Assembly (NCBI RefSeq): GCF_014905115.1
Contig: NZ_CP041235.1
Coordinates: 682,001 to 746,000 of the forward strand
DNA from: Sulfurimonas sediminis
Lineage (GTDB): Bacteria > Campylobacterota > Campylobacteria > Campylobacterales > Sulfurimonadaceae
Length of the DNA stretch: 64,000 bases
Reading direction: 5' to 3'
The position numbers and the translations under genes are program-made. The number at the start of each line of letters is the position of its first letter. The stretch's first letter is position 1. Shown one piece after another: positions 1 through 64,000 of this stretch. Below the pieces are notes generated by a model. It was not told where the DNA came from, did not search any database, and saw only the letters and a list, made by a program, of their open reading frames with translations.

Positions 1-2
1 AT

Positions 3-764
3 ATTAATAAAGTTATAGCAGAGCAAAAACTGCAAAACAGTGGCCTTGTCAATGATGAAAAGATTGTTCAGGTTGGAGAGCTGATAGGCGCGCAGGCTAT
101 AATTTCGGGAAATGTAAGCCCTGTTACCAAGGAAGACAGCTATTTTTATGAGCCTCGTGTCCGTTGTGCAAATAGAAAATGTACAGAACTCGAAACATAC
201 CGTGTGCGCTGTATGAAACGGCTCATAGGCCTTTCTGCAGAAGTGAGAATAGTGGATGTTGCCAAAGGCGATATCATTTATGCGGATACTTTAGGCAGAA
301 CAAGTTCATTTAAACACTGTGCTGATGATTCGCGGGCAATCCCGTCAAAAATGATGGTGGCACAAAAGCTTGCCGATGATATAGCAGATACATTTATTTA
401 TAAGCTTACTCCGCATTATAGAAAATTTCGTGTAAAACTACTTGAAGATCCTGATTTGGATTATACGGATGAACAGGAGAGACTGCTGAAAGTCTCTTTA
501 AAATATATAGAGCAGGGGCGTTATGACAAAGCAGAACGCTTTTTAAAAGAGTTGATTGATGCGACAAATATGAAAAGCTATGTGGCATTTTATGATTTGG
601 GTGTGATAAAAGAGGCACAGGGGAAATATGAAGAGGCAAAAGAGTATTATGAATATGCGGATAATTTGATGATAGAGCCGGTTGAGGAGATTAATGAGGC
701 TGTGATTCGAATAAACTCTCTTATCTCCAAAAGAAAAAAAACACTTGAGCAGTTAAACAGATGA
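3..764 (+). CDS. CsgG/LpoB-like envelope protein with C-terminal TPR (5' partial)
   Basis: The frame is open from base 3 with no start visible, so the gene begins upstream of the window; about 253 residues are seen. The N-terminal visible part has the pattern of CsgG/LpoB-type periplasmic lipoproteins (VGELIGAQAIISGNVS, then a strand-rich stretch ending IVDVAKGDIIYADT). The last 110 residues look like one or two TPR helices (YIEQGRYDKAERFLKELI; AFYDLGVIKEAQGKYEEAKE). An ATG exists at 204 but would discard the CsgG-like part. It overlaps the next lipoprotein gene by 4 nt, so the two are probably co-transcribed and act together in the outer membrane or periplasm. The exact function is unknown. 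Confidence 0.75.
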   Translation: MNKVIAEQKLQNSGLVNDEKIVQVGELIGAQAIISGNVSPVTKEDSYFYEPRVRCANRKCTELETYRVRCMKRLIGLSAEVRIVDVAKGDIIYADTLGRTSSFKHCADDSRAIPSKMMVAQKLADDIADTFIYKLTPHYRKFRVKLLEDPDLDYTDEQERLLKVSLKYIEQGRYDKAERFLKELIDATNMKSYVAFYDLGVIKEAQGKYEEAKEYYEYADNLMIEPVEEINEAVIRINSLISKRKKTLEQLNR

Positions 765-1753
765 ATAAATTAAGCATATTATTTCTTGTTACAGGGCTGC
801 TTTTAGGCGGTTGTGTTGCAAAACAAAGAGTTGTTGTTGCAAAAAAAGAGCTTCCCTCGTGGTATCTGCAACCTCCACAGTCTAACAGTTCTACGCTTTA
901 TGCACTGGGAGAAGGTGAAAATCAGCAAGATGCCATTACGAATGCCTTGAGCTTTGCAGCCTCGACATTACATGTAACGGTTTCATCAAATTTTCGTGCA
1001 AAAACAGTTGTAAAAGAGGGAAGCCTTAACAGCTCCGAGGCAACATATATCAATGAAACACAAAGCAGTGTTGAAAAAATAAAAATAAGCGAATATGAAA
1101 TACTTCATGTAAAAAAACTCGGCTTTAAAAGATATGCGGCGCTTATAAAGGTCGATAAACAAAAGTTATTTCAAGGTTTAAAAAATGAACTAGACCAAAA
1201 ACTACAAATATACAGAAGTAAAGTCAAAAATTTACAAAAACGTGACGCACTCAAACGTCTGGTATATTATAAAAAGATGAAAAAATCATTTACATATATA
1301 CAGAATGCTCTGATAGTGATGAAAGTACTGCATAAAGGCTTTGATGATACAAAATATATAACATGGATGAATAAAGTAAATGAAGAGTATGATTATCTTC
1401 AAAAACATATAAGTTTTTGGGTAAATTCCAATGTGAAAAGTCTGGCTGAACCACTCAGAAGTGCCCTGACTAAAAAAAAGTTTATCATAAAAAATGTGAA
1501 ATCAACCATGCACTACACTGTTTTTATAAAAGCAAAAATTCAAAAAGCGACTGCCTACGGTTTTACGCTTGCCCGCAGTGAAATATCTTTTGTAACGAAA
1601 AACTATAAAGGAGAAGTGTTGGGGGAAAATGTCATACATGTAACCGGACAGTCCTCCCAGGGCTATGAAATAGCCAGGCAGAATCTTGTCAAAAAGCTTC
1701 ATTCGCTCATACAAAAAGAGGGCATTTCAAAAGTGTTAAATATTGATATTTAG
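761..1753 (+). CDS. LPP20-family outer-membrane lipoprotein
   Basis: A 330-residue protein with a signal peptide ending in a lipobox (LLLGGC, Cys18), so it should be lipidated and exported. Residues about 32-150 fit the LPP20 lipoprotein domain (SWYLQPP at the start, then ALGEGENQQDAITNALSFAA and a long SSV-rich strand region), known from the Helicobacter antigen Lpp20. The middle is Lys-rich and helical. The ATG overlaps the stop of the preceding CsgG-like gene (ATGA type), which suggests a two-gene lipoprotein unit. The precise role of LPP20 proteins is unknown; an envelope-structure role is an inference from localisation. Confidence 0.8.
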   Translation: MNKLSILFLVTGLLLGGCVAKQRVVVAKKELPSWYLQPPQSNSSTLYALGEGENQQDAITNALSFAASTLHVTVSSNFRAKTVVKEGSLNSSEATYINETQSSVEKIKISEYEILHVKKLGFKRYAALIKVDKQKLFQGLKNELDQKLQIYRSKVKNLQKRDALKRLVYYKKMKKSFTYIQNALIVMKVLHKGFDDTKYITWMNKVNEEYDYLQKHISFWVNSNVKSLAEPLRSALTKKKFIIKNVKSTMHYTVFIKAKIQKATAYGFTLARSEISFVTKNYKGEVLGENVIHVTGQSSQGYEIARQNLVKKLHSLIQKEGISKVLNIDI

Positions 1754-1822
1754 TAACCGTTTACTTCTTAGGAATATACTTACATTAATAATAAAAAGAA
1801 ATATTAATATGAGGTATAAATT

Positions 1823-2770
1823 ATGATTAATAAAATAGAAGAGGTAAAAAAAGAAGTCGCAAAAGTAGTCGTGGGACAAGAAAAAATGATAGATTCATTG
1901 CTCATCGCATTGCTGTGTGAAGGGCATATTCTTATAGAAGGTGTTCCGGGACTGGCAAAAACAACAACGGTCAATGCACTTTCAAAAGCTCTGGGGCTTG
2001 ACTTTAAACGAGCACAGTTCACACCGGATTTACTCCCTTCGGATATTTTGGGGGCAGAAATATACGACCCGCAAAACAATCAGTTTAAAATCAAAAAAGG
2101 TCCGATATTCACCAACCTTTTACTTGCAGATGAGATTAACCGTGCTCCGGCAAAAGTGCAATCTGCTTTGCTTGAAGTGATGCAGGAGAAACAGGTGACA
2201 ATCGGCGATACGACATTCAAACTTGATCTGCCATTTTTTGTCATGGCAACACAAAACCCTGTAGAACAAGAGGGTGTCTATCAGCTCCCTGAAGCACAGC
2301 TTGACAGATTTATACTCAAGCTTGTAGTTGGTTACAACACAAAAAAAGAAGAGCTTGAAATCGCAAGAAGAATCTCAAGCGGAAATTTTGAGACAATCAA
2401 TCCGGTTTTAAATAAAAGCGAACTTGAAGAGCTGAAAAAAGTTGTACGCGATATACATGTAGATGAAGAAGTACAAGAGTATATGATAGAACTGGTCAAT
2501 GCGACAAGATATCCTGAAGAGTATGGACTTGAAGATATTAAAGAGTACATTCAGTTTGGAGCTTCCCCTCGTGTGAGCATAGATATGTTTAAAGCGGTTA
2601 AAGCAATGGCATTTATGCGAGGTAAAGACTTTGTCACTCCCGTTGATGTTGCTTATGTCGTAAAAGAGTTGATGCGTCACCGTATTGTGCTTACTTATGA
2701 GGCGGAGGCAGAGGGTATTACGACAGATGAAATCATTCAAAAAGTGCTTGAAACCGTAGCGATACCATAA
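1823..2770 (+). CDS. moxR: MoxR-family AAA+ ATPase
   Basis: A 315-residue cytoplasmic AAA+ ATPase of the MoxR group, which acts as a chaperone-like partner of VWA-domain proteins. Walker A is GVPGLAKTT at residues 40-48, Walker B LLADEIN with DE at 103-104, sensor 1 ATQNP at about 142-146, and the arginine finger region EAQLDRF near 158-163. The C-terminal lid has the usual helical pattern. GAGGT at 1811-1815 is a good ribosome-binding site for the ATG. It heads a tight six-gene Bat operon (DUF58, a small membrane protein, BatA, BatB/C, BatD), the standard MoxR-Bat arrangement. Confidence 0.95.
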   Translation: MINKIEEVKKEVAKVVVGQEKMIDSLLIALLCEGHILIEGVPGLAKTTTVNALSKALGLDFKRAQFTPDLLPSDILGAEIYDPQNNQFKIKKGPIFTNLLLADEINRAPAKVQSALLEVMQEKQVTIGDTTFKLDLPFFVMATQNPVEQEGVYQLPEAQLDRFILKLVVGYNTKKEELEIARRISSGNFETINPVLNKSELEELKKVVRDIHVDEEVQEYMIELVNATRYPEEYGLEDIKEYIQFGASPRVSIDMFKAVKAMAFMRGKDFVTPVDVAYVVKELMRHRIVLTYEAEAEGITTDEIIQKVLETVAIP

Positions 2771-2780
2771 GGTCGCCACA

Positions 2781-3611
2781 ATGAGCAAACTACAAAAAAT
2801 ACTTGTACGGGCACGCCGTCAGGTTTTTAGCGAGATGGTTGGAAACAACCCCTCCATTTTTCAAGGCGAGGGCTATGACTTTATAGAACTGCGTGAATAT
2901 ATGCCCGGTGACGACATTCGACATATTGACTGGAATATCACAGCAAAACTGCAAAAGCCTTATATTAAAATATTTCGAGAAGAGAGAGAATTAAATATTG
3001 TTATTGCTTCTATGCTCAACGGCAGTGTCTATTTCGGTTCCAAACGGTTTAAGCAGGATGTTATTGCCGAAGTAACGGCGATGCTGAGCTTTTCTGCTAT
3101 TAAAAACGGCGATTTGCTGAGTTCATACATCTTCAGTGATAAGTTGGAGTCTTTTTTAAAACCGAGCAAAAAGCTGTTTCAGGTGCATAAAAGTACAGAT
3201 GAAATTTTAAATTTTGATCCTTTGAATAAAAAAGCAGATTACAAAGTTTTGGCAGACACTTTGTTTAAAAGGCTTAAGCGAAAATCTCTGATTATTATTG
3301 TCGGTGATTTTTTTGAAATTCCTGATTTTAAAGTGTTGGCAAAAAAACATGAAGTAGTGGCTGTCATTGTGCGTGACAGGCTTGAAGAGAGACCGCCGGA
3401 GATGGGTTTTACCTCTTTGGTAGATCCTGAGAGCGGTGCTGTACTTGAAGGTGATTTTAATGCACAAACTCTCAAAGAGTATGCGAAAAAAGTTTTAGTG
3501 CATGACAGAAAACTCTATGCAACATTCACAAAACACCAGATTCGATTTACAAAGATCTATACAGACGGAAAAATCGGTGTTTCCTTACGACGATTATTTG
3601 AGGGCAGATAG
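2781..3611 (+). CDS. DUF58 domain protein of the MoxR-Bat operon
   Basis: A 276-residue DUF58 protein. The family signature is at residues about 28-70: FQGEGYDFIELREYMPGDD followed by IRHIDWN and FREERE. DUF58 proteins sit beside MoxR and VWA genes and are thought to be clients or partners of the ATPase; the biochemical role is unknown. No transmembrane helix is visible, unlike many DUF58 proteins that carry an N-terminal membrane anchor, so this is the short soluble form. It lies 10 nt after moxR and abuts the next gene directly. Confidence 0.9.
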   Translation: MSKLQKILVRARRQVFSEMVGNNPSIFQGEGYDFIELREYMPGDDIRHIDWNITAKLQKPYIKIFREERELNIVIASMLNGSVYFGSKRFKQDVIAEVTAMLSFSAIKNGDLLSSYIFSDKLESFLKPSKKLFQVHKSTDEILNFDPLNKKADYKVLADTLFKRLKRKSLIIIVGDFFEIPDFKVLAKKHEVVAVIVRDRLEERPPEMGFTSLVDPESGAVLEGDFNAQTLKEYAKKVLVHDRKLYATFTKHQIRFTKIYTDGKIGVSLRRLFEGR

Positions 3612-4019
3612 ATGCAAAATTTACAACAAAATGAAATTCCTTTGCATGATATTAAGCCGCTTATAGAGATACATGAGTACTCCTTGTATTATCTTATCGG
3701 AGTGAGCCTGTTAGTTGTTCTGATACTTTCGGGTTTTATATATTTGGCATATAAATGGATGCAAAACAGGAAAAGATACAACAAAAGAGCAGAGCATTAC
3801 AAGAAGCTCTTTTCTCTAGATTGTTCAAATCCGAAAAAAGCGGCATATGATTTAACATTTTACGGAGCAACTTTTAAAGATGACAGTGAACGACATTTAA
3901 AAGCCTATGAAAATATGTTGGAAAAACTACAAAGATACAAATATAAAAAAAATGTAGAAGATTTTGATACAGATACTTTACATGTAATAGAGTTATACAA
4001 GGGAATGATAGATGTTTGA
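3612..4019 (+). CDS. Small single-span membrane protein of the Bat operon (DUF4381-like position)
   Basis: A 135-residue protein with one clear membrane helix at residues about 25-47 (YYLIGVSLLVVLILSGFIYL) followed by a basic, helical cytoplasmic tail. It begins at the base after the DUF58 stop and overlaps batA by 8 nt, so translational coupling is likely. In other MoxR-Bat operons this slot holds a DUF4381 protein of similar size and topology. Sequence recognition is weak and the assignment rests mostly on position and topology. It contains one copy of the TTACATGTAA palindrome (3978-3987). Confidence 0.7.
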   Translation: MQNLQQNEIPLHDIKPLIEIHEYSLYYLIGVSLLVVLILSGFIYLAYKWMQNRKRYNKRAEHYKKLFSLDCSNPKKAAYDLTFYGATFKDDSERHLKAYENMLEKLQRYKYKKNVEDFDTDTLHVIELYKGMIDV

Positions 4020-4944
4020 TGGTATATATTTCGAATTTCCAAAACTACTGTTTATTATTTTCTTTTTTATAGCATGTGAGACACTTTGTAAAATGAAGCT
4101 ATCTTCAATTTACTTTCCGCATGCTTCACAGTTTATGAAGAGTAATGTGTCTGCATCAAAACTGCTTTTCTTCTTAAAATGGCTCACAATTGTTATGATG
4201 ATTTTGGCACTTATGTCGCCTGTAAAAGATGAACCGTATGAGTTGAAGCCAAAGCACGGGCATGAAATAGCACTGGTTTTGGATGCTTCTGGCTCTATGA
4301 AAGAGCGTGGGTTTGATCCGCTCAATCCTGCTGCTTCACGCTTTGATGTTGTGAAATCAATTGTACGGGATTTTATAAACAAAAGAGAAAATGACAATAT
4401 GGGACTTGTTGTTTTTGGTTCCTACTCTTTTATTGCTTCACCATTGACCTATGATAAGCATATACTGTCGCGTATTGTTGCTCAGCTTGAAGTAGGTATG
4501 GCAGGAAAATATACAGCCCTATATGAAGCGTTGGCGCAGGGTGTGAACCTGTTGAAAATGAGCAAGGCAAAATCAAAAGTGGCTATTTTGCTCACAGACG
4601 GCTACTCCACTGCAGGAGTAGATAAAATTCCTCTGGATGTGGCACTTGATATTGCTAAAAAAGAGGGTGTAAAAGTCTATCCGATAGGAATAGGTGCTCC
4701 TGATGAGTACAACAGAGCCGTGCTTATGAAAATAGCAAAAGAGACAGGCGGTGTTGCCTTTGGTGCAGCAAATGCCTCACAGCTTAAAGAGGTCTATGAA
4801 AAAATTGATGAATTGGAAAAATCAGAGATAAAAAATGAAACATTTTCCTATAAAAACTACTACTATTTTTATCCGCTCTTTATAGCATTGTTGTCTCTGC
4901 TGCTTTATGTCTATTTACGAAATAAAAGAGGGAGTGTAATATGA
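4012..4944 (+). CDS. batA: BatA-type VWA-domain membrane protein
   Basis: A 310-residue inner-membrane protein with N-terminal hydrophobic segments at residues about 8-24 and 49-68, a von Willebrand A domain, and a C-terminal helix at about 286-304. The MIDAS metal site is intact: DASGS at 91-95, a Thr in GKYTAL near 168, and LLTDG with Asp196. This is the BatA layout (Bacteroides aerotolerance family), proposed to bind partner proteins in the periplasm under MoxR control. It overlaps both the preceding gene (8 nt) and the following batB/C gene (4 nt). Confidence 0.92.
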   Translation: MFDGIYFEFPKLLFIIFFFIACETLCKMKLSSIYFPHASQFMKSNVSASKLLFFLKWLTIVMMILALMSPVKDEPYELKPKHGHEIALVLDASGSMKERGFDPLNPAASRFDVVKSIVRDFINKRENDNMGLVVFGSYSFIASPLTYDKHILSRIVAQLEVGMAGKYTALYEALAQGVNLLKMSKAKSKVAILLTDGYSTAGVDKIPLDVALDIAKKEGVKVYPIGIGAPDEYNRAVLMKIAKETGGVAFGAANASQLKEVYEKIDELEKSEIKNETFSYKNYYYFYPLFIALLSLLLYVYLRNKRGSVI

Positions 4945-6863
4945 GTTTTTTACATCCGGAATTTCTTTACTATATGTTACCGTTAATTGTTATACTCTTT
5001 GGGCTGTTGCTTACACAAAAAGAGTCGCATGCAACATTTTTTTCAAGTGAGGTGATGCAAAGACTCAGAGTCTCTTCAAACACCTTGACACTCAAAGCAA
5101 GAAATGCACTCTTTTTCCTGATTGCTGTTTTGATGACAATTGCTTTGGCCGGTCCTGTCATCAAAGACGGAAAGATTGAAGTGACGGCTAAGAGTGCTGA
5201 CATTATGATAGCTTTGGATATATCAGATTCTATGTTAGCAGAAGATGTCTATCCGAACCGTTTGAAACTGGCAAAACAAAAGGCCTTGGAACTGTTGCGT
5301 CTGGCACCAAATGAGCGTATCGGTGTGATTGCCTTTGCAAAAAACTCTTATCTGGTTTCACCCTTGAGTTTTGATCATGAAGCAGTTGCTTTTTTACTGA
5401 AAAAACTGAATACAAACTCTATTACAGAGCAGGGCACAGATTTTATGTCGATGCTGCAGGTGGTTGATAAAAGTATAAAACAAGATGCAAAAAAATATTT
5501 GTTAATATTGAGTGACGGCGGAGACAAAAAAGATTTTTCTCAAGAGATTGCTTTTGCCAAAAAGCATGACATAGCTGTCTTTGTACTTGGTGTCGGCACA
5601 CCGCAGGGAGCACCGATAAAGCTTGGAAATGGAGAGTTTATCAAACAAAACGGAAAAATTATTGTCTCAAAACTCAATGATAAAATTGCCGACCTGGCAA
5701 CAAAAACAGGCGGTGTTTACATTGAAAGTGTCAATTCTGATGCCGATGTCAAAGCAATGCTTCAGGAGATTGAGCGTCACAGCAAGAAAAAAGAGCTGAA
5801 GTCTGAGCAGATAGAAAAGTATATACCATTGGTCTATTATCCTTTAGGATTGGCACTTCTCTTACTGCTTATCGCGACATCTTCTATGAGCAAACGGGTA
5901 AAAGTTGAGGTGCCTGGATTGTTTATTTTAGCTATTTTTCTCGGTAGTTCTGCTCCGTCATATGCGGGATTGCTGGATTTTATGCATCTTGATGAAGCAA
6001 AAAATGCCTACAAGCACAAGGAGTATGAAAAATCGGCAAAAATATATGACAGTTATGCAAAAAAGAGTAATCGAAGTGAGAGTTACTATAATGCAGCCAA
6101 TGCCCTCTATAAGGCTAAAAAGTACAAAGAAGCGGTTCAGAATTATGAAAAAGCAACCTTTGATGACAAAGTTTCACGTGCGAAAAATTTTTCAAATATG
6201 GGTAATGCCTATGCAAAAATGGGTGATGAAGCAAGCTTGAAAAAGGCGATAGAGTCTTATGAAAAATCTTTGAAACTTCATGAAGACAAAGATACAAGAG
6301 AAAACCTTGAAGCCGTAAAAAAAGCATTAAAGAAAAAAGAGCAGAAGAAACAACAACAAAAGAAACAGCAACAGAAAAACAAAGATCAGAAAAAACAGCA
6401 GCAGAAGAATCAAAAAAACCAGCAGAACCAGCAGAACCAGAAAAGTCAAGATAACAAAAAGAACGAGAAAAAGCAGGATAATAAAGAGCAAAAGAACAAA
6501 CAGCATCAAGACAATAAAAAAGACCAAAAGAGTGAGCAGAGAAAATCTCAAAAGCCGAGCGAAGATGAGAAAAAGCAGCAAAAAAAGAATGCTGAAAAAG
6601 AAAAGAATGTAAAGCAAAAAGAGAAGAAAGAAAAAGAACGCAAACAAAAATCCCAGCAAAAAAGTGCTGAGAAAAAACAGAAAAAAGACAAAAAGAAATC
6701 TGCCTCCGTATCGGCTGCACAGGCAGAAAAAATGAAAAACAGGATGAGTGATGCAGAAGAGGCAAAATGGCTTAAAAGTCTTAATAGTGAACAGAGTACA
6801 TATCTATACAGATTGAACCAAAGTAACAAGAAGAAGGAAAACAGTAATGAAAAACCTTGGTAA
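4941..6863 (+). CDS. batB: BatB-BatC fusion: VWA domain plus TPR and Lys/Gln-rich tail
   Basis: A 640-residue protein joining two Bat functions. Residues 1-75 hold two membrane helices, 85-275 a VWA domain with MIDAS motif DISDS (93-97) and LSDGGD, and about 290-312 a third helix. A signal-like hydrophobic segment (FILAIFLGSSAPSYA) follows, then two or three TPR repeats at about 350-455 (YYNAANALYKAKKYKEAVQNYEKA). Residues about 458-600 are extremely Lys/Gln/Asn-rich and probably disordered. In other genomes BatB and BatC are separate; this size and order indicate a fusion. It overlaps batA by 4 nt and batD by 17 nt. Confidence 0.9.
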   Translation: MSFLHPEFLYYMLPLIVILFGLLLTQKESHATFFSSEVMQRLRVSSNTLTLKARNALFFLIAVLMTIALAGPVIKDGKIEVTAKSADIMIALDISDSMLAEDVYPNRLKLAKQKALELLRLAPNERIGVIAFAKNSYLVSPLSFDHEAVAFLLKKLNTNSITEQGTDFMSMLQVVDKSIKQDAKKYLLILSDGGDKKDFSQEIAFAKKHDIAVFVLGVGTPQGAPIKLGNGEFIKQNGKIIVSKLNDKIADLATKTGGVYIESVNSDADVKAMLQEIERHSKKKELKSEQIEKYIPLVYYPLGLALLLLLIATSSMSKRVKVEVPGLFILAIFLGSSAPSYAGLLDFMHLDEAKNAYKHKEYEKSAKIYDSYAKKSNRSESYYNAANALYKAKKYKEAVQNYEKATFDDKVSRAKNFSNMGNAYAKMGDEASLKKAIESYEKSLKLHEDKDTRENLEAVKKALKKKEQKKQQQKKQQQKNKDQKKQQQKNQKNQQNQQNQKSQDNKKNEKKQDNKEQKNKQHQDNKKDQKSEQRKSQKPSEDEKKQQKKNAEKEKNVKQKEKKEKERKQKSQQKSAEKKQKKDKKKSASVSAAQAEKMKNRMSDAEEAKWLKSLNSEQSTYLYRLNQSNKKKENSNEKPW

Positions 6864-8283
6864 AATAATAATAATTTTTAGTCTACTTACAACGGCAATA
6901 TATGCGAAGGTTGTGGCAAGGGTATCTCCTAAGAGTGTTGTTAGCGGAGAAGTCGCAACCTATACCCTTACAATCACAGGGAGTGAAGTCAATAAACCAC
7001 TTATCAGTACAATATGCGGTAGCAATGTTCTAGGGTCAAGTTCTCAAACAAGTATTGAGATGATAAACAATGACTATAGAAAAAGCTATGTGCTGAGTTA
7101 CCAGTTTATGCCACAAAAAAGTTGTGTGATTTCACCGGTAAGTATTGAAATAGATGGAAAAACAGAGCAATCAAATAGTGTAAAAGTGACGGTAAAGCCG
7201 GCAGTACAGGATAAAAATGCCGATTTTGTACTGAATTTGATTCCCTCAAAAACAGAATTGTTTGTGGGGGAACCGTTTACACTTAACCTGGTGCTGAAAC
7301 AGAAAAAAGATGCCGAAGCCGTTGACAGTAAATTTATAGCACCGGACTTTAAAGGCTTTTGGATTAAAGGCGAATCACAGGCAACAAGAACTGAAAAAGA
7401 CGGATTTATCATCACAAAAGCAAGCTACAGACTGGCTCCGCAAAGAGAAGGAAACCTGACCATAAAACCGGCACAACTCAAAATTGCGACAAGAATCTCT
7501 TCACGGGATGTCTGGGGAGGGTTTATGCCTCAGATCAAATGGAAAAGCTATTTTTCAAATCCGGTGGAGTTACATGTAAAGCCTTTGCCTAATAATGCAA
7601 AAATAGTCGGAAACTTTACAATTGAAGCGACTGCCGACAAATTACAGATTAATCCCAATGAAGCAGTGAATGTCACTGTCAAAGTCAGAGGTGAAGGGAA
7701 TTTAGAAGATATTAAGAGTTTTAAACCCTATATACCGGGTGTAAATGTTTTTGATGAGAAAATAAGTATCAAAGGCAATACTCTGACACAAAAGTTAGCC
7801 TTTGTTTCAGATAAAGATTTTACCATTCCGCCTTTTTCACTGGCATTTTACAATTTGAAAACAAAACGGGTAGAAAAAATCTCTACACAACCGATTCCTA
7901 TCAAAGTAAACGGTGCGGTGAAAAAAACAGCATTGAAAATACAAAGAGAAGCATCTGCACAAACCACTGAACAGCCTTTACATGTAAAGAAGAGAGCAAA
8001 AGTCTATGACAAACTTTCCATTGGTATAGCTTTTGTTGCAGGAGTCATCATAGGAATATTGATTATGATGTTTGCAAAACCGGTAAAATTTTTGAAAAAA
8101 GAGAGAGTATTGAATCTCAATGATGAGAGGCTGTTGCTTATAAAACTGCTGCCGTACAAAGACAAAGATGAGGAAGTAAGAAAAGTTGTAGATATGTTGG
8201 AAGCTAATCTTTACTCTTCAAAAAAAGAGAAGATAGATAAAAAGCTTGTCAAAGAGCTGCTGAAAAAATATGATATATCCTAG
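6847..8283 (+). CDS. batD: BatD-like (BatD/DUF7939) membrane protein
   Basis: A 478-residue protein with a cleavable signal peptide at residues 1-20, a large beta-rich periplasmic part with repeated Ig-like strands (LFVGEPFTLNLVLKQ; LQINPNEAVNVTVKVRGEGN, the BatD oxygen-tolerance signature), a membrane helix at about 391-412 and a short cytoplasmic tail. It ends the MoxR-Bat operon. The stop TAG overlaps by 4 nt with the stop of convergent tyrA, so no terminator fits between them. Two TTACATGTAA palindromes lie in it (7570-7579 and 7978-7987). Confidence 0.9.
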   Translation: MKNLGKIIIIFSLLTTAIYAKVVARVSPKSVVSGEVATYTLTITGSEVNKPLISTICGSNVLGSSSQTSIEMINNDYRKSYVLSYQFMPQKSCVISPVSIEIDGKTEQSNSVKVTVKPAVQDKNADFVLNLIPSKTELFVGEPFTLNLVLKQKKDAEAVDSKFIAPDFKGFWIKGESQATRTEKDGFIITKASYRLAPQREGNLTIKPAQLKIATRISSRDVWGGFMPQIKWKSYFSNPVELHVKPLPNNAKIVGNFTIEATADKLQINPNEAVNVTVKVRGEGNLEDIKSFKPYIPGVNVFDEKISIKGNTLTQKLAFVSDKDFTIPPFSLAFYNLKTKRVEKISTQPIPIKVNGAVKKTALKIQREASAQTTEQPLHVKKRAKVYDKLSIGIAFVAGVIIGILIMMFAKPVKFLKKERVLNLNDERLLLIKLLPYKDKDEEVRKVVDMLEANLYSSKKEKIDKKLVKELLKKYDIS

Positions 8284-9110
8284 TCCAGGATATCATGCAG
8301 TTTGTTGGCATTGGCCATCTCCTGATGGACTTTGTCCCACTCTTCGTTTTGAATGTTTTGTTTGAGGTTTGTAAGCTCTGTTTCAAAGAGTTCTATGGCT
8401 TCAAGCAGATTCTCTTTGTTCTGTCTGAAAATATCTTCCCACATATAGGGAGAACTCTTTGCCAGACGACTCATGGAGCGAAATCCACCTGCAGCCAAGG
8501 CCAGAATGGTATGCTTGTTTTCCTGCTTTAACACAGTGTTGGCAATAGAATAGGAGATGGCATGGGGCATATGTGAAATGAAAGCGGCATGACGGTCATG
8601 CTCATGAGACTTCATAAAATGTTTTTTCATATGCAGCGATTTAAATATTTTTTTGGCAACCTTTGTCTGCAGTTCCCCACTCTCTTCAAGATCGCATAAA
8701 ACAACAACCTTGTCGTAGTAAAGATTTTCAACTGCGGCATGCGGACCGAAGTTTTCTGTTCCGGTCATTGGATGTGCCGCAACAAAGTTTTTTCTTATCT
8801 GTGGCGGTACAGAGGCAACAATTTTTTCTTTCGTACTGCCTAAATCAATTATAGTTGTGTCCGGACCGACATCCGTCAGTTCTTTTAAGATTTTGATCAC
8901 ACCGTTGACAGGAATGGCAAGAAAAATAACATCACACTTTTTGACCTCTTCAAAAGAGACTATTTTATCTACGAGTCCAAGGCAAAGTGCGTCCTGTGTA
9001 TGCTTTTGATTATGGTCATAACCTACAATAGAGTCAACATAATTTTGTTTTTTTAATGAAAGGGCAAGGGAACCTCCCATCAAACCTAATCCAATAATTG
9101 CTATATTCAT
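8280..9110 (-). CDS. tyrA: Prephenate dehydrogenase (tyrosine biosynthesis)
   Basis: A 276-residue cytoplasmic enzyme that oxidatively decarboxylates prephenate to 4-hydroxyphenylpyruvate. The N-terminal Rossmann motif GLGLMGGSLA (residues 7-16) binds the nicotinamide cofactor. The conserved active-site stretch HPMTGTENFGP near residues 114-124 contains the family histidine. The length is normal for monofunctional TyrA without an ACT domain. It is divergent from bamA, with a TATAAT at 9142-9137 on the minus strand, and converges on batD. Confidence 0.93.
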   Translation of the reverse strand: MNIAIIGLGLMGGSLALSLKKQNYVDSIVGYDHNQKHTQDALCLGLVDKIVSFEEVKKCDVIFLAIPVNGVIKILKELTDVGPDTTIIDLGSTKEKIVASVPPQIRKNFVAAHPMTGTENFGPHAAVENLYYDKVVVLCDLEESGELQTKVAKKIFKSLHMKKHFMKSHEHDRHAAFISHMPHAISYSIANTVLKQENKHTILALAAGGFRSMSRLAKSSPYMWEDIFRQNKENLLEAIELFETELTNLKQNIQNEEWDKVHQEMANANKLHDILD

Positions 9111-9136
9111 GTTTATTCTTTCTGTTAATTTGTAAA

Positions 9137-9142
9137 ATTATA
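9137..9142 (-). promoter_or_regulatory. Probable -10 element of tyrA
   Basis: The minus strand reads TATAAT here, about 27 nt before the tyrA ATG, in the AT-rich divergent gap to bamA. Campylobacterota promoters often have a good -10 and a weak -35, and no TTGACA is seen. Position and match are the only evidence. Confidence 0.5.
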
Positions 9143-9208
9143 CTGAATTTACTTAATATTAACCACATAATGGGTAAAATCTTTACTAATTTTTTAAATG
9201 GAATATGA

Positions 9209-11467
9209 ATGAAAATACTTTTGTCTTTTTTGCTGGTTGTGTTGACAACCAATATATATGCGCGTGTAGTGAAAACTATTGACTATAATGGATTAATCCA
9301 CCTTTCCAAGCCGGTTGCCTTGAGAATTTTAGGATTTGGTGAAGGTGATGACATAGACAAAGAGATGGTTGACAAAGCGATTAAAAAATATTTTGACCAA
9401 GGCTATTTTAATGATATCTGGACAGAATTTGACGAGAAGGGAAAACTTACTTTTTATTTTAAAGAAAAAGCAATTATATCCAAGGTGGAACTCAAGGGCT
9501 GGAAAGAAGATGATGATGAGGTCAAAGAGTCTGTCATTCAAATCAAAAAAGGGTCGTTATATGATGAAAAGAAAATTGAAGCTGCCAAAAAAAGAATCAT
9601 TGACGCTATTTCGCAAGAAGGCAAAATTGACAGTGTCGTAGAAGTTGAAACGACCTATTTGGAAAACGGAAGTGTAAAAGTTACTTTTGTTGTGAATGAA
9701 GGCGAAGAAATCATTATAAAAAAATTGCAATACAGTGGTGTTTACGGTTTGGATCCGGATGATTTTGATGATGTTATAGCCAACAAAGAGCAAGAATTTA
9801 TGGGTTGGTTCTGGGGACAGAATGACGGTAAAATGAGTCTGAGAGATTTGGAATATGACAACCTGAGAATACGTGACTATTATATGCAGTACGGGTATCT
9901 GGATGCCAAAGTTGATGAACCTTTTGTCCGGGTTGATTTTGACAACTACAGCGCTGATATGAGTTATCTGATTTCAGAAGGCAAACCGTATAAAATAAGT
10001 AAAATTTCTGTCAATCAACTTGTCCATGTTGCAGATGATGCAAAATTGCGAGATGCCATCTCGCTGAAAAAAGATGAAACTTTCAATATCAAAACTTTTA
10101 GAGAAGATTCAAAGAAAATTAAAACACTTGTTGCAGATTTGGGCTACGCCTTTGTTCAGGTAGTGCCTGACTTGAAAAAAAATAAAGAAAACCATACAGT
10201 TGAAGTGGTGTTTAAAGTTCTGCCCGGTGAAAAAGTAAGAATCAGAAATGTTTTAATTTCAGGCAATAACAGAACACTTGACAGGGTGATTCGCCGAGAG
10301 TTGTATTTGGGTCCGAATGATATATATTCATTGACAGACCTGACCGATTCCCGTGCAGCACTTGGAAGGCTTGGGTTCTTTGATGGTAATACTATAGAAG
10401 AAAAAAGAATTGACAACAAGACTATGGATTTGATTGTTAAAGTGAAAGAAGCACCAACCGGAAATATTCAGCTGGGTGGAGGATATGGAAGTTATGGCGG
10501 AATTTTGCTCAGTATAGGCATTAATGACAGAAATGTTTGGGGTTCGGGAATTAATGTCGGAGTAAAGGCTGAAAAGTCTCAGACAACACAGAACTACTCT
10601 TTTAATATTTCGAATCCTCGTCTCAATGACAGTGATTTCAGTGGAAATTTTTCTATTTATCAGTCAGCTACTGATTACATAGACTATTCAGTTTTAAGTA
10701 CCGGTTTAACGATGGGGATTGGACACCGTTTTACACGTTATATTAGCGGATATATTGGCTATGGCTACTCAAGTAACAGTTATACTTTTGGAGATGATTT
10801 TAATGCAAGTGCATATGATATAAATGCTTTTGAATCATATACAAAAAGTAGTGTAACAGTAAGTGTGAAATGGGATAATACTGATGATTTTTATTTACCT
10901 CGTAAAGGCTTTACACTCTCTCAGAGTATTGAGAAATCTGGATTAGGAGGTACAGCAAATTTTATAAAAGCAAGAACAAATTTTTCCAAGTATTATGGTT
11001 TGGAAGATATTTTGGGATTTGATGCTATTTTTAGATACAAAGCCAGATATTATGCAATTATAGACAACGGATACATTCCTCTTGCCGAAAAATTTTATAT
11101 GGGCGGGATTGGAAGTGTGCGAGGGTACCAGGCATATACACTCTCTCCGACTGTAGCCGATGCTACTGCAGTGGACGGAATAAGAAGAGTGGGCGGAACA
11201 CAAACTTTTTCAAATAATATAGAGTTGAGTATGCCTTTGATACCAAAGGCAAAAATGCGCATAGTGGCTTTTGCAGACTGGGGAATGATTTCGGATAATG
11301 TAACAGATAATTTACTAACCAACAATATTTCAAGAGCCGGATATGGACTTGGACTGGAGTGGTTTTCACCTGTCGGCCCGATTCAGCTAATGTTTGCCCG
11401 TCCGATAAACCCTCAGGATGGCGATCAGACTGCAACCTTTGAGTTTACAATGGGACAGAGATTTTAG
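9209..11467 (+). CDS. bamA: Outer-membrane protein assembly factor BamA
   Basis: A 752-residue Omp85 protein that inserts beta-barrel proteins into the outer membrane. It has a signal peptide at residues 1-18 (LLSFLLVVLTTNIYA), five POTRA repeats at about 19-345, and a 16-strand barrel from about 420 to the C-terminus. The barrel carries the family lid-lock motif GSVRGY near residue 635 and ends in Phe (FTMGQRF), the usual outer-membrane sorting residue. The start follows a short AT-rich leader with TAAAAT at 9175-9180. Its stop overlaps the convergent gppA stop by 4 nt. Confidence 0.96.
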   Translation: MKILLSFLLVVLTTNIYARVVKTIDYNGLIHLSKPVALRILGFGEGDDIDKEMVDKAIKKYFDQGYFNDIWTEFDEKGKLTFYFKEKAIISKVELKGWKEDDDEVKESVIQIKKGSLYDEKKIEAAKKRIIDAISQEGKIDSVVEVETTYLENGSVKVTFVVNEGEEIIIKKLQYSGVYGLDPDDFDDVIANKEQEFMGWFWGQNDGKMSLRDLEYDNLRIRDYYMQYGYLDAKVDEPFVRVDFDNYSADMSYLISEGKPYKISKISVNQLVHVADDAKLRDAISLKKDETFNIKTFREDSKKIKTLVADLGYAFVQVVPDLKKNKENHTVEVVFKVLPGEKVRIRNVLISGNNRTLDRVIRRELYLGPNDIYSLTDLTDSRAALGRLGFFDGNTIEEKRIDNKTMDLIVKVKEAPTGNIQLGGGYGSYGGILLSIGINDRNVWGSGINVGVKAEKSQTTQNYSFNISNPRLNDSDFSGNFSIYQSATDYIDYSVLSTGLTMGIGHRFTRYISGYIGYGYSSNSYTFGDDFNASAYDINAFESYTKSSVTVSVKWDNTDDFYLPRKGFTLSQSIEKSGLGGTANFIKARTNFSKYYGLEDILGFDAIFRYKARYYAIIDNGYIPLAEKFYMGGIGSVRGYQAYTLSPTVADATAVDGIRRVGGTQTFSNNIELSMPLIPKAKMRIVAFADWGMISDNVTDNLLTNNISRAGYGLGLEWFSPVGPIQLMFARPINPQDGDQTATFEFTMGQRF

Positions 11468-12930
11468 AATAAGACTTTAAATTTTTGATGTTCGCATTCG
11501 AGTTTTGCCACTGCCTCTTTTGAAAGATAAAGCTTTTTGGAAGAGTTTACATGTAAAGTGTTTTTCTCAAACTGCAGTTCAAAATCCAGGTTTCTTGGCC
11601 TGTGGCTTAAGAGGGCTATGCTTAAAGAGAGCAAAAAACTGAGTGTTTTCGTAACTTGTTCTTTGGGAAGCAGTTTTTTGTAGAGTTGTAAATGGGTACT
11701 CGATGGCAGTTTGTTCTTGGCGTACTTGGTCAATGTGGCAATGAGCATGATATCGTGATGTCTGAAACCAAACTCCAGGGCACTTTTTATCAAATAATAG
11801 GTATGCTTGTTTTGGGAATAAAAATGGACACTGCTTCCTGCGGGGTATAATTTTGCGGCTAAGGCAAGATTGTATCTGTATTTGTAATCTATACCGAAAT
11901 ATTCATGGGTTAAATCAAAGAGTTTTTTAGCCAATAGGCTTAAATTATTTGAAAACTGCCTGTCTTTTATATGCGAGTCTATAATGTAGCGCACGGAGGT
12001 ATTGTAATTGTGCGGAAATTTATGTTTGGAATTCCTTAGCAAATCACTCAGATACACACCCTCTCGTACACCTACACCGCTTGTAATCACTTTTGAGATA
12101 TTTATCTTTTTGATAAGTCTTTGTAAAATAAGCGTACCGGGTTTAATGACATCAAATCTGTTGCTGTTGATAAAAAGGCTTTTGAGTTCTTTGTTGCTTT
12201 TTGCATTGAGCAGTTCTTCTATAAACTCCTGCAACACAGTGACCTTAAATTCATAAGCGTGAAGTTTATTCAGCGGATACGTTTCTCTCTTCATGATGGA
12301 GCTCGATATTGCCCGAAATGTTCCGCCGATTCCGATGAGCGTTTCAACTTTCATCGCAGGAAGCATTTGTAGTTGTTCGTCAATATACCTGATGGCACCT
12401 TCTATGTCATCAGCATCAAAATAAAGCTCTTTAAGGCGCACTGTTCCAAGTTTTAGAGACAGAGGATGTGAAACATTGTTTTTGTCTATATAGGCAAGCT
12501 CAGTAGAGCCTCCTCCTATATCTATGCTGAGTGCATTCTCCTGCATTGGCAAAAGATTGGCACAGGCAATGCCTCCGAAGTAGGCTTCTTTTTCACCACT
12601 GATAATTTTTATATTGAGTTTGAGTTCTTTTTTTACTTTTTGTAAAAAATCTTTTTTATTGGGGGCATCTCTGAGTGCCGAAGTCGCAACACAAAAGAGT
12701 TTGTTCGCTTTGAAAGAGTTACTGATCTGTATAAAGTCACTCAGTGCATCAAAGGCTCTTTGCATAGGAATCTCTTGCAGAGCTCCGCCATGTTTGTAGG
12801 CATCTTCAGAAATTCTGACTTTTGACTTCTCTTCATGAAGCAAATGAAAAGCAAAACGTGATACTTTCTCATATATTACCATTCTCACTGAATTGGAGCC
12901 TATATCTATGATCGTAACACGCTTTGCCAA
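11464..12930 (-). CDS. gppA: Exopolyphosphatase / guanosine pentaphosphate phosphatase (Ppx/GppA)
   Basis: A 488-residue member of the Ppx/GppA family of the actin/hsp70 ATPase fold, hydrolysing polyphosphate or pppGpp. The phosphate loops IDIGSNSVRM (residues 8-17), SIDIGGGSTELAY near 140 and IGIGGTFRAIS near 200 are all present. The C-terminal 180 residues are helical, as in the HD-like domain of two-domain members. The start is TTG, 4 nt after the ferredoxin stop. The order gppA-ferredoxin-regulator is conserved in Helicobacter and Campylobacter. One TTACATGTAA lies at 11547-11556. Confidence 0.92.
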   Translation of the reverse strand: MAKRVTIIDIGSNSVRMVIYEKVSRFAFHLLHEEKSKVRISEDAYKHGGALQEIPMQRAFDALSDFIQISNSFKANKLFCVATSALRDAPNKKDFLQKVKKELKLNIKIISGEKEAYFGGIACANLLPMQENALSIDIGGGSTELAYIDKNNVSHPLSLKLGTVRLKELYFDADDIEGAIRYIDEQLQMLPAMKVETLIGIGGTFRAISSSIMKRETYPLNKLHAYEFKVTVLQEFIEELLNAKSNKELKSLFINSNRFDVIKPGTLILQRLIKKINISKVITSGVGVREGVYLSDLLRNSKHKFPHNYNTSVRYIIDSHIKDRQFSNNLSLLAKKLFDLTHEYFGIDYKYRYNLALAAKLYPAGSSVHFYSQNKHTYYLIKSALEFGFRHHDIMLIATLTKYAKNKLPSSTHLQLYKKLLPKEQVTKTLSFLLSLSIALLSHRPRNLDFELQFEKNTLHVNSSKKLYLSKEAVAKLECEHQKFKVLF

Positions 12931-12934
12931 AGAA

Positions 12935-13186
12935 CTACTCTTCTATTTCTAAATTTTTATATTTAAACTGCAGTTCTGCCACAGTTTCAACATTGTCTTT
13001 ATCCGGCACTATGCAGTCAACAGGACAAACAGATATACAGGCAGGTTCATCATATATGCCGACACACTCAGTACATCTGTCAGGGTCAATATAGTAAATC
13101 GGGTCACCTTCTTCTATTGCCAGTGTCGGACATTCTTCTCTACATGCATCACATGCTATACATTCATCATTTATTATTAAAGCCAT
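12935..13186 (-). CDS. fdxB: 2[4Fe-4S] ferredoxin (FdxB-like)
   Basis: An 83-residue ferredoxin from the ATG at 13186 (MALIINDECIACDACREECP), preceded by AAGG; an in-frame TTG two codons upstream is less well spaced. Two cluster motifs are visible: CIACDACREEC with a downstream CP, and CTECVGIYDEPACISVCPVDC. The longer spacing in the second motif is typical of the YfhL/FdxB branch. It is a low-potential electron carrier; the redox partners are not shown by the sequence. It sits between gppA and the kinase gene, as in relatives. Confidence 0.92.
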   Translation of the reverse strand: MALIINDECIACDACREECPTLAIEEGDPIYYIDPDRCTECVGIYDEPACISVCPVDCIVPDKDNVETVAELQFKYKNLEIEE

Positions 13187-13265
13187 ATTCAAAAACCTTA
13201 TATTTTATATTTATTTTTTAATCTGACGATTTATAGCAAATTAAAGCTTTATTATTTTTGAAAGA

Positions 13266-14567
13266 TTACCTCTTCTTTGGAATTATACAGGATAATTTAG
13301 AATTGAGCTGCAAAGATGCAACTGTTCCGTCAATTCCGTCTTCTCTGTTTCTTATGCTTATTTTCGCACCTAAGGCATCTGCGGCGCTTTTTGCCAAGAA
13401 AAGACCAAGCCCGACGCCGGATTTGTTTCCCTGGCGCTTAAACGGTGCAAATAAATCTATGCTGTCATCAATTCCACATCCTTCATCTACAACTTCTATG
13501 AGTAATCCGACATCATCCTGTGAGCTTCTGAGAATGATAGATTTGTCCTTGGGAGTAAATTTAATGGCATTTTGCAAAAAGTTTTGCAGAATCTGGTTTA
13601 AAAGACTTATCTGCAGGGTTGCCATAAATCCGTCGGGTTTAAAATCCATATGCAGCTGTTTGCCCTCGTTTTCGGCAAGAAGTTTGAAGTCATTCGCTTT
13701 TTGTTTTAAAAATGCTATGACATCCACCTCTATAGGTCTGTCAAGCTGTGCACCTTCCTGACGGCCTATGTTGAGTATGTTTGTTATAATTATATTCATT
13801 TCGTCTACAGTTTTGTTTGTTGTTTTTATAGCTTCTATATACTCCTCGGGTGAGCGTTTTTTTATGAGAGTTACCTGGTTTTTTAGTTTTATAACCGCCA
13901 GGGGAGTTTTTAATTCATGTGCGGTTCCTATAAAAAGCTCTTTTTGATATTTGACAAAATTTTCAATTCTTAAAATCAGATGGTTGAGCGTTGCCCCCAA
14001 AGGTTCAAACTCTTTAGGAAGTTTGTTCATATCTATCTCTGTGATGAGATGTTCATTCATATTTGCCAGTTTGTTTGAAAATGTCTGAATAGGAGCAATA
14101 AGCATTTTGGACAAGGCAATAGCATAGATAATAACAAGCAGGATACTTGCTATATTGATAACAAAAATATATCTTTGAATTTTTTTCAGAAGATGCTTTG
14201 TCTGTGTGATATCTTTGGTGATTTTCAGATAGCTTTTATCATCAAGGTTAAACGGATAGATGAGCGTTAAAAAAGTATGATTGTTCTTGGAGGTTTCATA
14301 GATATCCATGCCGGTATGAGAATTTTTTAAATTAATGATGCCGACATTTAAAGAGAAAAAGCTTTCTCCCATTGATTCATCTGCCTGAAAAACTGATTTG
14401 TATGCAGAAATATTTTTGGCATATTGTACCAATTCCTCTTTTTTCTCATCATATATTGATTTTTCTATATAAAAATAGAGCAGAGATGAAAAGATAATAA
14501 TCAGGGTCAGTGATGAAAATATCAGTTTGATTAAAAAGTTTGTCCGAATGCTTCGTGAAGAGAACAT
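13266..14567 (-). CDS. Membrane sensor histidine kinase paired with the HsrA/CosR-type regulator
   Basis: A 433-residue class I histidine kinase. There are two membrane helices, at residues about 12-30 and 142-160, flanking a periplasmic sensor of roughly 110 residues. The cytoplasmic part has a HAMP-like stretch, an H-box with the phosphoacceptor His (GTAHELKTPLAVIK, about residue 216), N-box NFLQNAIKF, and G-boxes DEGCGID and GVGLGLFLAK. All catalytic motifs are intact. It lies 52 nt downstream of the regulator gene in the same direction. In Helicobacter and Campylobacter the orthologous regulator has no adjacent kinase. Confidence 0.92.
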   Translation of the reverse strand: MFSSRSIRTNFLIKLIFSSLTLIIIFSSLLYFYIEKSIYDEKKEELVQYAKNISAYKSVFQADESMGESFFSLNVGIINLKNSHTGMDIYETSKNNHTFLTLIYPFNLDDKSYLKITKDITQTKHLLKKIQRYIFVINIASILLVIIYAIALSKMLIAPIQTFSNKLANMNEHLITEIDMNKLPKEFEPLGATLNHLILRIENFVKYQKELFIGTAHELKTPLAVIKLKNQVTLIKKRSPEEYIEAIKTTNKTVDEMNIIITNILNIGRQEGAQLDRPIEVDVIAFLKQKANDFKLLAENEGKQLHMDFKPDGFMATLQISLLNQILQNFLQNAIKFTPKDKSIILRSSQDDVGLLIEVVDEGCGIDDSIDLFAPFKRQGNKSGVGLGLFLAKSAADALGAKISIRNREDGIDGTVASLQLNSKLSCIIPKKR

Positions 14568-14619
14568 GATATAACCCCATAAATATTTTTATGAAATTAT
14601 ATCATTATTTAAAATTTTA

Positions 14620-15291
14620 TTAGACTTCTTTTGGAAAGCAGAAGCGGTAGCCTCGACGACGTACAGTTTCTATAGTAGTGATTGATAATGGTTTGTCCAT
14701 TTTTTGTCGAATCTGGTTGATTGCTACTTCAATGACATTTGGTGTAACGAGTTCAGGCTCTTCCCAGATAGCATCAAGAAGCTGTTCTTTGGAAACAATT
14801 TGATCACGATGACGTGCAAGGTGAGTCAGTACTTCAAAAGGTTTTCCTTTGAGTTCTATTTCAGTCTCTTTATAAGTGATTTTTTCTTCTTCAGGATTAA
14901 TAGTCAAGTCTTCAATCTCTATAATATTGCTTCCGCCAAAACGTAAACGCGCTTCAATACGAGCGATCAATACATCAAAATCAAAAGGTTTTCTTATGTA
15001 GTCATCAGCACCGGCGCGCAGTGCTTCGATTTCACTTTCATTATCATCTCTGGCTGAAATAACAACAACAACTGTCTTAGGAGTTTTTGTTTTGATATCA
15101 CCTATGATATCCACTGAATTTCCGTCGGGAAGCATCCAGTCCATCAGAACCAAATCATAGTTACGGATGTCTAAATAGTATTCACCATCTTTTAATGTCT
15201 CTACTACATCACTTTGGTAACCAAATTCTTTGAGTCCTTCTGCTAACATTTTGTTTAATGTTACTTCGTCTTCTATAATTAATATACGCAT
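14620..15291 (-). CDS. OmpR-type response regulator of the HsrA/CosR family, with intact phosphorylation site
   Basis: A 223-residue regulator from the ATG at 15291, which has AGGAAAG 6-9 nt upstream; longer in-frame starts lack this. The receiver has Glu7/Asp8, phosphoacceptor Asp51 (VLMDWMLPDG), Ser79 and Lys101. The winged-helix DNA-binding domain (LKGKPFEVLTHLARHRDQIV; TPNVIEVAINQIRQKMDKPL) matches, as I recall it, the C-terminal half of H. pylori HsrA (HP1043) and C. jejuni CosR almost residue for residue. Those proteins are essential atypical regulators that lost the canonical phosphosite. Here the site is complete and a kinase follows. Confidence 0.93.
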   Translation of the reverse strand: MRILIIEDEVTLNKMLAEGLKEFGYQSDVVETLKDGEYYLDIRNYDLVLMDWMLPDGNSVDIIGDIKTKTPKTVVVVISARDDNESEIEALRAGADDYIRKPFDFDVLIARIEARLRFGGSNIIEIEDLTINPEEEKITYKETEIELKGKPFEVLTHLARHRDQIVSKEQLLDAIWEEPELVTPNVIEVAINQIRQKMDKPLSITTIETVRRRGYRFCFPKEV

Positions 15292-15391
15292 TAATTCTTT
15301 CCTGTGCTTAAATATTTGGTGGAATAATAGCATAAATTTAGGTTACTTTAAAGTTTTTTTCAATTTTTTTTAAAAAAAAATGAAGTTAGGA

Positions 15392-15724
15392 TTAAGATTG
15401 GAAGTTTGTAATATTGCTTACACTGACCTTGCAGTCGGGTAAAATGGAGGGTTTTGTTATTTTCAGATAAAGAGTATTTATTTTCGAAAATTTATTTTTA
15501 AGCGCTCTGCTCAAATCCTGAAGCGCATCTTCAATAAGTAAATATTTTTTGTTTTGCATATCTGTTTTTATAAATTCTGCCACCTCCGCATAGTTTATAA
15601 AAACATTATCCTCAAAATCATACTCTATTGCAACATCAATAATGACTTTTTGCTCATTTTGTCTTTCATGTTCCAAAATACCGATGATACATGTAAAGTG
15701 TAACGCTTCTATATGAATTTTCAA
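15392..15724 (-). CDS. folB: Dihydroneopterin aldolase (folate biosynthesis)
   Basis: A 110-residue FolB. It converts 7,8-dihydroneopterin to 6-hydroxymethyl-dihydropterin and glycolaldehyde. Seen are the N-terminal pattern LKIHIEALHFTCIIGILEHE, with the catalytic-region Glu of the GxxxxER/Q type, and the late KITKPSILPD strand common to FolB (usually KP.A...). The best start is TTG at 15724, because an upstream extension would read through the plsY gene in another frame. It begins 1 nt after the plsY stop, so the two are coupled. folK of the same pathway is at 33.96 kb. Confidence 0.85.
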   Translation of the reverse strand: MKIHIEALHFTCIIGILEHERQNEQKVIIDVAIEYDFEDNVFINYAEVAEFIKTDMQNKKYLLIEDALQDLSRALKNKFSKINTLYLKITKPSILPDCKVSVSNITNFQS

Positions 15725-15725
15725 T

Positions 15726-16340
15726 TTATATGACTCTTTTTTCTTCGCCCTTGATGACACGAACGATATTAGGGATATGTTTGTAAAACAGGATAAATAC
15801 AATAAATACAACCGGTGCATGCGGCATATTCGGATGTATGATAAAACTTGCAACAAGCAAAGAGAAAACACCCGTGAGGGAAGAGACAGAAGAGATACGG
15901 ACTGTTTTAGCCATAACAAGCCACACAACAAGAGCAATGGTGGTCTCCAGCGGTAAAAGAAACATCATAACACCCATGCCTGTTGCAATACCTTTGCCTC
16001 CTTCAAATCCAAGATAGGGAGAAAAACAATGACCCAAAACTGCCAAAACAGCAATAGCCCATAAAACGGATTCGTCAAGCCCCATGAAGTAGGCAACAGC
16101 CAAAACGCTGACACCTTTGAGTGCATCCAATACAAGAGTTGCAATACCGAGTTTTTTTGCCAGATCCGGATTTTTTTCCTTGACAACGCGTAAAACATTT
16201 GTAGCACCGATACTGCCGCTTCCTGCTGACTTGACATCAACACCTGCAAATTTCTTTGCAAGCAAAAGACCAAAAGGAATACCTCCAATGAGATATGCAG
16301 CAATATAAAACTGTACATTGATATTAAATAAAAAATCCAT
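15726..16340 (-). CDS. plsY: Acyl-phosphate:glycerol-3-phosphate acyltransferase PlsY
   Basis: A 204-residue inner-membrane enzyme making lysophosphatidic acid from acyl-phosphate. It has five or six hydrophobic segments and the conserved loops of the family: GGIPFGLLLAK (residues about 18-28), AGSGSIGATNVLR (about 39-51) and GFEGGKGIATGMGV (about 112-125). The ATG follows TAAGGTAATTT, a good ribosome-binding site. It is divergent from nadA; the shared gap now holds a MITE-like element on the nadA side. Confidence 0.95.
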   Translation of the reverse strand: MDFLFNINVQFYIAAYLIGGIPFGLLLAKKFAGVDVKSAGSGSIGATNVLRVVKEKNPDLAKKLGIATLVLDALKGVSVLAVAYFMGLDESVLWAIAVLAVLGHCFSPYLGFEGGKGIATGMGVMMFLLPLETTIALVVWLVMAKTVRISSVSSLTGVFSLLVASFIIHPNMPHAPVVFIVFILFYKHIPNIVRVIKGEEKRVI

Positions 16341-16401
16341 AAATTACCTTAAATTATTTGAGTGACAGCATTCTACAGTTTTTATGCTAAATATATTTTG
16401 A

Positions 16402-16407
16402 TATAAT
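16402..16407 (+). promoter_or_regulatory. Probable -10 element of nadA, upstream of the inserted element
   Basis: TATAAT in the context TTTTGATATAATTGC, typical of Campylobacterota sigma-70 promoters. It lies 20 nt before the left end of the MITE-like element. Without the element, it would be about 40 nt before the nadA start, a normal leader length. The element therefore seems to have landed between promoter and ribosome-binding site. No transcript evidence is available. Confidence 0.5.
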
Positions 16408-16425
16408 TGCATAATAATAAAATTG

Positions 16426-16695
16426 TAAGTGCCTGACCAGAATAAATGACATAATTTAATGAAGAGAGAAAATGCAAGATACAAGGCGAAAATCCGTAGG
16501 AGCTACTAGTAGCTTCAAGGATTTTCAACGAAGTTAGATTGTATTTTCTCTCTTCACCCGAAGGGCAACATACAAAGGACTCATTTCCTGCGTTGAACTT
16601 TCGTTAACGATACCAGTATCGCCAACAAAAGTTCGCCTTGAAACTAAACCCTTTGTGTGTTGTTAAATATGTCATTTATTCTGGTCAGGCACTTA
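16426..16695. mobile_element. 270-bp MITE-like element with perfect 28-bp terminal inverted repeats
   Basis: The 28-bp arms at 16426-16453 and 16668-16695 are exact reverse complements. The outermost bases are TA on both sides, followed inward by AGTGCCTGACC; this fits a TA target duplication with AGTGCC...GGCACT ends, as made by IS630/Tc1-mariner transposases. Inside are two more hairpins. One has arms 16461-16473 and 16543-16555 around the palindrome AGCTACTAGTAGCT (16501-16514). The other has arms about 16566-16578 and 16650-16662 around CGATACCAGTATCG. No transposase is encoded, so it is non-autonomous. It carries a TTG at 16638 in frame with nadA. Confidence 0.85.
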
Positions 16696-16712
16696 GTAAA
16701 CAGGATGATTTT

Positions 16713-17711
16713 TTGCAGTTAACAAATGATGAATTAAAAAAACGAATTTCCGAGCTCAAAGAAAAACTGAGTGTCACAGTTGTTGCACACTTTTATCAGC
16801 GTGATGAAGTGTTTGAACTTGCTGATATTACAGGCGATTCATTAGAATTGGCTATGAGAACAATGGCAGATGATGCAGAATTTGTACTCTTTTGCGGTGT
16901 CGGATTTATGGGGCAGAGCGTGAAAGTTCTTTCACCACACAAGCGTGTCGTTATGCCAAAAATTGCCTGCTGTGCAATGGCGCGCATGATTGACTCTCTT
17001 TATTATGATGATTCTGTGAAATTTTTAGAAGACAACGGCATTGCCAAAGAAAATATTTTGCCGATCACCTACATCAATTCAAATGCTGAGGTAAAAGCAA
17101 AAGTCGGAGAGATGGGCGGAATGGTCTGTACAAGTTCGAATGCCAAAAAAATCATTACAACAGCATTGGAGGAGGGAAAGAAAATTCTTTTTGTCCCTGA
17201 TCGGTGTCTTGGACAAAATATTGCCAACCAGATGGGACTCAAATCTATGGTGATTGGGCAAGAGGGTGATCCAAAAGAGGCAGACATTATCTGTTATGAC
17301 GGTTTTTGCTCGGTGCATCAGCTTTTTACACTCGATGATATAGCTTTTTACCGTAAAAAATTTCCGGGTATAAAAATTGCAACACATCCCGAATGTGACC
17401 CGGCTGTTTGTGATGCCAGTGATTTTGTAGGTTCAACCTCACAGCTTATCAAATATATAACAGAGCTCCCGGAGGATCAAAAAGTAGCTGTGGGAACAGA
17501 GTTTAATATGGTAAATCGACTGCGACCAAAAAATACCTATGTGTTAAGCTCCACAAAACCGGAATGTCCGACAATGAATGAAACAACCCTTGAAGATGTC
17601 TATCTGACACTCAAAGCGATAGATGAGGGCGAGCCGATAAACGAGATAGAAGTTGATCCAAAAACGCAAAAATGGGCAAAAATCGCATTAGAGCGAATGT
17701 TGGCATTATGA
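16713..17711 (+). CDS. nadA: Quinolinate synthase A
   Basis: A 332-residue [4Fe-4S] enzyme condensing iminoaspartate with dihydroxyacetone phosphate to quinolinate. Motifs include VVAHFYQRDEV near the start, FCGVGFMGQSVKVL, the cluster cysteines in ACCAMA, VCTSSNA and KPECPTM, and HPECDPAVC. I place the start at TTG 16713, which has AGGA 7-11 nt upstream and gives the normal length. The frame is also open back to a TTG at 16638, but those 25 codons come largely from the inserted element. The stop overlaps the nadC ATG (ATGA). No nadB is in the window. Confidence 0.9.
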   Translation: MQLTNDELKKRISELKEKLSVTVVAHFYQRDEVFELADITGDSLELAMRTMADDAEFVLFCGVGFMGQSVKVLSPHKRVVMPKIACCAMARMIDSLYYDDSVKFLEDNGIAKENILPITYINSNAEVKAKVGEMGGMVCTSSNAKKIITTALEEGKKILFVPDRCLGQNIANQMGLKSMVIGQEGDPKEADIICYDGFCSVHQLFTLDDIAFYRKKFPGIKIATHPECDPAVCDASDFVGSTSQLIKYITELPEDQKVAVGTEFNMVNRLRPKNTYVLSSTKPECPTMNETTLEDVYLTLKAIDEGEPINEIEVDPKTQKWAKIALERMLAL

Positions 17712-18523
17712 TAGAAGAGTTTGTAAAAGAAGCCTTGGCTGAAGATGTGGGGCGTGGTGATTTATATGCACTCGTAGAGCCTGCGGTACCTGCAAGTGCT
17801 AAAATCATAGCAAAAAGTGATGGTGTTGTTGCGGGACAAAAATATATAGACGTTTTGGCAAAGCTTGAAAAGTTTTCTGTTCAATGGTTGAAATCTGACA
17901 AGCAGGCATTTCACAGTGGAGAAACGATTGCGGTTTTAGAAGCAGATTCGCATACACTGCTTCGCTGTGAAAGAACAGTTTTGGATATGCTTTTACACGC
18001 AAGTTCCATTGCTACACTGACAAGAAGATATGTCGCAATAATAGAGCCATACAGGGTAAAACTGTTGGACACAAGAAAAACAAGACCATTGTTACGAATA
18101 TTTGAAAAGTATGCAACACGCTGTGGCGGTGCTGTAAATCACAGAATGGGACTTGATGACTCTCTGATGATAAAAGACACCCATCTCAAAACAATTCAAA
18201 ACCTGCAAAGCTATATAGAAAATGCAAGAAAGGTTATTCCATTTACTGCAAAAATTGAAGTAGAGACCGATACACTTTTTATAGCACAAGAGGCCATGCA
18301 GGCGCAGGCAGATATCGTTATGTGTGATAATATGACACCGGCCCAGGTGGAAGAGGTTGTGGCTTTTAGAAATGAAAACTATCCGCATATCCTTTTAGAA
18401 GCGAGTGGAAACATCTCTTTGGAGACCATTGAATCTTATGCAAAAACAGGAGTAGATGCCATCAGCTCAGGTTCATTGGTGCATCAGGCCAACTGGATTG
18501 ATTTGTCAATGAAAATGGATTAG
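17708..18523 (+). CDS. nadC: Nicotinate-nucleotide pyrophosphorylase (carboxylating)
   Basis: A 271-residue quinolinate phosphoribosyltransferase, the step after NadA in de novo NAD synthesis. Recognisable stretches are ALAEDVGRGDLYALV at the N-terminus, ERTVLDMLLHASSIAT, LDTRKTRPLLRIFEKYA, CGGAVNHRMGLDDSLMIKD with the catalytic basic residues, and IEVETDTL. The ATG at 17708 overlaps the nadA stop; an in-frame earlier start at 17672 would lie inside nadA and is not needed. The length matches the family. Confidence 0.95.
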   Translation: MIEEFVKEALAEDVGRGDLYALVEPAVPASAKIIAKSDGVVAGQKYIDVLAKLEKFSVQWLKSDKQAFHSGETIAVLEADSHTLLRCERTVLDMLLHASSIATLTRRYVAIIEPYRVKLLDTRKTRPLLRIFEKYATRCGGAVNHRMGLDDSLMIKDTHLKTIQNLQSYIENARKVIPFTAKIEVETDTLFIAQEAMQAQADIVMCDNMTPAQVEEVVAFRNENYPHILLEASGNISLETIESYAKTGVDAISSGSLVHQANWIDLSMKMD

Positions 18524-18535
18524 AGGTCATAATTT

Positions 18536-19588
18536 ATGGCTGATGATGCTGAAAAGACAGAAGAACCCACCCCCAAGAAAATAGAAGATGCCCGAAAAGA
18601 GGGGAATGTTCCAAAGTCCCAGGACACTTCGGGAGTTATAACACTTTTTGTTGCCATACTTGGTATTTTAATGCTTTTTCCTTATATGGCAACACATATG
18701 ATTCGTCTTTTTCAATACTATTTTTCCCTTATAGGCATGCCTGTAGACAAATTGTTTGCAATAGATATTGCCATTGTTACTATAAGGGAGTTTTTGCTTA
18801 TGGTCATTCCTCTGGCTGCTGCTGTGGCGATTGCCGGTGTAGTGGCTGCACTTGCACAGTTTGGATTTTTATTTACGACAAAGGCTATTATGCCGGACTT
18901 TAAAAAGATTGACCCCATTAAAGGAACAAAGAATCTTTTTTCCTTAAAAAAGCTTATTGAAGGTGTGAAAGTAACACTGAAATCTTTTACAACTCTTGGT
19001 GTCGGTTTTTTGTTTTTCTTCTATTTTATTGAAGAGTTGCCGACAGTTGCACTTTTTGGACTGCATGATCAGCTTGTCTGGCTCAAAGACAAAATGATAA
19101 TTATTGCTTTTGTGATGCTCTTTATTATCTTTATTTTTGCAATTATAGATATAATTATTGTAAGAAAACAGTATTTTAACGGGTTGAAAATGTCAAAACA
19201 GGAGATTAAGGATGAAATGAAAAATATGGAGGGTGATCCACTCATAAAATCAAAAATCCGACAGATTCAGATGGAAGCTTCCCGAAAAAGGATGATGGCA
19301 GAAGTTCCAAATGCCGATGTGGTGATAACGAATCCTACGCATTATGCTGTTGCCATAAAATATGATGAGGCAAAGGCACGGGCTCCGATTGTCATTGCAA
19401 AAGGAATGGATCATATAGCACAGCAAATCAAGAAAATAGCCAGAGAGAATCATGTGCATATTGTACAAAACCCCTCTTTGGCCAGAAGTCTTTACAAAGA
19501 AGTTGATGTAGACAAGCCTATTCCCGAAGCATTGTTTCATGCTGTAGCCGAAGTTTTAGCCTATGTTTACAAGATGAATAAAAAATAG
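18536..19588 (+). CDS. flhB: Flagellar type III export switch protein FlhB
   Basis: A 350-residue inner-membrane protein of the flagellar export gate. The N-terminus has the family signature EKTEEPTPKKIEDARKEGN (about residues 5-23), then four membrane helices up to residue about 210, then a cytoplasmic domain. The autocleavage site NPTH is at residues 266-269 (VVITNPTHYAVAIKY), intact, so the substrate-specificity switch should work. It is not next to other export genes here; the main flagellar cluster in the window is at 34.4-39.6 kb. Confidence 0.96.
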   Translation: MADDAEKTEEPTPKKIEDARKEGNVPKSQDTSGVITLFVAILGILMLFPYMATHMIRLFQYYFSLIGMPVDKLFAIDIAIVTIREFLLMVIPLAAAVAIAGVVAALAQFGFLFTTKAIMPDFKKIDPIKGTKNLFSLKKLIEGVKVTLKSFTTLGVGFLFFFYFIEELPTVALFGLHDQLVWLKDKMIIIAFVMLFIIFIFAIIDIIIVRKQYFNGLKMSKQEIKDEMKNMEGDPLIKSKIRQIQMEASRKRMMAEVPNADVVITNPTHYAVAIKYDEAKARAPIVIAKGMDHIAQQIKKIARENHVHIVQNPSLARSLYKEVDVDKPIPEALFHAVAEVLAYVYKMNKK

Positions 19589-19617
19589 TATATAATTATA
19601 TTTAAAAAAGTAGACAT

Positions 19618-20286
19618 TTGAGAGCTTTTGATGATATAAAAAGTGCTAAACATATAGTAATTCAAACAGACAACATTTCATTTGCAAATGCAAATGCCCT
19701 GTATTCTTATGTATTGGCGCTGCATAAAAAAGTCTCCCTGGTAGCTATCGGACAAATTGATGAGAAGTTTTCTTTTTTACCGTGGTTTAGCCGCGTACGT
19801 GATACTGTACCAAAGCAGGCAGACTGTATAATAGAAGCAGAACCTGATGCAACAGAACTCTATTTTGCATTAAAACAAGAGGGTGTTTCTATCAATCAAA
19901 AAATGGCAACAGCACTGTTTGGGGCTCTTTTGGAATTTACACAGGGGTTTTCAAATGCAAAATGCACGGGTACGGCTTTTGTTGTGGCTGCTGAGCTTAT
20001 AGAACTTAAAGCTGAGCACCTTACATGTAAAGAGTTTTTACAAAGAAGAGAGCCCCTGTCATTGTTTCGTTTGAAATCCATACTGTATAAAAAGATGTTG
20101 CAGAGTGACAATGCGCAGGTTATGAATATGTATGTTTCAGATGAAGATTTAAAATCGAGCGGTGCAAGGTTGAAAGATGCAGAAGAGATAATGAAAGAAG
20201 TGTTGAAAACGGTACATGTAAAAGAAGTCAGGCTTTATAAAAGTGACGAAAATAACAAAATATTAAAATCAATTAAGGAAATATAA
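19618..20286 (+). CDS. DHH/NrnA-like phosphoesterase homologue with lost metal-binding motif
   Basis: A 222-residue protein from a TTG start, matching the N-terminal DHH half of NrnA-type phosphoesterases in pattern: KHIVIQTDN then ALYSYVLALHKKVSLV, and later ATELYFALKQEGVSINQKMA followed by TALFGALLEFTQGF and AAELIELKA. Where active members have a DxDG/DHH metal site, this one has DNISFANANAL and no DHH triplet, so catalysis is doubtful. Between flhB and an M23 peptidase gene it may be structural or regulatory. Function unknown. One TTACATGTAA is at 20021-20030. Confidence 0.65.
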   Translation: MRAFDDIKSAKHIVIQTDNISFANANALYSYVLALHKKVSLVAIGQIDEKFSFLPWFSRVRDTVPKQADCIIEAEPDATELYFALKQEGVSINQKMATALFGALLEFTQGFSNAKCTGTAFVVAAELIELKAEHLTCKEFLQRREPLSLFRLKSILYKKMLQSDNAQVMNMYVSDEDLKSSGARLKDAEEIMKEVLKTVHVKEVRLYKSDENNKILKSIKEI

Positions 20287-20287
20287 T

Positions 20288-21655
20288 TTGAGAAATAAAA
20301 AAAACAGATCTTCGGTTGGCGGATTTTTTATAACGGCCCTTCTTATAGGGGCAGGAGCATATGTCTATTTTTCTGCAATGTTTGAAAGAAATGCCCCTGT
20401 AATCACACTGCAGACAAATGGTTACTGGAATCTCAAGAAACCATTGCCGTTAAAGATAGAAGATGAGAGCGGTATCAAATCATATAAAGTGATTTTGCGA
20501 ACCAAAAATGGTGAGAGTGAGTTGTTATACAATCAACTGCTGTATCCCGAAAAAGCAGTGAGTCTGAAATTAGAACCGCCAAGAGGTGCTTCAGCAATCA
20601 AAGACAAAAATATTGAAATTGTTGTACAGGCACAGGATGCGAGTAAATGGAATTTTTTAAATGGCAATACGGCGGTAAAATCTTTTAAACTGAGAATTGA
20701 CAAAAAAAGACCGCAGGTAAACATTGTGAACAATTCCTATAAAATATCCCGAGGAGGTGCGGCCCTTGTAATTTTTAAAGCGGAAGATGAAAACTTAAAA
20801 GAGTTGTACATAAAATCAAATCACAATAAACATTTTAAGGTAGAACCTTTTTATAAAGAGGGATACTATATAGCTTTGCTTGCCTGGCCCGTACAGGATG
20901 AAGGTTTTAAAGCAACAGTTGTAGCAAAAGACTCGGCGGGAAATGTAAGAAAAACCTATGTTCCGCTTTATTTGAAAAACAAAACATACAGGCTTTCAAA
21001 AATTACAATTTCGGATAAATTTTTAAACGGAAAAATTGCCGAACTGGCTGAAGAGTTTGATGAGACTCAGGGAGTAGAAGATCCCCTGGAAAGATTTAAA
21101 ATCATTAATGAAAATATACGAGAAAAAAACGAGGCGTTGATACATAAACTTACGTCAGACGTTCCTCAGGAAATGATCAGTGATTTTAAAATTAAAAAAA
21201 TGTATCCTTTGAAAAACGGAAAGGTTGTGGCATACTTTGGAGATCATAGAAAATACTACTACAAAGGTCAGTTTATCAGTGAAGCATACCATTTGGGTTT
21301 AGACATGGCCAGTCATGCAATGGCACCTATACGCACACAAAACGGCGGGAATGTAGTCTTTGCAGATTATAACGGACTGTATGGGAATTCACCTATTATT
21401 GCACACGGACTGGGGCTTTATACTCTCTACGGACACTGCTCAAGTCTTGAAGTTTCCGCAGGTGATGAGGTGGCACCAAACAGTGTTATCGCAAAAACAG
21501 GAAAAACCGGTTATGCGATGGGAGATCATCTGCATTTTGGTGTATTGGTGCAAGGGATTGAAGTCCGACCTCAAGAGTGGATGGACAAAAAGTGGATAAA
21601 ACTTAATATTAATGATATTATTAAGAGTGCTAAAAAAATCATTGATGGCAAATAA
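20288..21655 (+). CDS. M23-family (LytM) cell-wall peptidase, membrane-anchored
   Basis: A 455-residue protein from a TTG start 1 nt after the DHH-like gene. There is one N-terminal membrane helix at about 12-30, then Ig-like beta domains over about 35-230, a helical linker, and a C-terminal M23 domain at about 315-440. The zinc ligands are visible: HLGLDMA (His and Asp) and GDHLHFGV (HxH), with LYGHCSSLEV before them. The enzyme should cut peptidoglycan cross-bridges in the periplasm. Helical shape control by such peptidases is known in Helicobacter, but this gene is not clearly Csd1, Csd2 or Csd3. Confidence 0.9.
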   Translation: MRNKKNRSSVGGFFITALLIGAGAYVYFSAMFERNAPVITLQTNGYWNLKKPLPLKIEDESGIKSYKVILRTKNGESELLYNQLLYPEKAVSLKLEPPRGASAIKDKNIEIVVQAQDASKWNFLNGNTAVKSFKLRIDKKRPQVNIVNNSYKISRGGAALVIFKAEDENLKELYIKSNHNKHFKVEPFYKEGYYIALLAWPVQDEGFKATVVAKDSAGNVRKTYVPLYLKNKTYRLSKITISDKFLNGKIAELAEEFDETQGVEDPLERFKIINENIREKNEALIHKLTSDVPQEMISDFKIKKMYPLKNGKVVAYFGDHRKYYYKGQFISEAYHLGLDMASHAMAPIRTQNGGNVVFADYNGLYGNSPIIAHGLGLYTLYGHCSSLEVSAGDEVAPNSVIAKTGKTGYAMGDHLHFGVLVQGIEVRPQEWMDKKWIKLNINDIIKSAKKIIDGK

Positions 21656-21665
21656 AGGATAACAG

Positions 21666-22550
21666 ATGTATCAGACAACAATCAAAAAAAGTGTGGAGCT
21701 TGTCGGGATAGGCTTGCACAAAGGTTCTCCTGTGCGCTTAAGATTAGAACCTTTGGAGTCAAACAGCGGTATTGTGTTCTATAGAAGTGATGTGGATGTG
21801 TCTATTCCCTTGGTTCCTGAGAATGTTGTTGATACGAAAATGGCGACAGTTATAGGTAAAGACAATTATGTGATTTCTACCATAGAACATCTTTTGTCTG
21901 CGGTGTATGCATACGGCATTGATAATCTTCGTGTTGTTGTTGATGCAGATGAAGTGCCCGTGATGGACGGCAGCAGTGCAAGTTTTTGTATGCTTTTGGA
22001 TGAAGCGGGCATACAAGAGCTTGATATTCCAAAAAAGGTTATGATGATTAAAAAAGAGGTAGAGATTAAAGAAGGGGAAAAATATGTAAAACTCTCTCCT
22101 TCGCCTGATTTAAACTATGACTTTACCATTAAATTTCCTCATCCTGTGATTCAGACACAAGCGTATGTATTGAAATTTACCAAAGAAAGTTATAAAAATG
22201 AGATTGCTCGTGCTAGAACATTTGGATTTTTACATGAAGTACAATACTTGCGTTCAAAAGGACTTGCTCTGGGAGGTTCTTTGGAAAATGCAGTGGTTTT
22301 GGATGATAAAAAGATACTCAACCCCGAAGGATTACGATTTAGTGATGAGTTTGTACGGCATAAAATTTTAGATGCTATTGGAGATATGAGTCTAATTGGA
22401 ATGAATTTCATAGGAAACTACGAAGCATTGGCAGGAAGTCATGATCTTAATCATAAGTTGACACTGGCTCTTCTTAAAGATGCTGATAATTATGAAGTGG
22501 TAGAACTTGTCGGTGAAAAAACAAAAGAGTTAGAAAAAGCATATGCATAA
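21666..22550 (+). CDS. lpxC: UDP-3-O-acyl-N-acetylglucosamine deacetylase (lipid A)
   Basis: A 294-residue zinc enzyme performing the committed step of lipid A synthesis. The N-terminus ([20 protein letters not shown]) and [18 protein letters not shown] carry the first zinc histidine. [11 protein letters not shown] is the substrate loop, and [10 protein letters not shown] holds the second His and the Asp ligand. The length is normal. It starts a block lpxC-tsaB-thrB-ylxR-infB also seen in Helicobacter. It overlaps tsaB by 8 nt. Confidence 0.96.
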
Positions 22551-23001
22551 AGTAGATGTACTATGTATAGCATTGGGTTCACCGATTCTTATTGGCATAT
22601 ACGCAGAGAATAAGCTTGTAGAAACGATACAGAGCCATGAAAAAAGTTCTGATATTCTTCCGTTAATTTATCAAGAAATATTTGAAAAATATGAGGTGAA
22701 AAAACTTTTGTATGCCAATGGACCGGGAAGTTTTATGTCTATTAAAGTAGCCTATATATTTTTGAAATCACTGAGTATATTAAAAAAAATACCGCTTTTT
22801 GCAACAGATGCTTTTTATTTTAATAAAAATCAGCCTATCAAAGCGATTGGAAAGCTATATTTTGTTAAAATAGACCAAGAGATAAAAACTCAAAAAATAG
22901 AAACAGCACCACAAGCAGATTTTATATTGCCGGATGTGTTGGATTATAAAGAGTTTAGCACAAATACAACGCCCCTTTATATGATAGGTGCAGTTGGATA
23001 G
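22543..23001 (+). CDS. tsaB: Short TsaB-like tRNA threonylcarbamoyladenosine protein
   Basis: A 152-residue protein with the actin-like fold start [18 protein letters not shown] and the TsaB signature [23 protein letters not shown]. TsaB is the scaffold that dimerises with TsaD for t6A modification at tRNA position 37. It is shorter than the usual 220-230 residues; the second subdomain is reduced, as in Helicobacter forms. It is coupled to lpxC and thrB by overlap or near-contact. The identification rests on the GPGSF motif and gene order. Confidence 0.8.
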
Positions 23002-23009
23002 GATAATCA

Positions 23010-23891
23010 GTGACAATAAGTGTACCGGCAACATCTGCAAACCTCGGACCAGGTTTTGATACTCTGGGTTTGGCAGTAGATTTGAGAAACAGAGTTGAGT
23101 TTCATCCCTCGAAATTTTTTAGTGTAAGCATAAAAGGTGAGGGTGAAAACAACCCGAGACTCAAAGGAAACAATCTTTTTATCAGCATATTTAATGATCA
23201 TTATTCAAGATTGATAAAAAACAAACAAAATTTCAAATTTACATTTTATAATCAAATTCCAATGTCCCGCGGACTTGGAAGTTCTTCTGCTGTTATAGTA
23301 TCAGCGATTGCTTCAGCGCATGAAGCGGCTGGTATAAGGGTTTCAAAGCGCCGTATATTAAATCACGCACTTGTGTATGAATCACACCCTGACAATATTA
23401 CACCTGCTGTGATGGGTGGATTTAATGTTGCAACAGTTGAAAAAAACAAGGTTTTTTCTCAAAAAAAACATCTGCCGGATTATCTCAAAGCTGTAGTCGT
23501 CATTCCGAACAAGCAGATGAATACTTCAAAATCCAGGACCGTACTTCCTAAATCCTATTCGAAAGAGAATGCGGTTTACAACCTTTCTCATGCAGCCTTG
23601 ACTGTAGCTGCATTTTTTAATGAAGACTGGGAAATGTTGAAACTTGCGGCACAGGACAGATTTCATCAAAAAGCAAGAATGAAAACACTGCCGGAACTTT
23701 TTTCGGTACAAAAGGTAGCCTATGAAAGCGGAGCATTGATGAGTACTCTTTCAGGGAGCGGTTCTACATTTTTTTCACTTGTTTATGATGAAGATTCTGC
23801 GATGATTGCCAACAGAATGAAGCAGAAATTTCCTGACTTTAATGTAAAAGTTTTGAATTTTGATAATGATGGACTTATAATAGAGCGATAA
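23010..23891 (+). CDS. thrB: Homoserine kinase
   Basis: A 293-residue GHMP kinase phosphorylating homoserine for threonine synthesis. The start is GTG ([20 protein letters not shown]). The GHMP ATP loop [12 protein letters not shown] is near residue 90, and the C-terminal motif [11 protein letters not shown] near 250 is intact. The initial [13 protein letters not shown] is diagnostic for ThrB. It lies 8 nt after tsaB and 30 nt before the ylxR-like gene. Confidence 0.95.
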
Positions 23892-23921
23892 CTCTATTAA
23901 ATAAAGTAAGATTTAGATATA

Positions 23922-24185
23922 ATGGCAAAAAAATTTCATCAACCAACGAGAATGTGCGTTTCTTGCAGAATAAGAGAACCGCAATGTAATCTATTGAGAC
24001 TGCAATGTTTTAATGGTGAATTGACAGCATTTGACGGGACGAAAAGAAGTTTTTATTTATGTCAAAGTTGTCTAAAAGAAGAGAAAAAACTTCTTCGAGC
24101 TTTAATGCGTCAATGCAAAAGCCCAGATAAAGATAAACTTATGAATAAATTAAAGGAGATCATCACTGATGATAGAAAAAGTTAG
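23922..24185 (+). CDS. ylxR: YlxR/DUF448 RNA-binding-fold protein
   Basis: An 87-residue basic protein with the DUF448 signature [19 protein letters not shown] near the N-terminus and a second Cys pair later ([11 protein letters not shown]). YlxR proteins commonly sit next to infB or nusA and are proposed nucleic-acid-binding or RNase P-related factors. The four cysteines here could bind zinc; this is an inference. It overlaps infB by 17 nt, indicating translational coupling. Confidence 0.88.
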
Positions 24186-26847
24186 AGTACACGAAATTGC
24201 AAAAGAGCTAGGAATAGCTTCTAAAGATGTTTTAGAAAAAGCAAAAAAAATGGGTCTTGAAGTAAAATCTGCACAAAGTGTAGTAACAATGGAACAAGCA
24301 GAAAGTTTGGCAAACTACATAATGAATGGTGATGATACTGCTGAAGCGCAAAAACCAAAAGTTGTAAAAAAGACATCTAAAAAAGTTAATGATGATACTC
24401 CTGAAGAAACAAAAAAAGATGAACAAGAGTCACCTGCAGTACAAGAAGAAGCTGCAACTGAACAAAAGAGTGCAACTGAAACCCCAACCGAAGTCAAAAA
24501 AGAAGCTGAAGTCCAAAAAGAAGCTGAAACTGAAAAAGAGCCAAAAGTTGAAAGTGTAGCCGAAAAAGAGAAAAGTGTTGAAGAAAAAACACTCAAGAAA
24601 GAAGAAGCGCCGAAAAAAGAGGTGAAGAAAACGACATTAAGAGTTGTATCTCCATCACTCAGACCTGCTATTAAAAAATCAGGTTTAAAGATTGTTAAAA
24701 AGAAAAAACCAAAAGTTGAAGAAACATACAGTATGCCACAAAAACAGGCATCAGTATCTTCTTATGGAAAAATGAGTGCTGAAGCACTTGCAGAATTACA
24801 AAGAAAGAAAAAGTCAACAACAAAACAGGCGCCAACGAGTAAAAAAGATCAAGGGAAAAAACTTGATATTTTTGGCGGTTCTTTGGCTGAAGTATCCATG
24901 GATATGGATGATCAGGTTACATTGTTGGATTTAAATGCAACAGAACGTGCTCCAATAGCTCCGGAAGAACCTAGAAAACCAAGAGCGCCAAAGCCAGCCG
25001 GTAGAAATGCAAACAAAAAACAGGCACCGCGTGGAAGAAAAGTTTCTCGTGACAAAAGAAAAAAATATGCAAAAGCATCTCACGAAGAGGAAATTGTCAC
25101 ACATGTGGAAATTCCTGAAGATATTCGCGTCTATGAGTTTGCCGAAAAACTGAAACGTCCGATGTCAGACATCATAAAAGTTCTTTTTGATCTTGGCATG
25201 ATGATGACGAAAAATGACTTTTTAGGCGCAGATGAGATTGAAATTCTTTCTGAAGAGTTTGGTGTTGAAGTGACTATTGTCGATCCAAAAGACGAATTTA
25301 ACTATGTTCAGGAAACAGACGAAGAGGATCCTAATGCTGTTGAAAGACCGCCTATTATAACAATCATGGGACATGTTGATCATGGCAAAACTTCATTGCT
25401 TGACTCTATACGAAAAGCAAAAGTAACAGAAGGTGAAGCCGGTGGAATTACACAGCATATCGGTGCCTACACGATTGAGCAAAAAGGCAAGGCAATTACT
25501 TTCATAGATACACCGGGACACGCTGCTTTTAGTTCTATGCGTCAACGCGGTACAGATATTACAGATATTGTTATTATTGTTGTTGCTGCTGATGACGGTG
25601 TGAAACCACAAACACTTGAAGTCATAAAAATTGCCAAAGATTCAGGTGTACCGATTATTGTGGCACTGAACAAGATGGATAAAGAGACGGCAAACCCTGA
25701 TCTTGTCAAAGGGCAAATGGCAGAGCACGGTATTTCTCCTGTTGACTGGGGCGGGGATGTGGAATTTGTGCCTGTCTCTGCAAAAACAGGTATGGGTATT
25801 GATGATTTACTGGAAAACATTCTTTTGACTGCAGAGGTTTTAGAACTCAAAGCCAACCCTGATGCTCCTGCAAAAGCGGCAGTTGTTGAATCATCTTTGG
25901 AAAAAGGACGTGGTCCAGTTGCAACTGTAATTGTGCAAAACGGAACTTTAAAAGTCGGTAACAATGTAGTCTGTGGCAGTTCGTACGGTCGCGTGAAAGC
26001 TCTTGTTAATGAAAACGGCAAACAAATTAAAGAAGTCGGACCATCGCATACAGCAGTTGTTGTAGGTCTAAATGAAGTCCCTGCAGCCGGTGAAATTATG
26101 ATGGCGATGAACAGCGATAAAGAAGCCAAAGAGTATGCACACAAACGTTATGAATATGAGAGAAACAAAGAGCTTTCAAAATCAACGAAATCTACATTGG
26201 AAGATATGACTTCTATGATTGCAGAAGGCAAACTCAAATCTCTTAAAGTGGTTCTTAAAACGGATGTTCACGGTTCACTTGAAGCGATTAGAAGTTCATT
26301 GACAGAACTTAGAAATGACGAAGTGAAAATTGATGTTATTTCAAGCGGTGTCGGCGGTATTACAGAGAGTGATGTCGAACTGGTAAGCAACTCTGAAAAC
26401 TGTGTATTACTCGGTTTTAATGTTCGTCCGACAGGTTCGGTAAAAGCACTTGCAAAACAGAGAAATGTAGATATCAGAACCTATTCTATTATTTATCAGC
26501 TTCTTGATGATATGACAGGTATGTTAACAGGTATGATGGCTCCGAAATTTACGGAAGAAAATACAGGTCAGGCGGAAGTTAAAGATGTCTTTAAATCTCC
26601 AAAAGGCATGGTTGCAGGATGTCTTGTTGTTGATGGCAAACTTATCCGTGGCGGACTTGTGCGTGTTATTCGTGAAGGTGTTGTTGCCTATGAGGGTGAA
26701 CTTGTATCACTGAAACGCTTTAAAGATGATGTGGAAGAAATCGGAAACGGTTATGAATGTGGTGTGATAATCTCCAACTATGATGATGTGAAAGTCGGTG
26801 ATGTGATTGAAACATTCAAAAAAGTCGAACAAAAAGTATCTCTGTAA
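24169..26847 (+). CDS. infB: Translation initiation factor IF-2
   Basis: An 892-residue GTPase that places initiator tRNA on the ribosome. Residues about 1-55 form the IF2N domain ([20 protein letters not shown]), 60-320 a long charged Lys/Glu/Pro/Thr-rich linker, 325-380 a second IF2N-like segment, and the G domain follows with GHVDHGKT (about 404), DTPGHAAF and NKMD. C-terminal beta-barrel domains complete the protein. The linker is low-complexity, as in other IF-2 proteins. It is followed 9 nt later by rbfA. Confidence 0.97.
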
Positions 26848-26856
26848 AGAAGACAA

Positions 26857-27225
26857 ATGAATGAAGCACAAATAAAGCTGAAAAGAACGGAAGCTCTTTT
26901 AGCCGAACTTATTCCCGAAGCACTCAGCCAGCTCAATGACAACCGTTTACATGAACTCAGTGTCATTGAGGTAAAATGTTCTCGTGGAAGAAGCGACGCC
27001 AAGGTCTATATTGACCCAGCTAATTTCAGCGAAGAAGAAAAAAGAATCTACCTGAAGCAGTTGAGAAAAGCTCGTCCTTTGGTAGAGGATTTTTGTTTGA
27101 AAGACCAAGGGTGGTACAGATGTCCAAAACTGACATTTGAGTTTGACGAACAGTTGAAAAAATCCCAAAATATTGAAGATTTGTTTAAAAAAATAGCCAA
27201 AGAGCATAAAGGAGAAGCATCATGA
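26857..27225 (+). CDS. rbfA: 30S ribosome-binding factor A
   Basis: A 122-residue KH-fold factor for late 16S rRNA maturation. It has the expected helix KLKRTEALLAELIPEALSQL, then VIEVKCSRGRSDAKVYID, where the strand and SxGxxxAKVY-like element match RbfA. The C-terminal part (RCPKLTFEFDEQLKKSQNIE) fits the family ending P.L.F..D. Position between infB and rimP supports it. The ATG of rimP overlaps its stop by 4 nt. Confidence 0.9.
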   Translation: MNEAQIKLKRTEALLAELIPEALSQLNDNRLHELSVIEVKCSRGRSDAKVYIDPANFSEEEKRIYLKQLRKARPLVEDFCLKDQGWYRCPKLTFEFDEQLKKSQNIEDLFKKIAKEHKGEAS

Positions 27226-27671
27226 GTTTGCAAGGTGATATAGCATCTGTAGTCAAATCCGTTGATTTGGAACTTTATGACACGGTTGTTGTCAATGAAA
27301 ATGATGAAACAATTTTTCGCATAAGTGTCATTTCTCCCGAAATAGAAAACGGCAAACGCAAAGGGGTCAGCCTGGATGCGTGTGTTGAGTTAACACATCT
27401 CATTTCTCCCTTACTGGATGTTACTCCTCCAGTTTCCGGCGAATACAGACTGGAAGTCGGCAGTCCCGGCATCGAGAGAAAGCTGACAACGTTAGAACAT
27501 TTCAAGAAATCTCTTGGTGAAAATGTCTCCCTGCTTTTAGATGAAAAAGTAAAAATAAAAGGCAGACTCAGCAAAGTTGAGGGAAACAGACTTTTTGTAG
27601 AAAAAGAGGGGCAAACAGAAGAGATTGACTTTAATGCAGTAAAAAAAGCAAAAACCTATTTTGAATGGTAA
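27222..27671 (+). CDS. rimP: Ribosome maturation factor RimP
   Basis: A 149-residue protein for 30S assembly. Matching stretches are LYDTVVVNENDETIFRISV, VSLDACVELTHLISPLLDV, and the diagnostic YRLEVGSPGIERKLTTLEHF at about residues 84-103. The C-terminal SH3-like part (VKIKGRLSKVEGNRLFVEKE) completes it. It is in the conserved infB-rbfA-rimP block and overlaps ribD by 7 nt. Confidence 0.94.
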   Translation: MSLQGDIASVVKSVDLELYDTVVVNENDETIFRISVISPEIENGKRKGVSLDACVELTHLISPLLDVTPPVSGEYRLEVGSPGIERKLTTLEHFKKSLGENVSLLLDEKVKIKGRLSKVEGNRLFVEKEGQTEEIDFNAVKKAKTYFEW

Positions 27672-28675
27672 CAGATCACAGCTTTTATATGAACCTGGCC
27701 GTTGAAGAGGCTTGGAAATATCAAGGATTGACCTACCCAAACCCTGCAGTAGGCTGTACACTCAGAGGTGAACATGGTGAAATTTTAGCTGTTGAAGCAC
27801 ATCACAAAGCCGGAGAGCCGCATGCTGAAGTGAATGCTTTGAAGTCTGCATACTACAAACTGACACAAAACAAAGAAATACTGCAGCTTTTTACCTCCGA
27901 ACAAATCCATACTTTTTTACTGAAAAACCATAACAATATTTTTAAAAACTGTTCTTTGTATTCTACTCTCGAACCCTGTTCCCATGTAGGCAAAACCCCC
28001 TCATGTGCTAATCTGATTGCACAACTTGGCATAAAAAATCTTTATATCGGTGTAGAAGATTCAAATGAAACTGCGGCAAACGGCAATGCACTTTTAGTGC
28101 AGAGCGGCTTACATGTACGCTTACATGTAAGCAAAGAAAAATGTGAAGATCTGCTCTTTCCGTTTCAAAAATTTCTCAAAGAGAGATTTGTTTTTTTTAA
28201 ATGGGCACAACGACTGAACGGCACAACGGATGGAGGCATTATCAGTTCTGAGGCTTCAAGAAAAAATGTCCATGCTATGCGTAATGTATGCGATCTGCTT
28301 GTTATCGGCGGCAATACGGTCCGCTGTGACAGACCGACACTTGATGCACGCTTGGTCAACGGAAAAGCTCCCGATATTTTAATCCTTTCCCGTCAAAAAG
28401 AGTTTGACAGAAGCATTCCTCTGTTTCAGGTGCCAAATCGAAAAGTAATTATAGAGAGTGATTTTTCTTTACTGAAAAATTATAAAAATATTATGATTGA
28501 AGGCAGTGCAAAAATGTATGAGTTAAGTCGTGATATTGTTGATTATTATCTGTGTTATCTTGCTCCTGCGTTTGGCGGAGAGGAGGGATTTAAAAATATT
28601 GAGGATAAATTTGAGATTTTAAATGCAGGCAAAGAAGCAGAAGATATAATACTGTGGATGAAAAGAAGGATATGA
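27665..28675 (+). CDS. ribD: Bifunctional riboflavin deaminase-reductase RibD
   Basis: A 336-residue enzyme with deaminase (N-terminal) and pyrimidine reductase (C-terminal) domains. Zinc motifs are HAEVNAL (about residues 56-62) and PCSHVGKTPSCANLI (about 101-115). The reductase half begins KWAQRLNGTTDGGI and contains VCDLLVIGGNTVRCDRPTLD. The C-terminal domain is slightly short compared with about 360 residues in E. coli. The gene carries TTACATGTAC at 28109-28118 and TTACATGTAA at 28121-28130, in tandem. Confidence 0.93.
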   Translation: MVTDHSFYMNLAVEEAWKYQGLTYPNPAVGCTLRGEHGEILAVEAHHKAGEPHAEVNALKSAYYKLTQNKEILQLFTSEQIHTFLLKNHNNIFKNCSLYSTLEPCSHVGKTPSCANLIAQLGIKNLYIGVEDSNETAANGNALLVQSGLHVRLHVSKEKCEDLLFPFQKFLKERFVFFKWAQRLNGTTDGGIISSEASRKNVHAMRNVCDLLVIGGNTVRCDRPTLDARLVNGKAPDILILSRQKEFDRSIPLFQVPNRKVIIESDFSLLKNYKNIMIEGSAKMYELSRDIVDYYLCYLAPAFGGEEGFKNIEDKFEILNAGKEAEDIILWMKRRI

Positions 28676-28679
28676 ATTT

Positions 28680-29414
28680 ATGAGTATTTTAGACCAAAAA
28701 GATGATGTAAAACAAGAAAAAATCGTCTCTATGTTTGATGATATTGCATCAACGTATGATACTGCAAACCGCGTGATGAGTATGGGTGTGGATATTTCAT
28801 GGCGAAAAAAAGCCTGTGATTTGGCTTTTGAGTATTATGGTAAAAAAAATATTGATAAAATTGTAGATGTTGCCTGCGGTACCGGAGACATGATGGGGTA
28901 CTGGAAGAAACAGTCGCAAAAAGCAGATGTGCAAATCGCTGAATTTGTGGGTGTTGACCCATCTAACGGCATGGTCGATGTTGCCCGCAAGAAATTTCCC
29001 GATTTTTCATATTATATCGCAAAAGCAACCCAGATACCGCTTGAAGATGCCAGTGCAGATATTTTAAGCATCACTTATGGTATTCGTAATGTTGTTGAGC
29101 GACAAGAAGCATTTTATGAATTTAACAGAATGCTTAAAAAAGAGGGACTTGTTGTCATTTTGGAATTCATGAAAGATGAAAACAAAAATATCCTTAAAAA
29201 AATCCGTGATATTTATATGCATAAAATTCTCCCTTATGTCGGTGCCGCCATCTCCAAAAATTTAGAAGCATACACTTACCTGCCAGATTCTATAGAAAAT
29301 TTTGTAACCATCCAGGGCATGCAAAAAGAGCTGGAAAATGCAGGCTTTGAAATGCTCCACACACAAAGTTTTTCAATGGATATTTCAACACTTATAATCG
29401 CCCGTAAAAAGTAG
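28680..29414 (+). CDS. ubiE: Demethylmenaquinone methyltransferase (UbiE/MenG family)
   Basis: A 244-residue SAM-dependent C-methyltransferase finishing menaquinone. The family signature is clear: MFDDIASTYDTANRVMSMGVDISWRK-type N-terminus (MFDDIASTYD then MSMGVDISWR), SAM loop VDVACGTGDMMGYW, and ITYGIRNVVERQEAFYEFNR with MLKKEGLVVILEF. In Campylobacterota the quinone is menaquinone made by the futalosine route, whose deaminase gene mqnX is at 32.2-33.4 kb. It starts 4 nt after ribD. Confidence 0.93.
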   Translation: MSILDQKDDVKQEKIVSMFDDIASTYDTANRVMSMGVDISWRKKACDLAFEYYGKKNIDKIVDVACGTGDMMGYWKKQSQKADVQIAEFVGVDPSNGMVDVARKKFPDFSYYIAKATQIPLEDASADILSITYGIRNVVERQEAFYEFNRMLKKEGLVVILEFMKDENKNILKKIRDIYMHKILPYVGAAISKNLEAYTYLPDSIENFVTIQGMQKELENAGFEMLHTQSFSMDISTLIIARKK

Positions 29415-29422
29415 AAAAAAGC

Positions 29423-30676
29423 ATGCACACACTTTCAGTCTCCGCTTTGAATGAGCAGATTAAAACTGTTTTAGAGAGTTCATTTGAAAGAGTATATGTC
29501 GAGGGAGAGCTCTCCCGTATCACTTTTCACAACTCCGGACATATATATTTTACCCTTAAAGACAAAGATTCGGCAGTCAGTTGTGTGATGTTTCGTGGGA
29601 ATGCTTCAAGGTTGAAATTTCGTCTTGAAGAGGGGATGAAAGTTGTCATAGACGGTGCCGTTACGCTCTATAAACCCCGTGGTAGTTACCAAATAAACTG
29701 TTTTTCTGTTGAACCTGCCGGGCAGGGTGCTTTGGCTTTAGCGTATGAGCAGCTCAAACAAAAACTCTCTGCGCAAGGCTATTTCGCTCACGAGAGAAAA
29801 AAAGAACTGCCAAAATTTCCCTCCCGTATTGCACTGATTACCTCAGGCACCGGTGCGGCACTGCAAGATATACTGCGCGTTGCCAATTCGCGTTACAGAC
29901 TTATAGAAATAGATGTGTATGATGTACTCGTGCAAGGTGAAGGGGCAGCGTTTAGTATAGCAAATGCTCTCAAATCTGCCGATACAAAAGGGTATGATAT
30001 TATAGTCATAGGTCGTGGTGGCGGAAGTATTGAAGATTTGTGGGCATTTAATGAAGAGATTGTTGCCGATGCTCTTTTTCATGCAAAAACACCGATAGTC
30101 TCAGCTGTAGGGCATGAAATTGACTGGGTAATCAGTGATTTTGTGGCAGACTTGCGGGCACCGACACCCAGTGCTGCCATGGAGATGATACTGCCTGACA
30201 CCAATGAACTCTATCAGTATTTAGATTCCTTATCGACACAGTTAACCCAAAGAATAACCCATAAAGTATATAATTTACAGCAAGAACTGTTACATGTAAA
30301 GAACTCCTATCTGCAACATTCAGTGGAGAAAAAATTACAATATCGCGTTGATGAAATTAAAAAACTGCAAGAAGATTTTGCCCAGGCAATCACTTTTCGT
30401 CTGCAAAATTATAAAAAAGAAGTGGATTCATTACAGCAACGATTTCCGCAAACAATTCAGAGCGTGTTAAATATTGCGCAAAATCAACTTTTAAACCTGC
30501 AAAAAATGCTAGAATCCAATAATCCAAAATACAAAAACAAAAAAGGCTTTGCACAGATTGTAAAAGATTCACAGGTAGTGGATTTGTCTTCACTCAAGGT
30601 AGATGATGTATTTGAAGCCCAGAGCGATACATACATAGTTAGTGCAAAGGTCTTGAAAAAGGAAAAAATCCGATGA
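29423..30676 (+). CDS. xseA: Exodeoxyribonuclease VII large subunit
   Basis: A 417-residue nuclease subunit. The N-terminal OB fold (about 1-100) includes VEGELSRITFHNSGHIYFTL; the catalytic region has IALITSGTGAALQDIL, VIGRGGGSIEDLWAFNEE and VGHEIDWVISDFVADLRAPT followed by PSAAMEM. A coiled-coil helical part follows, then a C-terminal domain. The small subunit xseB is not adjacent. One TTACATGTAA is at 30290-30299. It overlaps the next gene by 4 nt. Confidence 0.95.
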   Translation: MHTLSVSALNEQIKTVLESSFERVYVEGELSRITFHNSGHIYFTLKDKDSAVSCVMFRGNASRLKFRLEEGMKVVIDGAVTLYKPRGSYQINCFSVEPAGQGALALAYEQLKQKLSAQGYFAHERKKELPKFPSRIALITSGTGAALQDILRVANSRYRLIEIDVYDVLVQGEGAAFSIANALKSADTKGYDIIVIGRGGGSIEDLWAFNEEIVADALFHAKTPIVSAVGHEIDWVISDFVADLRAPTPSAAMEMILPDTNELYQYLDSLSTQLTQRITHKVYNLQQELLHVKNSYLQHSVEKKLQYRVDEIKKLQEDFAQAITFRLQNYKKEVDSLQQRFPQTIQSVLNIAQNQLLNLQKMLESNNPKYKNKKGFAQIVKDSQVVDLSSLKVDDVFEAQSDTYIVSAKVLKKEKIR

Positions 30677-31272
30677 ATTATCCACAATTTTTTGATGCCG
30701 TACAAAGCATACCACTCAAAGACCCTTTGGCGCAGGTTTTAGGCGCTTTTGAAAACGGAGAATATGAAATAACATACTTAGAAGTTGTTAAAGCCGCAGG
30801 GCACTCTTGCCCGACGGTTGCCGGTGCCTATATAATGGCAAGCGAAGCACTGAAAGTTTTATATCCAACTCAGCGGGCAGTCCGTGGCAATATAAAAGTA
30901 GAATTTAAAGAGTCGTTAGAAGATGGCGTTGCCGGTGTTGTCGGTAATGTTATTGCACATATTACCGGGGCGACAGACAAAAGCGGATTTAAAGGCTTAA
31001 ATGGACAGTTTGCACGCCACTCTCTTATGTTTTTTAATGCAAATATAGATTCATCCGCAAGATTTACGAGAGTAAATACAGGAAAAAGTGTAGATGTAAA
31101 TTATAATCCTTCGACGGTACCTGCCTCACCGGAGATGATGCCGTTGATGCAAAAACTGACTAGCGGAGCAGCCACTCCTGAAGAAGTCAAACATTTTGGT
31201 GAATTATGGCAGGAGAGGGTACAAAGAATTTTTGAAAATTTAGAAGAAGTTGTCAAAGTTACGGAGTTGTAA
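30673..31272 (+). CDS. FmdE-like (formylmethanofuran dehydrogenase E-type) protein
   Basis: A 199-residue protein with an FmdE-type motif AAGHSCPTVAGAYIMASEAL at about residues 39-58, where His and Cys could bind a metal, as the GHxCPG motif does in FmdE. Methanogenesis genes are absent, so the name describes a fold family and not the methanogen reaction. A role in metal or molybdenum handling is possible but not shown. It is coupled to xseA by a 4-nt overlap and ends in a long hairpin shared with convergent sppA. Confidence 0.7.
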   Translation: MNYPQFFDAVQSIPLKDPLAQVLGAFENGEYEITYLEVVKAAGHSCPTVAGAYIMASEALKVLYPTQRAVRGNIKVEFKESLEDGVAGVVGNVIAHITGATDKSGFKGLNGQFARHSLMFFNANIDSSARFTRVNTGKSVDVNYNPSTVPASPEMMPLMQKLTSGAATPEEVKHFGELWQERVQRIFENLEEVVKVTEL

Positions 31273-31284
31273 ACTCTGTAACTT
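31256..31284. terminator. 13-bp bidirectional hairpin between the FmdE-like gene and sppA
   Basis: Arms AAGTTACGGAGTT (31256-31268) and AACTCTGTAACTT (31272-31284) pair over 13 positions with one G-U and a 3-nt loop. The stops of both convergent genes lie in or beside it. On the plus strand it is followed by a short ATTTTA stretch, so termination efficiency is uncertain. It is perfectly placed for a bidirectional terminator. Confidence 0.7.
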
Positions 31285-32152
31285 ATTTTAAAATCAAATC
31301 AGGGAAGTAGGTATTTAAAATCACAGCTGTTGAAGCGGACAGTTTTTTGAGCAGTTTGTCAAACTTGTCTTCTTTGTTCCATACGGGATGTAAAACACCG
31401 CTTAACTTTGCCAAGGCGTTTTTTGCATCATATTCGACACCAATACTGTCAATGAGACCGACTTTTTTCGCCTGTGCTGCCGTAAATATATGGGCATTTG
31501 CATAGGTGTCTCTTTTGTTCAAATCCAAATGTCTTGCATCGGCAACATCCTTCGTAAACATATCATATGTTCCTTGAATAACCTTGTTCAACTCAGCGAC
31601 TTCGTACTTTTTCCACGGTCTGTCCGGTGTGCCTATCTGTTTATAGAGACCGGCTTTTACCACTTGAGATTTTATACCGATTTTGTTCATCAGACCGCTT
31701 AAGTCGGCCCCCTGCATAATAACTCCGATACTGCCTATCATGCTGCCCGGATTTGCTATGATTTTATCAGCCCAGATGCTTGCATAATAGCTTCCGCTTG
31801 CCATAGTGCCTTTGGCATAGGCTATGACAGGCTTTTGCTCTTTTAGTCTTTTGATGGCATACGCGATTTCGACAGAAGGCGAAACGGCACCGCCGGGAGA
31901 ATTGACAATGAGCAAGACACCTTTTACAGCACTGTTGTGTGCAGCTTTATTTATTTTTTGTACAACATCTGCGGCATCCATAATCGGACCGCTGAGATTG
32001 ATTTTTTCCAAATTATAGCTTGTAAACTCTTTTTCACTTGCCGGAGCAAAGAGTAAAATCAAAATCAGCACAAAGAGCATGGCCTTGAAATGGTTTTGGA
32101 TATAGTTCATAATTGCTGCTATGGGAGAAAATATTCTTTTTAATAATTCCAT
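31283..32152 (-). CDS. sppA: Signal peptide peptidase SppA (short form)
   Basis: A 289-residue membrane serine protease that degrades leftover signal peptides. The N-terminal helix is at about 18-42. The catalytic serine lies in GTMASGSYYASIWAD near residue 120; the lysine is in KAGLYKQIGTPDRPW, as in the Bacillus single-domain SppA. ANPGSMIGSIGVIMQG matches the family. It directly follows mqnX on the minus strand with no gap (stop 32153, start 32152). A related order (sppA, mqnX, aroQ, folK) is found in Campylobacter. Confidence 0.93.
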   Translation of the reverse strand: MELLKRIFSPIAAIMNYIQNHFKAMLFVLILILLFAPASEKEFTSYNLEKINLSGPIMDAADVVQKINKAAHNSAVKGVLLIVNSPGGAVSPSVEIAYAIKRLKEQKPVIAYAKGTMASGSYYASIWADKIIANPGSMIGSIGVIMQGADLSGLMNKIGIKSQVVKAGLYKQIGTPDRPWKKYEVAELNKVIQGTYDMFTKDVADARHLDLNKRDTYANAHIFTAAQAKKVGLIDSIGVEYDAKNALAKLSGVLHPVWNKEDKFDKLLKKLSASTAVILNTYFPDLILK

Positions 32153-33376
32153 TTAATCATCTCCTTTTACAAATTTTCCGTTAATGAAAATTTTTGAGAT
32201 ATTATAGCGATGCAGTATTAAATGAACAGCTAACTCTTCATTTGGTTCGGTATCGAGATCAAGAACTATCATATCTGCATTTTTCCCTTCTTTTATTTCT
32301 CCCGTATTGAGTCCCAGTGCTTGGGCAGCATGGAGCGTGACTCCTTGTATGAGTTGTTTTGCTAATTCTAATAAAGGAGCATTACTGTGCATAAAAAGGG
32401 AGATTTTCATCTCTTCAAACAAATCAAGTTGATAGTTTGAGCTTAAACCATCAGTCGCAACAATCCAGCGAATCTTTTTTTCATTCAGTTTTTTGATATT
32501 GAGTGTAGGATTGCCAAGAAGTCTGTTGGAAATGGGACAGTGAATGACAGTATGGTTTTGTTTAGCTATTTTTTCTAACTCTTCTTCGTTTGTTTTGACT
32601 GCATGTGTAAGGAGTGCTTCAAAACCGTCAAAATAGTTCAAAAACTCTTTGGCATCACTGATGCTTCTGTCTTGCTTGAGCAGTGTTTTGAAAAATTCCT
32701 TAAAATCACCGCTGCTTGAATCAAGCCAGTTGCGTTCGGCTTCACTTTCCATAAAATGTGCTGTAAGTTTTAGGTTTTCATTTTTAACAATCTCCAAAGC
32801 TTTTTGTATAAGAATCGGATGTACAGAGTAGGGAGAGTGGATGGCAACTGCAGGATAAAATCCTTCTCTTTTAACAGCTTTTGAGGCATCAAGCCGTGCT
32901 AAAAAGTCATTAAAAAGAGCATCCGCCATTCCTGCTTGTGAACCGATAAGTTCATTAAAAAATACAACATTCTGTTTTGCATTAATACAGGCTTCAAGAT
33001 CCATGGCATGGGAGCTTATGGCACCAAAGGTTGTGATACCGCTTGCAAGCATAGCATCTATCGCTTTAGTCATACATGCAAGGTCACAGCCTGCGATAAG
33101 GTCTTCACGATTTTCTATGACACTGTAGAGCCAGTTCAAAAAATCACCGTAACTGAGCTGATTTTTGTTGGCAGAAAATTCTACATGTACGTGTGCATTG
33201 ATAAGACCGGGCATAAGCAGCGAATTTTTTTGCAGCTGTATGGTTTTGGCTTCTGGAAATTTCTGCTCCAGTTCTTCTAAACTGCCTATGTCTCGGATGG
33301 TTTTGTCAAATGCAATTGCCTTGTCTGCAAGGAGAATATCAGGTGTTAAAATATAATTGGGAACGAGTATTGTCAT
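32153..33376 (-). CDS. mqnX: Aminofutalosine deaminase (menaquinone, futalosine pathway)
   Basis: A 407-residue amidohydrolase. Metal ligands are NAHVHVEF (HxH near residue 62), TAHFMESEAE, VIHCPISNRLLG and VATDGLSSN. The sequence resembles Helicobacter HP0267 and Campylobacter Cj0067, shown to deaminate 6-amino-6-deoxyfutalosine. It is often annotated as a chlorohydrolase or SAH deaminase, so the specific assignment leans on lineage. Divergent from aroQ across a 93-nt gap. It pairs functionally with the ubiE/menG gene at 28.7 kb. Confidence 0.85.
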   Translation of the reverse strand: MTILVPNYILTPDILLADKAIAFDKTIRDIGSLEELEQKFPEAKTIQLQKNSLLMPGLINAHVHVEFSANKNQLSYGDFLNWLYSVIENREDLIAGCDLACMTKAIDAMLASGITTFGAISSHAMDLEACINAKQNVVFFNELIGSQAGMADALFNDFLARLDASKAVKREGFYPAVAIHSPYSVHPILIQKALEIVKNENLKLTAHFMESEAERNWLDSSSGDFKEFFKTLLKQDRSISDAKEFLNYFDGFEALLTHAVKTNEEELEKIAKQNHTVIHCPISNRLLGNPTLNIKKLNEKKIRWIVATDGLSSNYQLDLFEEMKISLFMHSNAPLLELAKQLIQGVTLHAAQALGLNTGEIKEGKNADMIVLDLDTEPNEELAVHLILHRYNISKIFINGKFVKGDD

Positions 33377-33469
33377 CTTTTTTTCTTTTTTTCGAATTAT
33401 ACACTTTTTTTAATATTAGTTTGGATAAAATAGTCCTTCAGAAGATAAATCATCATAATAAGGGTATAA

Positions 33470-33949
33470 ATGAAAATAGTGGTTATTCAAGGTCCAAATT
33501 TAAATATGCTAGGAATTCGTGAACAAAATATTTACGGTCCGATGAAATTAGAACAGATTCATGCACAGATGAAAGATGTAGCAACTCAAAACGGTGTGGA
33601 AATAGAATTTTTTCAAAGTAATCTTGAGGGTGAAATTGTAGATAAAATTCAGGAGTGCTACGGTGAAGCACAGGGATTGATTATCAATGCTGCTGCCTAT
33701 ACGCACACTTCTATCGCTATCCGCGATGCCATTTCTGCTGTTAGCTTGCCTACCATAGAAGTGCATATCAGCAATATTCACAGACGTGAAGAGTTTAGAC
33801 AAAAAAATATGATTGCACCTGTCTGCACATCATCTGTTGTCGGTTTCGGACCTTTTGGCTACCATTTGGCTATGATGGGTATGCTTCAGATTATGAACGA
33901 AATCAAAGCGGCCCAAGAAGCGCAGGCGCAAGCACAGAAACAGGTTTAA
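33470..33949 (+). CDS. aroQ: Type II 3-dehydroquinate dehydratase
   Basis: A 159-residue shikimate-pathway enzyme. The catalytic tyrosine and loop are in [19 protein letters not shown] at the N-terminus, then [17 protein letters not shown] and [15 protein letters not shown] with the catalytic His, then [11 protein letters not shown]. The C-terminal tail is Ala/Gln-rich. GGG in ATAAGGGTATAA precedes the ATG. It starts a run of same-strand genes through mnmA. Confidence 0.96.
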
Positions 33950-33957
33950 GTCTTTAC

Positions 33958-34446
33958 ATGTACAGGAAACGCAAGATAAACAAAAGATTGACCTCTTTTT
34001 ACAGCTTGCATTTCCCTTATACTGCCCATGCCAAAAGTCGGCATAGATATGAAACTGTTGTAGGTGTCGGTGGAAATGTCGGAGATGTACGTCGAAGATT
34101 TGAGCATCTTCTTGTGGTATTGCAAAAAGATAAAAGAGTATCAATAGTAAAAACATCATTGATTTTAAAAAATCCTCCTTTTGGCTATACAGACCAGGAT
34201 GATTTTTTCAACTCAATACTTGTTTTAAAAACTTCAATGCAGCCAAGAGTTTTTTTACGCTTTTTACTGAGACTGGAAAAAAAATTTGGCAGAAAAAGAA
34301 CTTTTGAAAATGCACCAAGGACGCTAGATTTGGATATTATATTTTTTGATAACCGTACAATACATACACAAGATTTAATTGTGCCGCATCCTTTTTATGC
34401 ACAAAGAGAAAGTGTAATGATACCTTTGTCAGGTGTTGGTAGATGA
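33958..34446 (+). CDS. folK: Hydroxymethyl-dihydropterin pyrophosphokinase
   Basis: A 162-residue FolK. The core motif is VGVGGNVGDVRRRFEHL (about residues 37-53), with NPPFGYTDQDDFFNSIL and the magnesium-binding RTLDLDIIFF (about 121-130). There is an unusual basic N-terminal extension of about 33 residues before the first strand; an internal start may be used, but no better ATG with a ribosome-binding site is seen. folB of the same pathway is at 15.4 kb. It overlaps flhF by 4 nt. Confidence 0.88.
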   Translation: MYRKRKINKRLTSFYSLHFPYTAHAKSRHRYETVVGVGGNVGDVRRRFEHLLVVLQKDKRVSIVKTSLILKNPPFGYTDQDDFFNSILVLKTSMQPRVFLRFLLRLEKKFGRKRTFENAPRTLDLDIIFFDNRTIHTQDLIVPHPFYAQRESVMIPLSGVGR

Positions 34447-35720
34447 AAATATTGACTTTTACCGGGCGCAGTCCCTCAGAGGCATTGAAAAAAGCAAAAA
34501 TGGAAATTGGTGATGAGGGTATGCTCATTGAAACCAAAGAGATTCAAAAAAAAGCTTTAGGCAGAGAAGCACTCTATGAGATAGTAATCGGCATAGATGA
34601 AGAGATGATTCCGTCTACCTATAAAAAAGCAAAAAAACCACTTTCCAAACAGCAACCGCTCAAAGAAGAGAGTCGGGAAATACTTTTTGATATTTCCAAT
34701 GCGGCACAACAAATTTCTAAAATTTCAAATGTGACCGATCCTTTGGAGAACTTATATCAGCCTTCATCACAACAAACGGCTACTGCTGTTGAACCAAAAG
34801 AGCTAAAAGAGATAAAATCTGAAATCAATAAACTGACAGATAAGGTAAAAATTATTCAAAATATGTTTTGGGATGAAAAATCACCAAATCTTTCAAGTCA
34901 AATTCCGCCGGAATTTTCTGAAATTTATCGTCTTGCCTCACAAAGCGGAATGAACAGGGAACATTTGGATACTCTTATGCAGGTTACTTTGGAACATATG
35001 CCGTTGAAAATGCGAGAAAACTCTTCCACTGTAAAAAGGTATTTTCAAACAATACTTCGAAAAATGGTTCCTATCCGAAGAGAAACACTGCCTAATATAG
35101 GTGCGAAAAAAGTTATTATGCTTGTCGGACCAACAGGTGTGGGAAAGACAACTTCTATTGCCAAACTTGCTGCCAGATACTCTTTTTTAATGGAAAAAAA
35201 GTACAAAGTCGGACTGGTTGTACTTGACACCTATCGCATAGGTGCCGTCGAGCAGTTGATGCAGTATGCACGAATGATGAAACTTGGAATTGAAACAGTT
35301 GTTGATCCTCCGGAGTTTTCAAGTGCTCTGGAGTCTCTCAAATATTGTGACTATATATTGATTGATACAATGGGATCGAGTCCTTATGACAGAGTAAAAA
35401 TTGAAAAAATATATGAGTGTCTCAACGCAAATAACACGCAATACAATGTGGATGTAGTACTGGTAATGCCAAGTTCAATTAAATATGAAGACCTAAAGGT
35501 GACCTATGACAGCTTTTCAACACTGGGTGTAGATACACTGATGTTTACAAAACTGGATGAGACGATGGGTTTTGGAAATATTTTTTCACTGGCTTATGAA
35601 ACAAAAAAACCGATAAGTTACTTTTCTGTAGGTCAGGAAGTACCGGAAGATTTAGTATGTGCGAGCAGTGATTTTTTAATTGAGTGTCTTTTGAACGGAT
35701 TTAACAGGAGTAAGGTATGA
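34443..35720 (+). CDS. flhF: Flagellar biosynthesis SRP-like GTPase FlhF
   Basis: A 425-residue polar-flagellum placement GTPase. Residues 1-130 are the disordered B region, 130-215 the N domain, and about 220-425 the G domain with P-loop VGPTGVGKTTSIAKLAARY, DTYRIGAVEQL, DTMGSS and FTKLDET. This GTPase recruits the first flagellar ring parts to the pole with FlhG. It overlaps flhG by 4 nt. The order folK-flhF-flhG is conserved in Campylobacter. Confidence 0.95.
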   Translation: MKILTFTGRSPSEALKKAKMEIGDEGMLIETKEIQKKALGREALYEIVIGIDEEMIPSTYKKAKKPLSKQQPLKEESREILFDISNAAQQISKISNVTDPLENLYQPSSQQTATAVEPKELKEIKSEINKLTDKVKIIQNMFWDEKSPNLSSQIPPEFSEIYRLASQSGMNREHLDTLMQVTLEHMPLKMRENSSTVKRYFQTILRKMVPIRRETLPNIGAKKVIMLVGPTGVGKTTSIAKLAARYSFLMEKKYKVGLVVLDTYRIGAVEQLMQYARMMKLGIETVVDPPEFSSALESLKYCDYILIDTMGSSPYDRVKIEKIYECLNANNTQYNVDVVLVMPSSIKYEDLKVTYDSFSTLGVDTLMFTKLDETMGFGNIFSLAYETKKPISYFSVGQEVPEDLVCASSDFLIECLLNGFNRSKV

Positions 35721-36595
35721 TTGGGAATCAGGCACAAAAGCTTGAAGAACTGGTTGCTTCAAATTCCCAAAAGAAAAAATCAAAAAAAACACGTTTTATC
35801 GCAATTACAAGTGGTAAAGGCGGAGTGGGCAAAAGTACTATAAGTTCAAACCTTGCCTACGCGTTGTCTCAGCAGGGTTTGAATGTGGGAATATTTGATG
35901 CAGATATAGGACTGGCCAATCTGGATGTTATGTTTAATGTAAAAATCAAAAAAAACATTTTACATGTACTCAAAGGTGAGGCGACGGTTAGCGATATTTT
36001 AATTCCTATTACCCGTAATCTTATTCTTATTCCTGGTGAGAGCGGTGATGAAATATTAAAATATTCCGATATGGCACTGTTTGACAGGTTTATGCAGGAG
36101 GCACAGGTTTTAAACAAACTTGATGTTATGATTATAGATACGGGAGCCGGGATTGGAGAGCATATTCAAATGTTTTTAAATGCGGCAGATGATGTAATTG
36201 TTGTAACAGTTCCCGATCCTGCAGCAATTACCGACGCCTATGCAACGATTAAAACAATTGCGACACTCAGAAATGATGTATTTATGATAATGAATCAGGT
36301 GAAAAATGAAAAAGAGGCTTTTGGTGTTTTTGAAAAAATTAAAAAAGTTGCCAAGGCAAATATAGGTGAAAAACTGGACCTGCAGTTGATTGGGAAAATG
36401 AATGCTGATGCGAAAGTGTCAACATCCGTAAAACAGCGCGCACTTTTTAGAAGGCTTTATCCTGCATCACAGCCGAGCAGAGACATAGATGCAATTGTGC
36501 GTAAAATTATACAAAAGCTGGAACGAAATGTGCTGGTTACATCCAATGAAAGTGGATTGTCAGGTCTGTTTAAAAGATTAATGGACCATTTTTAA
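35717..36595 (+). CDS. flhG: MinD-like ATPase FlhG
   Basis: A 292-residue P-loop ATPase limiting flagellar number. The N-terminus has NQAQKLEEL, close to the DQAxxLR activator motif that stimulates FlhF. The deviant Walker A ITSGKGGVGKSTISSNLA is at about 30-47, then FDADIGLANLDVMF and IDTGAGIG. A C-terminal amphipathic helix (GLSGLFKRLMDHF) probably targets the membrane. One TTACATGTAC-like site is at about 35960. Confidence 0.95.
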   Translation: MIGNQAQKLEELVASNSQKKKSKKTRFIAITSGKGGVGKSTISSNLAYALSQQGLNVGIFDADIGLANLDVMFNVKIKKNILHVLKGEATVSDILIPITRNLILIPGESGDEILKYSDMALFDRFMQEAQVLNKLDVMIIDTGAGIGEHIQMFLNAADDVIVVTVPDPAAITDAYATIKTIATLRNDVFMIMNQVKNEKEAFGVFEKIKKVAKANIGEKLDLQLIGKMNADAKVSTSVKQRALFRRLYPASQPSRDIDAIVRKIIQKLERNVLVTSNESGLSGLFKRLMDHF

Positions 36596-36613
36596 GTCTT
36601 ATTTGGGGTAGTT

Positions 36614-36949
36614 ATGTTTGGTGAAAATTTTGTTTATTTTTTTACTGTTCAAGGGTTTTTTGTAGGAATAATCTTTGGGTTGTTAAAATCTTTTGATGCT
36701 GAGGGATTATTACTTTATACATTTTTTATTACCATCTTTTTTTATCTTTTTTCACATGTAATCGTTGCACTTTATTACAAAACAATCACGGTTAAAGCCT
36801 ATAATTTCCCAAAAGAAACCCATGAAACAGAATTAGATATTTTTGTAAAAGAGATAAACAAAAGAGAAAAACTGATAGACTCAGCGTGCAAAATTACAGA
36901 TATTGCTATCAAAATGAACTCTGAAGATGTAGCCGGACAAAAATTATGA
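36614..36949 (+). CDS. Small two-helix membrane protein of the flagellar operon
   Basis: A 111-residue protein with two hydrophobic segments at about residues 8-24 and 30-54 and a charged C-terminal half. It lies between flhG and fliA, as does Cj0062c in C. jejuni, an uncharacterised protein of similar size and topology. It overlaps fliA by 4 nt. The function is unknown; a link to flagellar assembly is inferred from position only. Confidence 0.75.
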   Translation: MFGENFVYFFTVQGFFVGIIFGLLKSFDAEGLLLYTFFITIFFYLFSHVIVALYYKTITVKAYNFPKETHETELDIFVKEINKREKLIDSACKITDIAIKMNSEDVAGQKL

Positions 36950-37632
36950 TAAACAATGCCTACCTTCAAGATCTCAAACACAAAGAAGATGAACTGGCAT
37001 TGCAATATCTTCCTGCCGTAAAAGCAATGGCTTTTCGGCTCAAAGAGCGGCTTCCAAGCTCGGTGGACTTTAGTGATCTTTCAGCAATCGGTACAGAAGA
37101 ACTGATAAAACTGGCTAGACGATATGATGAAAAGCTCAATAATTCTTTTTGGGGCTATGCAAAAAAAAGAGTTTATGGTGCAATGCTTGACTATTTGAGA
37201 AGTCTGGATATTTTAAGCCGTGCGAGCCGTAAACTTGTAAAAGCTATAGATTATGCAGTTCAGGAATATATGCTGACACATGATGAAGAACCGAGTGATG
37301 AAGAACTGGCAGATATACTGGATGAAAGTATTGAAAAAGTTCATGAAGCACGCATCGCATCAAACATTTATACAGTCATGCCTCTGCATGATCAATTGCA
37401 GGTTGGTGATGAAGGTGCAGCCCTTGTTCAAATTGAAAAAGAAGAGTTGATTGGCGTAATAAAAAAAGTTCTTTCCTCTTATAAAGAGAGAGAACAGATG
37501 ATAATTCAGCTATACTACTTTGAAGAGCTGACTTTAAAAGAAATTAGTGATATTTTAGATATAACCGAGTCCCGTATTTCACAAATTCACAAGTCTGTAA
37601 TCCAAAAAATTAAAGAGAGTATAGGAGCATAA
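36946..37632 (+). CDS. fliA: Flagellar sigma-28 factor FliA
   Basis: A 228-residue alternative sigma factor for late flagellar genes. Region 2 includes LKERLPSSVDFSDLSAIGTE and FWGYAKKRVYGAMLDYLRS, region 3 DEEPSDEELADILD, and region 4 YYFEELTLKEISDILDITES then RISQIHKSV. The length and order are typical. Overlapped by the upstream small gene and 1 nt from fliM, so it is coupled to both. Its activity should be restrained by FlgM, which is not in this window. Confidence 0.96.
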   Translation: MINNAYLQDLKHKEDELALQYLPAVKAMAFRLKERLPSSVDFSDLSAIGTEELIKLARRYDEKLNNSFWGYAKKRVYGAMLDYLRSLDILSRASRKLVKAIDYAVQEYMLTHDEEPSDEELADILDESIEKVHEARIASNIYTVMPLHDQLQVGDEGAALVQIEKEELIGVIKKVLSSYKEREQMIIQLYYFEELTLKEISDILDITESRISQIHKSVIQKIKESIGA

Positions 37633-37633
37633 C

Positions 37634-38734
37634 ATGGCAGATATACTATCACAGGAAGAAATCGATGCGCTTTTGGATGTTGTTGAAGATGAAGGTGAAA
37701 ATGTCTTAGAGAGTGATGAAGATGCTCTTTTGCCTCAACGGCAGGTAACTCTCTATGATTTTAAACGTCCAAACAGGGTTTCAAAGGAACAACTTCGTGC
37801 ATTTCGCGGTGTTCATGACAAAATGGCCAGAAGTCTGGCTTCTCAGATATCTTCAATTATGCGTTCTATTGTTGAAATACAGCTGCATTCTGTTGATCAA
37901 ATGACCTATGGTGAATTTTTGATGAGTTTGCCAAATCCTACAAGTTTTAATGTGTTTTCGGTAAAACCCCTTGAGGGAAGCGGCATTATAGAAATCAATC
38001 CCTCCATTGCTTTTCCTATGCTTGACAGATTGCTTGGAGGAAAAGGAGAACCTTTTGATGCAAGTCGGGAATTTTCGGATATAGAACTCAGCCTGTTTGA
38101 AACAATACTTCGTGTTATGATGAGCACATTAAAAGAGGCATGGGCCCCTGTTATGGAAATTTATCCGACAATAGAATCCAAAGAATCTTCTCCGAATGTC
38201 GTTCAAATTGTTGCACAAAACGAAATTGTTGTTATGGTGGTGATGGAAATTATCATAGGCCACAGTTCCGGTATGATGAATATATGCTATCCTGTTATCT
38301 CATTGGAACCTGTTTTGCCAAAACTTGCCAGTCGTGATTTAATGTTAAACGAAACAAGTTCTAAAAAAAGTAGAAATATGGAACTGAAGGTTCTTCTCGG
38401 TGGGGCAAAAGTAAATGTAGAGGCAAATTTGGGTGATGCAGATTTAACTATGCATGATATACTTGAACTGAAAATCGGTGATGTAATCAGGCTCTCAAGT
38501 GCTGCAGATGACATTGTGACTGTTGCAGTAGACGGAAAAGAGAGATTTCGCGGTGAAATAGGACTGCGTAGGTTCAGAAAATCAATCAGTATTACAGAGA
38601 TTATTGAAACAGAAAAAGATACTGTCAAGCGCGCACTTGAGAATTTAGAAAAACAAAGACACGAAAAAATTTCCGGGGTTAAAGATATAATTCATGAAGG
38701 TGAAATGGAATTTGAAAACAAATATGAGGAGTAA
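37634..38734 (+). CDS. fliM: Flagellar motor switch protein FliM
   Basis: A 366-residue C-ring protein. The N-terminal CheY-P-binding peptide LSQEEIDALLDVV is at residues 5-17. The CheC-like middle domain has MSLPNPTSFNVFSVKPLEG and FPMLDRLLGGKGEP. The C-terminal SpoA domain holds LKIGDVIRLSS followed by VDGKERFRGEIG. It sits 1 nt after fliA and 3 nt before fliY, with which it forms the switch. Confidence 0.96.
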   Translation: MADILSQEEIDALLDVVEDEGENVLESDEDALLPQRQVTLYDFKRPNRVSKEQLRAFRGVHDKMARSLASQISSIMRSIVEIQLHSVDQMTYGEFLMSLPNPTSFNVFSVKPLEGSGIIEINPSIAFPMLDRLLGGKGEPFDASREFSDIELSLFETILRVMMSTLKEAWAPVMEIYPTIESKESSPNVVQIVAQNEIVVMVVMEIIIGHSSGMMNICYPVISLEPVLPKLASRDLMLNETSSKKSRNMELKVLLGGAKVNVEANLGDADLTMHDILELKIGDVIRLSSAADDIVTVAVDGKERFRGEIGLRRFRKSISITEIIETEKDTVKRALENLEKQRHEKISGVKDIIHEGEMEFENKYEE

Positions 38735-38737
38735 AAA

Positions 38738-39622
38738 ATGAGTGACTTTATAAAACTATTTGAAGATGAAACAGTTGGTACTATTGAAGCACTTATTGGA
38801 ACTGCTCCAACTTTAGAGTTAAAAGAAAAACAGGAATTAAGTATCATTTCCAACATTGTTCCGCCTATTGTTTTGGTGAAAATCAAGGTAAGCGGAGATG
38901 TGGATGCAGAGGCAATGGTAGCATTACCACCAAATTTGGCAGCATCACTTTCAGACATGATGATGGGTGAAGAAGCCAGTGAGAGAGAAGATGTAAGCGA
39001 AGATGATATGGATGCTACAAAAGAGATAGTATCAAATATTTTTGGTGCTATTGCAAATACGCTTTCTGCTCAAAAAGAGTTACCTGTTTTGTCTTTCAGT
39101 ATTGAAAATATAGAGTTGGTCGGCGATAATGATGAAGTCAGCCTAGAATCTTTCAGCAGAATGTATATATATAAGTTTAACCTGGAATCTGTGCATTCAT
39201 TGTTGATGTTTATTATAGATGAAAAATTAAAAAATTTGCTGTTTCCATCAGAATCTTCAGAAGAAACAGTCGATGCACATGAGCATACGAGCAGTACTGG
39301 TACTTCGGAACATGTCACATCAAACTGTGAAGAAGATATTACCTTGAGCAGTGAAGAGATGAAAAACATTGCACTGATTATGGATGTAAAACTTCCTGTA
39401 AAGGTAAGAATCGGAAAAAAAAGAATGTTGTTAAAAGATGTACTGAATATGGATATCGGTTCGGTTATTGAATTAAACCAATTGGCAAATGATCCGTTGG
39501 ATATTTTGGTGGATAATCATGTTATAGCACAAGGTGAAGTAGTTATTGTAGATGGTAACTTTGGAATACAGGTAACAACGATAGGCACAAAGAAAGAAAG
39601 ATTAACACAGCTTAAGGGTTAA
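38738..39622 (+). CDS. fliY: Flagellar switch phosphatase-type protein FliY
   Basis: A 294-residue protein with a CheC-like N-terminal domain (about 1-170), an acidic/Thr-rich linker (SSEETVDAHEHTSSTGTSE) and a C-terminal SpoA/FliN domain (about 205-294, VKLPVKVRIGKKRMLLKDVL-type; LDILVDNHVIAQGEVVIVD). Unlike Bacillus FliY, no N-terminal CheY-binding EIDALL-like motif is seen. The Campylobacterota switch also has FliN, not present here. It is the last gene of the flagellar run. Confidence 0.9.
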   Translation: MSDFIKLFEDETVGTIEALIGTAPTLELKEKQELSIISNIVPPIVLVKIKVSGDVDAEAMVALPPNLAASLSDMMMGEEASEREDVSEDDMDATKEIVSNIFGAIANTLSAQKELPVLSFSIENIELVGDNDEVSLESFSRMYIYKFNLESVHSLLMFIIDEKLKNLLFPSESSEETVDAHEHTSSTGTSEHVTSNCEEDITLSSEEMKNIALIMDVKLPVKVRIGKKRMLLKDVLNMDIGSVIELNQLANDPLDILVDNHVIAQGEVVIVDGNFGIQVTTIGTKKERLTQLKG

Positions 39623-39642
39623 CAAGAAAGTTTGAGGACATA

Positions 39643-40668
39643 ATGAAAGAAAAAGTTTTAGTAGGAATGAGCGGAGGGGTTGATTCAACAATTACTTCTT
39701 TATTGTTAAAAGAGCAGGGGTATGAAGTGGAAGGATTATACATGAAACTTCATTCAAAACCCGGGTATCATGAAATTCACCAAGTACGTGCACAAAAAGC
39801 TGCTGACTTTGTTGGTATTAAGTTGCATGTACTGGATTTGCAAGAAACTTTTAATAAAAAAGTATTTCAACCATTTATAGATACATACGCTGAAGGAAAA
39901 ACTCCAAATCCGTGTGCTCTGTGCAACAGAAACCTCAAATTTGGTGAAATGATAAAATTTGCTGATGAAATCGGTGCAGAGTATTTGGCAACCGGACATT
40001 ATATTAAAACAGACGGAAAGTATTTATACTCTGCAGATGATGATACAAAAGATCAAAGTTATTTTCTTTTTTATATTAACAGAGAAATTCTACCAAGATT
40101 AAAATTTCCATTAGGTGAAAGACATAAAAAAGATATAAAAGCATTAGCTGCATCCATAAAAGGATTGGAATCATTTTCATCGCAGGCGGAATCAAGTGAA
40201 ATCTGTTTTGTAGAAACAACATATACTGATCTGTTAAAAGACTATGTAGAAGTTGATCAACCGGGAGAGGTTCTTGATCAAGAGGGCAATGTTATCGGTG
40301 AACATAAGGGGTATATGCATTATACAATCGGAAAACGTAAAGGCTTTACAGTACATGGCGCACATGAGCCTCATTTTGTACTGAGTATCAATCCGAAAAA
40401 AAATCAAATAGTTGTCGGGAAAAAAGAAGATCTGGCATGTTATGATGTGAAACTCAATAATCTAAATATGTTTGATGACAGAAAAGAGTTTGACACAACA
40501 GTAAAACTCCGTTATAGAACAAAAGCAGTCAAGTGCCATGTAAAAATAGAAGAAGATGTGGCCTATTTGAAACTTGAAGAGAGTGTATTTGGTATTGCAG
40601 TCGGACAGGCCGCTGTATTTTATGATGATGACAAACTTATAGGTGGCGGCTGGATTATAGAATCCTAG
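39643..40668 (+). CDS. mnmA: tRNA 2-thiouridylase MnmA
   Basis: A 341-residue tRNA-specific thiouridylase modifying U34 of Lys, Glu and Gln tRNAs. The PP-loop SGGVDSTITSLLL is at residues 10-22, the first catalytic cysteine in NPCALCN and the second in SSEICFVET. TPNPC and GHYIKTD match the family, and the C-terminal beta-barrel domain is complete. The following 450 bp belong to the rRNA operon leader. Confidence 0.95.
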   Translation: MKEKVLVGMSGGVDSTITSLLLKEQGYEVEGLYMKLHSKPGYHEIHQVRAQKAADFVGIKLHVLDLQETFNKKVFQPFIDTYAEGKTPNPCALCNRNLKFGEMIKFADEIGAEYLATGHYIKTDGKYLYSADDDTKDQSYFLFYINREILPRLKFPLGERHKKDIKALAASIKGLESFSSQAESSEICFVETTYTDLLKDYVEVDQPGEVLDQEGNVIGEHKGYMHYTIGKRKGFTVHGAHEPHFVLSINPKKNQIVVGKKEDLACYDVKLNNLNMFDDRKEFDTTVKLRYRTKAVKCHVKIEEDVAYLKLEESVFGIAVGQAAVFYDDDKLIGGGWIIES

Positions 40669-41117
40669 TTGCCAGTAAACCTCTAAAAAAAGTAACAAAT
40701 AAAAAACTTCAAAAACTTTTTCAAAAACCCACCAAACATTAAGCGCTTTCTAAGCAAGACTCTCCTATAATTCCCATCCACAAACAGAGAGACCTTATTT
40801 AAAAGGCCTAAAGAGACTTCGAGTTGAAGCCGCTGAATATGTTTGAGATCATTGAAAACTAAGCAAGTAAGAGACTTTTTAACTTTAGAGTTAAAGAGAT
40901 AAATTACTTAGAAATAACTAATAAACAACAACCGTCTATTCTATTTTGAAATCCATACAGGTTTACCTGAATGGTTCCCTTAATAGTAATAGATAACTAT
41001 ACAGTCTAGTAATAAGACCTTAAGCAGTTTTATTAAGACTTAAAATAACAAAGCCAATGATTTAATAATCTTGGGCAAAAGATCAGTAATAAGTTTACTT
41101 ATCTTTCTATAATAACA
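40669..41117 (+). promoter_or_regulatory. rRNA operon promoter and leader region
   Basis: This 449-bp stretch has no gene. A clear TATAAT is at 40766-40771 (TCCTATAATTCCC), followed by a C-rich discriminator, as expected for growth-regulated rRNA promoters; the -35 is not recognisable. At 40846-40871 is the left arm of the 16S processing stem, which pairs with 42723-42748 over 26 positions with one mismatch. The rest is AT-rich leader RNA. Transcription probably starts near 40778. Confidence 0.7.
40846..40871 (+). other. Left arm of the 16S pre-rRNA processing stem
   Basis: Reverse-complementary to 42723-42748 with one G-U type difference over 26 nt, enclosing the whole 16S gene. Such stems are the usual RNase III substrate in bacterial rRNA transcripts. 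Seen directly in the sequence; cleavage positions are not known. Confidence 0.85.
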
Positions 41118-42638
<1,521 letters not shown>

Positions 42639-42722
42639 CTAGAGTAAAGAGCAATCATTCGTTTGATTGGCTCAACACAAGAAAATCTCACAAGAGAAAT
42701 AGTTTATTGGTCATCTTCTAAG

Positions 42723-42748
42723 TCTTACTTGCTTAGTTTTCAGTGATC
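42723..42748 (+). other. Right arm of the 16S pre-rRNA processing stem
   Basis: Pairs with 40846-40871 around the 16S gene (26 nt, one mismatch). It lies 28 nt before tRNA-Ala. A small local hairpin with arms near 42648 and 42672 (GAGCAATCA / TTGATTGGCTC) precedes it. Confidence 0.85.
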
Positions 42749-42776
42749 TGTGTTCATTTGAATTACGATTATAAAT

Positions 42777-42852
42777 GGGGAATTAGCTCAGCTGGGAGAG
42801 CGCCTGCCTTGCACGCAGGAGGTCAGCGGTTCGATCCCGCTATTCTCCACCA
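42777..42852 (+). tRNA. tRNA-Ala (anticodon UGC)
   Basis: A 76-nt tRNA with acceptor GGGGAAT/ATTCTCC (one G-U), D-arm GCTCAGCTGGGAGAGC, anticodon stem CCTGC/GCAGG around CTTGCAC (anticodon TGC), T-arm GCGGTTCGATCCCGC, and an encoded CCA end. It is the only tRNA in the 16S-23S spacer; the tRNA-Ile(GAU) often found there is absent. Confidence 0.97.
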
Positions 42853-42935
42853 TTTTTGAGAATTTGCACTGAAAAAGCTTACTCACGTACGAAAGTACGC
42901 TACGCAATCTTTTTCAGCACAACTTCTTCAAAAAT
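42852..42935. repeat. 84-bp near-palindrome directly after tRNA-Ala
   Basis: From the last base of the tRNA CCA, ATTTTTGAGAA at the left mirrors TTCTTCAAAAAT at the right, GCACTGAAAAAG mirrors CTTTTTCAGCAC, and the centre is CGTACGAAAGTACG. The whole can fold as one long hairpin with small bulges. It could be a processing signal for the tRNA 3' end or an inserted palindromic repeat; sequence alone does not decide. Confidence 0.75.
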
Positions 42936-43183
42936 CAAACAAGTTTCTAAATTAAATATAAGTTCTTAAACACATAAGAATTTATATTTGGTTTAAAAAC
43001 CAAACGATCATTAAATTACAATTGTTAAAGTCAACAACTATAATAAAGAGATTTATTATAAACTAAATAACTACAATAACAGATCATTCATCTTATTTAG
43101 TGTGATGATAATTCTAAAAGGAACTTGTTTCTTAATGGGACTATCAATAGTACATTAAATAAGGTAGTGAACGCAACATAGAA
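42936..43183 (+). other. Rest of the 16S-23S spacer with 23S 5' processing arm
   Basis: No tRNA or gene is visible. The stretch is AT-rich. CTTATTTAGTGT (43092-43103), TAAAAGGAACTTGTT (43115-43129) and ACATTAAATAAG (43152-43163) occur in this order and recur in the same order after the 23S gene. The 20 nt at 43152-43171 pair with 46101-46120 to form the 23S processing stem. Confidence 0.75.
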
Positions 43184-46076
<2,893 letters not shown>

Positions 46077-46373
46077 AAGTTCTTAAGTGAACACAATTGC
46101 TTCACTACCTTATTTAGTGTATATATTTGTTAGTCCGTAAAAGGAACTTGTTCCTTTTACTCGCTTGCGCCGCTGAGGCGACTAAAGCTAGCTTCTTACG
46201 AAGCAGATTAATAAACACATTAAATAAGAGAAAGATTTGTCAGGTTATTTAGTTTAACTGTTGTTGATTTTACCAATTCTAACTTAATGAGCAATCATTA
46301 AACTCACTCAACTGATCCTTATGAGATTAGATATAAACACATCTGGCACTTAGATGTCTTTATATCTGATCTT
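46077..46373 (+). other. 23S-5S spacer with processing structures
   Basis: About 297 bp with no gene. The right arm of the 23S stem is at 46101-46120. A perfect 10-bp hairpin with loop CTTG is at 46137-46160 (GTAAAAGGAA / TTCCTTTTAC). ACATTAAATAAG recurs at 46217-46228. A further hairpin at about 46329-46367 (AGATATAAA...TTTATATCT) lies just before 5S. The spacer is unusually long for 23S-5S. Confidence 0.75.
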
Positions 46374-46493
46374 GTCTAGGTGGCTATAGAGAGAGGGAAA
46401 CGCCTGGTCCCCATTCCGAACCCAGAAGCTAAGCCTCTCATCGCTGATAATACTGCAGGTTTCACTTGTGGGAATGTAGGTCGCTGCCTAGTT
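46374..46493 (+). rRNA. rrf: 5S ribosomal RNA
   Basis: About 120 nt with CCCCATTCCGAACCCAGAAG, the conserved loop of bacterial 5S, and closing helix CTAGG/CCTAG. Flanking bases ATCTGATC and GATCAGAT extend the terminal stem as precursor. Ends are approximate by a few bases. No clear terminator hairpin with a T-run is seen after it. Confidence 0.93.
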
Positions 46494-46612
46494 GATCAGA
46501 TTTACTTTCTAAACTTTCAATCATTTTAATTAAACGGTTCAATTTTCTATAAAATCTACCTTTTACTAAGTAATTCTATGATATTATTTTATATATAATT
46601 TTAGGATGATAT

Positions 46613-47206
46613 ATGAAAAAATATATAAAAGATCAAATTAGAAAATCATATGAAACAAAACAGGCTATTTATGAGAATGAAGATTTATTAAATAAAATAG
46701 AAGAAGTAGCACAAAAATGTGTTGAGCTATACCGCAATACAGATAAAAAAACAATTCTTGCAGGAAACGGAGGCAGTGCTGCTGATGCGCAACATATTGC
46801 TGCAGAGCTTGTGGGTAGGTATGGTTTTGACAGACCTTCTATTCCTTCATTGGCACTTACTACGGATACATCAAATCTTACTGCCATAGGCAATGATTAT
46901 GGATATGATCAGGTCTTTTCCCGTCAACTTGAAGGAATGGGACAGGAGGGAGATATCTTTATCGGTATTTCAACCTCGGGAAATTCAGCCAATATTATTA
47001 AGGCATTTGAATCTGCAAAGAAGAAAAAGATTATGACAGTCGCTCTGACTGGTCGTGATGGTGGAAAAATGGCTGAAATGGCTGATATTGCACTTATTGT
47101 TCCTTCGGATGCAACACCTAGAATTCAGGAATCTCATATATTGATAGGGCATATTCTCTGTGACATCATTGAGAAAGAGATATTTGGTGAGGGTGTTGGC
47201 AGATAA
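46613..47206 (+). CDS. gmhA: Sedoheptulose-7-phosphate isomerase
   Basis: A 197-residue SIS-domain enzyme, first step to ADP-heptose for the LPS inner core. Visible motifs are AGNGGSAADAQHIAAELVGRY, ALTTDTSNLTAIGNDYGYD and FIGISTSGNSANIIKAFESA, with the zinc-site His and Glu of GmhA in the first. AGGATG at 46603-46608 is the ribosome-binding site, and TATGAT at 46577 is a possible -10. It heads a same-strand run with gmhB 3 nt downstream. Confidence 0.95.
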   Translation: MKKYIKDQIRKSYETKQAIYENEDLLNKIEEVAQKCVELYRNTDKKTILAGNGGSAADAQHIAAELVGRYGFDRPSIPSLALTTDTSNLTAIGNDYGYDQVFSRQLEGMGQEGDIFIGISTSGNSANIIKAFESAKKKKIMTVALTGRDGGKMAEMADIALIVPSDATPRIQESHILIGHILCDIIEKEIFGEGVGR

Positions 47207-47209
47207 GGA

Positions 47210-47722
47210 ATGAAAAAAGCACTTTTTTTAGATAGAGACGGTGTTATCAATGTTGAAAAAGAGTATCTCTATAAGAGAGAGGATTTTGAATTTATTGATG
47301 GTATATTTGATTTGTGCAAATATTATCAGAATTTAGGATATCTGATTATTATTGTAACAAACCAGTCTGGTATAGCGAGAGGATATTATACAGAAGAAGA
47401 TTTTCAAGTGCTTACAGACTGGATGATACAAGAGTTTAAAAAGAGAAATATTAATATTGCAAAAGTCTATCATTGTCCGCATCATCCGGAAATTAATATA
47501 GAATGCAGTTGCAGAAAACCTGAACCGGGAATGATTTTGGAAGCACAAAAAAAATTTAATTTGGATTTAACACATTCTTTAATGATTGGCGATAAAGAGC
47601 GGGATATTGAAGCCGCTGTAAATGCCGGTATTTCTGAAACATATTTATTTGATGAAATGAATCAGATTAGAAGTTCTAAAGCAACAAAAACAGTCACTAA
47701 ACTTGATGAAATATGGAAATAA
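47210..47722 (+). CDS. gmhB: D-glycero-D-manno-heptose 1,7-bisphosphate 7-phosphatase
   Basis: A 170-residue HAD phosphatase acting after the HldE kinase. HAD motif I is LFLDRDGVINVEKEYL (residues 5-20), motif II VTNQSGIARGYY, and the zinc-binding Cys/His loop is CPHHPEINIECSCRKPEPGM, diagnostic for GmhB. Motif III/IV is MIGDKERDIEAAVNAG. It overlaps or nearly touches the following small gene, whose frame could begin inside it. Confidence 0.95.
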   Translation: MKKALFLDRDGVINVEKEYLYKREDFEFIDGIFDLCKYYQNLGYLIIIVTNQSGIARGYYTEEDFQVLTDWMIQEFKKRNINIAKVYHCPHHPEINIECSCRKPEPGMILEAQKKFNLDLTHSLMIGDKERDIEAAVNAGISETYLFDEMNQIRSSKATKTVTKLDEIWK

Positions 47723-47723
47723 A

Positions 47724-48209
47724 ATGCTGATACTTAACAGTGGTGGTACATTTAACAAACGATATAATGAAATAAGCGGAGAACTTGAGGTTCCTTATGA
47801 CAATGCAGCTATTGAAAGAATTTTATTCAGTGCTCAGGAAATGTATAGTCTTGCAGGGGTTGTTTACAAAGACAGTCTGGAGATGGACAGTAATGACAGA
47901 CGTATGCTTGCTGATATTATAAGGGAATCAACAGAAGATACTTTTGTGATAGTGCATGGCACCGACACTATGGAACTCAGTGCCGAGTTTTTGGATGAAG
48001 TATTTGATGATAGAAAAATTATTATTACGGGCGCTATGAAACCGTTTGAAATTGATAATATAGAAGCATCATTGAATCTTGGTATGGCTATCGGATATGC
48101 CAAAGCGGTAGAAAAAAATGGTGTTTATATATGCATGAACGGGTTAGTCGAACCTTGGAAAAATATTCAAAAAAATAGAAATATAGGGAAGTTTGAAGTT
48201 GTCAGATAA
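47724..48209 (+). CDS. Stand-alone asparaginase N-terminal-domain protein
   Basis: A 161-residue protein from the ATG at 47724, 1 nt after gmhB; an in-frame ATG at 47703 lies inside gmhB. It matches only the N-terminal domain of type I/II L-asparaginases: LILNSGGTFNKRY (first catalytic Thr), VIVHGTDTMELSAEFLDE (second Thr and Asp) and IITGAMKP (Lys). All four catalytic-type residues are kept, but the C-terminal domain of the normal 330-residue enzyme is missing. Substrate and activity are unknown. It overlaps ccoI by 17 nt. Confidence 0.8.
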   Translation: MLILNSGGTFNKRYNEISGELEVPYDNAAIERILFSAQEMYSLAGVVYKDSLEMDSNDRRMLADIIRESTEDTFVIVHGTDTMELSAEFLDEVFDDRKIIITGAMKPFEIDNIEASLNLGMAIGYAKAVEKNGVYICMNGLVEPWKNIQKNRNIGKFEVVR

Positions 48210-50592
48210 AATAGCCTGTGATCACTGTCATTTAGAATTTTCAAAAGATGTTATGATACAAGAGGATGAACATTATTTTTGCTGTAACGGCTGTCAGGGT
48301 GTATTTCATTTACTTTCAGATGAAGGATTGGACAGTTTTTATGATAAGCTGGGCAACAATAAACTTGCACCGCCTTCACAGCAGTACGAAGACTCTTTAA
48401 ATTTTGATTCGCCGGCATTTTATGAACGCTTTGTTACGCTCAATAAAGATGGATTCTGTGAAGTTTCTCTGGTTATAGAGGGTATTCACTGTGCTGCATG
48501 TGTTTGGCTGAATGAAAAAGCTTTGACAAATATGCAAGGTGTTATTGCTACGAACATCAATTATACAAACAACAAAGCAAAGATTGTCTGGGATGATGAT
48601 ACGGTCAAACTTTCAAAAATTATAGATATGATTCGTGCCATCGGATATAATGCATACCCTTATGATGCTTCACTGCAGGAACAAAAAGCCGATAAGGAGC
48701 GAAAAGAATATTACACACGGATGGCCGTTGCTGTTTTTGCAACGATGAATATGATGACGATTATGGTTGCGCAGTATGCCGGCTATTTTAGTGGTATATC
48801 CGAAAATATCAAACATATACTCAATATCGGAGAGTGGGTTTTAGCGACTCCGGTACTTTTTTACAGTGGATGGCCTTTCATTCGCGGAATGTATTACGGG
48901 ATGAAGACGAAAACCGTAAATATGGACACACTTGTTGCTACGGGGGCAATACTAACCTATATATATTCTATTTATATTACTCTTACGCGCAGTGGTGAAG
49001 CCTATTTTGATTCGGTGACGATGATTATTACTTTTGTACTGGTTGGAAAATTTTTAGAGGTTTTAAGCAAAAAAAGTATTGCTGACACTTTGGATATTAT
49101 GAATCATCATCTGCCAAATGATGTCAAAGTTGTTGTGGATAAAAAGATTATTACGAAAAATGTCAATGATGTTACTGCAGGCGAAATTGTTTTGGTAAAT
49201 TCAGGAGAACGTGTTGCTCTTGATGGTGAGATACAAGAAGGAAGCGGAAATTTTGATGAATCAAGCCTGACCGGTGAGAGCGAGCCTGTTTTTAAAACTG
49301 CAGGAGAAAATATCATCAGTGGAACGGTAAGTATTGATGCCGATGTAAAATATAAAGTAAGCAAAGATTTTGCACACTCCACAATGAGTAGTATTGTAGC
49401 CTTGCTGGAAAATGCGATGAACAACAAGCCAAAAATCCAGCAGTTGGCAAACAGGTTGAGTGAATATTTTTCCGAAGTGATACTGGCACTTTCTTTTATG
49501 ACTTTTATCGGTTGGTATCTTTATTCATCGAATTTCGAGCAGTCCTTTATGATTAGTATAGCGGTTATTGTGATAGCCTGTCCCTGTGCCCTTGCTTTGG
49601 CAACACCTGTTGCAACACTGGTTGGCCTTTCTATCGCTTCAAAAAGAGGTATACTCTTTAAAGAAGCTGCTCAGCTTGAGACAATGGCAAAGGCAGATGT
49701 ATTACTGCTTGATAAAACAGGAACGATTACAAAAGGTCGACCGGAGGTTGTCAAAGAGGAAATATTTCTGCCGTTTCATAAATCTATGCTTTATTCGTTA
49801 TTGCTCAATTCAAAACACCCTGTTGCCAAAGGTGTAGAAAAATATATTTTCGATGAGGATTTGGATCCCTTGGAACTGGAAAGCTTTCAAAATATACCTT
49901 CTCAGGGTTTGAGTGCGATGTATGACGGTAAAATGCTTGCAGGTGGGAACGCCAAACTCATGCAAACCATAGGCATTGACGTCTGCAGTTCAAGCCAAAA
50001 CAGTGAATTTTATTTTGCGTACGGCGGAGAACTTCTGGCTAAATATGAACTTTTTGATATACCGCGTGAGGATGCAAAAGAGGCCATAGCCAAAATTAAA
50101 AAAATGGGTATAGAGATAATTATGCTCACAGGAGATCATGAAGAGAGTGCCAGAAAAGTAGCACAACTCGTTGGAATTGAACAGTACAAATATGAACTGA
50201 CACCTCAGGACAAAGCCGTATTTATAGAAAAGCTGCATGAAGATGGCAAGGTAACTGTTATGGCAGGGGACGGGGTGAATGATATTTTGGCATTGGCAGG
50301 TTCAGATATTGCAATAGCAATGGGCAATGGGAGTGATATTGCCATAGAGGTGAGTGATGTAGTGCTTTTAAATGATACATTCAGTTCACTTTATGACAGT
50401 TTTAAAACTTCTAAAAAAACATTTACAATGATAAAAGAGAATCTTGCACTTTCATTTATTTATAATGCTATTACAATTCCGTTGGCAATGGCAGGATATA
50501 TTATTCCTCTTATTGCCGCAATTTCTATGAGTATCAGTTCGTTGATTGTTGTAGGAAATTCTATGCGAATCAAATTTGGATATAAGGATTAG
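48193..50592 (+). CDS. ccoI: Copper P-type ATPase for cbb3 oxidase assembly (CcoI/FixI)
   Basis: A 799-residue P1B ATPase. The N-terminus has CDHC and CCNGCQGVFHLL, the extra Cys motifs of the CcoI/FixI group, then an HMA domain with GIHCAACVW. Eight membrane helices follow, with the translocation motif ACPCALALATP. DKTGTITKGRP carries the phosphorylated Asp, and GDGVNDILALAGSDIAIAMG is the hinge. The start is TTG at 48193 or 48199; both have AGGGAA just upstream. ccoS follows, confirming the cbb3 role. Confidence 0.94.
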   Translation: MKLSDKIACDHCHLEFSKDVMIQEDEHYFCCNGCQGVFHLLSDEGLDSFYDKLGNNKLAPPSQQYEDSLNFDSPAFYERFVTLNKDGFCEVSLVIEGIHCAACVWLNEKALTNMQGVIATNINYTNNKAKIVWDDDTVKLSKIIDMIRAIGYNAYPYDASLQEQKADKERKEYYTRMAVAVFATMNMMTIMVAQYAGYFSGISENIKHILNIGEWVLATPVLFYSGWPFIRGMYYGMKTKTVNMDTLVATGAILTYIYSIYITLTRSGEAYFDSVTMIITFVLVGKFLEVLSKKSIADTLDIMNHHLPNDVKVVVDKKIITKNVNDVTAGEIVLVNSGERVALDGEIQEGSGNFDESSLTGESEPVFKTAGENIISGTVSIDADVKYKVSKDFAHSTMSSIVALLENAMNNKPKIQQLANRLSEYFSEVILALSFMTFIGWYLYSSNFEQSFMISIAVIVIACPCALALATPVATLVGLSIASKRGILFKEAAQLETMAKADVLLLDKTGTITKGRPEVVKEEIFLPFHKSMLYSLLLNSKHPVAKGVEKYIFDEDLDPLELESFQNIPSQGLSAMYDGKMLAGGNAKLMQTIGIDVCSSSQNSEFYFAYGGELLAKYELFDIPREDAKEAIAKIKKMGIEIIMLTGDHEESARKVAQLVGIEQYKYELTPQDKAVFIEKLHEDGKVTVMAGDGVNDILALAGSDIAIAMGNGSDIAIEVSDVVLLNDTFSSLYDSFKTSKKTFTMIKENLALSFIYNAITIPLAMAGYIIPLIAAISMSISSLIVVGNSMRIKFGYKD

Positions 50593-50595
50593 AGT

Positions 50596-50838
50596 ATGAG
50601 CAGTTGGGTAATCGGTATGATGCTTGGAGTGTCTATTTTTTTAGGAAGTATAGCTGTTGTGGCTTTGATATGGGCGATAAAGAAAGGGCAGTTTGATGAT
50701 TCGGAGCATTTTTTAAATGCGGTAAAGTTTGACTCAACTGATGATTTAAATGATGCTTATAAAAAAGAGCAAAGAGTAAAAGAGTTAAAAGACAAAAAGA
50801 AAGAGAGTCTTAGAAAGAAAGATTACAGACCCGAATGA
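50596..50838 (+). CDS. ccoS: cbb3-type cytochrome oxidase assembly protein CcoS
   Basis: An 80-residue protein with one membrane helix at residues about 7-27 followed by AIKKGQFDDSEH, the CcoS signature (W.....GQFDD), and a charged Lys/Glu-rich tail longer than usual. CcoS is needed to insert cofactors into the oxidase. It lies 3 nt after ccoI. The stop lies in a 9-bp hairpin shared with the convergent cytochrome gene. Confidence 0.93.
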   Translation: MSSWVIGMMLGVSIFLGSIAVVALIWAIKKGQFDDSEHFLNAVKFDSTDDLNDAYKKEQRVKELKDKKKESLRKKDYRPE

Positions 50839-50859
50839 GTTACCTGAATAAGGTAACTC
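50837..50859. other. Hairpin in the ccoS / cytochrome c convergent gap
   Basis: GAGTTACCT (50837-50845) and AGGTAACTC (50851-50859) pair perfectly with a 5-nt loop. The plus strand is followed by AAAAAA, so the minus strand has its T-run on the upstream side. It may still stabilise both mRNA 3' ends, but it is not a standard intrinsic terminator. Confidence 0.55.
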
Positions 50860-50867
50860 AAAAAATA

Positions 50868-51155
50868 CTATTTACCGATAGTTTGAGCAAAAGCCTCTAA
50901 ATCAGCATCAGAATAACGAGCAACCTGCCCCTTCATAATACCTTTCATTGGTCCACCGAAAGTTCCAGCTTTATACCCTTTAAGAGCCTCCGCGATTTCA
51001 GCATGAGTCATATCTTTAACAATTTTAGATTTCCCCATAGCTTTTTTCTCCCAGTTAGCACCATGACATGCAGCACAAGCTTTCCCGTTTACTGCAGCAG
51101 ATGCAGCTGTAACTAATGCTAATGTAGCGATTGAAGCAATTACGATTTTTTTCAT
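50868..51155 (-). CDS. Small periplasmic class I cytochrome c
   Basis: A 95-residue monohaem cytochrome with a signal peptide at residues 1-20 (cleavage after ASA), haem motif CAACH at 27-31, and a probable methionine ligand in the GPMKGIMKGQV stretch at about 69-79. The C-terminal YSDADLEAFAQTIGK helix is typical of c553-like carriers. AAGGAAAAAAATG is the ribosome-binding region. It may hand electrons to the cbb3 oxidase whose assembly genes are adjacent; this is inferred. Confidence 0.92.
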   Translation of the reverse strand: MKKIVIASIATLALVTAASAAVNGKACAACHGANWEKKAMGKSKIVKDMTHAEIAEALKGYKAGTFGGPMKGIMKGQVARYSDADLEAFAQTIGK

Positions 51156-51185
51156 TTTTTTTCCTTAATTTCGAATTCAGTTAAT

Positions 51186-51191
51186 ATTATA
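51186..51191 (-). promoter_or_regulatory. Probable -10 element of the cytochrome c gene
   Basis: The minus strand reads TATAAT, 30 nt before the ATG, giving a leader of about 24 nt with AAGGA in it. No good -35 is seen. Supported by position and match only. Confidence 0.5.
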
Positions 51192-51268
51192 ATAGGTATA
51201 GTCTTAAATACTTGTTAATGAATTAAAAGGTATCATTTTATTAAAATTTATTGATTACGGATGGGAAG

Positions 51269-52276
51269 ATGCGATACACAGAAGATGACTTAAAAGACAA
51301 AACAATACTTATTACAGGCGGTGCGGGATTTATCGGTTCAAATTTAGCATTTTATTTTCAAGAAAACCATCCGGATGCCAAAGTTGTGGTGCTTGACAGC
51401 TTTCGAAGCGGAGAAACACTCAGTAACGGGAATTTAAAAAGTTTTGGGCATTTTAAAAATCTCATAGGCTTTAGTGGTGAAATTATCAGTGGTGATATTA
51501 ATGATAAAGATTTATTGCTTGATTTGGAAGTAAATTATGATTTTGATTACATCTTCCATGAAGCGGCCATCTCTGATACAACGGCACAGGAACAGGATTT
51601 GATGATAAAAACAAATGTCAATGCCTATAAAGATTTGCTTGACCTGGCTGTGGCGCATAATGCAAATATGATATATGCCTCTTCTGCGGCAACATACGGA
51701 AATGCAGAGTCTCCGCAGCGTGTTGGAAGAGAAGCACCCAACAATGTGTATGGTTTTTCAAAACTTTCTATGGATCATTTAAGCCGTGAATATATGAAAG
51801 AGTGCGACATTAATATAGTAGGGCTTCGTTATTTTAATGTCTACGGTGCACGTGAGTATTTTAAAAATACGACAGCTTCGATGGTTTTACAGTTTGGACA
51901 TCAGATACTTGCAGGAAAAAATCCTCGGCTTTTTGAAGGGAGTGATAAGATTCTTCGTGATTTTATCTATATAGAAGACATTATACAGGCAAATATTAAA
52001 GCAATGGCACCAAATACAAGTGGGATATACAATGTCGGAACGGGCAAGGCGAGAAGTTTTCAGGATATTGTGGATATTTTGCAAAAAGAGTTGGGTACCT
52101 CTTTGGAATGCGAATATATTCCAAACCCGTTTATCGGTTCGTATCAGTTTCATACAGAAGCCGATATAGCAACAACAAAAGAGGCTTTGGGTTATGCGCC
52201 GGCTTATGAGATGGAAGAGGGTATAAAAGCGTATGTTCCAGAAATCAAGCGTATCTATGAGACAGAAGTAAAATAG
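51269..52276 (+). CDS. hldD: ADP-L-glycero-D-manno-heptose 6-epimerase
   Basis: A 335-residue short-chain epimerase, last step to ADP-L-glycero-D-manno-heptose. The NADP fold motif GGAGFIGSNLAFYF is at about residues 16-29, and the catalytic Tyr-Lys pair is in NVYGFSKLSMD. GLRYFNVYGAREYFK and RDFIYIEDI match the family. I choose the ATG at 51269 (MRYTEDDLKDK) since HldD proteins begin this way; an in-frame TTG at 51251 is possible. It abuts hldE. Confidence 0.93.
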   Translation: MRYTEDDLKDKTILITGGAGFIGSNLAFYFQENHPDAKVVVLDSFRSGETLSNGNLKSFGHFKNLIGFSGEIISGDINDKDLLLDLEVNYDFDYIFHEAAISDTTAQEQDLMIKTNVNAYKDLLDLAVAHNANMIYASSAATYGNAESPQRVGREAPNNVYGFSKLSMDHLSREYMKECDINIVGLRYFNVYGAREYFKNTTASMVLQFGHQILAGKNPRLFEGSDKILRDFIYIEDIIQANIKAMAPNTSGIYNVGTGKARSFQDIVDILQKELGTSLECEYIPNPFIGSYQFHTEADIATTKEALGYAPAYEMEEGIKAYVPEIKRIYETEVK

Positions 52277-53707
52277 ATGCAGGTATTTAAAGAGGCAAAA
52301 CCAAACATTTTGGTTGTGGGTGATTTGATGATTGATCACTACCTTTGGGGGAGTTGTGAGCGGATTTCTCCTGAGGCTCCTGTGCAGGTTGTGGATATCA
52401 ATAAAGAAACGACAGTTTTAGGCGGTGCCGGCAATGTGGTCAACAACCTAAAAGCTTTGGGTGCGAATGTCAGTGTCAGCAGTGTGATGGGTGATGATGA
52501 CAATGGCAAAGAACTTGTCAAAATGTTGCATGCTATTGATGTCAATACACAAAATCTCATTATTGAGGAAAAAAGAAAAACATCAAAAAAGAGTCGTGTG
52601 ATTGCTGTTTCCCAACAGATTTTACGATATGACAAAGAGAGTAAAAACAATATTTCCAATGAGAGTGTACAAAAGATTTTAGAATCCCTTGCTAATACAA
52701 TTGCTATGTATGATACTGTTATTTTGTCAGATTATGGCAAGGGTGTTTTAACACAGGAACTTTCACAGGGTATTATTGCGTTGGCAAAAAAACATAATGT
52801 AAAAGTACTGGTAGACCCAAAAGGAAAAGATTTTTCAAAGTATCGTGGAGCGTATCTGCTTACCCCAAACAAAAAAGAGGCGGTATTGGCAACAGGCATT
52901 GATATAAAGGATGAAACCTCTTTAAAAAAAGCACTCTTGAAACTGAAAAATGAGTGTGATTTGGATGTCTCTTTGATAACACTTTCAGAAGAGGGAATAG
53001 CAACATATGAAGAGGAAGTAAAAATCTTTCCTACCGTTGCCAAAGAAGTATTTGATGTAACAGGTGCGGGTGATACGGTGATAGCTTCTATCGCGTTTGC
53101 TCTGAGTGTCGGCAAAAGTCTTGAAGAGACAGCGGCATTTGCAAACTTGGCGGCAGGTGTCGTGGTTGGTAAAATAGGCTCGGCTACAGTAACCATTGAT
53201 GAGATAGAAGATTATGAGGCTTCTTTGCATAAAAGCACCTCAGATGCTCATATAAAAAGTTTTGAAGAGATTGCAAAAATTGTGCAAAGATATAAGAAAA
53301 ACGGTAAAAAAATAGTCTTTACAAACGGCTGTTTTGATATCTTACATGTAGGGCATGTAAAGTATTTGCAAATTGCCAAAAGCTTCGGAGATGTGCTGAT
53401 AGTTGGCCTGAATTCTGATGCTTCCGTTTCTCGTCTCAAAGGTCCGAGCCGTCCTGTAAATCCGGCAGAGGACAGAGCCTATTTGCTGGCTGCACTTGAA
53501 GCGGTCGATTTTGTCGTGCCTTTTGAAGCAGATACACCTTATGAACTGATAAAAATGATAGAGCCGGATGTGCTTGTAAAAGGCGGAGATTATGCGGGAA
53601 AAGAGGTTATAGGTACGGAATTTGCTGGCGAGTTACGATTGGTTGATTTTGTCGATGGCAAAAGTACAACAAAAACCATAGAAAAAATACAAGGAAAAAC
53701 ATGTTAA
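52277..53707 (+). CDS. hldE: Bifunctional heptose-7-phosphate kinase / heptose-1-phosphate adenylyltransferase
   Basis: A 476-residue HldE. Residues about 1-320 are a PfkB kinase: NILVVGDLMIDHYLWG at the start, GGAGNVVNNLKALG, and the catalytic loop FDVTGAGDTVIASIAFAL. Residues about 340-476 are the nucleotidyltransferase with FTNGCFDILHVGHVKYLQ (HxGH) and LNSDASVSRLKGPSRPV. It starts at the base after the hldD stop and overlaps the next gene by 7 nt. With gmhA, gmhB and hldD the ADP-heptose pathway is complete in this window. Confidence 0.96.
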   Translation: MQVFKEAKPNILVVGDLMIDHYLWGSCERISPEAPVQVVDINKETTVLGGAGNVVNNLKALGANVSVSSVMGDDDNGKELVKMLHAIDVNTQNLIIEEKRKTSKKSRVIAVSQQILRYDKESKNNISNESVQKILESLANTIAMYDTVILSDYGKGVLTQELSQGIIALAKKHNVKVLVDPKGKDFSKYRGAYLLTPNKKEAVLATGIDIKDETSLKKALLKLKNECDLDVSLITLSEEGIATYEEEVKIFPTVAKEVFDVTGAGDTVIASIAFALSVGKSLEETAAFANLAAGVVVGKIGSATVTIDEIEDYEASLHKSTSDAHIKSFEEIAKIVQRYKKNGKKIVFTNGCFDILHVGHVKYLQIAKSFGDVLIVGLNSDASVSRLKGPSRPVNPAEDRAYLLAALEAVDFVVPFEADTPYELIKMIEPDVLVKGGDYAGKEVIGTEFAGELRLVDFVDGKSTTKTIEKIQGKTC

Positions 53708-54276
53708 AAAAAATCACTTTAATGGCAGCTTCGGCTGTGGCTGCATTTGCAATGAACAGTGCCAGTATCAATATAAACAATGAAGATTTAGAGTTAAATG
53801 CAAATCTGGATGTTGGACAGTTTAATGAGAATGTTGAACCGGAAACGATGTTTGTGGGCGTTCGATTTTTAGATGCCGATAATGCAAATCGTATAAACAA
53901 TGAAGCACTGTATGAAGTTAGTTTTTTAATGAAAAAAGCAGTGGGCGAGAGCGATTTGTCTGTTGGTTTGGGTGTTAAAGCAAACTATACAAAGGATTAT
54001 AGAACTCTACCTTTGGGAATTGCACTTGAGTATGCTTTACCTTCGGTAACAGTCGTCCCTATGGCCTTACATGCAGATGTTTATTATGCACCAAAAGTTT
54101 TAAGCTTTGACAAAGCAAATAAATATTTTGAATACAGAGTGGAATGTGATGCCGAGGTTATTGATCACGGTCATGTTGTGCTTGGATACCGACACATCAG
54201 AACTGATTACGATGATTTCAGAGGAAATTTCACATACAATGCATCAGGATATATTGGCTTTAAATTTGAATTTTAA
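53701..54276 (+). CDS. YfaZ-like outer membrane protein
   Basis: A 191-residue exported protein. The signal peptide is at residues 1-19 (ITLMAASAVAAFAM), followed by beta-strand-rich sequence and a C-terminal Phe (GYIGFKFEF), which suggests an outer-membrane barrel of about eight strands. It resembles the YfaZ family by length and by the early MFVGVRFL strand. The function is unknown. Coupled to hldE by overlap, its stop overlaps the convergent waaF stop by 4 nt. Confidence 0.75.
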   Translation: MLKKITLMAASAVAAFAMNSASININNEDLELNANLDVGQFNENVEPETMFVGVRFLDADNANRINNEALYEVSFLMKKAVGESDLSVGLGVKANYTKDYRTLPLGIALEYALPSVTVVPMALHADVYYAPKVLSFDKANKYFEYRVECDAEVIDHGHVVLGYRHIRTDYDDFRGNFTYNASGYIGFKFEF

Positions 54277-55247
54277 ATTTCTAACTTTTTTACAGCCTCT
54301 ATCACTTCAGAGGCTGTAATCCCTTTCATACAGTCGTGATGCTTGAGCGGGCATTCCCGCTTCATACAAGGGCTGCATTCAAGTTCATGCCTTACTATTA
54401 TACTTTTTTCATTTTTCCATTGTGAGGTCTCTTTGTACTTTGTGGGTCCGAATATAGCAACAGTCGGTACTTTATAAGCAGCAGCTACATGCATTGGTCC
54501 ACTATCATTGGTTATAAAAAGAGAACAACCGCCGATATTGGCACACAACTCCTCTATATTTGTTTTTCCTGCTAAATTTGTATAGTTGTTTACATGTAAT
54601 GCTTTGAGATTATCTTCTATCTCCTGTGCCATTTCGATCTCATTTGGTCCGCCGAATATTATAATGTCGTACTGTTTGCTAAAATAAGCCGCAACTTCTC
54701 CAAAGCGTTCAGGGTACCATCTTTTTGCACTGCCATAGGTTGCACCGGCATTGATGCCAAGTGTCGGTTTTTCAAAACTTTTTGCCTTTATGTAAAGCTT
54801 GAGAGGTGGAATTTCTTGAGTAAAATTATCTACATTCGCCATGGCAATTTGTGTGTACTGCTCTACTAAATGTTGGTTTGTTCTAATCTTTGGCGTATGT
54901 GAAAGGAGTAGTCTTGAGTGCCATGAAGCCCTTGCACAGCAGATGACAGTATTTGTAAAACGCAGTAGCAGGGTAGAGTAAATTTGATTCCGAAAGCTGA
55001 CTGCCAGATGAAAAGTTCCCAACTCTTTCGCCAGTCTGTAGGTTGCCATAAAACGTGAAGGGGCTTTTTTTGTCTCATCAACAATGGCACGTTCACATAA
55101 AGGGTGGTGTTTGAGCGCTTCTATGCTGACATAACTGCCGACAAAGGTAAACTGCGCATTGGGATATTTCAAAGCCAGAAGTTCTATGGCCGGAGTTGCC
55201 ATAATGGCATCCCCCAGCCAGTTTGGCAAAATGATTAAAATTTTCAT
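54273..55247 (-). CDS. waaF: ADP-heptose:LPS heptosyltransferase II
   Basis: A 324-residue GT9 enzyme from the ATG at 55247, adjoining the upstream stop. The N-terminus ILPNWLGDAIMATPAIELL is the WaaF signature; the nucleotide-sugar site is LFITNDSGPMHVAAAYKVPT. The Cys-rich end ELECSPCMKRECPLKHHDCM is common to WaaF proteins. It should add the second inner-core heptose using the ADP-heptose made by the genes at 46.6-53.7 kb. One TTACATGTAA is at 54590-54599. Confidence 0.92.
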   Translation of the reverse strand: MKILIILPNWLGDAIMATPAIELLALKYPNAQFTFVGSYVSIEALKHHPLCERAIVDETKKAPSRFMATYRLAKELGTFHLAVSFRNQIYSTLLLRFTNTVICCARASWHSRLLLSHTPKIRTNQHLVEQYTQIAMANVDNFTQEIPPLKLYIKAKSFEKPTLGINAGATYGSAKRWYPERFGEVAAYFSKQYDIIIFGGPNEIEMAQEIEDNLKALHVNNYTNLAGKTNIEELCANIGGCSLFITNDSGPMHVAAAYKVPTVAIFGPTKYKETSQWKNEKSIIVRHELECSPCMKRECPLKHHDCMKGITASEVIEAVKKLEI

Positions 55248-55248
55248 A

Positions 55249-56547
55249 TTAGATACGCTCGCTTGCATTGACCTGCTTTCCTACCTCTTTTGTAATGAAA
55301 ATATACAAAGGGGAGGAGCCGACAGTCAAGGTTTCGTCTTTAATTTTTTCACCGGTTTTGGAGTAAACATCAAAGAAGTCTTGATTTTGGAGGGTTGTTT
55401 CTTTGAGTGACCAGTGAATTTGAAGTATCTTGTCATTGACAAGCACCTGCATTGTGTAGTAGCCTCTTTTAATATCCATGCGTAAAAACTGGGCATTTTT
55501 AAGTGTTTGAACCATATACAGATAAGTATAAAAAGCTTCTCTTTTTTTGATTCCTTCTCTGTTGTCAACCAGACCGTAGCCCGGAGCGATGAGCTGATGC
55601 CAGGAAACAGAATCGACCTGCTGGGAAGCAAAAGCCAAAAGATAGTAGCGCAGCATATAATCCCCATAGAGTGCTTCACTGACACATTCATACTCACTTG
55701 TTGGTGCATACGGTGCCGTATTTGAGAGAGGCCAGTTCACTTCGGTTACATGTAACTCCTGTTTTGTTTTTAAAGAGAGCCATACCAGAGTGCTTAGCAG
55801 GGCAATCTTATCGCTGAGGGTAAATCCGAGCTGTGTATTTTCAGGAGCACCACGCCTGTCAACATATAAAAGTGCAGCAATGCCGTCATACCTGCATTTA
55901 CAAAAGTTAAAAAGAGTATGTACGGTAAAGTGAAATTCAAAATCTATAACACCGCTGCCTAGGAGTTTGATATCGGGAAATTCGTTTTTTTTCAAATCAT
56001 AGGCAACTTTATAAAAAGCAAGGTATTCGCGTACTGAAAAAAATCCCCATTTTGCACGGTTAATTGTTGAACCGATTTCATAGCGTGTTACGGAGGTGCC
56101 CAATTTTGTAAAGATTACATGTAAGTCATTTTTAAGGAGTTGTAAATCTTCTATATGTTCACGGTCCTGCAGGATTTTAAGTATAATTTGCTTGTCGTTG
56201 TTTTGCTTTATAAATGTCGCAAGCGCATCAAGTTGGTCCATCTCCCAGAGTTTAAAACGGACAAGGATGCTTTTTACTTCCAACTCTGCAAGTATTGTTT
56301 GTGTCTCTTGGGTATTTCTTTGCCAGTCAACACCTAAAGAGAAAAATTTTTTAGTCTCTATTTTTTTTCTCTTAACAAAGGGCATCAATAAAATACTCAA
56401 GGGAAGAATAAACAAAGAAGAGACAAGTGTGAAAAGCAAGGAAAACTTCTCTTTTTTACGCATAGATTTTTTGTATCTCTTGTCTTGCAGCAGTGCCGGT
56501 TGGTCGGAATAGTTATCCCAGATAAAAGGTTTTTTCATAAGTAGCAT
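55249..56547 (-). CDS. Membrane-anchored TIM-barrel (glycoside-hydrolase-like) protein of unknown function
   Basis: A 432-residue protein. A single membrane helix lies at about residues 35-57 (FSLLFTLVSSLFILPLSILL), then a large domain with beta-alpha pattern. YEIGSTINRAKWGFF resembles the WEIGNEP region of clan-A glycoside hydrolases but lacks the acid/base NE, while HVTEVNWPLS resembles the nucleophile strand. It could be a degenerate hydrolase or a binding protein. The start may be ATG 56547 or 56538. It is translationally joined to waaF, so a glycan-related job is inferred. Two TTACATGTAA copies are in it. Confidence 0.7.
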   Translation of the reverse strand: MLLMKKPFIWDNYSDQPALLQDKRYKKSMRKKEKFSLLFTLVSSLFILPLSILLMPFVKRKKIETKKFFSLGVDWQRNTQETQTILAELEVKSILVRFKLWEMDQLDALATFIKQNNDKQIILKILQDREHIEDLQLLKNDLHVIFTKLGTSVTRYEIGSTINRAKWGFFSVREYLAFYKVAYDLKKNEFPDIKLLGSGVIDFEFHFTVHTLFNFCKCRYDGIAALLYVDRRGAPENTQLGFTLSDKIALLSTLVWLSLKTKQELHVTEVNWPLSNTAPYAPTSEYECVSEALYGDYMLRYYLLAFASQQVDSVSWHQLIAPGYGLVDNREGIKKREAFYTYLYMVQTLKNAQFLRMDIKRGYYTMQVLVNDKILQIHWSLKETTLQNQDFFDVYSKTGEKIKDETLTVGSSPLYIFITKEVGKQVNASERI

Positions 56548-56637
56548 TATATCTATTTTAAGATAAAATACTTAAAAATTATGAAGTTTTGGAATCAGGA
56601 CTTGCTGTAATCTCGGATGAGAGTAAAAAAATGCAAT

Positions 56638-56744
56638 AGCCGGCACTAAAGTACCGGTTCCTGGAAATATTTCACAACCTGCACTTTAGCCTCAATATCA
56701 TTACGTTAAGAGGCTTTTTCGGAACCCGTACTTCAGTGCGGGCT
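56638..56744. repeat. Paired palindromic repeats in the divergent gap
   Basis: The arms at 56638-56661 and 56721-56744 are reverse complements with 3 mismatches in 24. Each arm is itself a hairpin: CCGGCACTAAAGTACCGG on the left and CCCGTACTTCAGTGCGGG on the right. Between them, AGCCTC (56688-56693) and GAGGCT (56710-56715) form a third hairpin followed by TTTTT. A related palindrome is at 57767-57788. It has no ORF and looks like a small palindromic repeat unit. Confidence 0.75.
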
Positions 56745-56779
56745 TCTAGTTTTGAATTTTCTAATTGGGATAATATGCA

Positions 56780-57745
56780 ATGCGAATATTGGTAGTAAGA
56801 ACAGACAAGCTAGGCGATTTTATAACGGCATTGCCGGCTATGTACGCTCTCAAACAGCATAATCCCAAAAATAAAATCATAGCACTTGTCGCTCCAATGA
56901 ACAAAGATTTGGCATTTACATGTAATTTTATTGATGAGGTTATTGTAGATGATGGGGAAAGCTCTGTTTTTTCGCTTGCTAAAAAGTTAAAAAAAGCAAA
57001 TATTGATGTTTCAATCACACTTTTTTCAAATACAAGGGTGGCATTTGCACAATTTTTAGCAGGAATACAGACTAGAATAGCCCCTGCAACAAAAATAGCA
57101 CAGATTTTTTATAATAAGCGAATTAAACAGAGACGCTCTGAAGTGAAAATGGCTGAGTTTGAATACAATCTTGCACTGACTCAAACCCTTTTTCCTGACA
57201 TTCAACGGCAGTATCCAAAACCACTGCTTCAATTTGATGATGCCAAAAAGGAGTATAAAAAGTTTTGTGACGAGTATAAGATAACAAAAGATGTTATAGC
57301 TTTTCATGTCGGTTTTGGCGGTTCTTCAGATGCCAACTGGAATTTGGATGAGTATGAGATACTAATTCGTGAAGCCTTACATGTAAACAAGTACAGCGTA
57401 GTATTAACTTTTGGTCCAGATGAAAAAAACTTGAAAGAAGAGATGCAAAAGCGTTTGCAAGATACTGGTGCTATTTTTTATCTCTCAAATGAAGGCATCG
57501 TAAATTTTGCAAAACTTATCAGCAGTTTTAAACTTTTTGTCTCTACTTCTACAGGTACCTATCATTTAGCCTCTTTGGTTGGAACACCGACAATGACTTT
57601 TTTCGGTGATTCAAAGTTTGCAAGTGCCTCGCGATGGAAAAGTATTGGGGATGAAAAACTGCAAAAACATTATATGCTGCCGAGTGATAAAGCAAAGCGT
57701 GTAGAGATGTTTGAAGCAGTGAAACAGGATTTGTTAAATGTGTAA
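56780..57745 (+). CDS. Glycosyltransferase family 9 (heptosyltransferase-like)
   Basis: A 321-residue GT9 protein. It begins MRILVVRTDKLGDFITALPA, the GT9 start, and has the acceptor/donor motif FVSTSTGTYHLASLVGTPTM near residue 255, where the usual DSG is STG. The exact acceptor is unknown; an LPS-core heptose or similar sugar is likely. Two TTACATGTAA copies lie inside (56916-56925, 57377-57386). It converges on the GT2 gene with a hairpin between. Confidence 0.88.
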   Translation: MRILVVRTDKLGDFITALPAMYALKQHNPKNKIIALVAPMNKDLAFTCNFIDEVIVDDGESSVFSLAKKLKKANIDVSITLFSNTRVAFAQFLAGIQTRIAPATKIAQIFYNKRIKQRRSEVKMAEFEYNLALTQTLFPDIQRQYPKPLLQFDDAKKEYKKFCDEYKITKDVIAFHVGFGGSSDANWNLDEYEILIREALHVNKYSVVLTFGPDEKNLKEEMQKRLQDTGAIFYLSNEGIVNFAKLISSFKLFVSTSTGTYHLASLVGTPTMTFFGDSKFASASRWKSIGDEKLQKHYMLPSDKAKRVEMFEAVKQDLLNV

Positions 57746-57766
57746 AAATATGCAGGCATGCACCAG

Positions 57767-57796
57767 CCGGCACTTTAGTGTTGACCGGGTTTTTTG
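57767..57796 (+). terminator. Hairpin terminator after the GT9 gene, related to the palindromic repeat
   Basis: CCGGCACT-TT-AGTGTTGACCGG can fold as a bulged hairpin and is followed on the plus strand by GTTTTTTG, so it should stop transcription from the GT9 gene. The palindrome resembles the two arms at 56638-56744 (CCGGCACTxxAGTxCCGG). The minus-strand GT2 gene ends inside it. Confidence 0.6.
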
Positions 57797-58551
57797 TCTT
57801 TTAGTTCTTTGTTGAGTTCATAGAGTTTGATATATTTATAAAAATTTGTCACCATATGCGAATAGGCGATGACAAGTCCCACATAGCCGTCGCGAAACCC
57901 CTGTTTGAAAAAATAGGTTTTTATGAAAGAATAGGCTCCGTTAAAAAAGGCTTTTGCCGGAGAGGAACTTTTTTTGCCTGCATTGTTTTTTGCAAAAAGA
58001 GTGGAATATGTGTTGGCTTTATTGATAAACTGTTCTAGCGTGCTGTAAGGGTAGTGTTTCACTTGACCTTTTATCAGTTTTTTATGCAACTCTTTTGTTA
58101 CAATATGCTCATGAACATGCTCGTTTGTAAAAGAAGTTATTGACCGATTGTATATTCGAATAATTTCATCATCAGCCCAGCAGTATTTAATTTGATTATT
58201 CTTGTAAAAGTTTGTTCTTCTAATGGAATAAACACTATTTTTTTGAAGTTTAGTTTTTTCGATATTTGTAATAAGTTCCATTGAAGGTATTTCATCTGCA
58301 TCGAGTGAAAGTATCCAATCATTTTTTGCATATGTTGCCGCATGATTTTTAGTTGGACCAAACCCAATAAAATTTCCTTGGATTAAATGTACATTTTGAA
58401 ATTTTTTTGCAATGTTAATAGTTTCATCTTGTGAGCCGTTATCATAAACTACAACATCGTTAAAAGAGTTGAGAGCACTCAAAACATCTTGTATAGTCTC
58501 CTCAGCATTTTTTACAATAATAACACAAGAGATATGAGCAATTTTAGTCAT
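57775..58551 (-). CDS. Family 2 glycosyltransferase (WaaE/KdtX-like)
   Basis: A 258-residue GT-A enzyme. The N-terminus has CVIIVKNAEETIQDVLSALN and VVVYDNGSQDETI; the metal-binding DXD-type motif is SLDADEIPS near residue 82. The size and DADE motif fit the WaaE/KdtX group that adds glucose to inner-core heptose. The donor and acceptor here are not certain. The last codons fall in a palindromic repeat. It overlaps the kinase gene by 8 nt. Confidence 0.87.
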   Translation of the reverse strand: MTKIAHISCVIIVKNAEETIQDVLSALNSFNDVVVYDNGSQDETINIAKKFQNVHLIQGNFIGFGPTKNHAATYAKNDWILSLDADEIPSMELITNIEKTKLQKNSVYSIRRTNFYKNNQIKYCWADDEIIRIYNRSITSFTNEHVHEHIVTKELHKKLIKGQVKHYPYSTLEQFINKANTYSTLFAKNNAGKKSSSPAKAFFNGAYSFIKTYFFKQGFRDGYVGLVIAYSHMVTNFYKYIKLYELNKELKDKKPGQH

Positions 58552-59284
58552 TAACAGGTTTTCCTTTGAGCCTCTTTTTGAAGTTCTTTATTTTTTTATT
58601 TTTATCTGAATGGTAAATCACTTGTTGCGTGAAGCTTTCGCTTACTTTATGATACTTGGCATACTCATCTGCTATGATTGTTAAAATTTTATTATTTGCC
58701 CAAAGTTTTGCAAAATTTTTGGCTCTGTCATTCTCGTTTAAGTTAAAAAATTTCATACGATTAATGTCTACTATTTTAAAAGTATATTGTTCGTTCTCTT
58801 TTTTAATCAATATATTTCCGGGCGAATAGTCATCATGAAAGATATTGTTGTCATGTAGTTTTAGAGTGAAACGAGCAAAAGCACGAAAAATCTTCTCTCT
58901 ATCGGGAAAGTTTATATCTAAGAGCGGTTCTCGAATTGTGAAATTATAGTTAAATTTCTCACTTACAAAATAGCTTTCATTTAAAAGGCCAAATTTATAA
59001 AATTCAATATATCCAATTGCCATAGGAGTAAAATCTTGAAGTTTATGAGAATATTTATATGATTTTTTTGCTTTAGAATCACGAAAAAAAGAGTAAGCAA
59101 TTTTGTTAATAATATTGGGCACTTTAAATGCTTTAACAACAGTCTCTGTCTTATTATAAGAGATGATTTTTAACTCATTTCTTGCTTTGTGGATAGTGTT
59201 ATTATTTTGTTTAAAATATTGTTGAATGTTGAGTAGAAATTTTTTTAAACTCTTTTCGTATAATGGATTTATTTCATATTTCAT
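58544..59284 (-). CDS. LPS core kinase-like protein (Kdo/WaaP/InaA family)
   Basis: A 246-residue protein-kinase-fold enzyme from the ATG at 59284 (MKYEINPLYEK). The catalytic loop is HDDYSPGNILI (HxDxxxxN) near residue 160, followed by the metal-binding Asp in FKIVDINRMKF. A Lys-containing VVKAFKVPN may be the ATP lysine. Relatives phosphorylate heptose or Kdo in the LPS core. It is in an operon with the GT2 gene and divergent from the GT9 gene at 59340. Confidence 0.82.
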   Translation of the reverse strand: MKYEINPLYEKSLKKFLLNIQQYFKQNNNTIHKARNELKIISYNKTETVVKAFKVPNIINKIAYSFFRDSKAKKSYKYSHKLQDFTPMAIGYIEFYKFGLLNESYFVSEKFNYNFTIREPLLDINFPDREKIFRAFARFTLKLHDNNIFHDDYSPGNILIKKENEQYTFKIVDINRMKFFNLNENDRAKNFAKLWANNKILTIIADEYAKYHKVSESFTQQVIYHSDKNKKIKNFKKRLKGKPVND

Positions 59285-59306
59285 ATATTTCTCATAAATA
59301 ATTTTG

Positions 59307-59325
59307 TATAATAAAATCAATTATA
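59307..59325. promoter_or_regulatory. Overlapping divergent -10 elements
   Basis: TATAAT on the plus strand (59307-59312) and TATAAT on the minus strand (59325-59320) lie 7 bp apart and face away from each other. Each gives a leader of about 20-30 nt, to the GT9 start at 59340 and the kinase start at 59284. Start sites would overlap, so the two promoters may exclude each other. Confidence 0.55.
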
Positions 59326-59339
59326 CAAAAAAAGGGATT

Positions 59340-60368
59340 ATGTTGAAGTTAAATTTTAGAAGAGGCAGTGCCTATGCTTCAAAATATGCGAGAGAATATT
59401 TAAAAGATAAAAAACCAAAAGATATAAAAAGTATAACCGTCATCCGACATGCGGCAATCGGTGATTTTATGAATATACGCCCTTTTCTGATTGAACTTCG
59501 CAAATTTTTTCCTAATGCCAAAATAACTTTAAGTGTTATAAAGCATTACATGTACGGAATTCCTGAAGATTTAATAGATGAGTTACATGTAATGAGCAGA
59601 TATAAAGAAGATGGCTCTAAGACAGGAATATTGAGAAGAATCAAAGAAGCAAAAAAGCTTCCTCCCCAAGATATTATATTTGATTTGACTGATAGCACAA
59701 TCACTCTTTTGCTTGTGTTTTTGTCTCAGGCAAAATTAAAAATAGGCTACCCGTATAGAACTGTTAGAAGAATGTTTTTTGATATAGCAACACTTAGAAG
59801 TGATTTTGTTGTGGAGGCTGTTTCTGTAGAACACATGCTCAATATTTTAGGAGCAAAAACAGAGTTTCCGCTTCATTATGGATTGGAAAAAATATATCCA
59901 AAAACAGAGGATCTTAAACAAATTGTTTATTTTGCTGGTGCTTCAACAAAAAGCAAGTGTTGGGAAGAAGATAAGTTTCGGGAGTTAATTGAAAAGATGT
60001 CTCAAAACTATCAGGATTATGATCATGTTATTCTTCAGGGTATCGGCAAAGATGAAAAATTTTATGAAATTTATGAACCGCTTAAAGAGAGAAAAAACAT
60101 AAAACTTCAAGAAGTTATGCCTATAGAAGAAGTAATGCAGTTCTTGGCAAACAGCCGATGCCTTGTTTCTAATGACACAGGTGTGCGAAATATGGGCATT
60201 GCATTGGAAATTCCGACAATAGGCATCTTTTTTCATATACCGCCGTTTCGGTATTGGCCACGCGAAGAAAAACACGACTGTGTTTTTAATATTGAATATA
60301 CCTCACCGAAAGTTGCGGATGTGTACGCTGCTACAAAACAACTCATAGACAAACTGTATGAAAAATAA
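59340..60368 (+). CDS. Glycosyltransferase family 9 (second heptosyltransferase-like)
   Basis: A 342-residue GT9 protein from the ATG at 59340, which has AAAGGG 4-9 nt upstream. The core start is SITVIRHAAIGDFMNIRPFL, and the C-terminal motif is CLVSNDTGVRNMGIALEIPT followed by GIFF, a DTG variant of the family DSG. Clear relation to WaaC/WaaF/WaaQ-type enzymes, with acceptor unknown. One TTACATGTAA is at 59583-59592. It overlaps the next gene by 11 nt. Confidence 0.87.
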   Translation: MLKLNFRRGSAYASKYAREYLKDKKPKDIKSITVIRHAAIGDFMNIRPFLIELRKFFPNAKITLSVIKHYMYGIPEDLIDELHVMSRYKEDGSKTGILRRIKEAKKLPPQDIIFDLTDSTITLLLVFLSQAKLKIGYPYRTVRRMFFDIATLRSDFVVEAVSVEHMLNILGAKTEFPLHYGLEKIYPKTEDLKQIVYFAGASTKSKCWEEDKFRELIEKMSQNYQDYDHVILQGIGKDEKFYEIYEPLKERKNIKLQEVMPIEEVMQFLANSRCLVSNDTGVRNMGIALEIPTIGIFFHIPPFRYWPREEKHDCVFNIEYTSPKVADVYAATKQLIDKLYEK

Positions 60369-61437
60369 CAATATTTTAGAGTTGTGTCTGGCACATGGAC
60401 TGGGTGGGCTTGAGATGTTTGTGGCGAGTTGTTATGAAGAATTTTCTAAAAAGGGTAGATGTAAAGTGGTTGTAGCACCACAAAGCAAACTGGATAACTA
60501 TCTTGAAATAAATGATAAATTTAGTCTCAAAAGAAATAAGTTTTTTCCATTTATACCGGCTTTGCAACTGGCAAAATATATAGATGAAAATGAGATTGAT
60601 ATAGTACATTTTCACTGGAGCAAAGATATCGTAACAGCTGTTTTGGCAAAAATATTGAGTAGGAAAAAACCAAGATTAGTGCAGAGTCGACATATGGGGA
60701 TGACCCGATTTAAAGATGATTTTTACCATAAATGGCTTTATAAAAATATTGATATGATACATGCTGTAACCCAGCAGGTACAAAAGCAGCTTGAAAAGTT
60801 CATTCCTGCAGAAGTGAGACCAGAGATTGCGATGGTACATCTTGGTGTAAAAGCTCCAAAGATAGATACCAATAAAGTGGCTGAATTGCGACAAAAGTAT
60901 CAACTTCAAGATACTTTTGTTGTAGGAATTGTCGGGAGGATAGAAAAAGGCAAAGGGCAGTATAAGGTTTTAGAAGCTGTTGCTGATTTACAAGAGGAAA
61001 ATATAAAAGCAGTCATTGTGGGAGCTTTTATGGATGATAAATATGCACAGGAGTTGCAGACGTATGTAAAAAAATTGGGTATAGAACAACAAGTGATATT
61101 TACCGGTTTTACAAAAGATGTAGATGTACATATGCAACTTTTTGATGTAAATGTGCTTGCTACAGAAAACGAAACATTTGGTCTTGTAGTGATTGAAGCG
61201 ATGGCAAATAAAATTCCGGTTATAGCTACATGTAAAGGGGGACCGTTGGAAATTATAGATGATGGTGTGGATGGGCTGTTGTTTGATGGGAGTGTAGATG
61301 ATTTGGGAGAGAAAATCCGACTTTTACATAATGATTTACATGTAAAAGAACGAATTGCTCAAGCAGCTTTAAAAAAAGTGAAAGAGAAGTTTGATTTTAC
61401 TGCACAGCTTGACAAACTCTACAGAGTAATGAAATGA
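60358..61437 (+). CDS. Family 4 glycosyltransferase
   Basis: A 359-residue GT-B enzyme. The start LELCLAHGLGGLEMFVAS and the donor domain motifs VVGIVGRIEKGKGQYKVLEA and ENETFGLVVIEAMANKIPVI (the EX7E motif) are typical of GT4. It should transfer a sugar from a nucleotide donor in LPS or O-chain assembly; the sugar is unknown. One exact palindrome copy is at 61336-61345, plus a close variant near 61227. It overlaps the acyltransferase gene by 4 nt. Confidence 0.92.
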   Translation: MKNNNILELCLAHGLGGLEMFVASCYEEFSKKGRCKVVVAPQSKLDNYLEINDKFSLKRNKFFPFIPALQLAKYIDENEIDIVHFHWSKDIVTAVLAKILSRKKPRLVQSRHMGMTRFKDDFYHKWLYKNIDMIHAVTQQVQKQLEKFIPAEVRPEIAMVHLGVKAPKIDTNKVAELRQKYQLQDTFVVGIVGRIEKGKGQYKVLEAVADLQEENIKAVIVGAFMDDKYAQELQTYVKKLGIEQQVIFTGFTKDVDVHMQLFDVNVLATENETFGLVVIEAMANKIPVIATCKGGPLEIIDDGVDGLLFDGSVDDLGEKIRLLHNDLHVKERIAQAALKKVKEKFDFTAQLDKLYRVMK

Positions 61438-61982
61438 AAAAATTCACACTCCTTCAAAAGCTTCGCAATAAAATAAGAATCAAAGGCAGCGTTACTTTGT
61501 CGCTTGCTAAAAATGTAAAAATTACAAACTCCGATATTTCTATAAAAGGAAAGAATAATAGCCTGACTATTGAAGATGGTGTGACGATACGATACACACA
61601 AATAGAACTTTTAGGGGATAATTGCTCTTTATATATAGGCAAAAATACTATTGTAGGTCACGGTTGTTATCTCTCAGCAAAAGAGGGCAAAAAATTAGTT
61701 ATTGAAGATGAGTGTATGTTGTCTAGAAATGTAAAAATTATGACTTCGGACGGGCATTTTATTTATATCGATACTACTGTTATTAATGAAGGAAAAGACA
61801 TTGCAATAGGCAAACACGTCTGGCTTGCTGATAACGTTACTGTTTTAAAAGGAGTAGATATAGGGGAGGGGAGTGTGATAGGCATCAATGCTACTGTGAC
61901 AAAAAATATTCCTGCTTTTTCTATCGCTGTCGGCAATCCGGCTGTTGTTGTGAAAAAAGGTATTACGAACTGGAGGCATTAA
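61434..61982 (+). CDS. Hexapeptide-repeat O-acetyltransferase
   Basis: A 182-residue left-handed beta-helix acyltransferase. Hexapeptide turns are visible from about residue 20 to 165 (ISIKGKNNSLTIEDGVTIRY; IGKHVWLADNVTVLKGVDIG; AVGNPAVVVKKGI), with the catalytic-type His in TSDGHFIY. It probably acetylates a sugar in the surface glycan. Its stop overlaps by 4 nt the stop of the next, convergent hexapeptide gene. Confidence 0.87.
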   Translation: MKKFTLLQKLRNKIRIKGSVTLSLAKNVKITNSDISIKGKNNSLTIEDGVTIRYTQIELLGDNCSLYIGKNTIVGHGCYLSAKEGKKLVIEDECMLSRNVKIMTSDGHFIYIDTTVINEGKDIAIGKHVWLADNVTVLKGVDIGEGSVIGINATVTKNIPAFSIAVGNPAVVVKKGITNWRH

Positions 61983-62647
61983 TGATTCCAACTTATATTT
62001 TCCTTTAAAATTTTAGCAGGATTGCCGGCAATAATACTTTTTTTTGTACTGAAAGGTTTAGTAATTGTTGTATTTGCACCGACAATACAGCCATCCGGAA
62101 TTACAGACCCCTTGAGTATCAAACTTCTTGCCCCTATCCAGACATTATTGCCTATAGTGATTTTTTTATCTTGATTGATAACAGTATGCTGCGCATTGTA
62201 AATAGCATGTTGGTCAGTATCCATAAGGATGCTTTGCCACGCTATCATAGTATTGTTTCCGATTTCAATCTCTTTAGCACAGATTATCATGGCGTCACCG
62301 GTGATATCAAATCTGTTTCCTAAAGTAAGGTTTCCGCTGACCATTATTTTTGCACCTACGCCAATTTTTGTTTTGCCCTGAAAATGAATCTTTCCTGTAA
62401 TTTTTAAAATAGTTCGTTCATAGGAATAATCCATCATATCTGACCCACCAAAACCTATACGAACAATGCCAGTTTTTACTGTGGAGAGTTGCACTTTTCC
62501 AGATAAAGAACGCAGTTTTGTTTTACGGGAAACTATTATAGGCAGAAAAACTGCCTGTGAAAGTGGCAGAAGTCTCAGATTGACATAAATACTTTTTGGA
62601 AGTCCTGCAGTATATCGTATGAGTTTTACTATTTTGTCAATGTTCAT
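61979..62647 (-). CDS. Second hexapeptide-repeat acyltransferase
   Basis: A 222-residue beta-helix protein with an N-terminal basic region and hexapeptide turns from about 65 to 205 (IGNNTMIAWQSILMDTDQHA; IGNNVWIGARSLILKGSVIP; IAGNPAKILKENI). DTDQH is the usual catalytic-His region of this group. It is related to the convergent gene at 61434 but is not a recent copy, since the two differ greatly. It overlaps the ligase gene by 11 nt. Confidence 0.87.
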   Translation of the reverse strand: MNIDKIVKLIRYTAGLPKSIYVNLRLLPLSQAVFLPIIVSRKTKLRSLSGKVQLSTVKTGIVRIGFGGSDMMDYSYERTILKITGKIHFQGKTKIGVGAKIMVSGNLTLGNRFDITGDAMIICAKEIEIGNNTMIAWQSILMDTDQHAIYNAQHTVINQDKKITIGNNVWIGARSLILKGSVIPDGCIVGANTTITKPFSTKKSIIAGNPAKILKENISWNH

Positions 62648-63857
62648 ATTGTGTCTCTAATCTTTGAATTGTATTAAAAAGTCCTGCAAAAAGAGCAAAA
62701 AAGATCATAGGATTCATGGTATGGAAAGTGTTATGTGTAAATGAAAATATTATAAATGACAGCCCGAATAAAAAGCTCATTAGTTTGTATTCTATATTTT
62801 TAATTTTAAAGGTCAGTAAAACATAAATAATTAGTAAAGAAATAAGTAGACCGACAATACCAAGCTGGGTAGATAATGTAAGAAAAGTGCTATGATAGTC
62901 AGCAAATCTTGACATTTGTTGAACATTGAAATTATGTGCTTTTGCGTAGAGTGTTATATTGTGCATGTTATAAGCGAGCCCTGTGCCAAGTAATGGATGG
63001 TTAAGAAAGGTATCAACTCCTATAATAGTCAAGGCTACTCTTGAGCCTCCACTTCCTGTATAATTGTTATACGCAACTACATTGTTGAAATCAGTATAAA
63101 GTTGATGTGTTCTATTGCCAAAATTTTTACTAAAACTATAAGCTAAACTAAAAGTAATCAGGAGTATTATGAAAGAACTTATAAAGGCTTTTATTTTGTT
63201 TTTCATGGAACTAAAAATTGTGAAAAATATCAAACTTATAAATATAATTTGTCCTGTCCGACCTCCATTTATAAAAAGGTTAGTTGTTGCCGTAAGAAAA
63301 AAGAGAATATAAAAAGATTTGTACTTTAAATTTTTTTCATAAAAGAGTTTGATTAATAAAATACTTATTGTAAAAGCTAAAATCGTACTGTATGTCATAT
63401 GACTCATAAAAGGGGAAGGGTCTGTAGGTGAAATGTTTTTATAGTGAATCACCTCAAAAAAGATAGCATAAGACATAATCTCACTGATAAACATAGATAA
63501 AAGAAATGCTGATAGTATATGTGAAGTATATTTTTTATCAAATGAAGAATAAAATACAAATATAATAAGTAAATGTCGATATTTTGCTACATATTTTAGG
63601 GTAATTTCTGCATTTCCATGCCAAAGAATGGAGAGAAGGCTAAATCCTATTAAAAGTGCTATTGCAATACTAAGAAGATTATGTTTGTAAAGTTCAAATT
63701 TTTCTTTCCAGTTTCCCTCTATTATCCATAAAAGAATAGCTAGCATTTCAAAAAGATTTGTAGCGGCTTTTGATATTGGAAAACTAAAGGCATAAGCGAT
63801 TAAAATAAGGCTTATGTATTTTTTAAAATCAATTCTTGTGTCAATAGTTGCTGTCAA
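62637..63857 (-). CDS. O-antigen ligase / polymerase family membrane protein
   Basis: A 406-residue protein with about ten or eleven membrane helices. The periplasmic loop near residue 265 has GSGGSRVALTIIGVDTFLNH then PLLGTGLAYNMHN, and FADYHSTFLTLSTQLGIVG, the signature of the Wzy_C/O-antigen ligase (WaaL) family with the catalytic His. GGRTGQIIFI at about 197 also fits. WaaL is more likely than Wzy given the core genes nearby, but both share this fold. Confidence 0.88.
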   Translation of the reverse strand: MTATIDTRIDFKKYISLILIAYAFSFPISKAATNLFEMLAILLWIIEGNWKEKFELYKHNLLSIAIALLIGFSLLSILWHGNAEITLKYVAKYRHLLIIFVFYSSFDKKYTSHILSAFLLSMFISEIMSYAIFFEVIHYKNISPTDPSPFMSHMTYSTILAFTISILLIKLFYEKNLKYKSFYILFFLTATTNLFINGGRTGQIIFISLIFFTIFSSMKNKIKAFISSFIILLITFSLAYSFSKNFGNRTHQLYTDFNNVVAYNNYTGSGGSRVALTIIGVDTFLNHPLLGTGLAYNMHNITLYAKAHNFNVQQMSRFADYHSTFLTLSTQLGIVGLLISLLIIYVLLTFKIKNIEYKLMSFLFGLSFIIFSFTHNTFHTMNPMIFFALFAGLFNTIQRLETQYEH

Positions 63858-63913
63858 TATTGATCCATATTTTTAATTTTTTTGTAAGTGTACACAAATA
63901 AAATTAAAAAAGG

Positions 63914-63919
63914 TATAAT
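63914..63919 (+). promoter_or_regulatory. Probable -10 element at the ATG of the last gene
   Basis: TATAAT in AGGTATAATTCGTGTATG. The expected start site, 7 nt after, is the A of the ATG at 63926. That would give a leaderless mRNA, or the element serves another start. No Shine-Dalgarno is visible in the 6 nt between. The gap also contains the palindrome GTGTACAC at 63888-63895. Confidence 0.4.
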
Positions 63920-63925
63920 TCGTGT

Positions 63926-64000
63926 ATGAAAAATAGTAATCCTTTTTTATCCATAGTTGTTCCCTGTTACAATGAAGAAGATGTTATAGATATATTTCTG
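63926..64000 (+). CDS. Family 2 glycosyltransferase, 3' truncated by window edge
   Basis: The first 25 codons read MKNSNPFLSIVVPCYNEEDV, then IDIFL. SIVVPCYNEE is the standard N-terminal strand of GT2 (DPM1/GtrB-like) enzymes. The gene runs past the window end. It is divergent from the O-antigen ligase across about 68 nt. The donor sugar cannot be told from this fragment. Confidence 0.85.
   Translation, partial: MKNSNPFLSIVVPCYNEEDVIDIFL

What the first reader, a model, noticed from the sequence alone, without database searches (positions are those of the whole stretch)
968..61345. Highly iterated palindrome TTACATGTAA confined to genes
Exact copies are at 968, 3978, 7570, 7978, 11547, 20021, 28121, 30290, 54590, 55746, 56115, 56916, 57377, 59583 and 61336 (15 in all). 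With about 65% A+T, a random 10-mer of this make-up is expected about 0.2-0.3 times in 64 kb (simple base-frequency estimate). All 15 are within coding sequences and none is in the rRNA operon. Seven lie in 54.5-61.4 kb, the LPS cluster. Many copies continue into AAG, and 7978 reads CTTTACATGTAAAG, a 14-bp palindrome. Near-matches (one mismatch, e.g. at 1634, 15688, 20212, 28109, 33954, 53343, 59546, 61226) add more. It recalls HIP1 of cyanobacteria or DNA uptake sequences; it may be kept by a DNA-binding protein, methylation or uptake. Reading frame varies, so amino-acid need alone does not explain it.
Basis: partly seen in the sequence, partly recalled or inferred. Interest (0 to 1): 0.75.

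Follow-up and report, generated by a model that had tools for sequence, protein, structure and literature searches.

The report
Palindromic genome watermark in sulfur bacteria
A ten-letter DNA palindrome is scattered hundreds of times through the genes of this Sulfurimonas bacterium, is protected from mutation, and is spelled differently in related lineages, which suggests a self-recognition mark read by a protein not yet found.

Summary
TTACATGTAA occurs 15 times here and 425 times in the 2.32-Mb genome; the reversed control occurs 3 times. The genus is Sulfurimonas. In 400 kb, a relative with about 91% identical DNA keeps 60 of 69 aligned copies, against 41% of neighbouring 10-mers. Substitutions fall from 10.4% to 1.6% with sharp edges, and silent positions inside the motif are nearly frozen (9 changes, 45 expected). 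The constant unit is TACATGTA with lineage-specific flanks ("dialects"): TTACATGTAA here, (T)CTACATGTAG(A) in other Sulfurimonas. A second family, probably Sulfurospirillaceae, has 342-1727 cores in 18 of 20 genomes; consensus GCTTTACATGTAAAGC in two sampled. In 206 genomes of other families no count exceeds 45. On a partial BamA tree this clade is nested in a motif-poor radiation. In Sulfurimonas no methyltransferase of five Pfam families tracks the motif, unlike cyanobacterial HIP sequences. Density is highest in weakly constrained shared genes and low in genes unmatched in the relative. Best reading: a palindromic, methylation-independent DNA-uptake or self-recognition watermark with dialects. 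Its reader protein was not found; an intracellular DNA-binding protein remains a strong rival.

The parts
968..977 (.). TTACATGTAA copy 1, in ORF 761-1753 (+)
3978..3987 (.). copy 2, in ORF 3612-4019 (+)
7570..7579 (.). copy 3, in ORF 6847-8283 (+)
7978..7987 (.). copy 4, CTTTACATGTAAAG 14-bp palindrome, in ORF 6847-8283 (+)
11547..11556 (.). copy 5, in ORF 11464-12930 (-)
20021..20030 (.). copy 6, in ORF 19618-20286 (+)
28121..28130 (.). copy 7, in ORF 27665-28675 (+)
30290..30299 (.). copy 8, in ORF 29423-30676 (+)
54590..54599 (.). copy 9, in ORF 54273-55268 (-)
55746..55755 (.). copy 10, in ORF 55249-56547 (-)
56115..56124 (.). copy 11, in ORF 55249-56547 (-)
56916..56925 (.). copy 12, in ORF 56780-57745 (+), heptosyltransferase-like (below curated cut-offs)
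57377..57386 (.). copy 13, in ORF 56780-57745 (+), heptosyltransferase-like (below curated cut-offs)
59583..59592 (.). copy 14, in ORF 59304-60368 (+), heptosyltransferase-like (below curated cut-offs)
61336..61345 (.). copy 15, in ORF 60358-61437 (+), glycosyltransferase-like (below curated cut-offs)
1634..1643 (.). ATACATGTAA, 8-mer core intact
2454..2461 (.). TACATGTA core, flanks TA/GA
15687..15696 (.). ATACATGTAA, core intact
20212..20221 (.). GTACATGTAA, core intact
28109..28118 (.). TTACATGTAC, core intact; the aligned place reads CTACATGTAG in G055 and G032
33182..33189 (.). TACATGTA core, flanks TC/CG
33954..33963 (.). TTACATGTAC, core intact
35960..35969 (.). TTACATGTAC, core intact
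53342..53351 (.). TTACATGTAG, core intact
59546..59555 (.). TTACATGTAC, core intact
61226..61235 (.). CTACATGTAA, core intact

Best explanation
TTACATGTAA is the local dialect of a genome-wide palindromic watermark, core TACATGTA, present about 100 to 1700 times per genome in part of Sulfurimonas and in 18 of 20 sampled members of a second Campylobacterales family, probably Sulfurospirillaceae. I think it most likely works like a DNA uptake sequence. A two-fold symmetric DNA reader in the natural-transformation pathway prefers fragments that carry it. Uptake followed by recombination then spreads and protects copies wherever the protein sequence allows, and each lineage has its own flank dialect. 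Shown: over-representation, a strict 8-bp core in this genome, dialects, DNA-level conservation, density that follows weak protein constraint, presence and absence within the genus, and no tracking methyltransferase among five Pfam families in Sulfurimonas. Inferred: that a reader exists and acts in uptake rather than inside the cell.
For: Whole-genome counts: 425 against 3 and core 737 against 32. Dialects: the TTACATGTAA share of cores is 0.57-0.63 in G000, G011, G044 and G034, 0.46 in G038, 0.35 in G033, and 0.07-0.10 in G055, G032 and G006; in sampled DNA CTACATGTAG leads in G055 and G032, and C and T flanks mix in G006. Maintenance: 60 of 69 kept against 0.414 for flanking 10-mers; 11 substitutions in 690 motif bases against 10.4% in flanks. 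Silent positions: 9 of 267 codons changed, 45.4 expected. Spacing is close to random (CV 1.15 for the core; 95% of random sets 0.85-1.16), which fits accumulation rather than a spaced chromosomal function. Density falls from 0.66 to 0.21 per kb from the least to the most conserved quartile of shared genes and is 0.198 per kb in genes with no match in G011. Competence gene ComEC in 46 of 46 genomes. Precedents: DUS dialects in Neisseriaceae (PMC3630211, abstract); in the same order, Campylobacter jejuni takes up only DNA methylated at the palindrome RAATTY (PMC10046745, passages).
Against: Known ComP-type uptake sequences are not palindromes (recalled). ComP_DUS scored over its cut-off in 0 of 36 genomes, although no control genome did either, so the sensitivity of that search was not shown. 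ComEC does not separate motif-bearing from motif-poor genomes. Among the papers listed (15 of 1,016 and 12 of 181) I saw no report of natural transformation in these two genera. A perfect palindrome fits an intracellular homodimer at least as well. The lower density in genes without a G011 match would follow from any slow accumulation, and against all well-aligned genes it is only weakly significant (P 0.04).
Confidence: 0.42

Rival explanations
1. The motif is the binding site of an intracellular homodimeric DNA-binding protein (nucleoid organisation, segregation, repair or recombination) and sites are kept because binding helps the chromosome.
For: Perfect two-fold symmetry; information fading over 14-16 bp, consensus GCTTTACATGTAAAGC in G228 with T at position -1 in 97% of half-sites; strong DNA-level conservation.
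Against: Near-random spacing; Sulfurospirillum plasmids carry the core too, at 80-351 per Mb by stretch; a lineage can lose nearly all of it: 0 of 11 aligned copies kept in G135, which has 109 cores against 50 in the control, so the function is dispensable; no candidate protein found.
Confidence: 0.3
2. A highly iterated palindrome in Elhai's sense: created and kept by a DNA-modification and repair system that recognises it, with a methyltransferase or other modification enzyme not detected here.
For: Same look: palindrome, strict core, variation mainly in outer bases, alternative words in relatives (PMC4390886, abstract and parts read). PF02384 and PF07669 do ring in both G000 and G011.
Against: PF01555 and PF02086 are absent from G000, G011, G044 and G034, and PF00145 from G011 and G034. 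The G000 enzyme at 1810 kb has no close match in the G011 DNA held, and two of the four G011 PF02384 hits have none in the G000 DNA held (best pair 18% over 90 aa); the other two were not compared. A weak frame of 232-237 aa is shared but also occurs in motif-poor G031 and G009. PMC4390886 says every HIP genome has a methyltransferase predicted to fit. Density of 183 exact or 318 core copies per Mb is below the 1000-2000 per Mb given there, and the word is AT-rich.
Confidence: 0.2
3. Passive result of mutation bias, codon or peptide preference, or a spreading mobile repeat.
For: Two peptides dominate, LHV and TC; one gene holds three copies in a 15-bp tandem duplication.
Against: Two reading frames are used; silent positions change far less inside the motif than for the same codons outside it; conservation stops sharply at the motif edges, so no longer element is copied; one-mismatch core variants are not enriched in G000 (0.4-1.4 of expectation).
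Confidence: 0.05

Closest known systems
Highly iterated palindromes of cyanobacteria (HIP1 GCGATCGC and alternates; Elhai 2015, PMC4390886)
   Same: Short palindrome, strongly over-represented, strict centre, replaced by other words in some relatives.
   Different: AT-rich, lower density, dialects share one 8-bp core, and no tracking methyltransferase was found among five families.
Neisserial DNA uptake sequence and its dialects (PMC3630211, abstract)
   Same: Very many copies, a constant core, lineage-specific dialects.
   Different: Perfect palindrome, no ComP_DUS receptor over cut-off, function untested.
Campylobacter jejuni RAATTY uptake signal with CtsM methylase (PMC10046745 passages, citing Beauchamp 2017, not held)
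   Same: Palindrome, same bacterial order, proposed self-DNA discrimination.
   Different: There the mark is the methylated 6-mer; here an 8-10-mer is itself enriched and no adenine methylase of PF01555 or PF02086 is present in G000 or G011.
Repetitive extragenic palindromes (REP/BIME; PMC2817692, abstract in a listing)
   Same: Hundreds of palindromic copies.
   Different: REPs are extragenic; here 70 of 76 copies in 400 kb are inside genes and conservation ends at the motif edges.

Membership tests
HIP (Elhai) | Palindrome far above Markov expectation genome-wide | tested here: met
   425 against 3; 95 found against about 0.6 expected at order 3 in 464 kb (halved two-strand counts)
HIP (Elhai) | Cognate DNA methyltransferase in every HIP genome | tested here: not met
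   Five Pfam families in Sulfurimonas; none tracks the motif. Other families were not tested, and in f20 only PF07669 was
HIP (Elhai) | GC-rich, 1000-2000 per Mb | tested here: not met
   2 of 10 bases G+C; 183 exact and 318 core copies per Mb in G000
DNA uptake sequence (Neisseria type) | High copy number with dialects that follow phylogeny | tested here: met
   (partial tree)
DNA uptake sequence (Neisseria type) | ComP-type receptor | tested here: not met
   0 of 36 genomes over the PF16732 cut-off; four weak hits with E up to 1; no positive control among the 14 control genomes
DNA uptake sequence (Neisseria type) | Competence machinery present | tested here: inconclusive
   ComEC in 46 of 46 genomes, motif or not; only this one gene was tested
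DNA uptake sequence (Neisseria type) | Motif raises DNA uptake | not testable with these tools
   needs an experiment
C. jejuni RAATTY/CtsM | Motif methylated by an orphan adenine methylase | tested here: not met
   No PF01555 or PF02086 in G000 and G011; methylation itself was not measured
REP/BIME | Extragenic location | tested here: not met
   70 of 76 copies wholly in genes
Chi/KOPS | Polar, orientation-biased (recalled) | tested here: not met
   Perfect palindrome, no orientation

The most novel reading that the evidence does not exclude
A methylation-independent palindromic self-DNA code with species dialects exists in Campylobacterota. Sulfurospirillaceae hold the fullest form, GCTTTACATGTAAAGC.
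Probability: 0.25. Interest if true: 0.88.

Novelty: new variant of a known kind. Interest (0 to 1): 0.72.

Why it matters
Highly iterated palindromes outside cyanobacteria with no methyltransferase that tracks them would contradict the rule that methylation creates such sequences. If it is an uptake code, it is the first palindromic uptake signal I know of that needs no methylation, and a practical key for moving DNA into deep-sea sulfur oxidisers and organohalide respirers. Among the papers listed by the searches (most lists were capped) I saw no report of it.

Tried and rejected
Methyltransferase link: five Pfam families searched (18, 18, 18, 10 and 21 genomes). C5 enzymes occur in G000 and G044 but not G011 or G034. 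A D12 enzyme family (57-64% identical to a Sulfurospirillum plasmid enzyme) is in G033, G038, G006, G004 and G237 but also in motif-poor G041 and G051; no D12 enzyme was found in G000 or G011. Rejected as the maintaining factor.

ComP-type receptor: four hits with E up to 1, none over the cut-off.

Operator idea: three copies 15 bp apart looked like an operator array, but lie inside an ORF that I read as alanine racemase (from its sequence, no family search) as a tandem duplication. A plasmid LexA-like/S24 gene with a copy between it and dinB suggested an SOS operator; only weak partial matches of that protein were found in the DNA held, and hundreds of copies in coding DNA do not fit an operator.

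Conserved places across dialects: 4 of 10 aligned cores are shared with G055 and 4 of 10 with G032; some may reflect protein constraint, so no weight is put on this.

Viral contigs with the 16-mer GCTTTACATGTAAAGC: 5 stretches, 1-2 cores each. No conclusion about phages.

Dropped or uneven data: the G277 stretch had no readable bases; the G184 contig C1 (22.6 kb) has 0 cores although the genome has 1110; three requested stretches did not exist. In the tree, 26 of the 60 genus genomes are present; enriched G004, G017 and G047 and many motif-poor distant genomes are missing because their BamA was not held in full; 7 'low' rows rest on 0-1 cores in 13.9-22.2 kb rather than on whole-genome counts, and 4 rows had no group. 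Further BamA loci were left out.

Papers: PMC4390886 abstract, section 13 and the first part of section 14; PMC3630211 outline and abstract; PMC10046745, PMC4687349, PMC8865925 and PMC3497702 passages only; all others only as search listings. PMC2817400 and PMC5617262 are not held. That ComP-type uptake sequences are not palindromic, the polarity of Chi and KOPS, and the genome size of S. multivorans are recalled.
Full report
Observation. The 15 copies are exact and at the stated places, with 0.08-0.25 expected under Markov orders 0 to 4. The window lies at 682001-746000 of a single 2,320,257-base contig that holds 425 copies; the pattern read backwards occurs 3 times. Relatives named place it in Sulfurimonas. 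It is 96% identical in BamA to G011 and 86% to G038, whose BamA contig matches that of a MAG named Sulfurimonas autotrophica. The species itself is unnamed.

Anatomy. In 464 kb of this genome TACATGTA and TTACATGTAA have the highest excess among 8-mers and 10-mers with at least 6 two-strand occurrences. The core is strict: in 400 kb, TACATGTA is 14.5 times expectation, while its one-mismatch variants lie between 0.4 and 1.4 (order-2 model). The outer bases are graded: T in 73% of half-sites, then a weaker T and C, giving CTTTACATGTAAAG as consensus. Of 76 copies in 400 kb, 70 lie wholly in genes (92% coding, my own ORF calls); they use the two reading frames that avoid a stop (46 and 24). Core spacing is near random (CV 1.15; 95% of random sets 0.85-1.16).

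Maintenance. Over 400 kb compared with G011 (about 91% nucleotide identity), 60 of 69 aligned copies are intact. Flanking 10-mers are intact at a rate of 0.414, all 10-mers at 0.508, and 10-mers of the same G+C at 0.567 (P about 1e-14 against the first and 1e-7 against the last). Seven of 76 copies were not alignable. The substitution rate is 11 in 690 inside the ten bases and 10.4% outside, with no protection at the bases next to them (12 and 16 changes in 69). At codons inside the core or motif whose first two bases are unchanged, 9 of 267 third bases changed, 45.4 expected from the same codons elsewhere (P about 6e-11). So DNA, not only protein, is conserved. A rank list of 10-mers with at least 20 aligned copies puts the motif fourth of 134, behind three A/T-rich words. 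Core density falls with gene conservation: 0.66, 0.39, 0.28 and 0.21 per kb by identity quartile. In 65 gene calls with under 30% aligned to G011 it is 0.198 per kb (10 copies in 50.6 kb; P 0.0002 against the first quartile, 0.04 against all well-aligned genes; genes aligned over 30-70% were left out).

Distribution. In 60 Sulfurimonas genomes, 14 have at least 100 cores and at least 3 times the reversed control: G000, G011, G044, G034, G033, G038, G006, G055, G032, G047, G004, G040, G017 and G046. G021 is borderline (113 against 49); the others have at most 62 cores and at most 2.6 times the control. Across 248 genomes of the order, family f20 has 342-1727 cores in 18 of 20 genomes (controls 18-74; exceptions G096 with 28 and G135 with 109). 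In family f1, 5 of 22 pass the same threshold (G000, G182, G237, G040 and G159 of another genus), and G215 is borderline (99 against 29). In the other 206 genomes the highest count is 45; a few with small counts exceed their control (for example G211, 15 against 0). f20 is probably Sulfurospirillaceae: contig G228 has 3,175,729 bases, the size I recall for S. multivorans, and named Sulfurospirillum plasmids carry the motif.

Dialects. The share of TTACATGTAA among cores is 0.57-0.63 in G000, G011, G034 and G044, 0.46 in G038, 0.35 in G033 and 0.07-0.20 in the nine other enriched or borderline Sulfurimonas genomes. Sampled DNA shows (T)CTACATGTAG(A) in G055 and G032 and a mixed Y..R form in G006. 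In G237 outer mismatches are tolerated. G228 and G250 have the consensus GCTTTACATGTAAAGC with T at -1 in 97% of half-sites; in G285 10 of 19 cores have T on both sides. Between G228 and G250, 14 of 16 aligned cores are kept (flanks 0.63); between G228 and G135, 0 of 11 (flanks 0.22).

History. A BamA tree of 36 rows separates 11 high and 21 low rows with two changes; none of 500 shuffles was as low. One high group (G006, G055, G032, G040, G046) has mainly non-T flanks. The other, the six-genome clade of this window, is nested inside the motif-poor rows and has the T dialect, which resembles f20. On these rows loss and regain, or two origins, needs two changes; retention with separate losses would need more. 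The tree holds only 26 of the 60 genus genomes and is rooted at its midpoint, so two is a lower bound, and motif-poor genomes may also lie among the first group. Of 27 core sites of this genome aligned to motif-poor G031, 2 are present there, so many probably arose by substitution since that split.

Plasmids. Sulfurospirillum plasmids pSDCE1, pSDIE1 and pSulSP carry 14 in 39.9 kb, 13 in 38.0 kb and 34 in 200.0 of 200.7 kb. The first two are related, and pSulSP holds an identical 45-kb block twice, so 11 of the 34 are counted twice. In plasmids of S. aquatica, Sulfuricurvum kujiense (two), Aliarcobacter and Nitratiruptor, 45, 50+50, 50 and 35.3 kb hold 2, 1+0, 0 and 1 (parts of the records except the last; the chromosomal state of S. 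kujiense was not determined). G009 appears to be S. aquatica, since its C2 site matches the plasmid; it is motif-poor.

Cognate enzyme. PF01555 and PF02086 are absent from G000, G011, G044 and G034. PF00145 is in G000 and G044 but not G011 or G034. PF02384 gives four hits in G011 and one with a stop inside in G000. PF07669 gives a strong hit in G000 and weaker ones in G011 at two of its PF02384 places, plus a weak frame of 232-237 aa that also occurs in motif-poor genomes. The G000 enzyme found no close match in the G011 DNA held, nor two of the G011 enzymes in the G000 DNA held; the other two G011 hits were not compared. G044 and G034 are 80% and 73% complete, so the argument rests on G000 and G011, and it was not made for f20, where only PF07669 was searched. 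ComP_DUS was over cut-off in 0 of 36 genomes; ComEC was present in 46 of 46.

Interpretation. Something appears to recognise TACATGTA in these cells and to keep it even at silent positions. The accumulation in weakly constrained shared genes, near-random spacing, dialects, easy loss, presence on resident plasmids and the precedent of a palindromic uptake signal in the same order lead me to favour an uptake-type watermark (0.42). The symmetry keeps an intracellular dimer close behind (0.30), and a modification-based HIP system cannot be excluded (0.20). By the membership tests it is neither a HIP with a methyltransferase nor a ComP-type uptake sequence; it works like one of them.

Noticed in passing
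L058:9932-9971 (genome 369932-369971): Three copies at a 15-bp period inside an ORF that reads like alanine racemase, giving the peptide LHVKGLHVKGLHV; a motif-bearing tandem duplication within a coding sequence.
   Followed up: partly
L058:10380-10500 and other G000 stretches: Dispersed repeat with GGACTGAAGTCC-like and GGTACTTCAGTGCCGG sequences downstream of that ORF; the 12-mer GTACTTCAGTGC occurs 17 times in 464 kb.
   Followed up: no
G000 and G012 stretches: Non-palindromic CTCTTTTG/CAAAAGAG is 2-3 times over Markov expectation in both species.
   Followed up: no
L090-L094 (G009, probably Sulfurimonas aquatica): TAAACGCG/CGCGTTTA is about 9 times over expectation; possibly a different repeated word in a motif-poor species.
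   Followed up: no
L249:1918-2461 and 20494-21355 (pSDCE1): The core clusters in a D12 adenine methylase gene (4 copies) and in and around a LexA-like S24 repressor gene (5 copies), one of them between it and dinB; a second S24-dinB pair on the plasmid has a copy in the same place (39644).
   Followed up: partly
various Campylobacterales genomes: Several motif-poor relatives hold clearly fewer TACATGTA than the reversed control (for example G001 8 against 31), as if the word were avoided.
   Followed up: no
L233-L234 (G184 contig C1, 22.6 kb): No core site on this contig although the genome has 1110; perhaps a recently acquired element.
   Followed up: no

Follow-up and report, generated by a model that had tools for sequence, protein, structure and literature searches.

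A TA-targeting MITE in the nadA leader of Sulfurimonas sediminis, and a folded core common to elements with the ends of different transposons

The usual explanation of a bacterial MITE is that it arose by deletion from a single parent transposon and that its interior is devoid of information. An IS630-associated, TA-targeting MITE already described is RUP of Streptococcus pneumoniae, with its partner IS630-Spn1 (PMC2229807). Further TA-ended MITEs are listed in two reviews (PMC2229807, PMC10969869), the older of which notes that, RUP aside, transposons matching the terminal inverted repeats (TIRs) of such repeats had either not turned up or never been sought. The element we describe here resembles RUP in its TA target, TIRs in common with IS630, lack of a transposase gene, intergenic position and strong folding, but RUP is 107 bp long whereas our element is ~270 bp and has a conserved four-way core that also occurs behind unrelated ends. 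The ERIC or IRU repeats of enterobacteria are likewise palindromic with TA at their ends (PMC2229807), but they are ~127 bp long, have other TIRs and form one long hairpin. The Correia or NEMIS repeats of Neisseria are again TA-bounded MITEs with TIRs, differing in TIR sequence and in length (107 or 155 bp). CIR repeats of Caulobacter and Brucella share the plan of a linker between two inverted-repeat arms (PMC2229807), but by their description they stand apart, exposing a GANTC motif and having no outer TIR stem. Taken alone, the nadA element is a further case of a known kind; the unusual part is the conserved core with exchangeable ends. In the open-access literature we found no description of an end-swapping core common to several transposase families, nor of such elements in Campylobacterota or Oscillospiraceae.

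An element inserted in the nadA leader

The window, a 64,000-nucleotide stretch of the S. sediminis genome, carries a MITE-like element at 16426-16695. A first-pass annotation had proposed a 270-bp element here with perfect 28-bp TIRs, TA flanks on both sides, two internal hairpins and no ORF. The left TIR (16426..16453, plus strand) and the right TIR (16668..16695, minus strand), each counted with its TA, are indeed fully complementary over 28 nt, and 97% complementary over 31 nt. The flanking TAs (16426..16427 and 16694..16695) are also as proposed and are the two copies of a duplicated target, so that the span holds good while 266 bp remain for the element itself. As had been claimed, it contains no ORF of at least 80 aa other than the open nadA frame. 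The 64-kb window holds no further TIR match with up to three mismatches (0 expected), promoter-like matches pointing outward from the element are no commoner than in shuffled sequence, and an Rfam search of the element gave only sub-threshold matches to miRNA models, with nothing in L001.

The element folds strongly both as RNA (-125.7 kcal/mol, z = -15.7 against shuffles) and as DNA (z = -15.0). The two hairpins seen earlier correspond to two long inverted arms, to which the TIR stem and a central mini-hairpin must be added, giving a four-way structure of TIR stem, arm 1, CCCGAAGGG mini-hairpin and arm 2. The inner hairpin of arm 1 (16482..16533, plus strand) is framed by CAAGGC and AACGAAG and that of arm 2 (16588..16640, minus strand) by CAAGGC and AACGCAG, both being matched by the arm pattern and by our covariance model; the mini-hairpin CCC-GAA-GGG (16557..16565) appears in the RNA and DNA folds and recurs in other elements. 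In many of these it reads CCC-GNA-GGG or the complement, and the AACGNAG motif likewise contains C-GNA-G. GNA triloops are stable in single-stranded DNA.

That the element is mobile can be seen from its copies and from empty sites, both of which the first-pass annotation had proposed to look for. The S. sediminis genome (2.32 Mb, one contig) carries five full copies, 83-100% identical, and more are present in other genomes of the genus. Two close relatives, G011 and G044 (95% and 91% identical to the window over the nadA segment), have an empty nadA leader. At this site G044 has AAAATTA-TA-GTAAACAGG and the window AAAATTG-TA-[element]-TA-GTAAACAGG; one TA becoming two is the target duplication of an IS630/Tc1-type insertion. 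The single TA at the empty site also shows that the element was transposed into the leader and is no ancestral part of it. An ancestral regulatory leader or riboswitch of nadA might have been suspected from so strong a structure beside a metabolic gene; since the closest relatives have empty sites, copies are dispersed and Rfam gives no match, that explanation is refuted and we give it practically no probability. Single-copy status with the same sequence in all relatives, named at the outset as what would speak against transposition, is excluded by the same copies and empty sites. The element is short, bounded by TIRs, free of a transposase gene and dispersed, with a target duplication and an empty site, and is thus a non-autonomous TA-targeting MITE that was inserted after the split from the closest sampled relatives. 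Elsewhere in the genome, solo TIR-like ends with no second end nearby, probably remnants, lie at G000:C1:679657, 1596734 and 2066582. Two full copies (L002 and L004, at G000:C1:1385420 and 1381448) are in opposite orientation 3.7 kb apart and are 18-19 bp longer than the window copy; a composite transposon formed by this pair was considered and rejected, the intervening span consisting of ordinary genes.

The insertion lies, as first reported, between the promoter and the ribosome-binding site of nadA. The -10 box of the native promoter, TATAAT (16402..16407, plus strand), has the form GATATAAT at the corresponding position of nearly all relatives' leaders. The ribosome-binding site, AGGA (16702..16705, plus strand), and the TTG start of nadA (16713..17711, plus strand) are also conserved, the relatives examined having kept both a site of AGGA type and a TTG at this position. 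The product matches Pfam NadA (E = 1e-92), NadC is encoded downstream, and a glycerol-3-phosphate acyltransferase gene diverges from nadA. With the element, the -10 box is 311 nt from the TTG, as against ~43 nt without it. The fold ends at 16695, 18 nt before the start codon, and leaves the AGGA outside. The element does supply an in-frame TTG within arm 2 (16638..16640, plus strand), exactly 25 codons upstream of the nadA start, but the 25-residue extension of NadA suggested from it is unlikely, this TTG having no Shine-Dalgarno sequence and being part of a stable hairpin, and the start at 16713 being conserved in the relatives examined. The nadA mRNA would carry a ~300-nt 5' UTR in which a very stable hairpin would begin ~12 nt after the transcription start and leave the ribosome-binding site free, and a plausible consequence is that the element would alter the stability or processing of the mRNA rather than abolish translation.

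This leader has been hit more than once. In G007 a related element with the TIR TAAGTGTCAAACCC occupies another TA of the nadA leader (L139), and G013 provides the matching empty site, again revealing a TA duplication. G027 shares this insertion, the right-hand TA of which is in turn the site of another element whose TIR is different (L115). The insertion in G007 and G027 is independent of that in the window, and all of these insertions fall between promoter and ribosome-binding site. It would be tempting to see here an adaptive insertion, kept for a folded RNA that tunes nadA-nadC, as independent events in no fewer than two lineages, a second element being nested in one of them, and a ribosome-binding site that stays free would fit. 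Most sequenced relatives, however, have no element there, and a short AT-rich interval between promoter and start is a natural target for TA insertion. We regard adaptation as improbable.

Partner transposons and the exchange of ends

The first-pass annotation had also called for a full-length IS630/Tc1-type transposon with matching ends, and such a transposon exists in congeners. G129 and G130 carry an IS630 transposon of 1065-1068 bp with the ends TAAGTGCCTAACCAAAATTAATGACATA, identical to the ends of the nadA element at 25 and 24 of 28 positions, whereas the best other 28-mer of the window matches this type of end at 18 of 28. Its transposase matches DDE_3 and the NCBIfam IS630 model (145.7 bits, cut-off 100), and a transposase search indicated about ten IS630 copies in G129. 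In the copies read, the gene is split over two frames, a split that is common in IS630. Related IS630 fragments adjoin an end of the G129 type in G018, G033, G038 and G115. The S. sediminis genome itself holds no intact IS630 with the element's exact ends, its own IS630 ends matching at 18 of 28 positions, and because of this the copies here may now be immobile. The match of the element's ends to an IS630-family transposon is one with congeners and not with its own genome; the duplicated TA and ends in common with an autonomous IS630 are those of an IS630/Tc1-type element.

The same interior is found behind the ends of other transposons: elements with this core have ends matching three transposase families, IS630, ISAs1 and IS5. 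The IS630 end resident in the S. sediminis genome, TAAGTACCTATCCAAAAATAAAACCAATTAA, is the end of a second type of MITE (L014), with no mismatch over 28 nt. For ISAs1, a transposon of the S. sediminis genome bounded by ATACCAATCCCCAGTAAAGATA (G000:C1:1480144-1481724; L006, 1344-2924) encodes a transposase scoring 150.9 bits with NCBIfam (cut-off 70), and at its left end stands the folded core, after which a broken TIR is joined to the subterminal IS sequence TAGGTAAATCCC. It looks like an IS whose left end has been taken over by a MITE, the type of event that would swap ends, seen here at one locus. For IS5, an Oscillibacter transposon whose gene is in two halves, both above the NCBIfam cut-off, has the ends AGGGCATGTTTGAAAAATA and AGGTCTTGTTTGAAAAATA, to be compared with MITE ends of TAGGCCATGTTTGAAAAA. 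Most other TIR types had no matching transposon among those found in their own genome, and a search for IS630 partners in genomes with these types was without convincing result. What had seemed an Oscillospiraceae transposon (L302) was set aside, as it consists of an ordinary gene, ruvB-like by eye, with a MITE on either side.

We reason that transposition would occur in trans, by whichever transposase fits the ends, and that the core would persist by exchanging those ends with resident transposons, for example by recombination in common terminal sequence. The ISAs1 chimera would then be a trapped case of the exchange. The explanation as a whole, a TA-targeting MITE in the nadA leader with exchangeable ends and a core that would act as a single strand, is one in which we have high confidence.

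Conservation and strand asymmetry of the core

The core consists of two inverted arms, in each of which CAAGGC and AACGNAG flank a hairpin, with the mini-hairpin between them. It recurs across Campylobacterales in ~270-bp elements with many unrelated TIRs, and matches confined to the arms were found in elements with other TIRs within the S. sediminis genome. Most elements of Campylobacterota measure 262-276 bp and share the four-way layout, their ends including TAAGTACC, ATACCAA, AAGTCCTTAATT, TTACCGCACC, AGGGCGTCTCT, TAGACTTCTTGC and TATTACTCCCCC; our 49 TIR clusters are inflated by offset starts, and we rely on at least a dozen clearly different TIR sequences. Some families have a second arm of a different type. 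In L155, L159, L160, L161 and L164, for instance, one arm is of the CAAGGC type and the other has a recurring motif around GAGAT...GATCGC, and several Campylobacterales families show such a single CAAGGC-type arm.

The paired positions of the arms have been maintained through change, since all 14 pairs have changed on both sides, and 95.7% of arm cells are paired, against 72.5% when shuffled and at most ~50% when slid. CAAGGC and AACG-AG are invariant in 38 arm sequences, an invariance that exists by construction, the arms having been chosen by motif; this applies less to the covariation, for which a loose stem filter was used. According to the covariance model, 22 of 249 Campylobacterota genomes, belonging to 10 genera, contain arms. 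Among 299 Bacillota genomes it matched one, the Oscillibacter used as a centre, so that this search doubles as a control of specificity; that genome has 70 matches to the arm model. A pattern scan of GTDB, with one genome per species, returned 104 stretches, and the matches listed came from Campylobacterales and from Oscillospiraceae and related Clostridia (Oscillibacter, Lawsonibacter, Ruminococcus), where the arm sits in ~160-bp elements of a single hairpin. A Campylobacteraceae MAG carries a 166-bp version (L189) with a 45-bp perfect TIR (TAAGTACCTAACC...), similar in length to the elements of Oscillospiraceae.

Stems can also stay paired through repair of quasi-palindromes at the DNA level. 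G-U and A-C pairs were compared using a filter symmetric for the two. Inner arm helices of Campylobacterota contain 57 G-U and 4 A-C pairs with related sequences counted, and 12 and 0 with one representative per 80% cluster from both phyla, relatedness among the sequences weakening these numbers. TIR stems, by comparison, have 38 G-U and 31 A-C, and for outer arm stems the counts are 83 and 71 among Campylobacterota, as against 45 and 8 among Bacillota; in helix 2, whose centre was chosen automatically, the asymmetry is weaker (109 to 49). A double-stranded palindrome gives no G-U bias, which suggests that the inner helix is selected as a single strand. Each arm would then act single-stranded, as RNA or ssDNA, in the orientation from CAAGGC to AACG, and with the arms oppositely oriented either strand would carry one of them in working orientation.

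It should be considered that the core may have no function at all, deriving from one ancestral MITE whose ends were exchanged by chance, and being inherited and kept palindromic by repair at the DNA level. The common descent of the arms is clear within the S. sediminis genome (44-46 of 52 positions identical), and the outer arm stems of Campylobacterota show no strand bias. Against this stand a loop motif that is fixed while the paired bases around it change, the strong G-U bias of the inner helix and the same loop in Oscillospiraceae and ERIC, and we consider a functionless core unlikely, while giving it appreciable weight. A second possibility is that a single-strand HUH transposase (Y1/RAYT-like) reads the hairpins and moves the elements, the TIRs being incidental. 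Like REPIN/RAYT, the elements have paired inverted hairpins, some arms with a REP-like GTAGGAGC hairpin; the inner helix has its single-strand bias, and the S. sediminis genome has Y1_Tnp genes. Unlike REPIN/RAYT, however, the window element has TIRs that match DDE transposons and a TA duplication, the GTAG head varies (alignment A1), and Y1_Tnp is inconsistently present, not being found in the arm-rich genomes G143, G378 and G380. A REP/RAYT origin was rejected on the unconserved head and the inconsistent Y1_Tnp, and movement by an HUH enzyme is very improbable.

Our preferred reading, that the core acts as a single strand behind exchangeable ends, would gain a wider frame from ERIC. The ERIC and Correia sequences were verified against records. 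ERIC copies of Salmonella (L319), Pantoea (L320) and Rahnella (L341) have an exact CAAGGC ... AACGCAG between outer and inner helix, and several other ERICs combine GAAGGC with either AACGCAC or AACGCAT, which looks like a change of the closing C-G to G-C or G-U. AACGCAG is also the form in arm 2 of the window element, arm 1 having AACGAAG. The CAAGGC/AACGCAG loop as a feature of ERIC is named in this analysis and not in the literature. The arm covariance model does not detect ERIC with significance, and the link thus rests on the test of the motif in context, which gave no match in 127 kb of control sequence from the window and 12 in a second control of 128 kb, which is not clean, being taken from loci that may contain true arms. 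The window element lacks the ERIC consensus sequence and TIRs, giving no blastn match to a plasmid collection that includes ERICs. Nor did it match Correia in the collection, including gonococcal records with at least 40 Correia places; two plasmid-labelled records, NZ_CP119142.1 (gonococcus, 2.17 Mb) and NZ_CP141089.1 (E. coli, 4.94 Mb), are chromosome-sized. A gonococcal Correia copy (L322) has CAAGGC and AACGCCG directly inside the TIR stem, with one mismatch in the loop motif. A common origin of ERIC and the core is a hypothesis, and a relation of Correia to it is only suggested. Tentatively, the CAAGGC/AACGNAG loop could be a transposase-independent module, recognised as a single strand and common to Campylobacterota, Bacillota (Oscillospiraceae) and Pseudomonadota (ERIC, perhaps Correia), whose carriers survive by exchanging ends among IS630, ISAs1 and IS5.

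For nadA, an insertion that splits promoter from ribosome-binding site is a natural experiment on leader length and structure. A conserved interior with exchanged ends reverses the picture of MITEs as deletion products, and leads one to expect that some common factor or activity acts on the folded core. The ERIC link would place a long-used typing marker of unclear origin in a wider, testable class.
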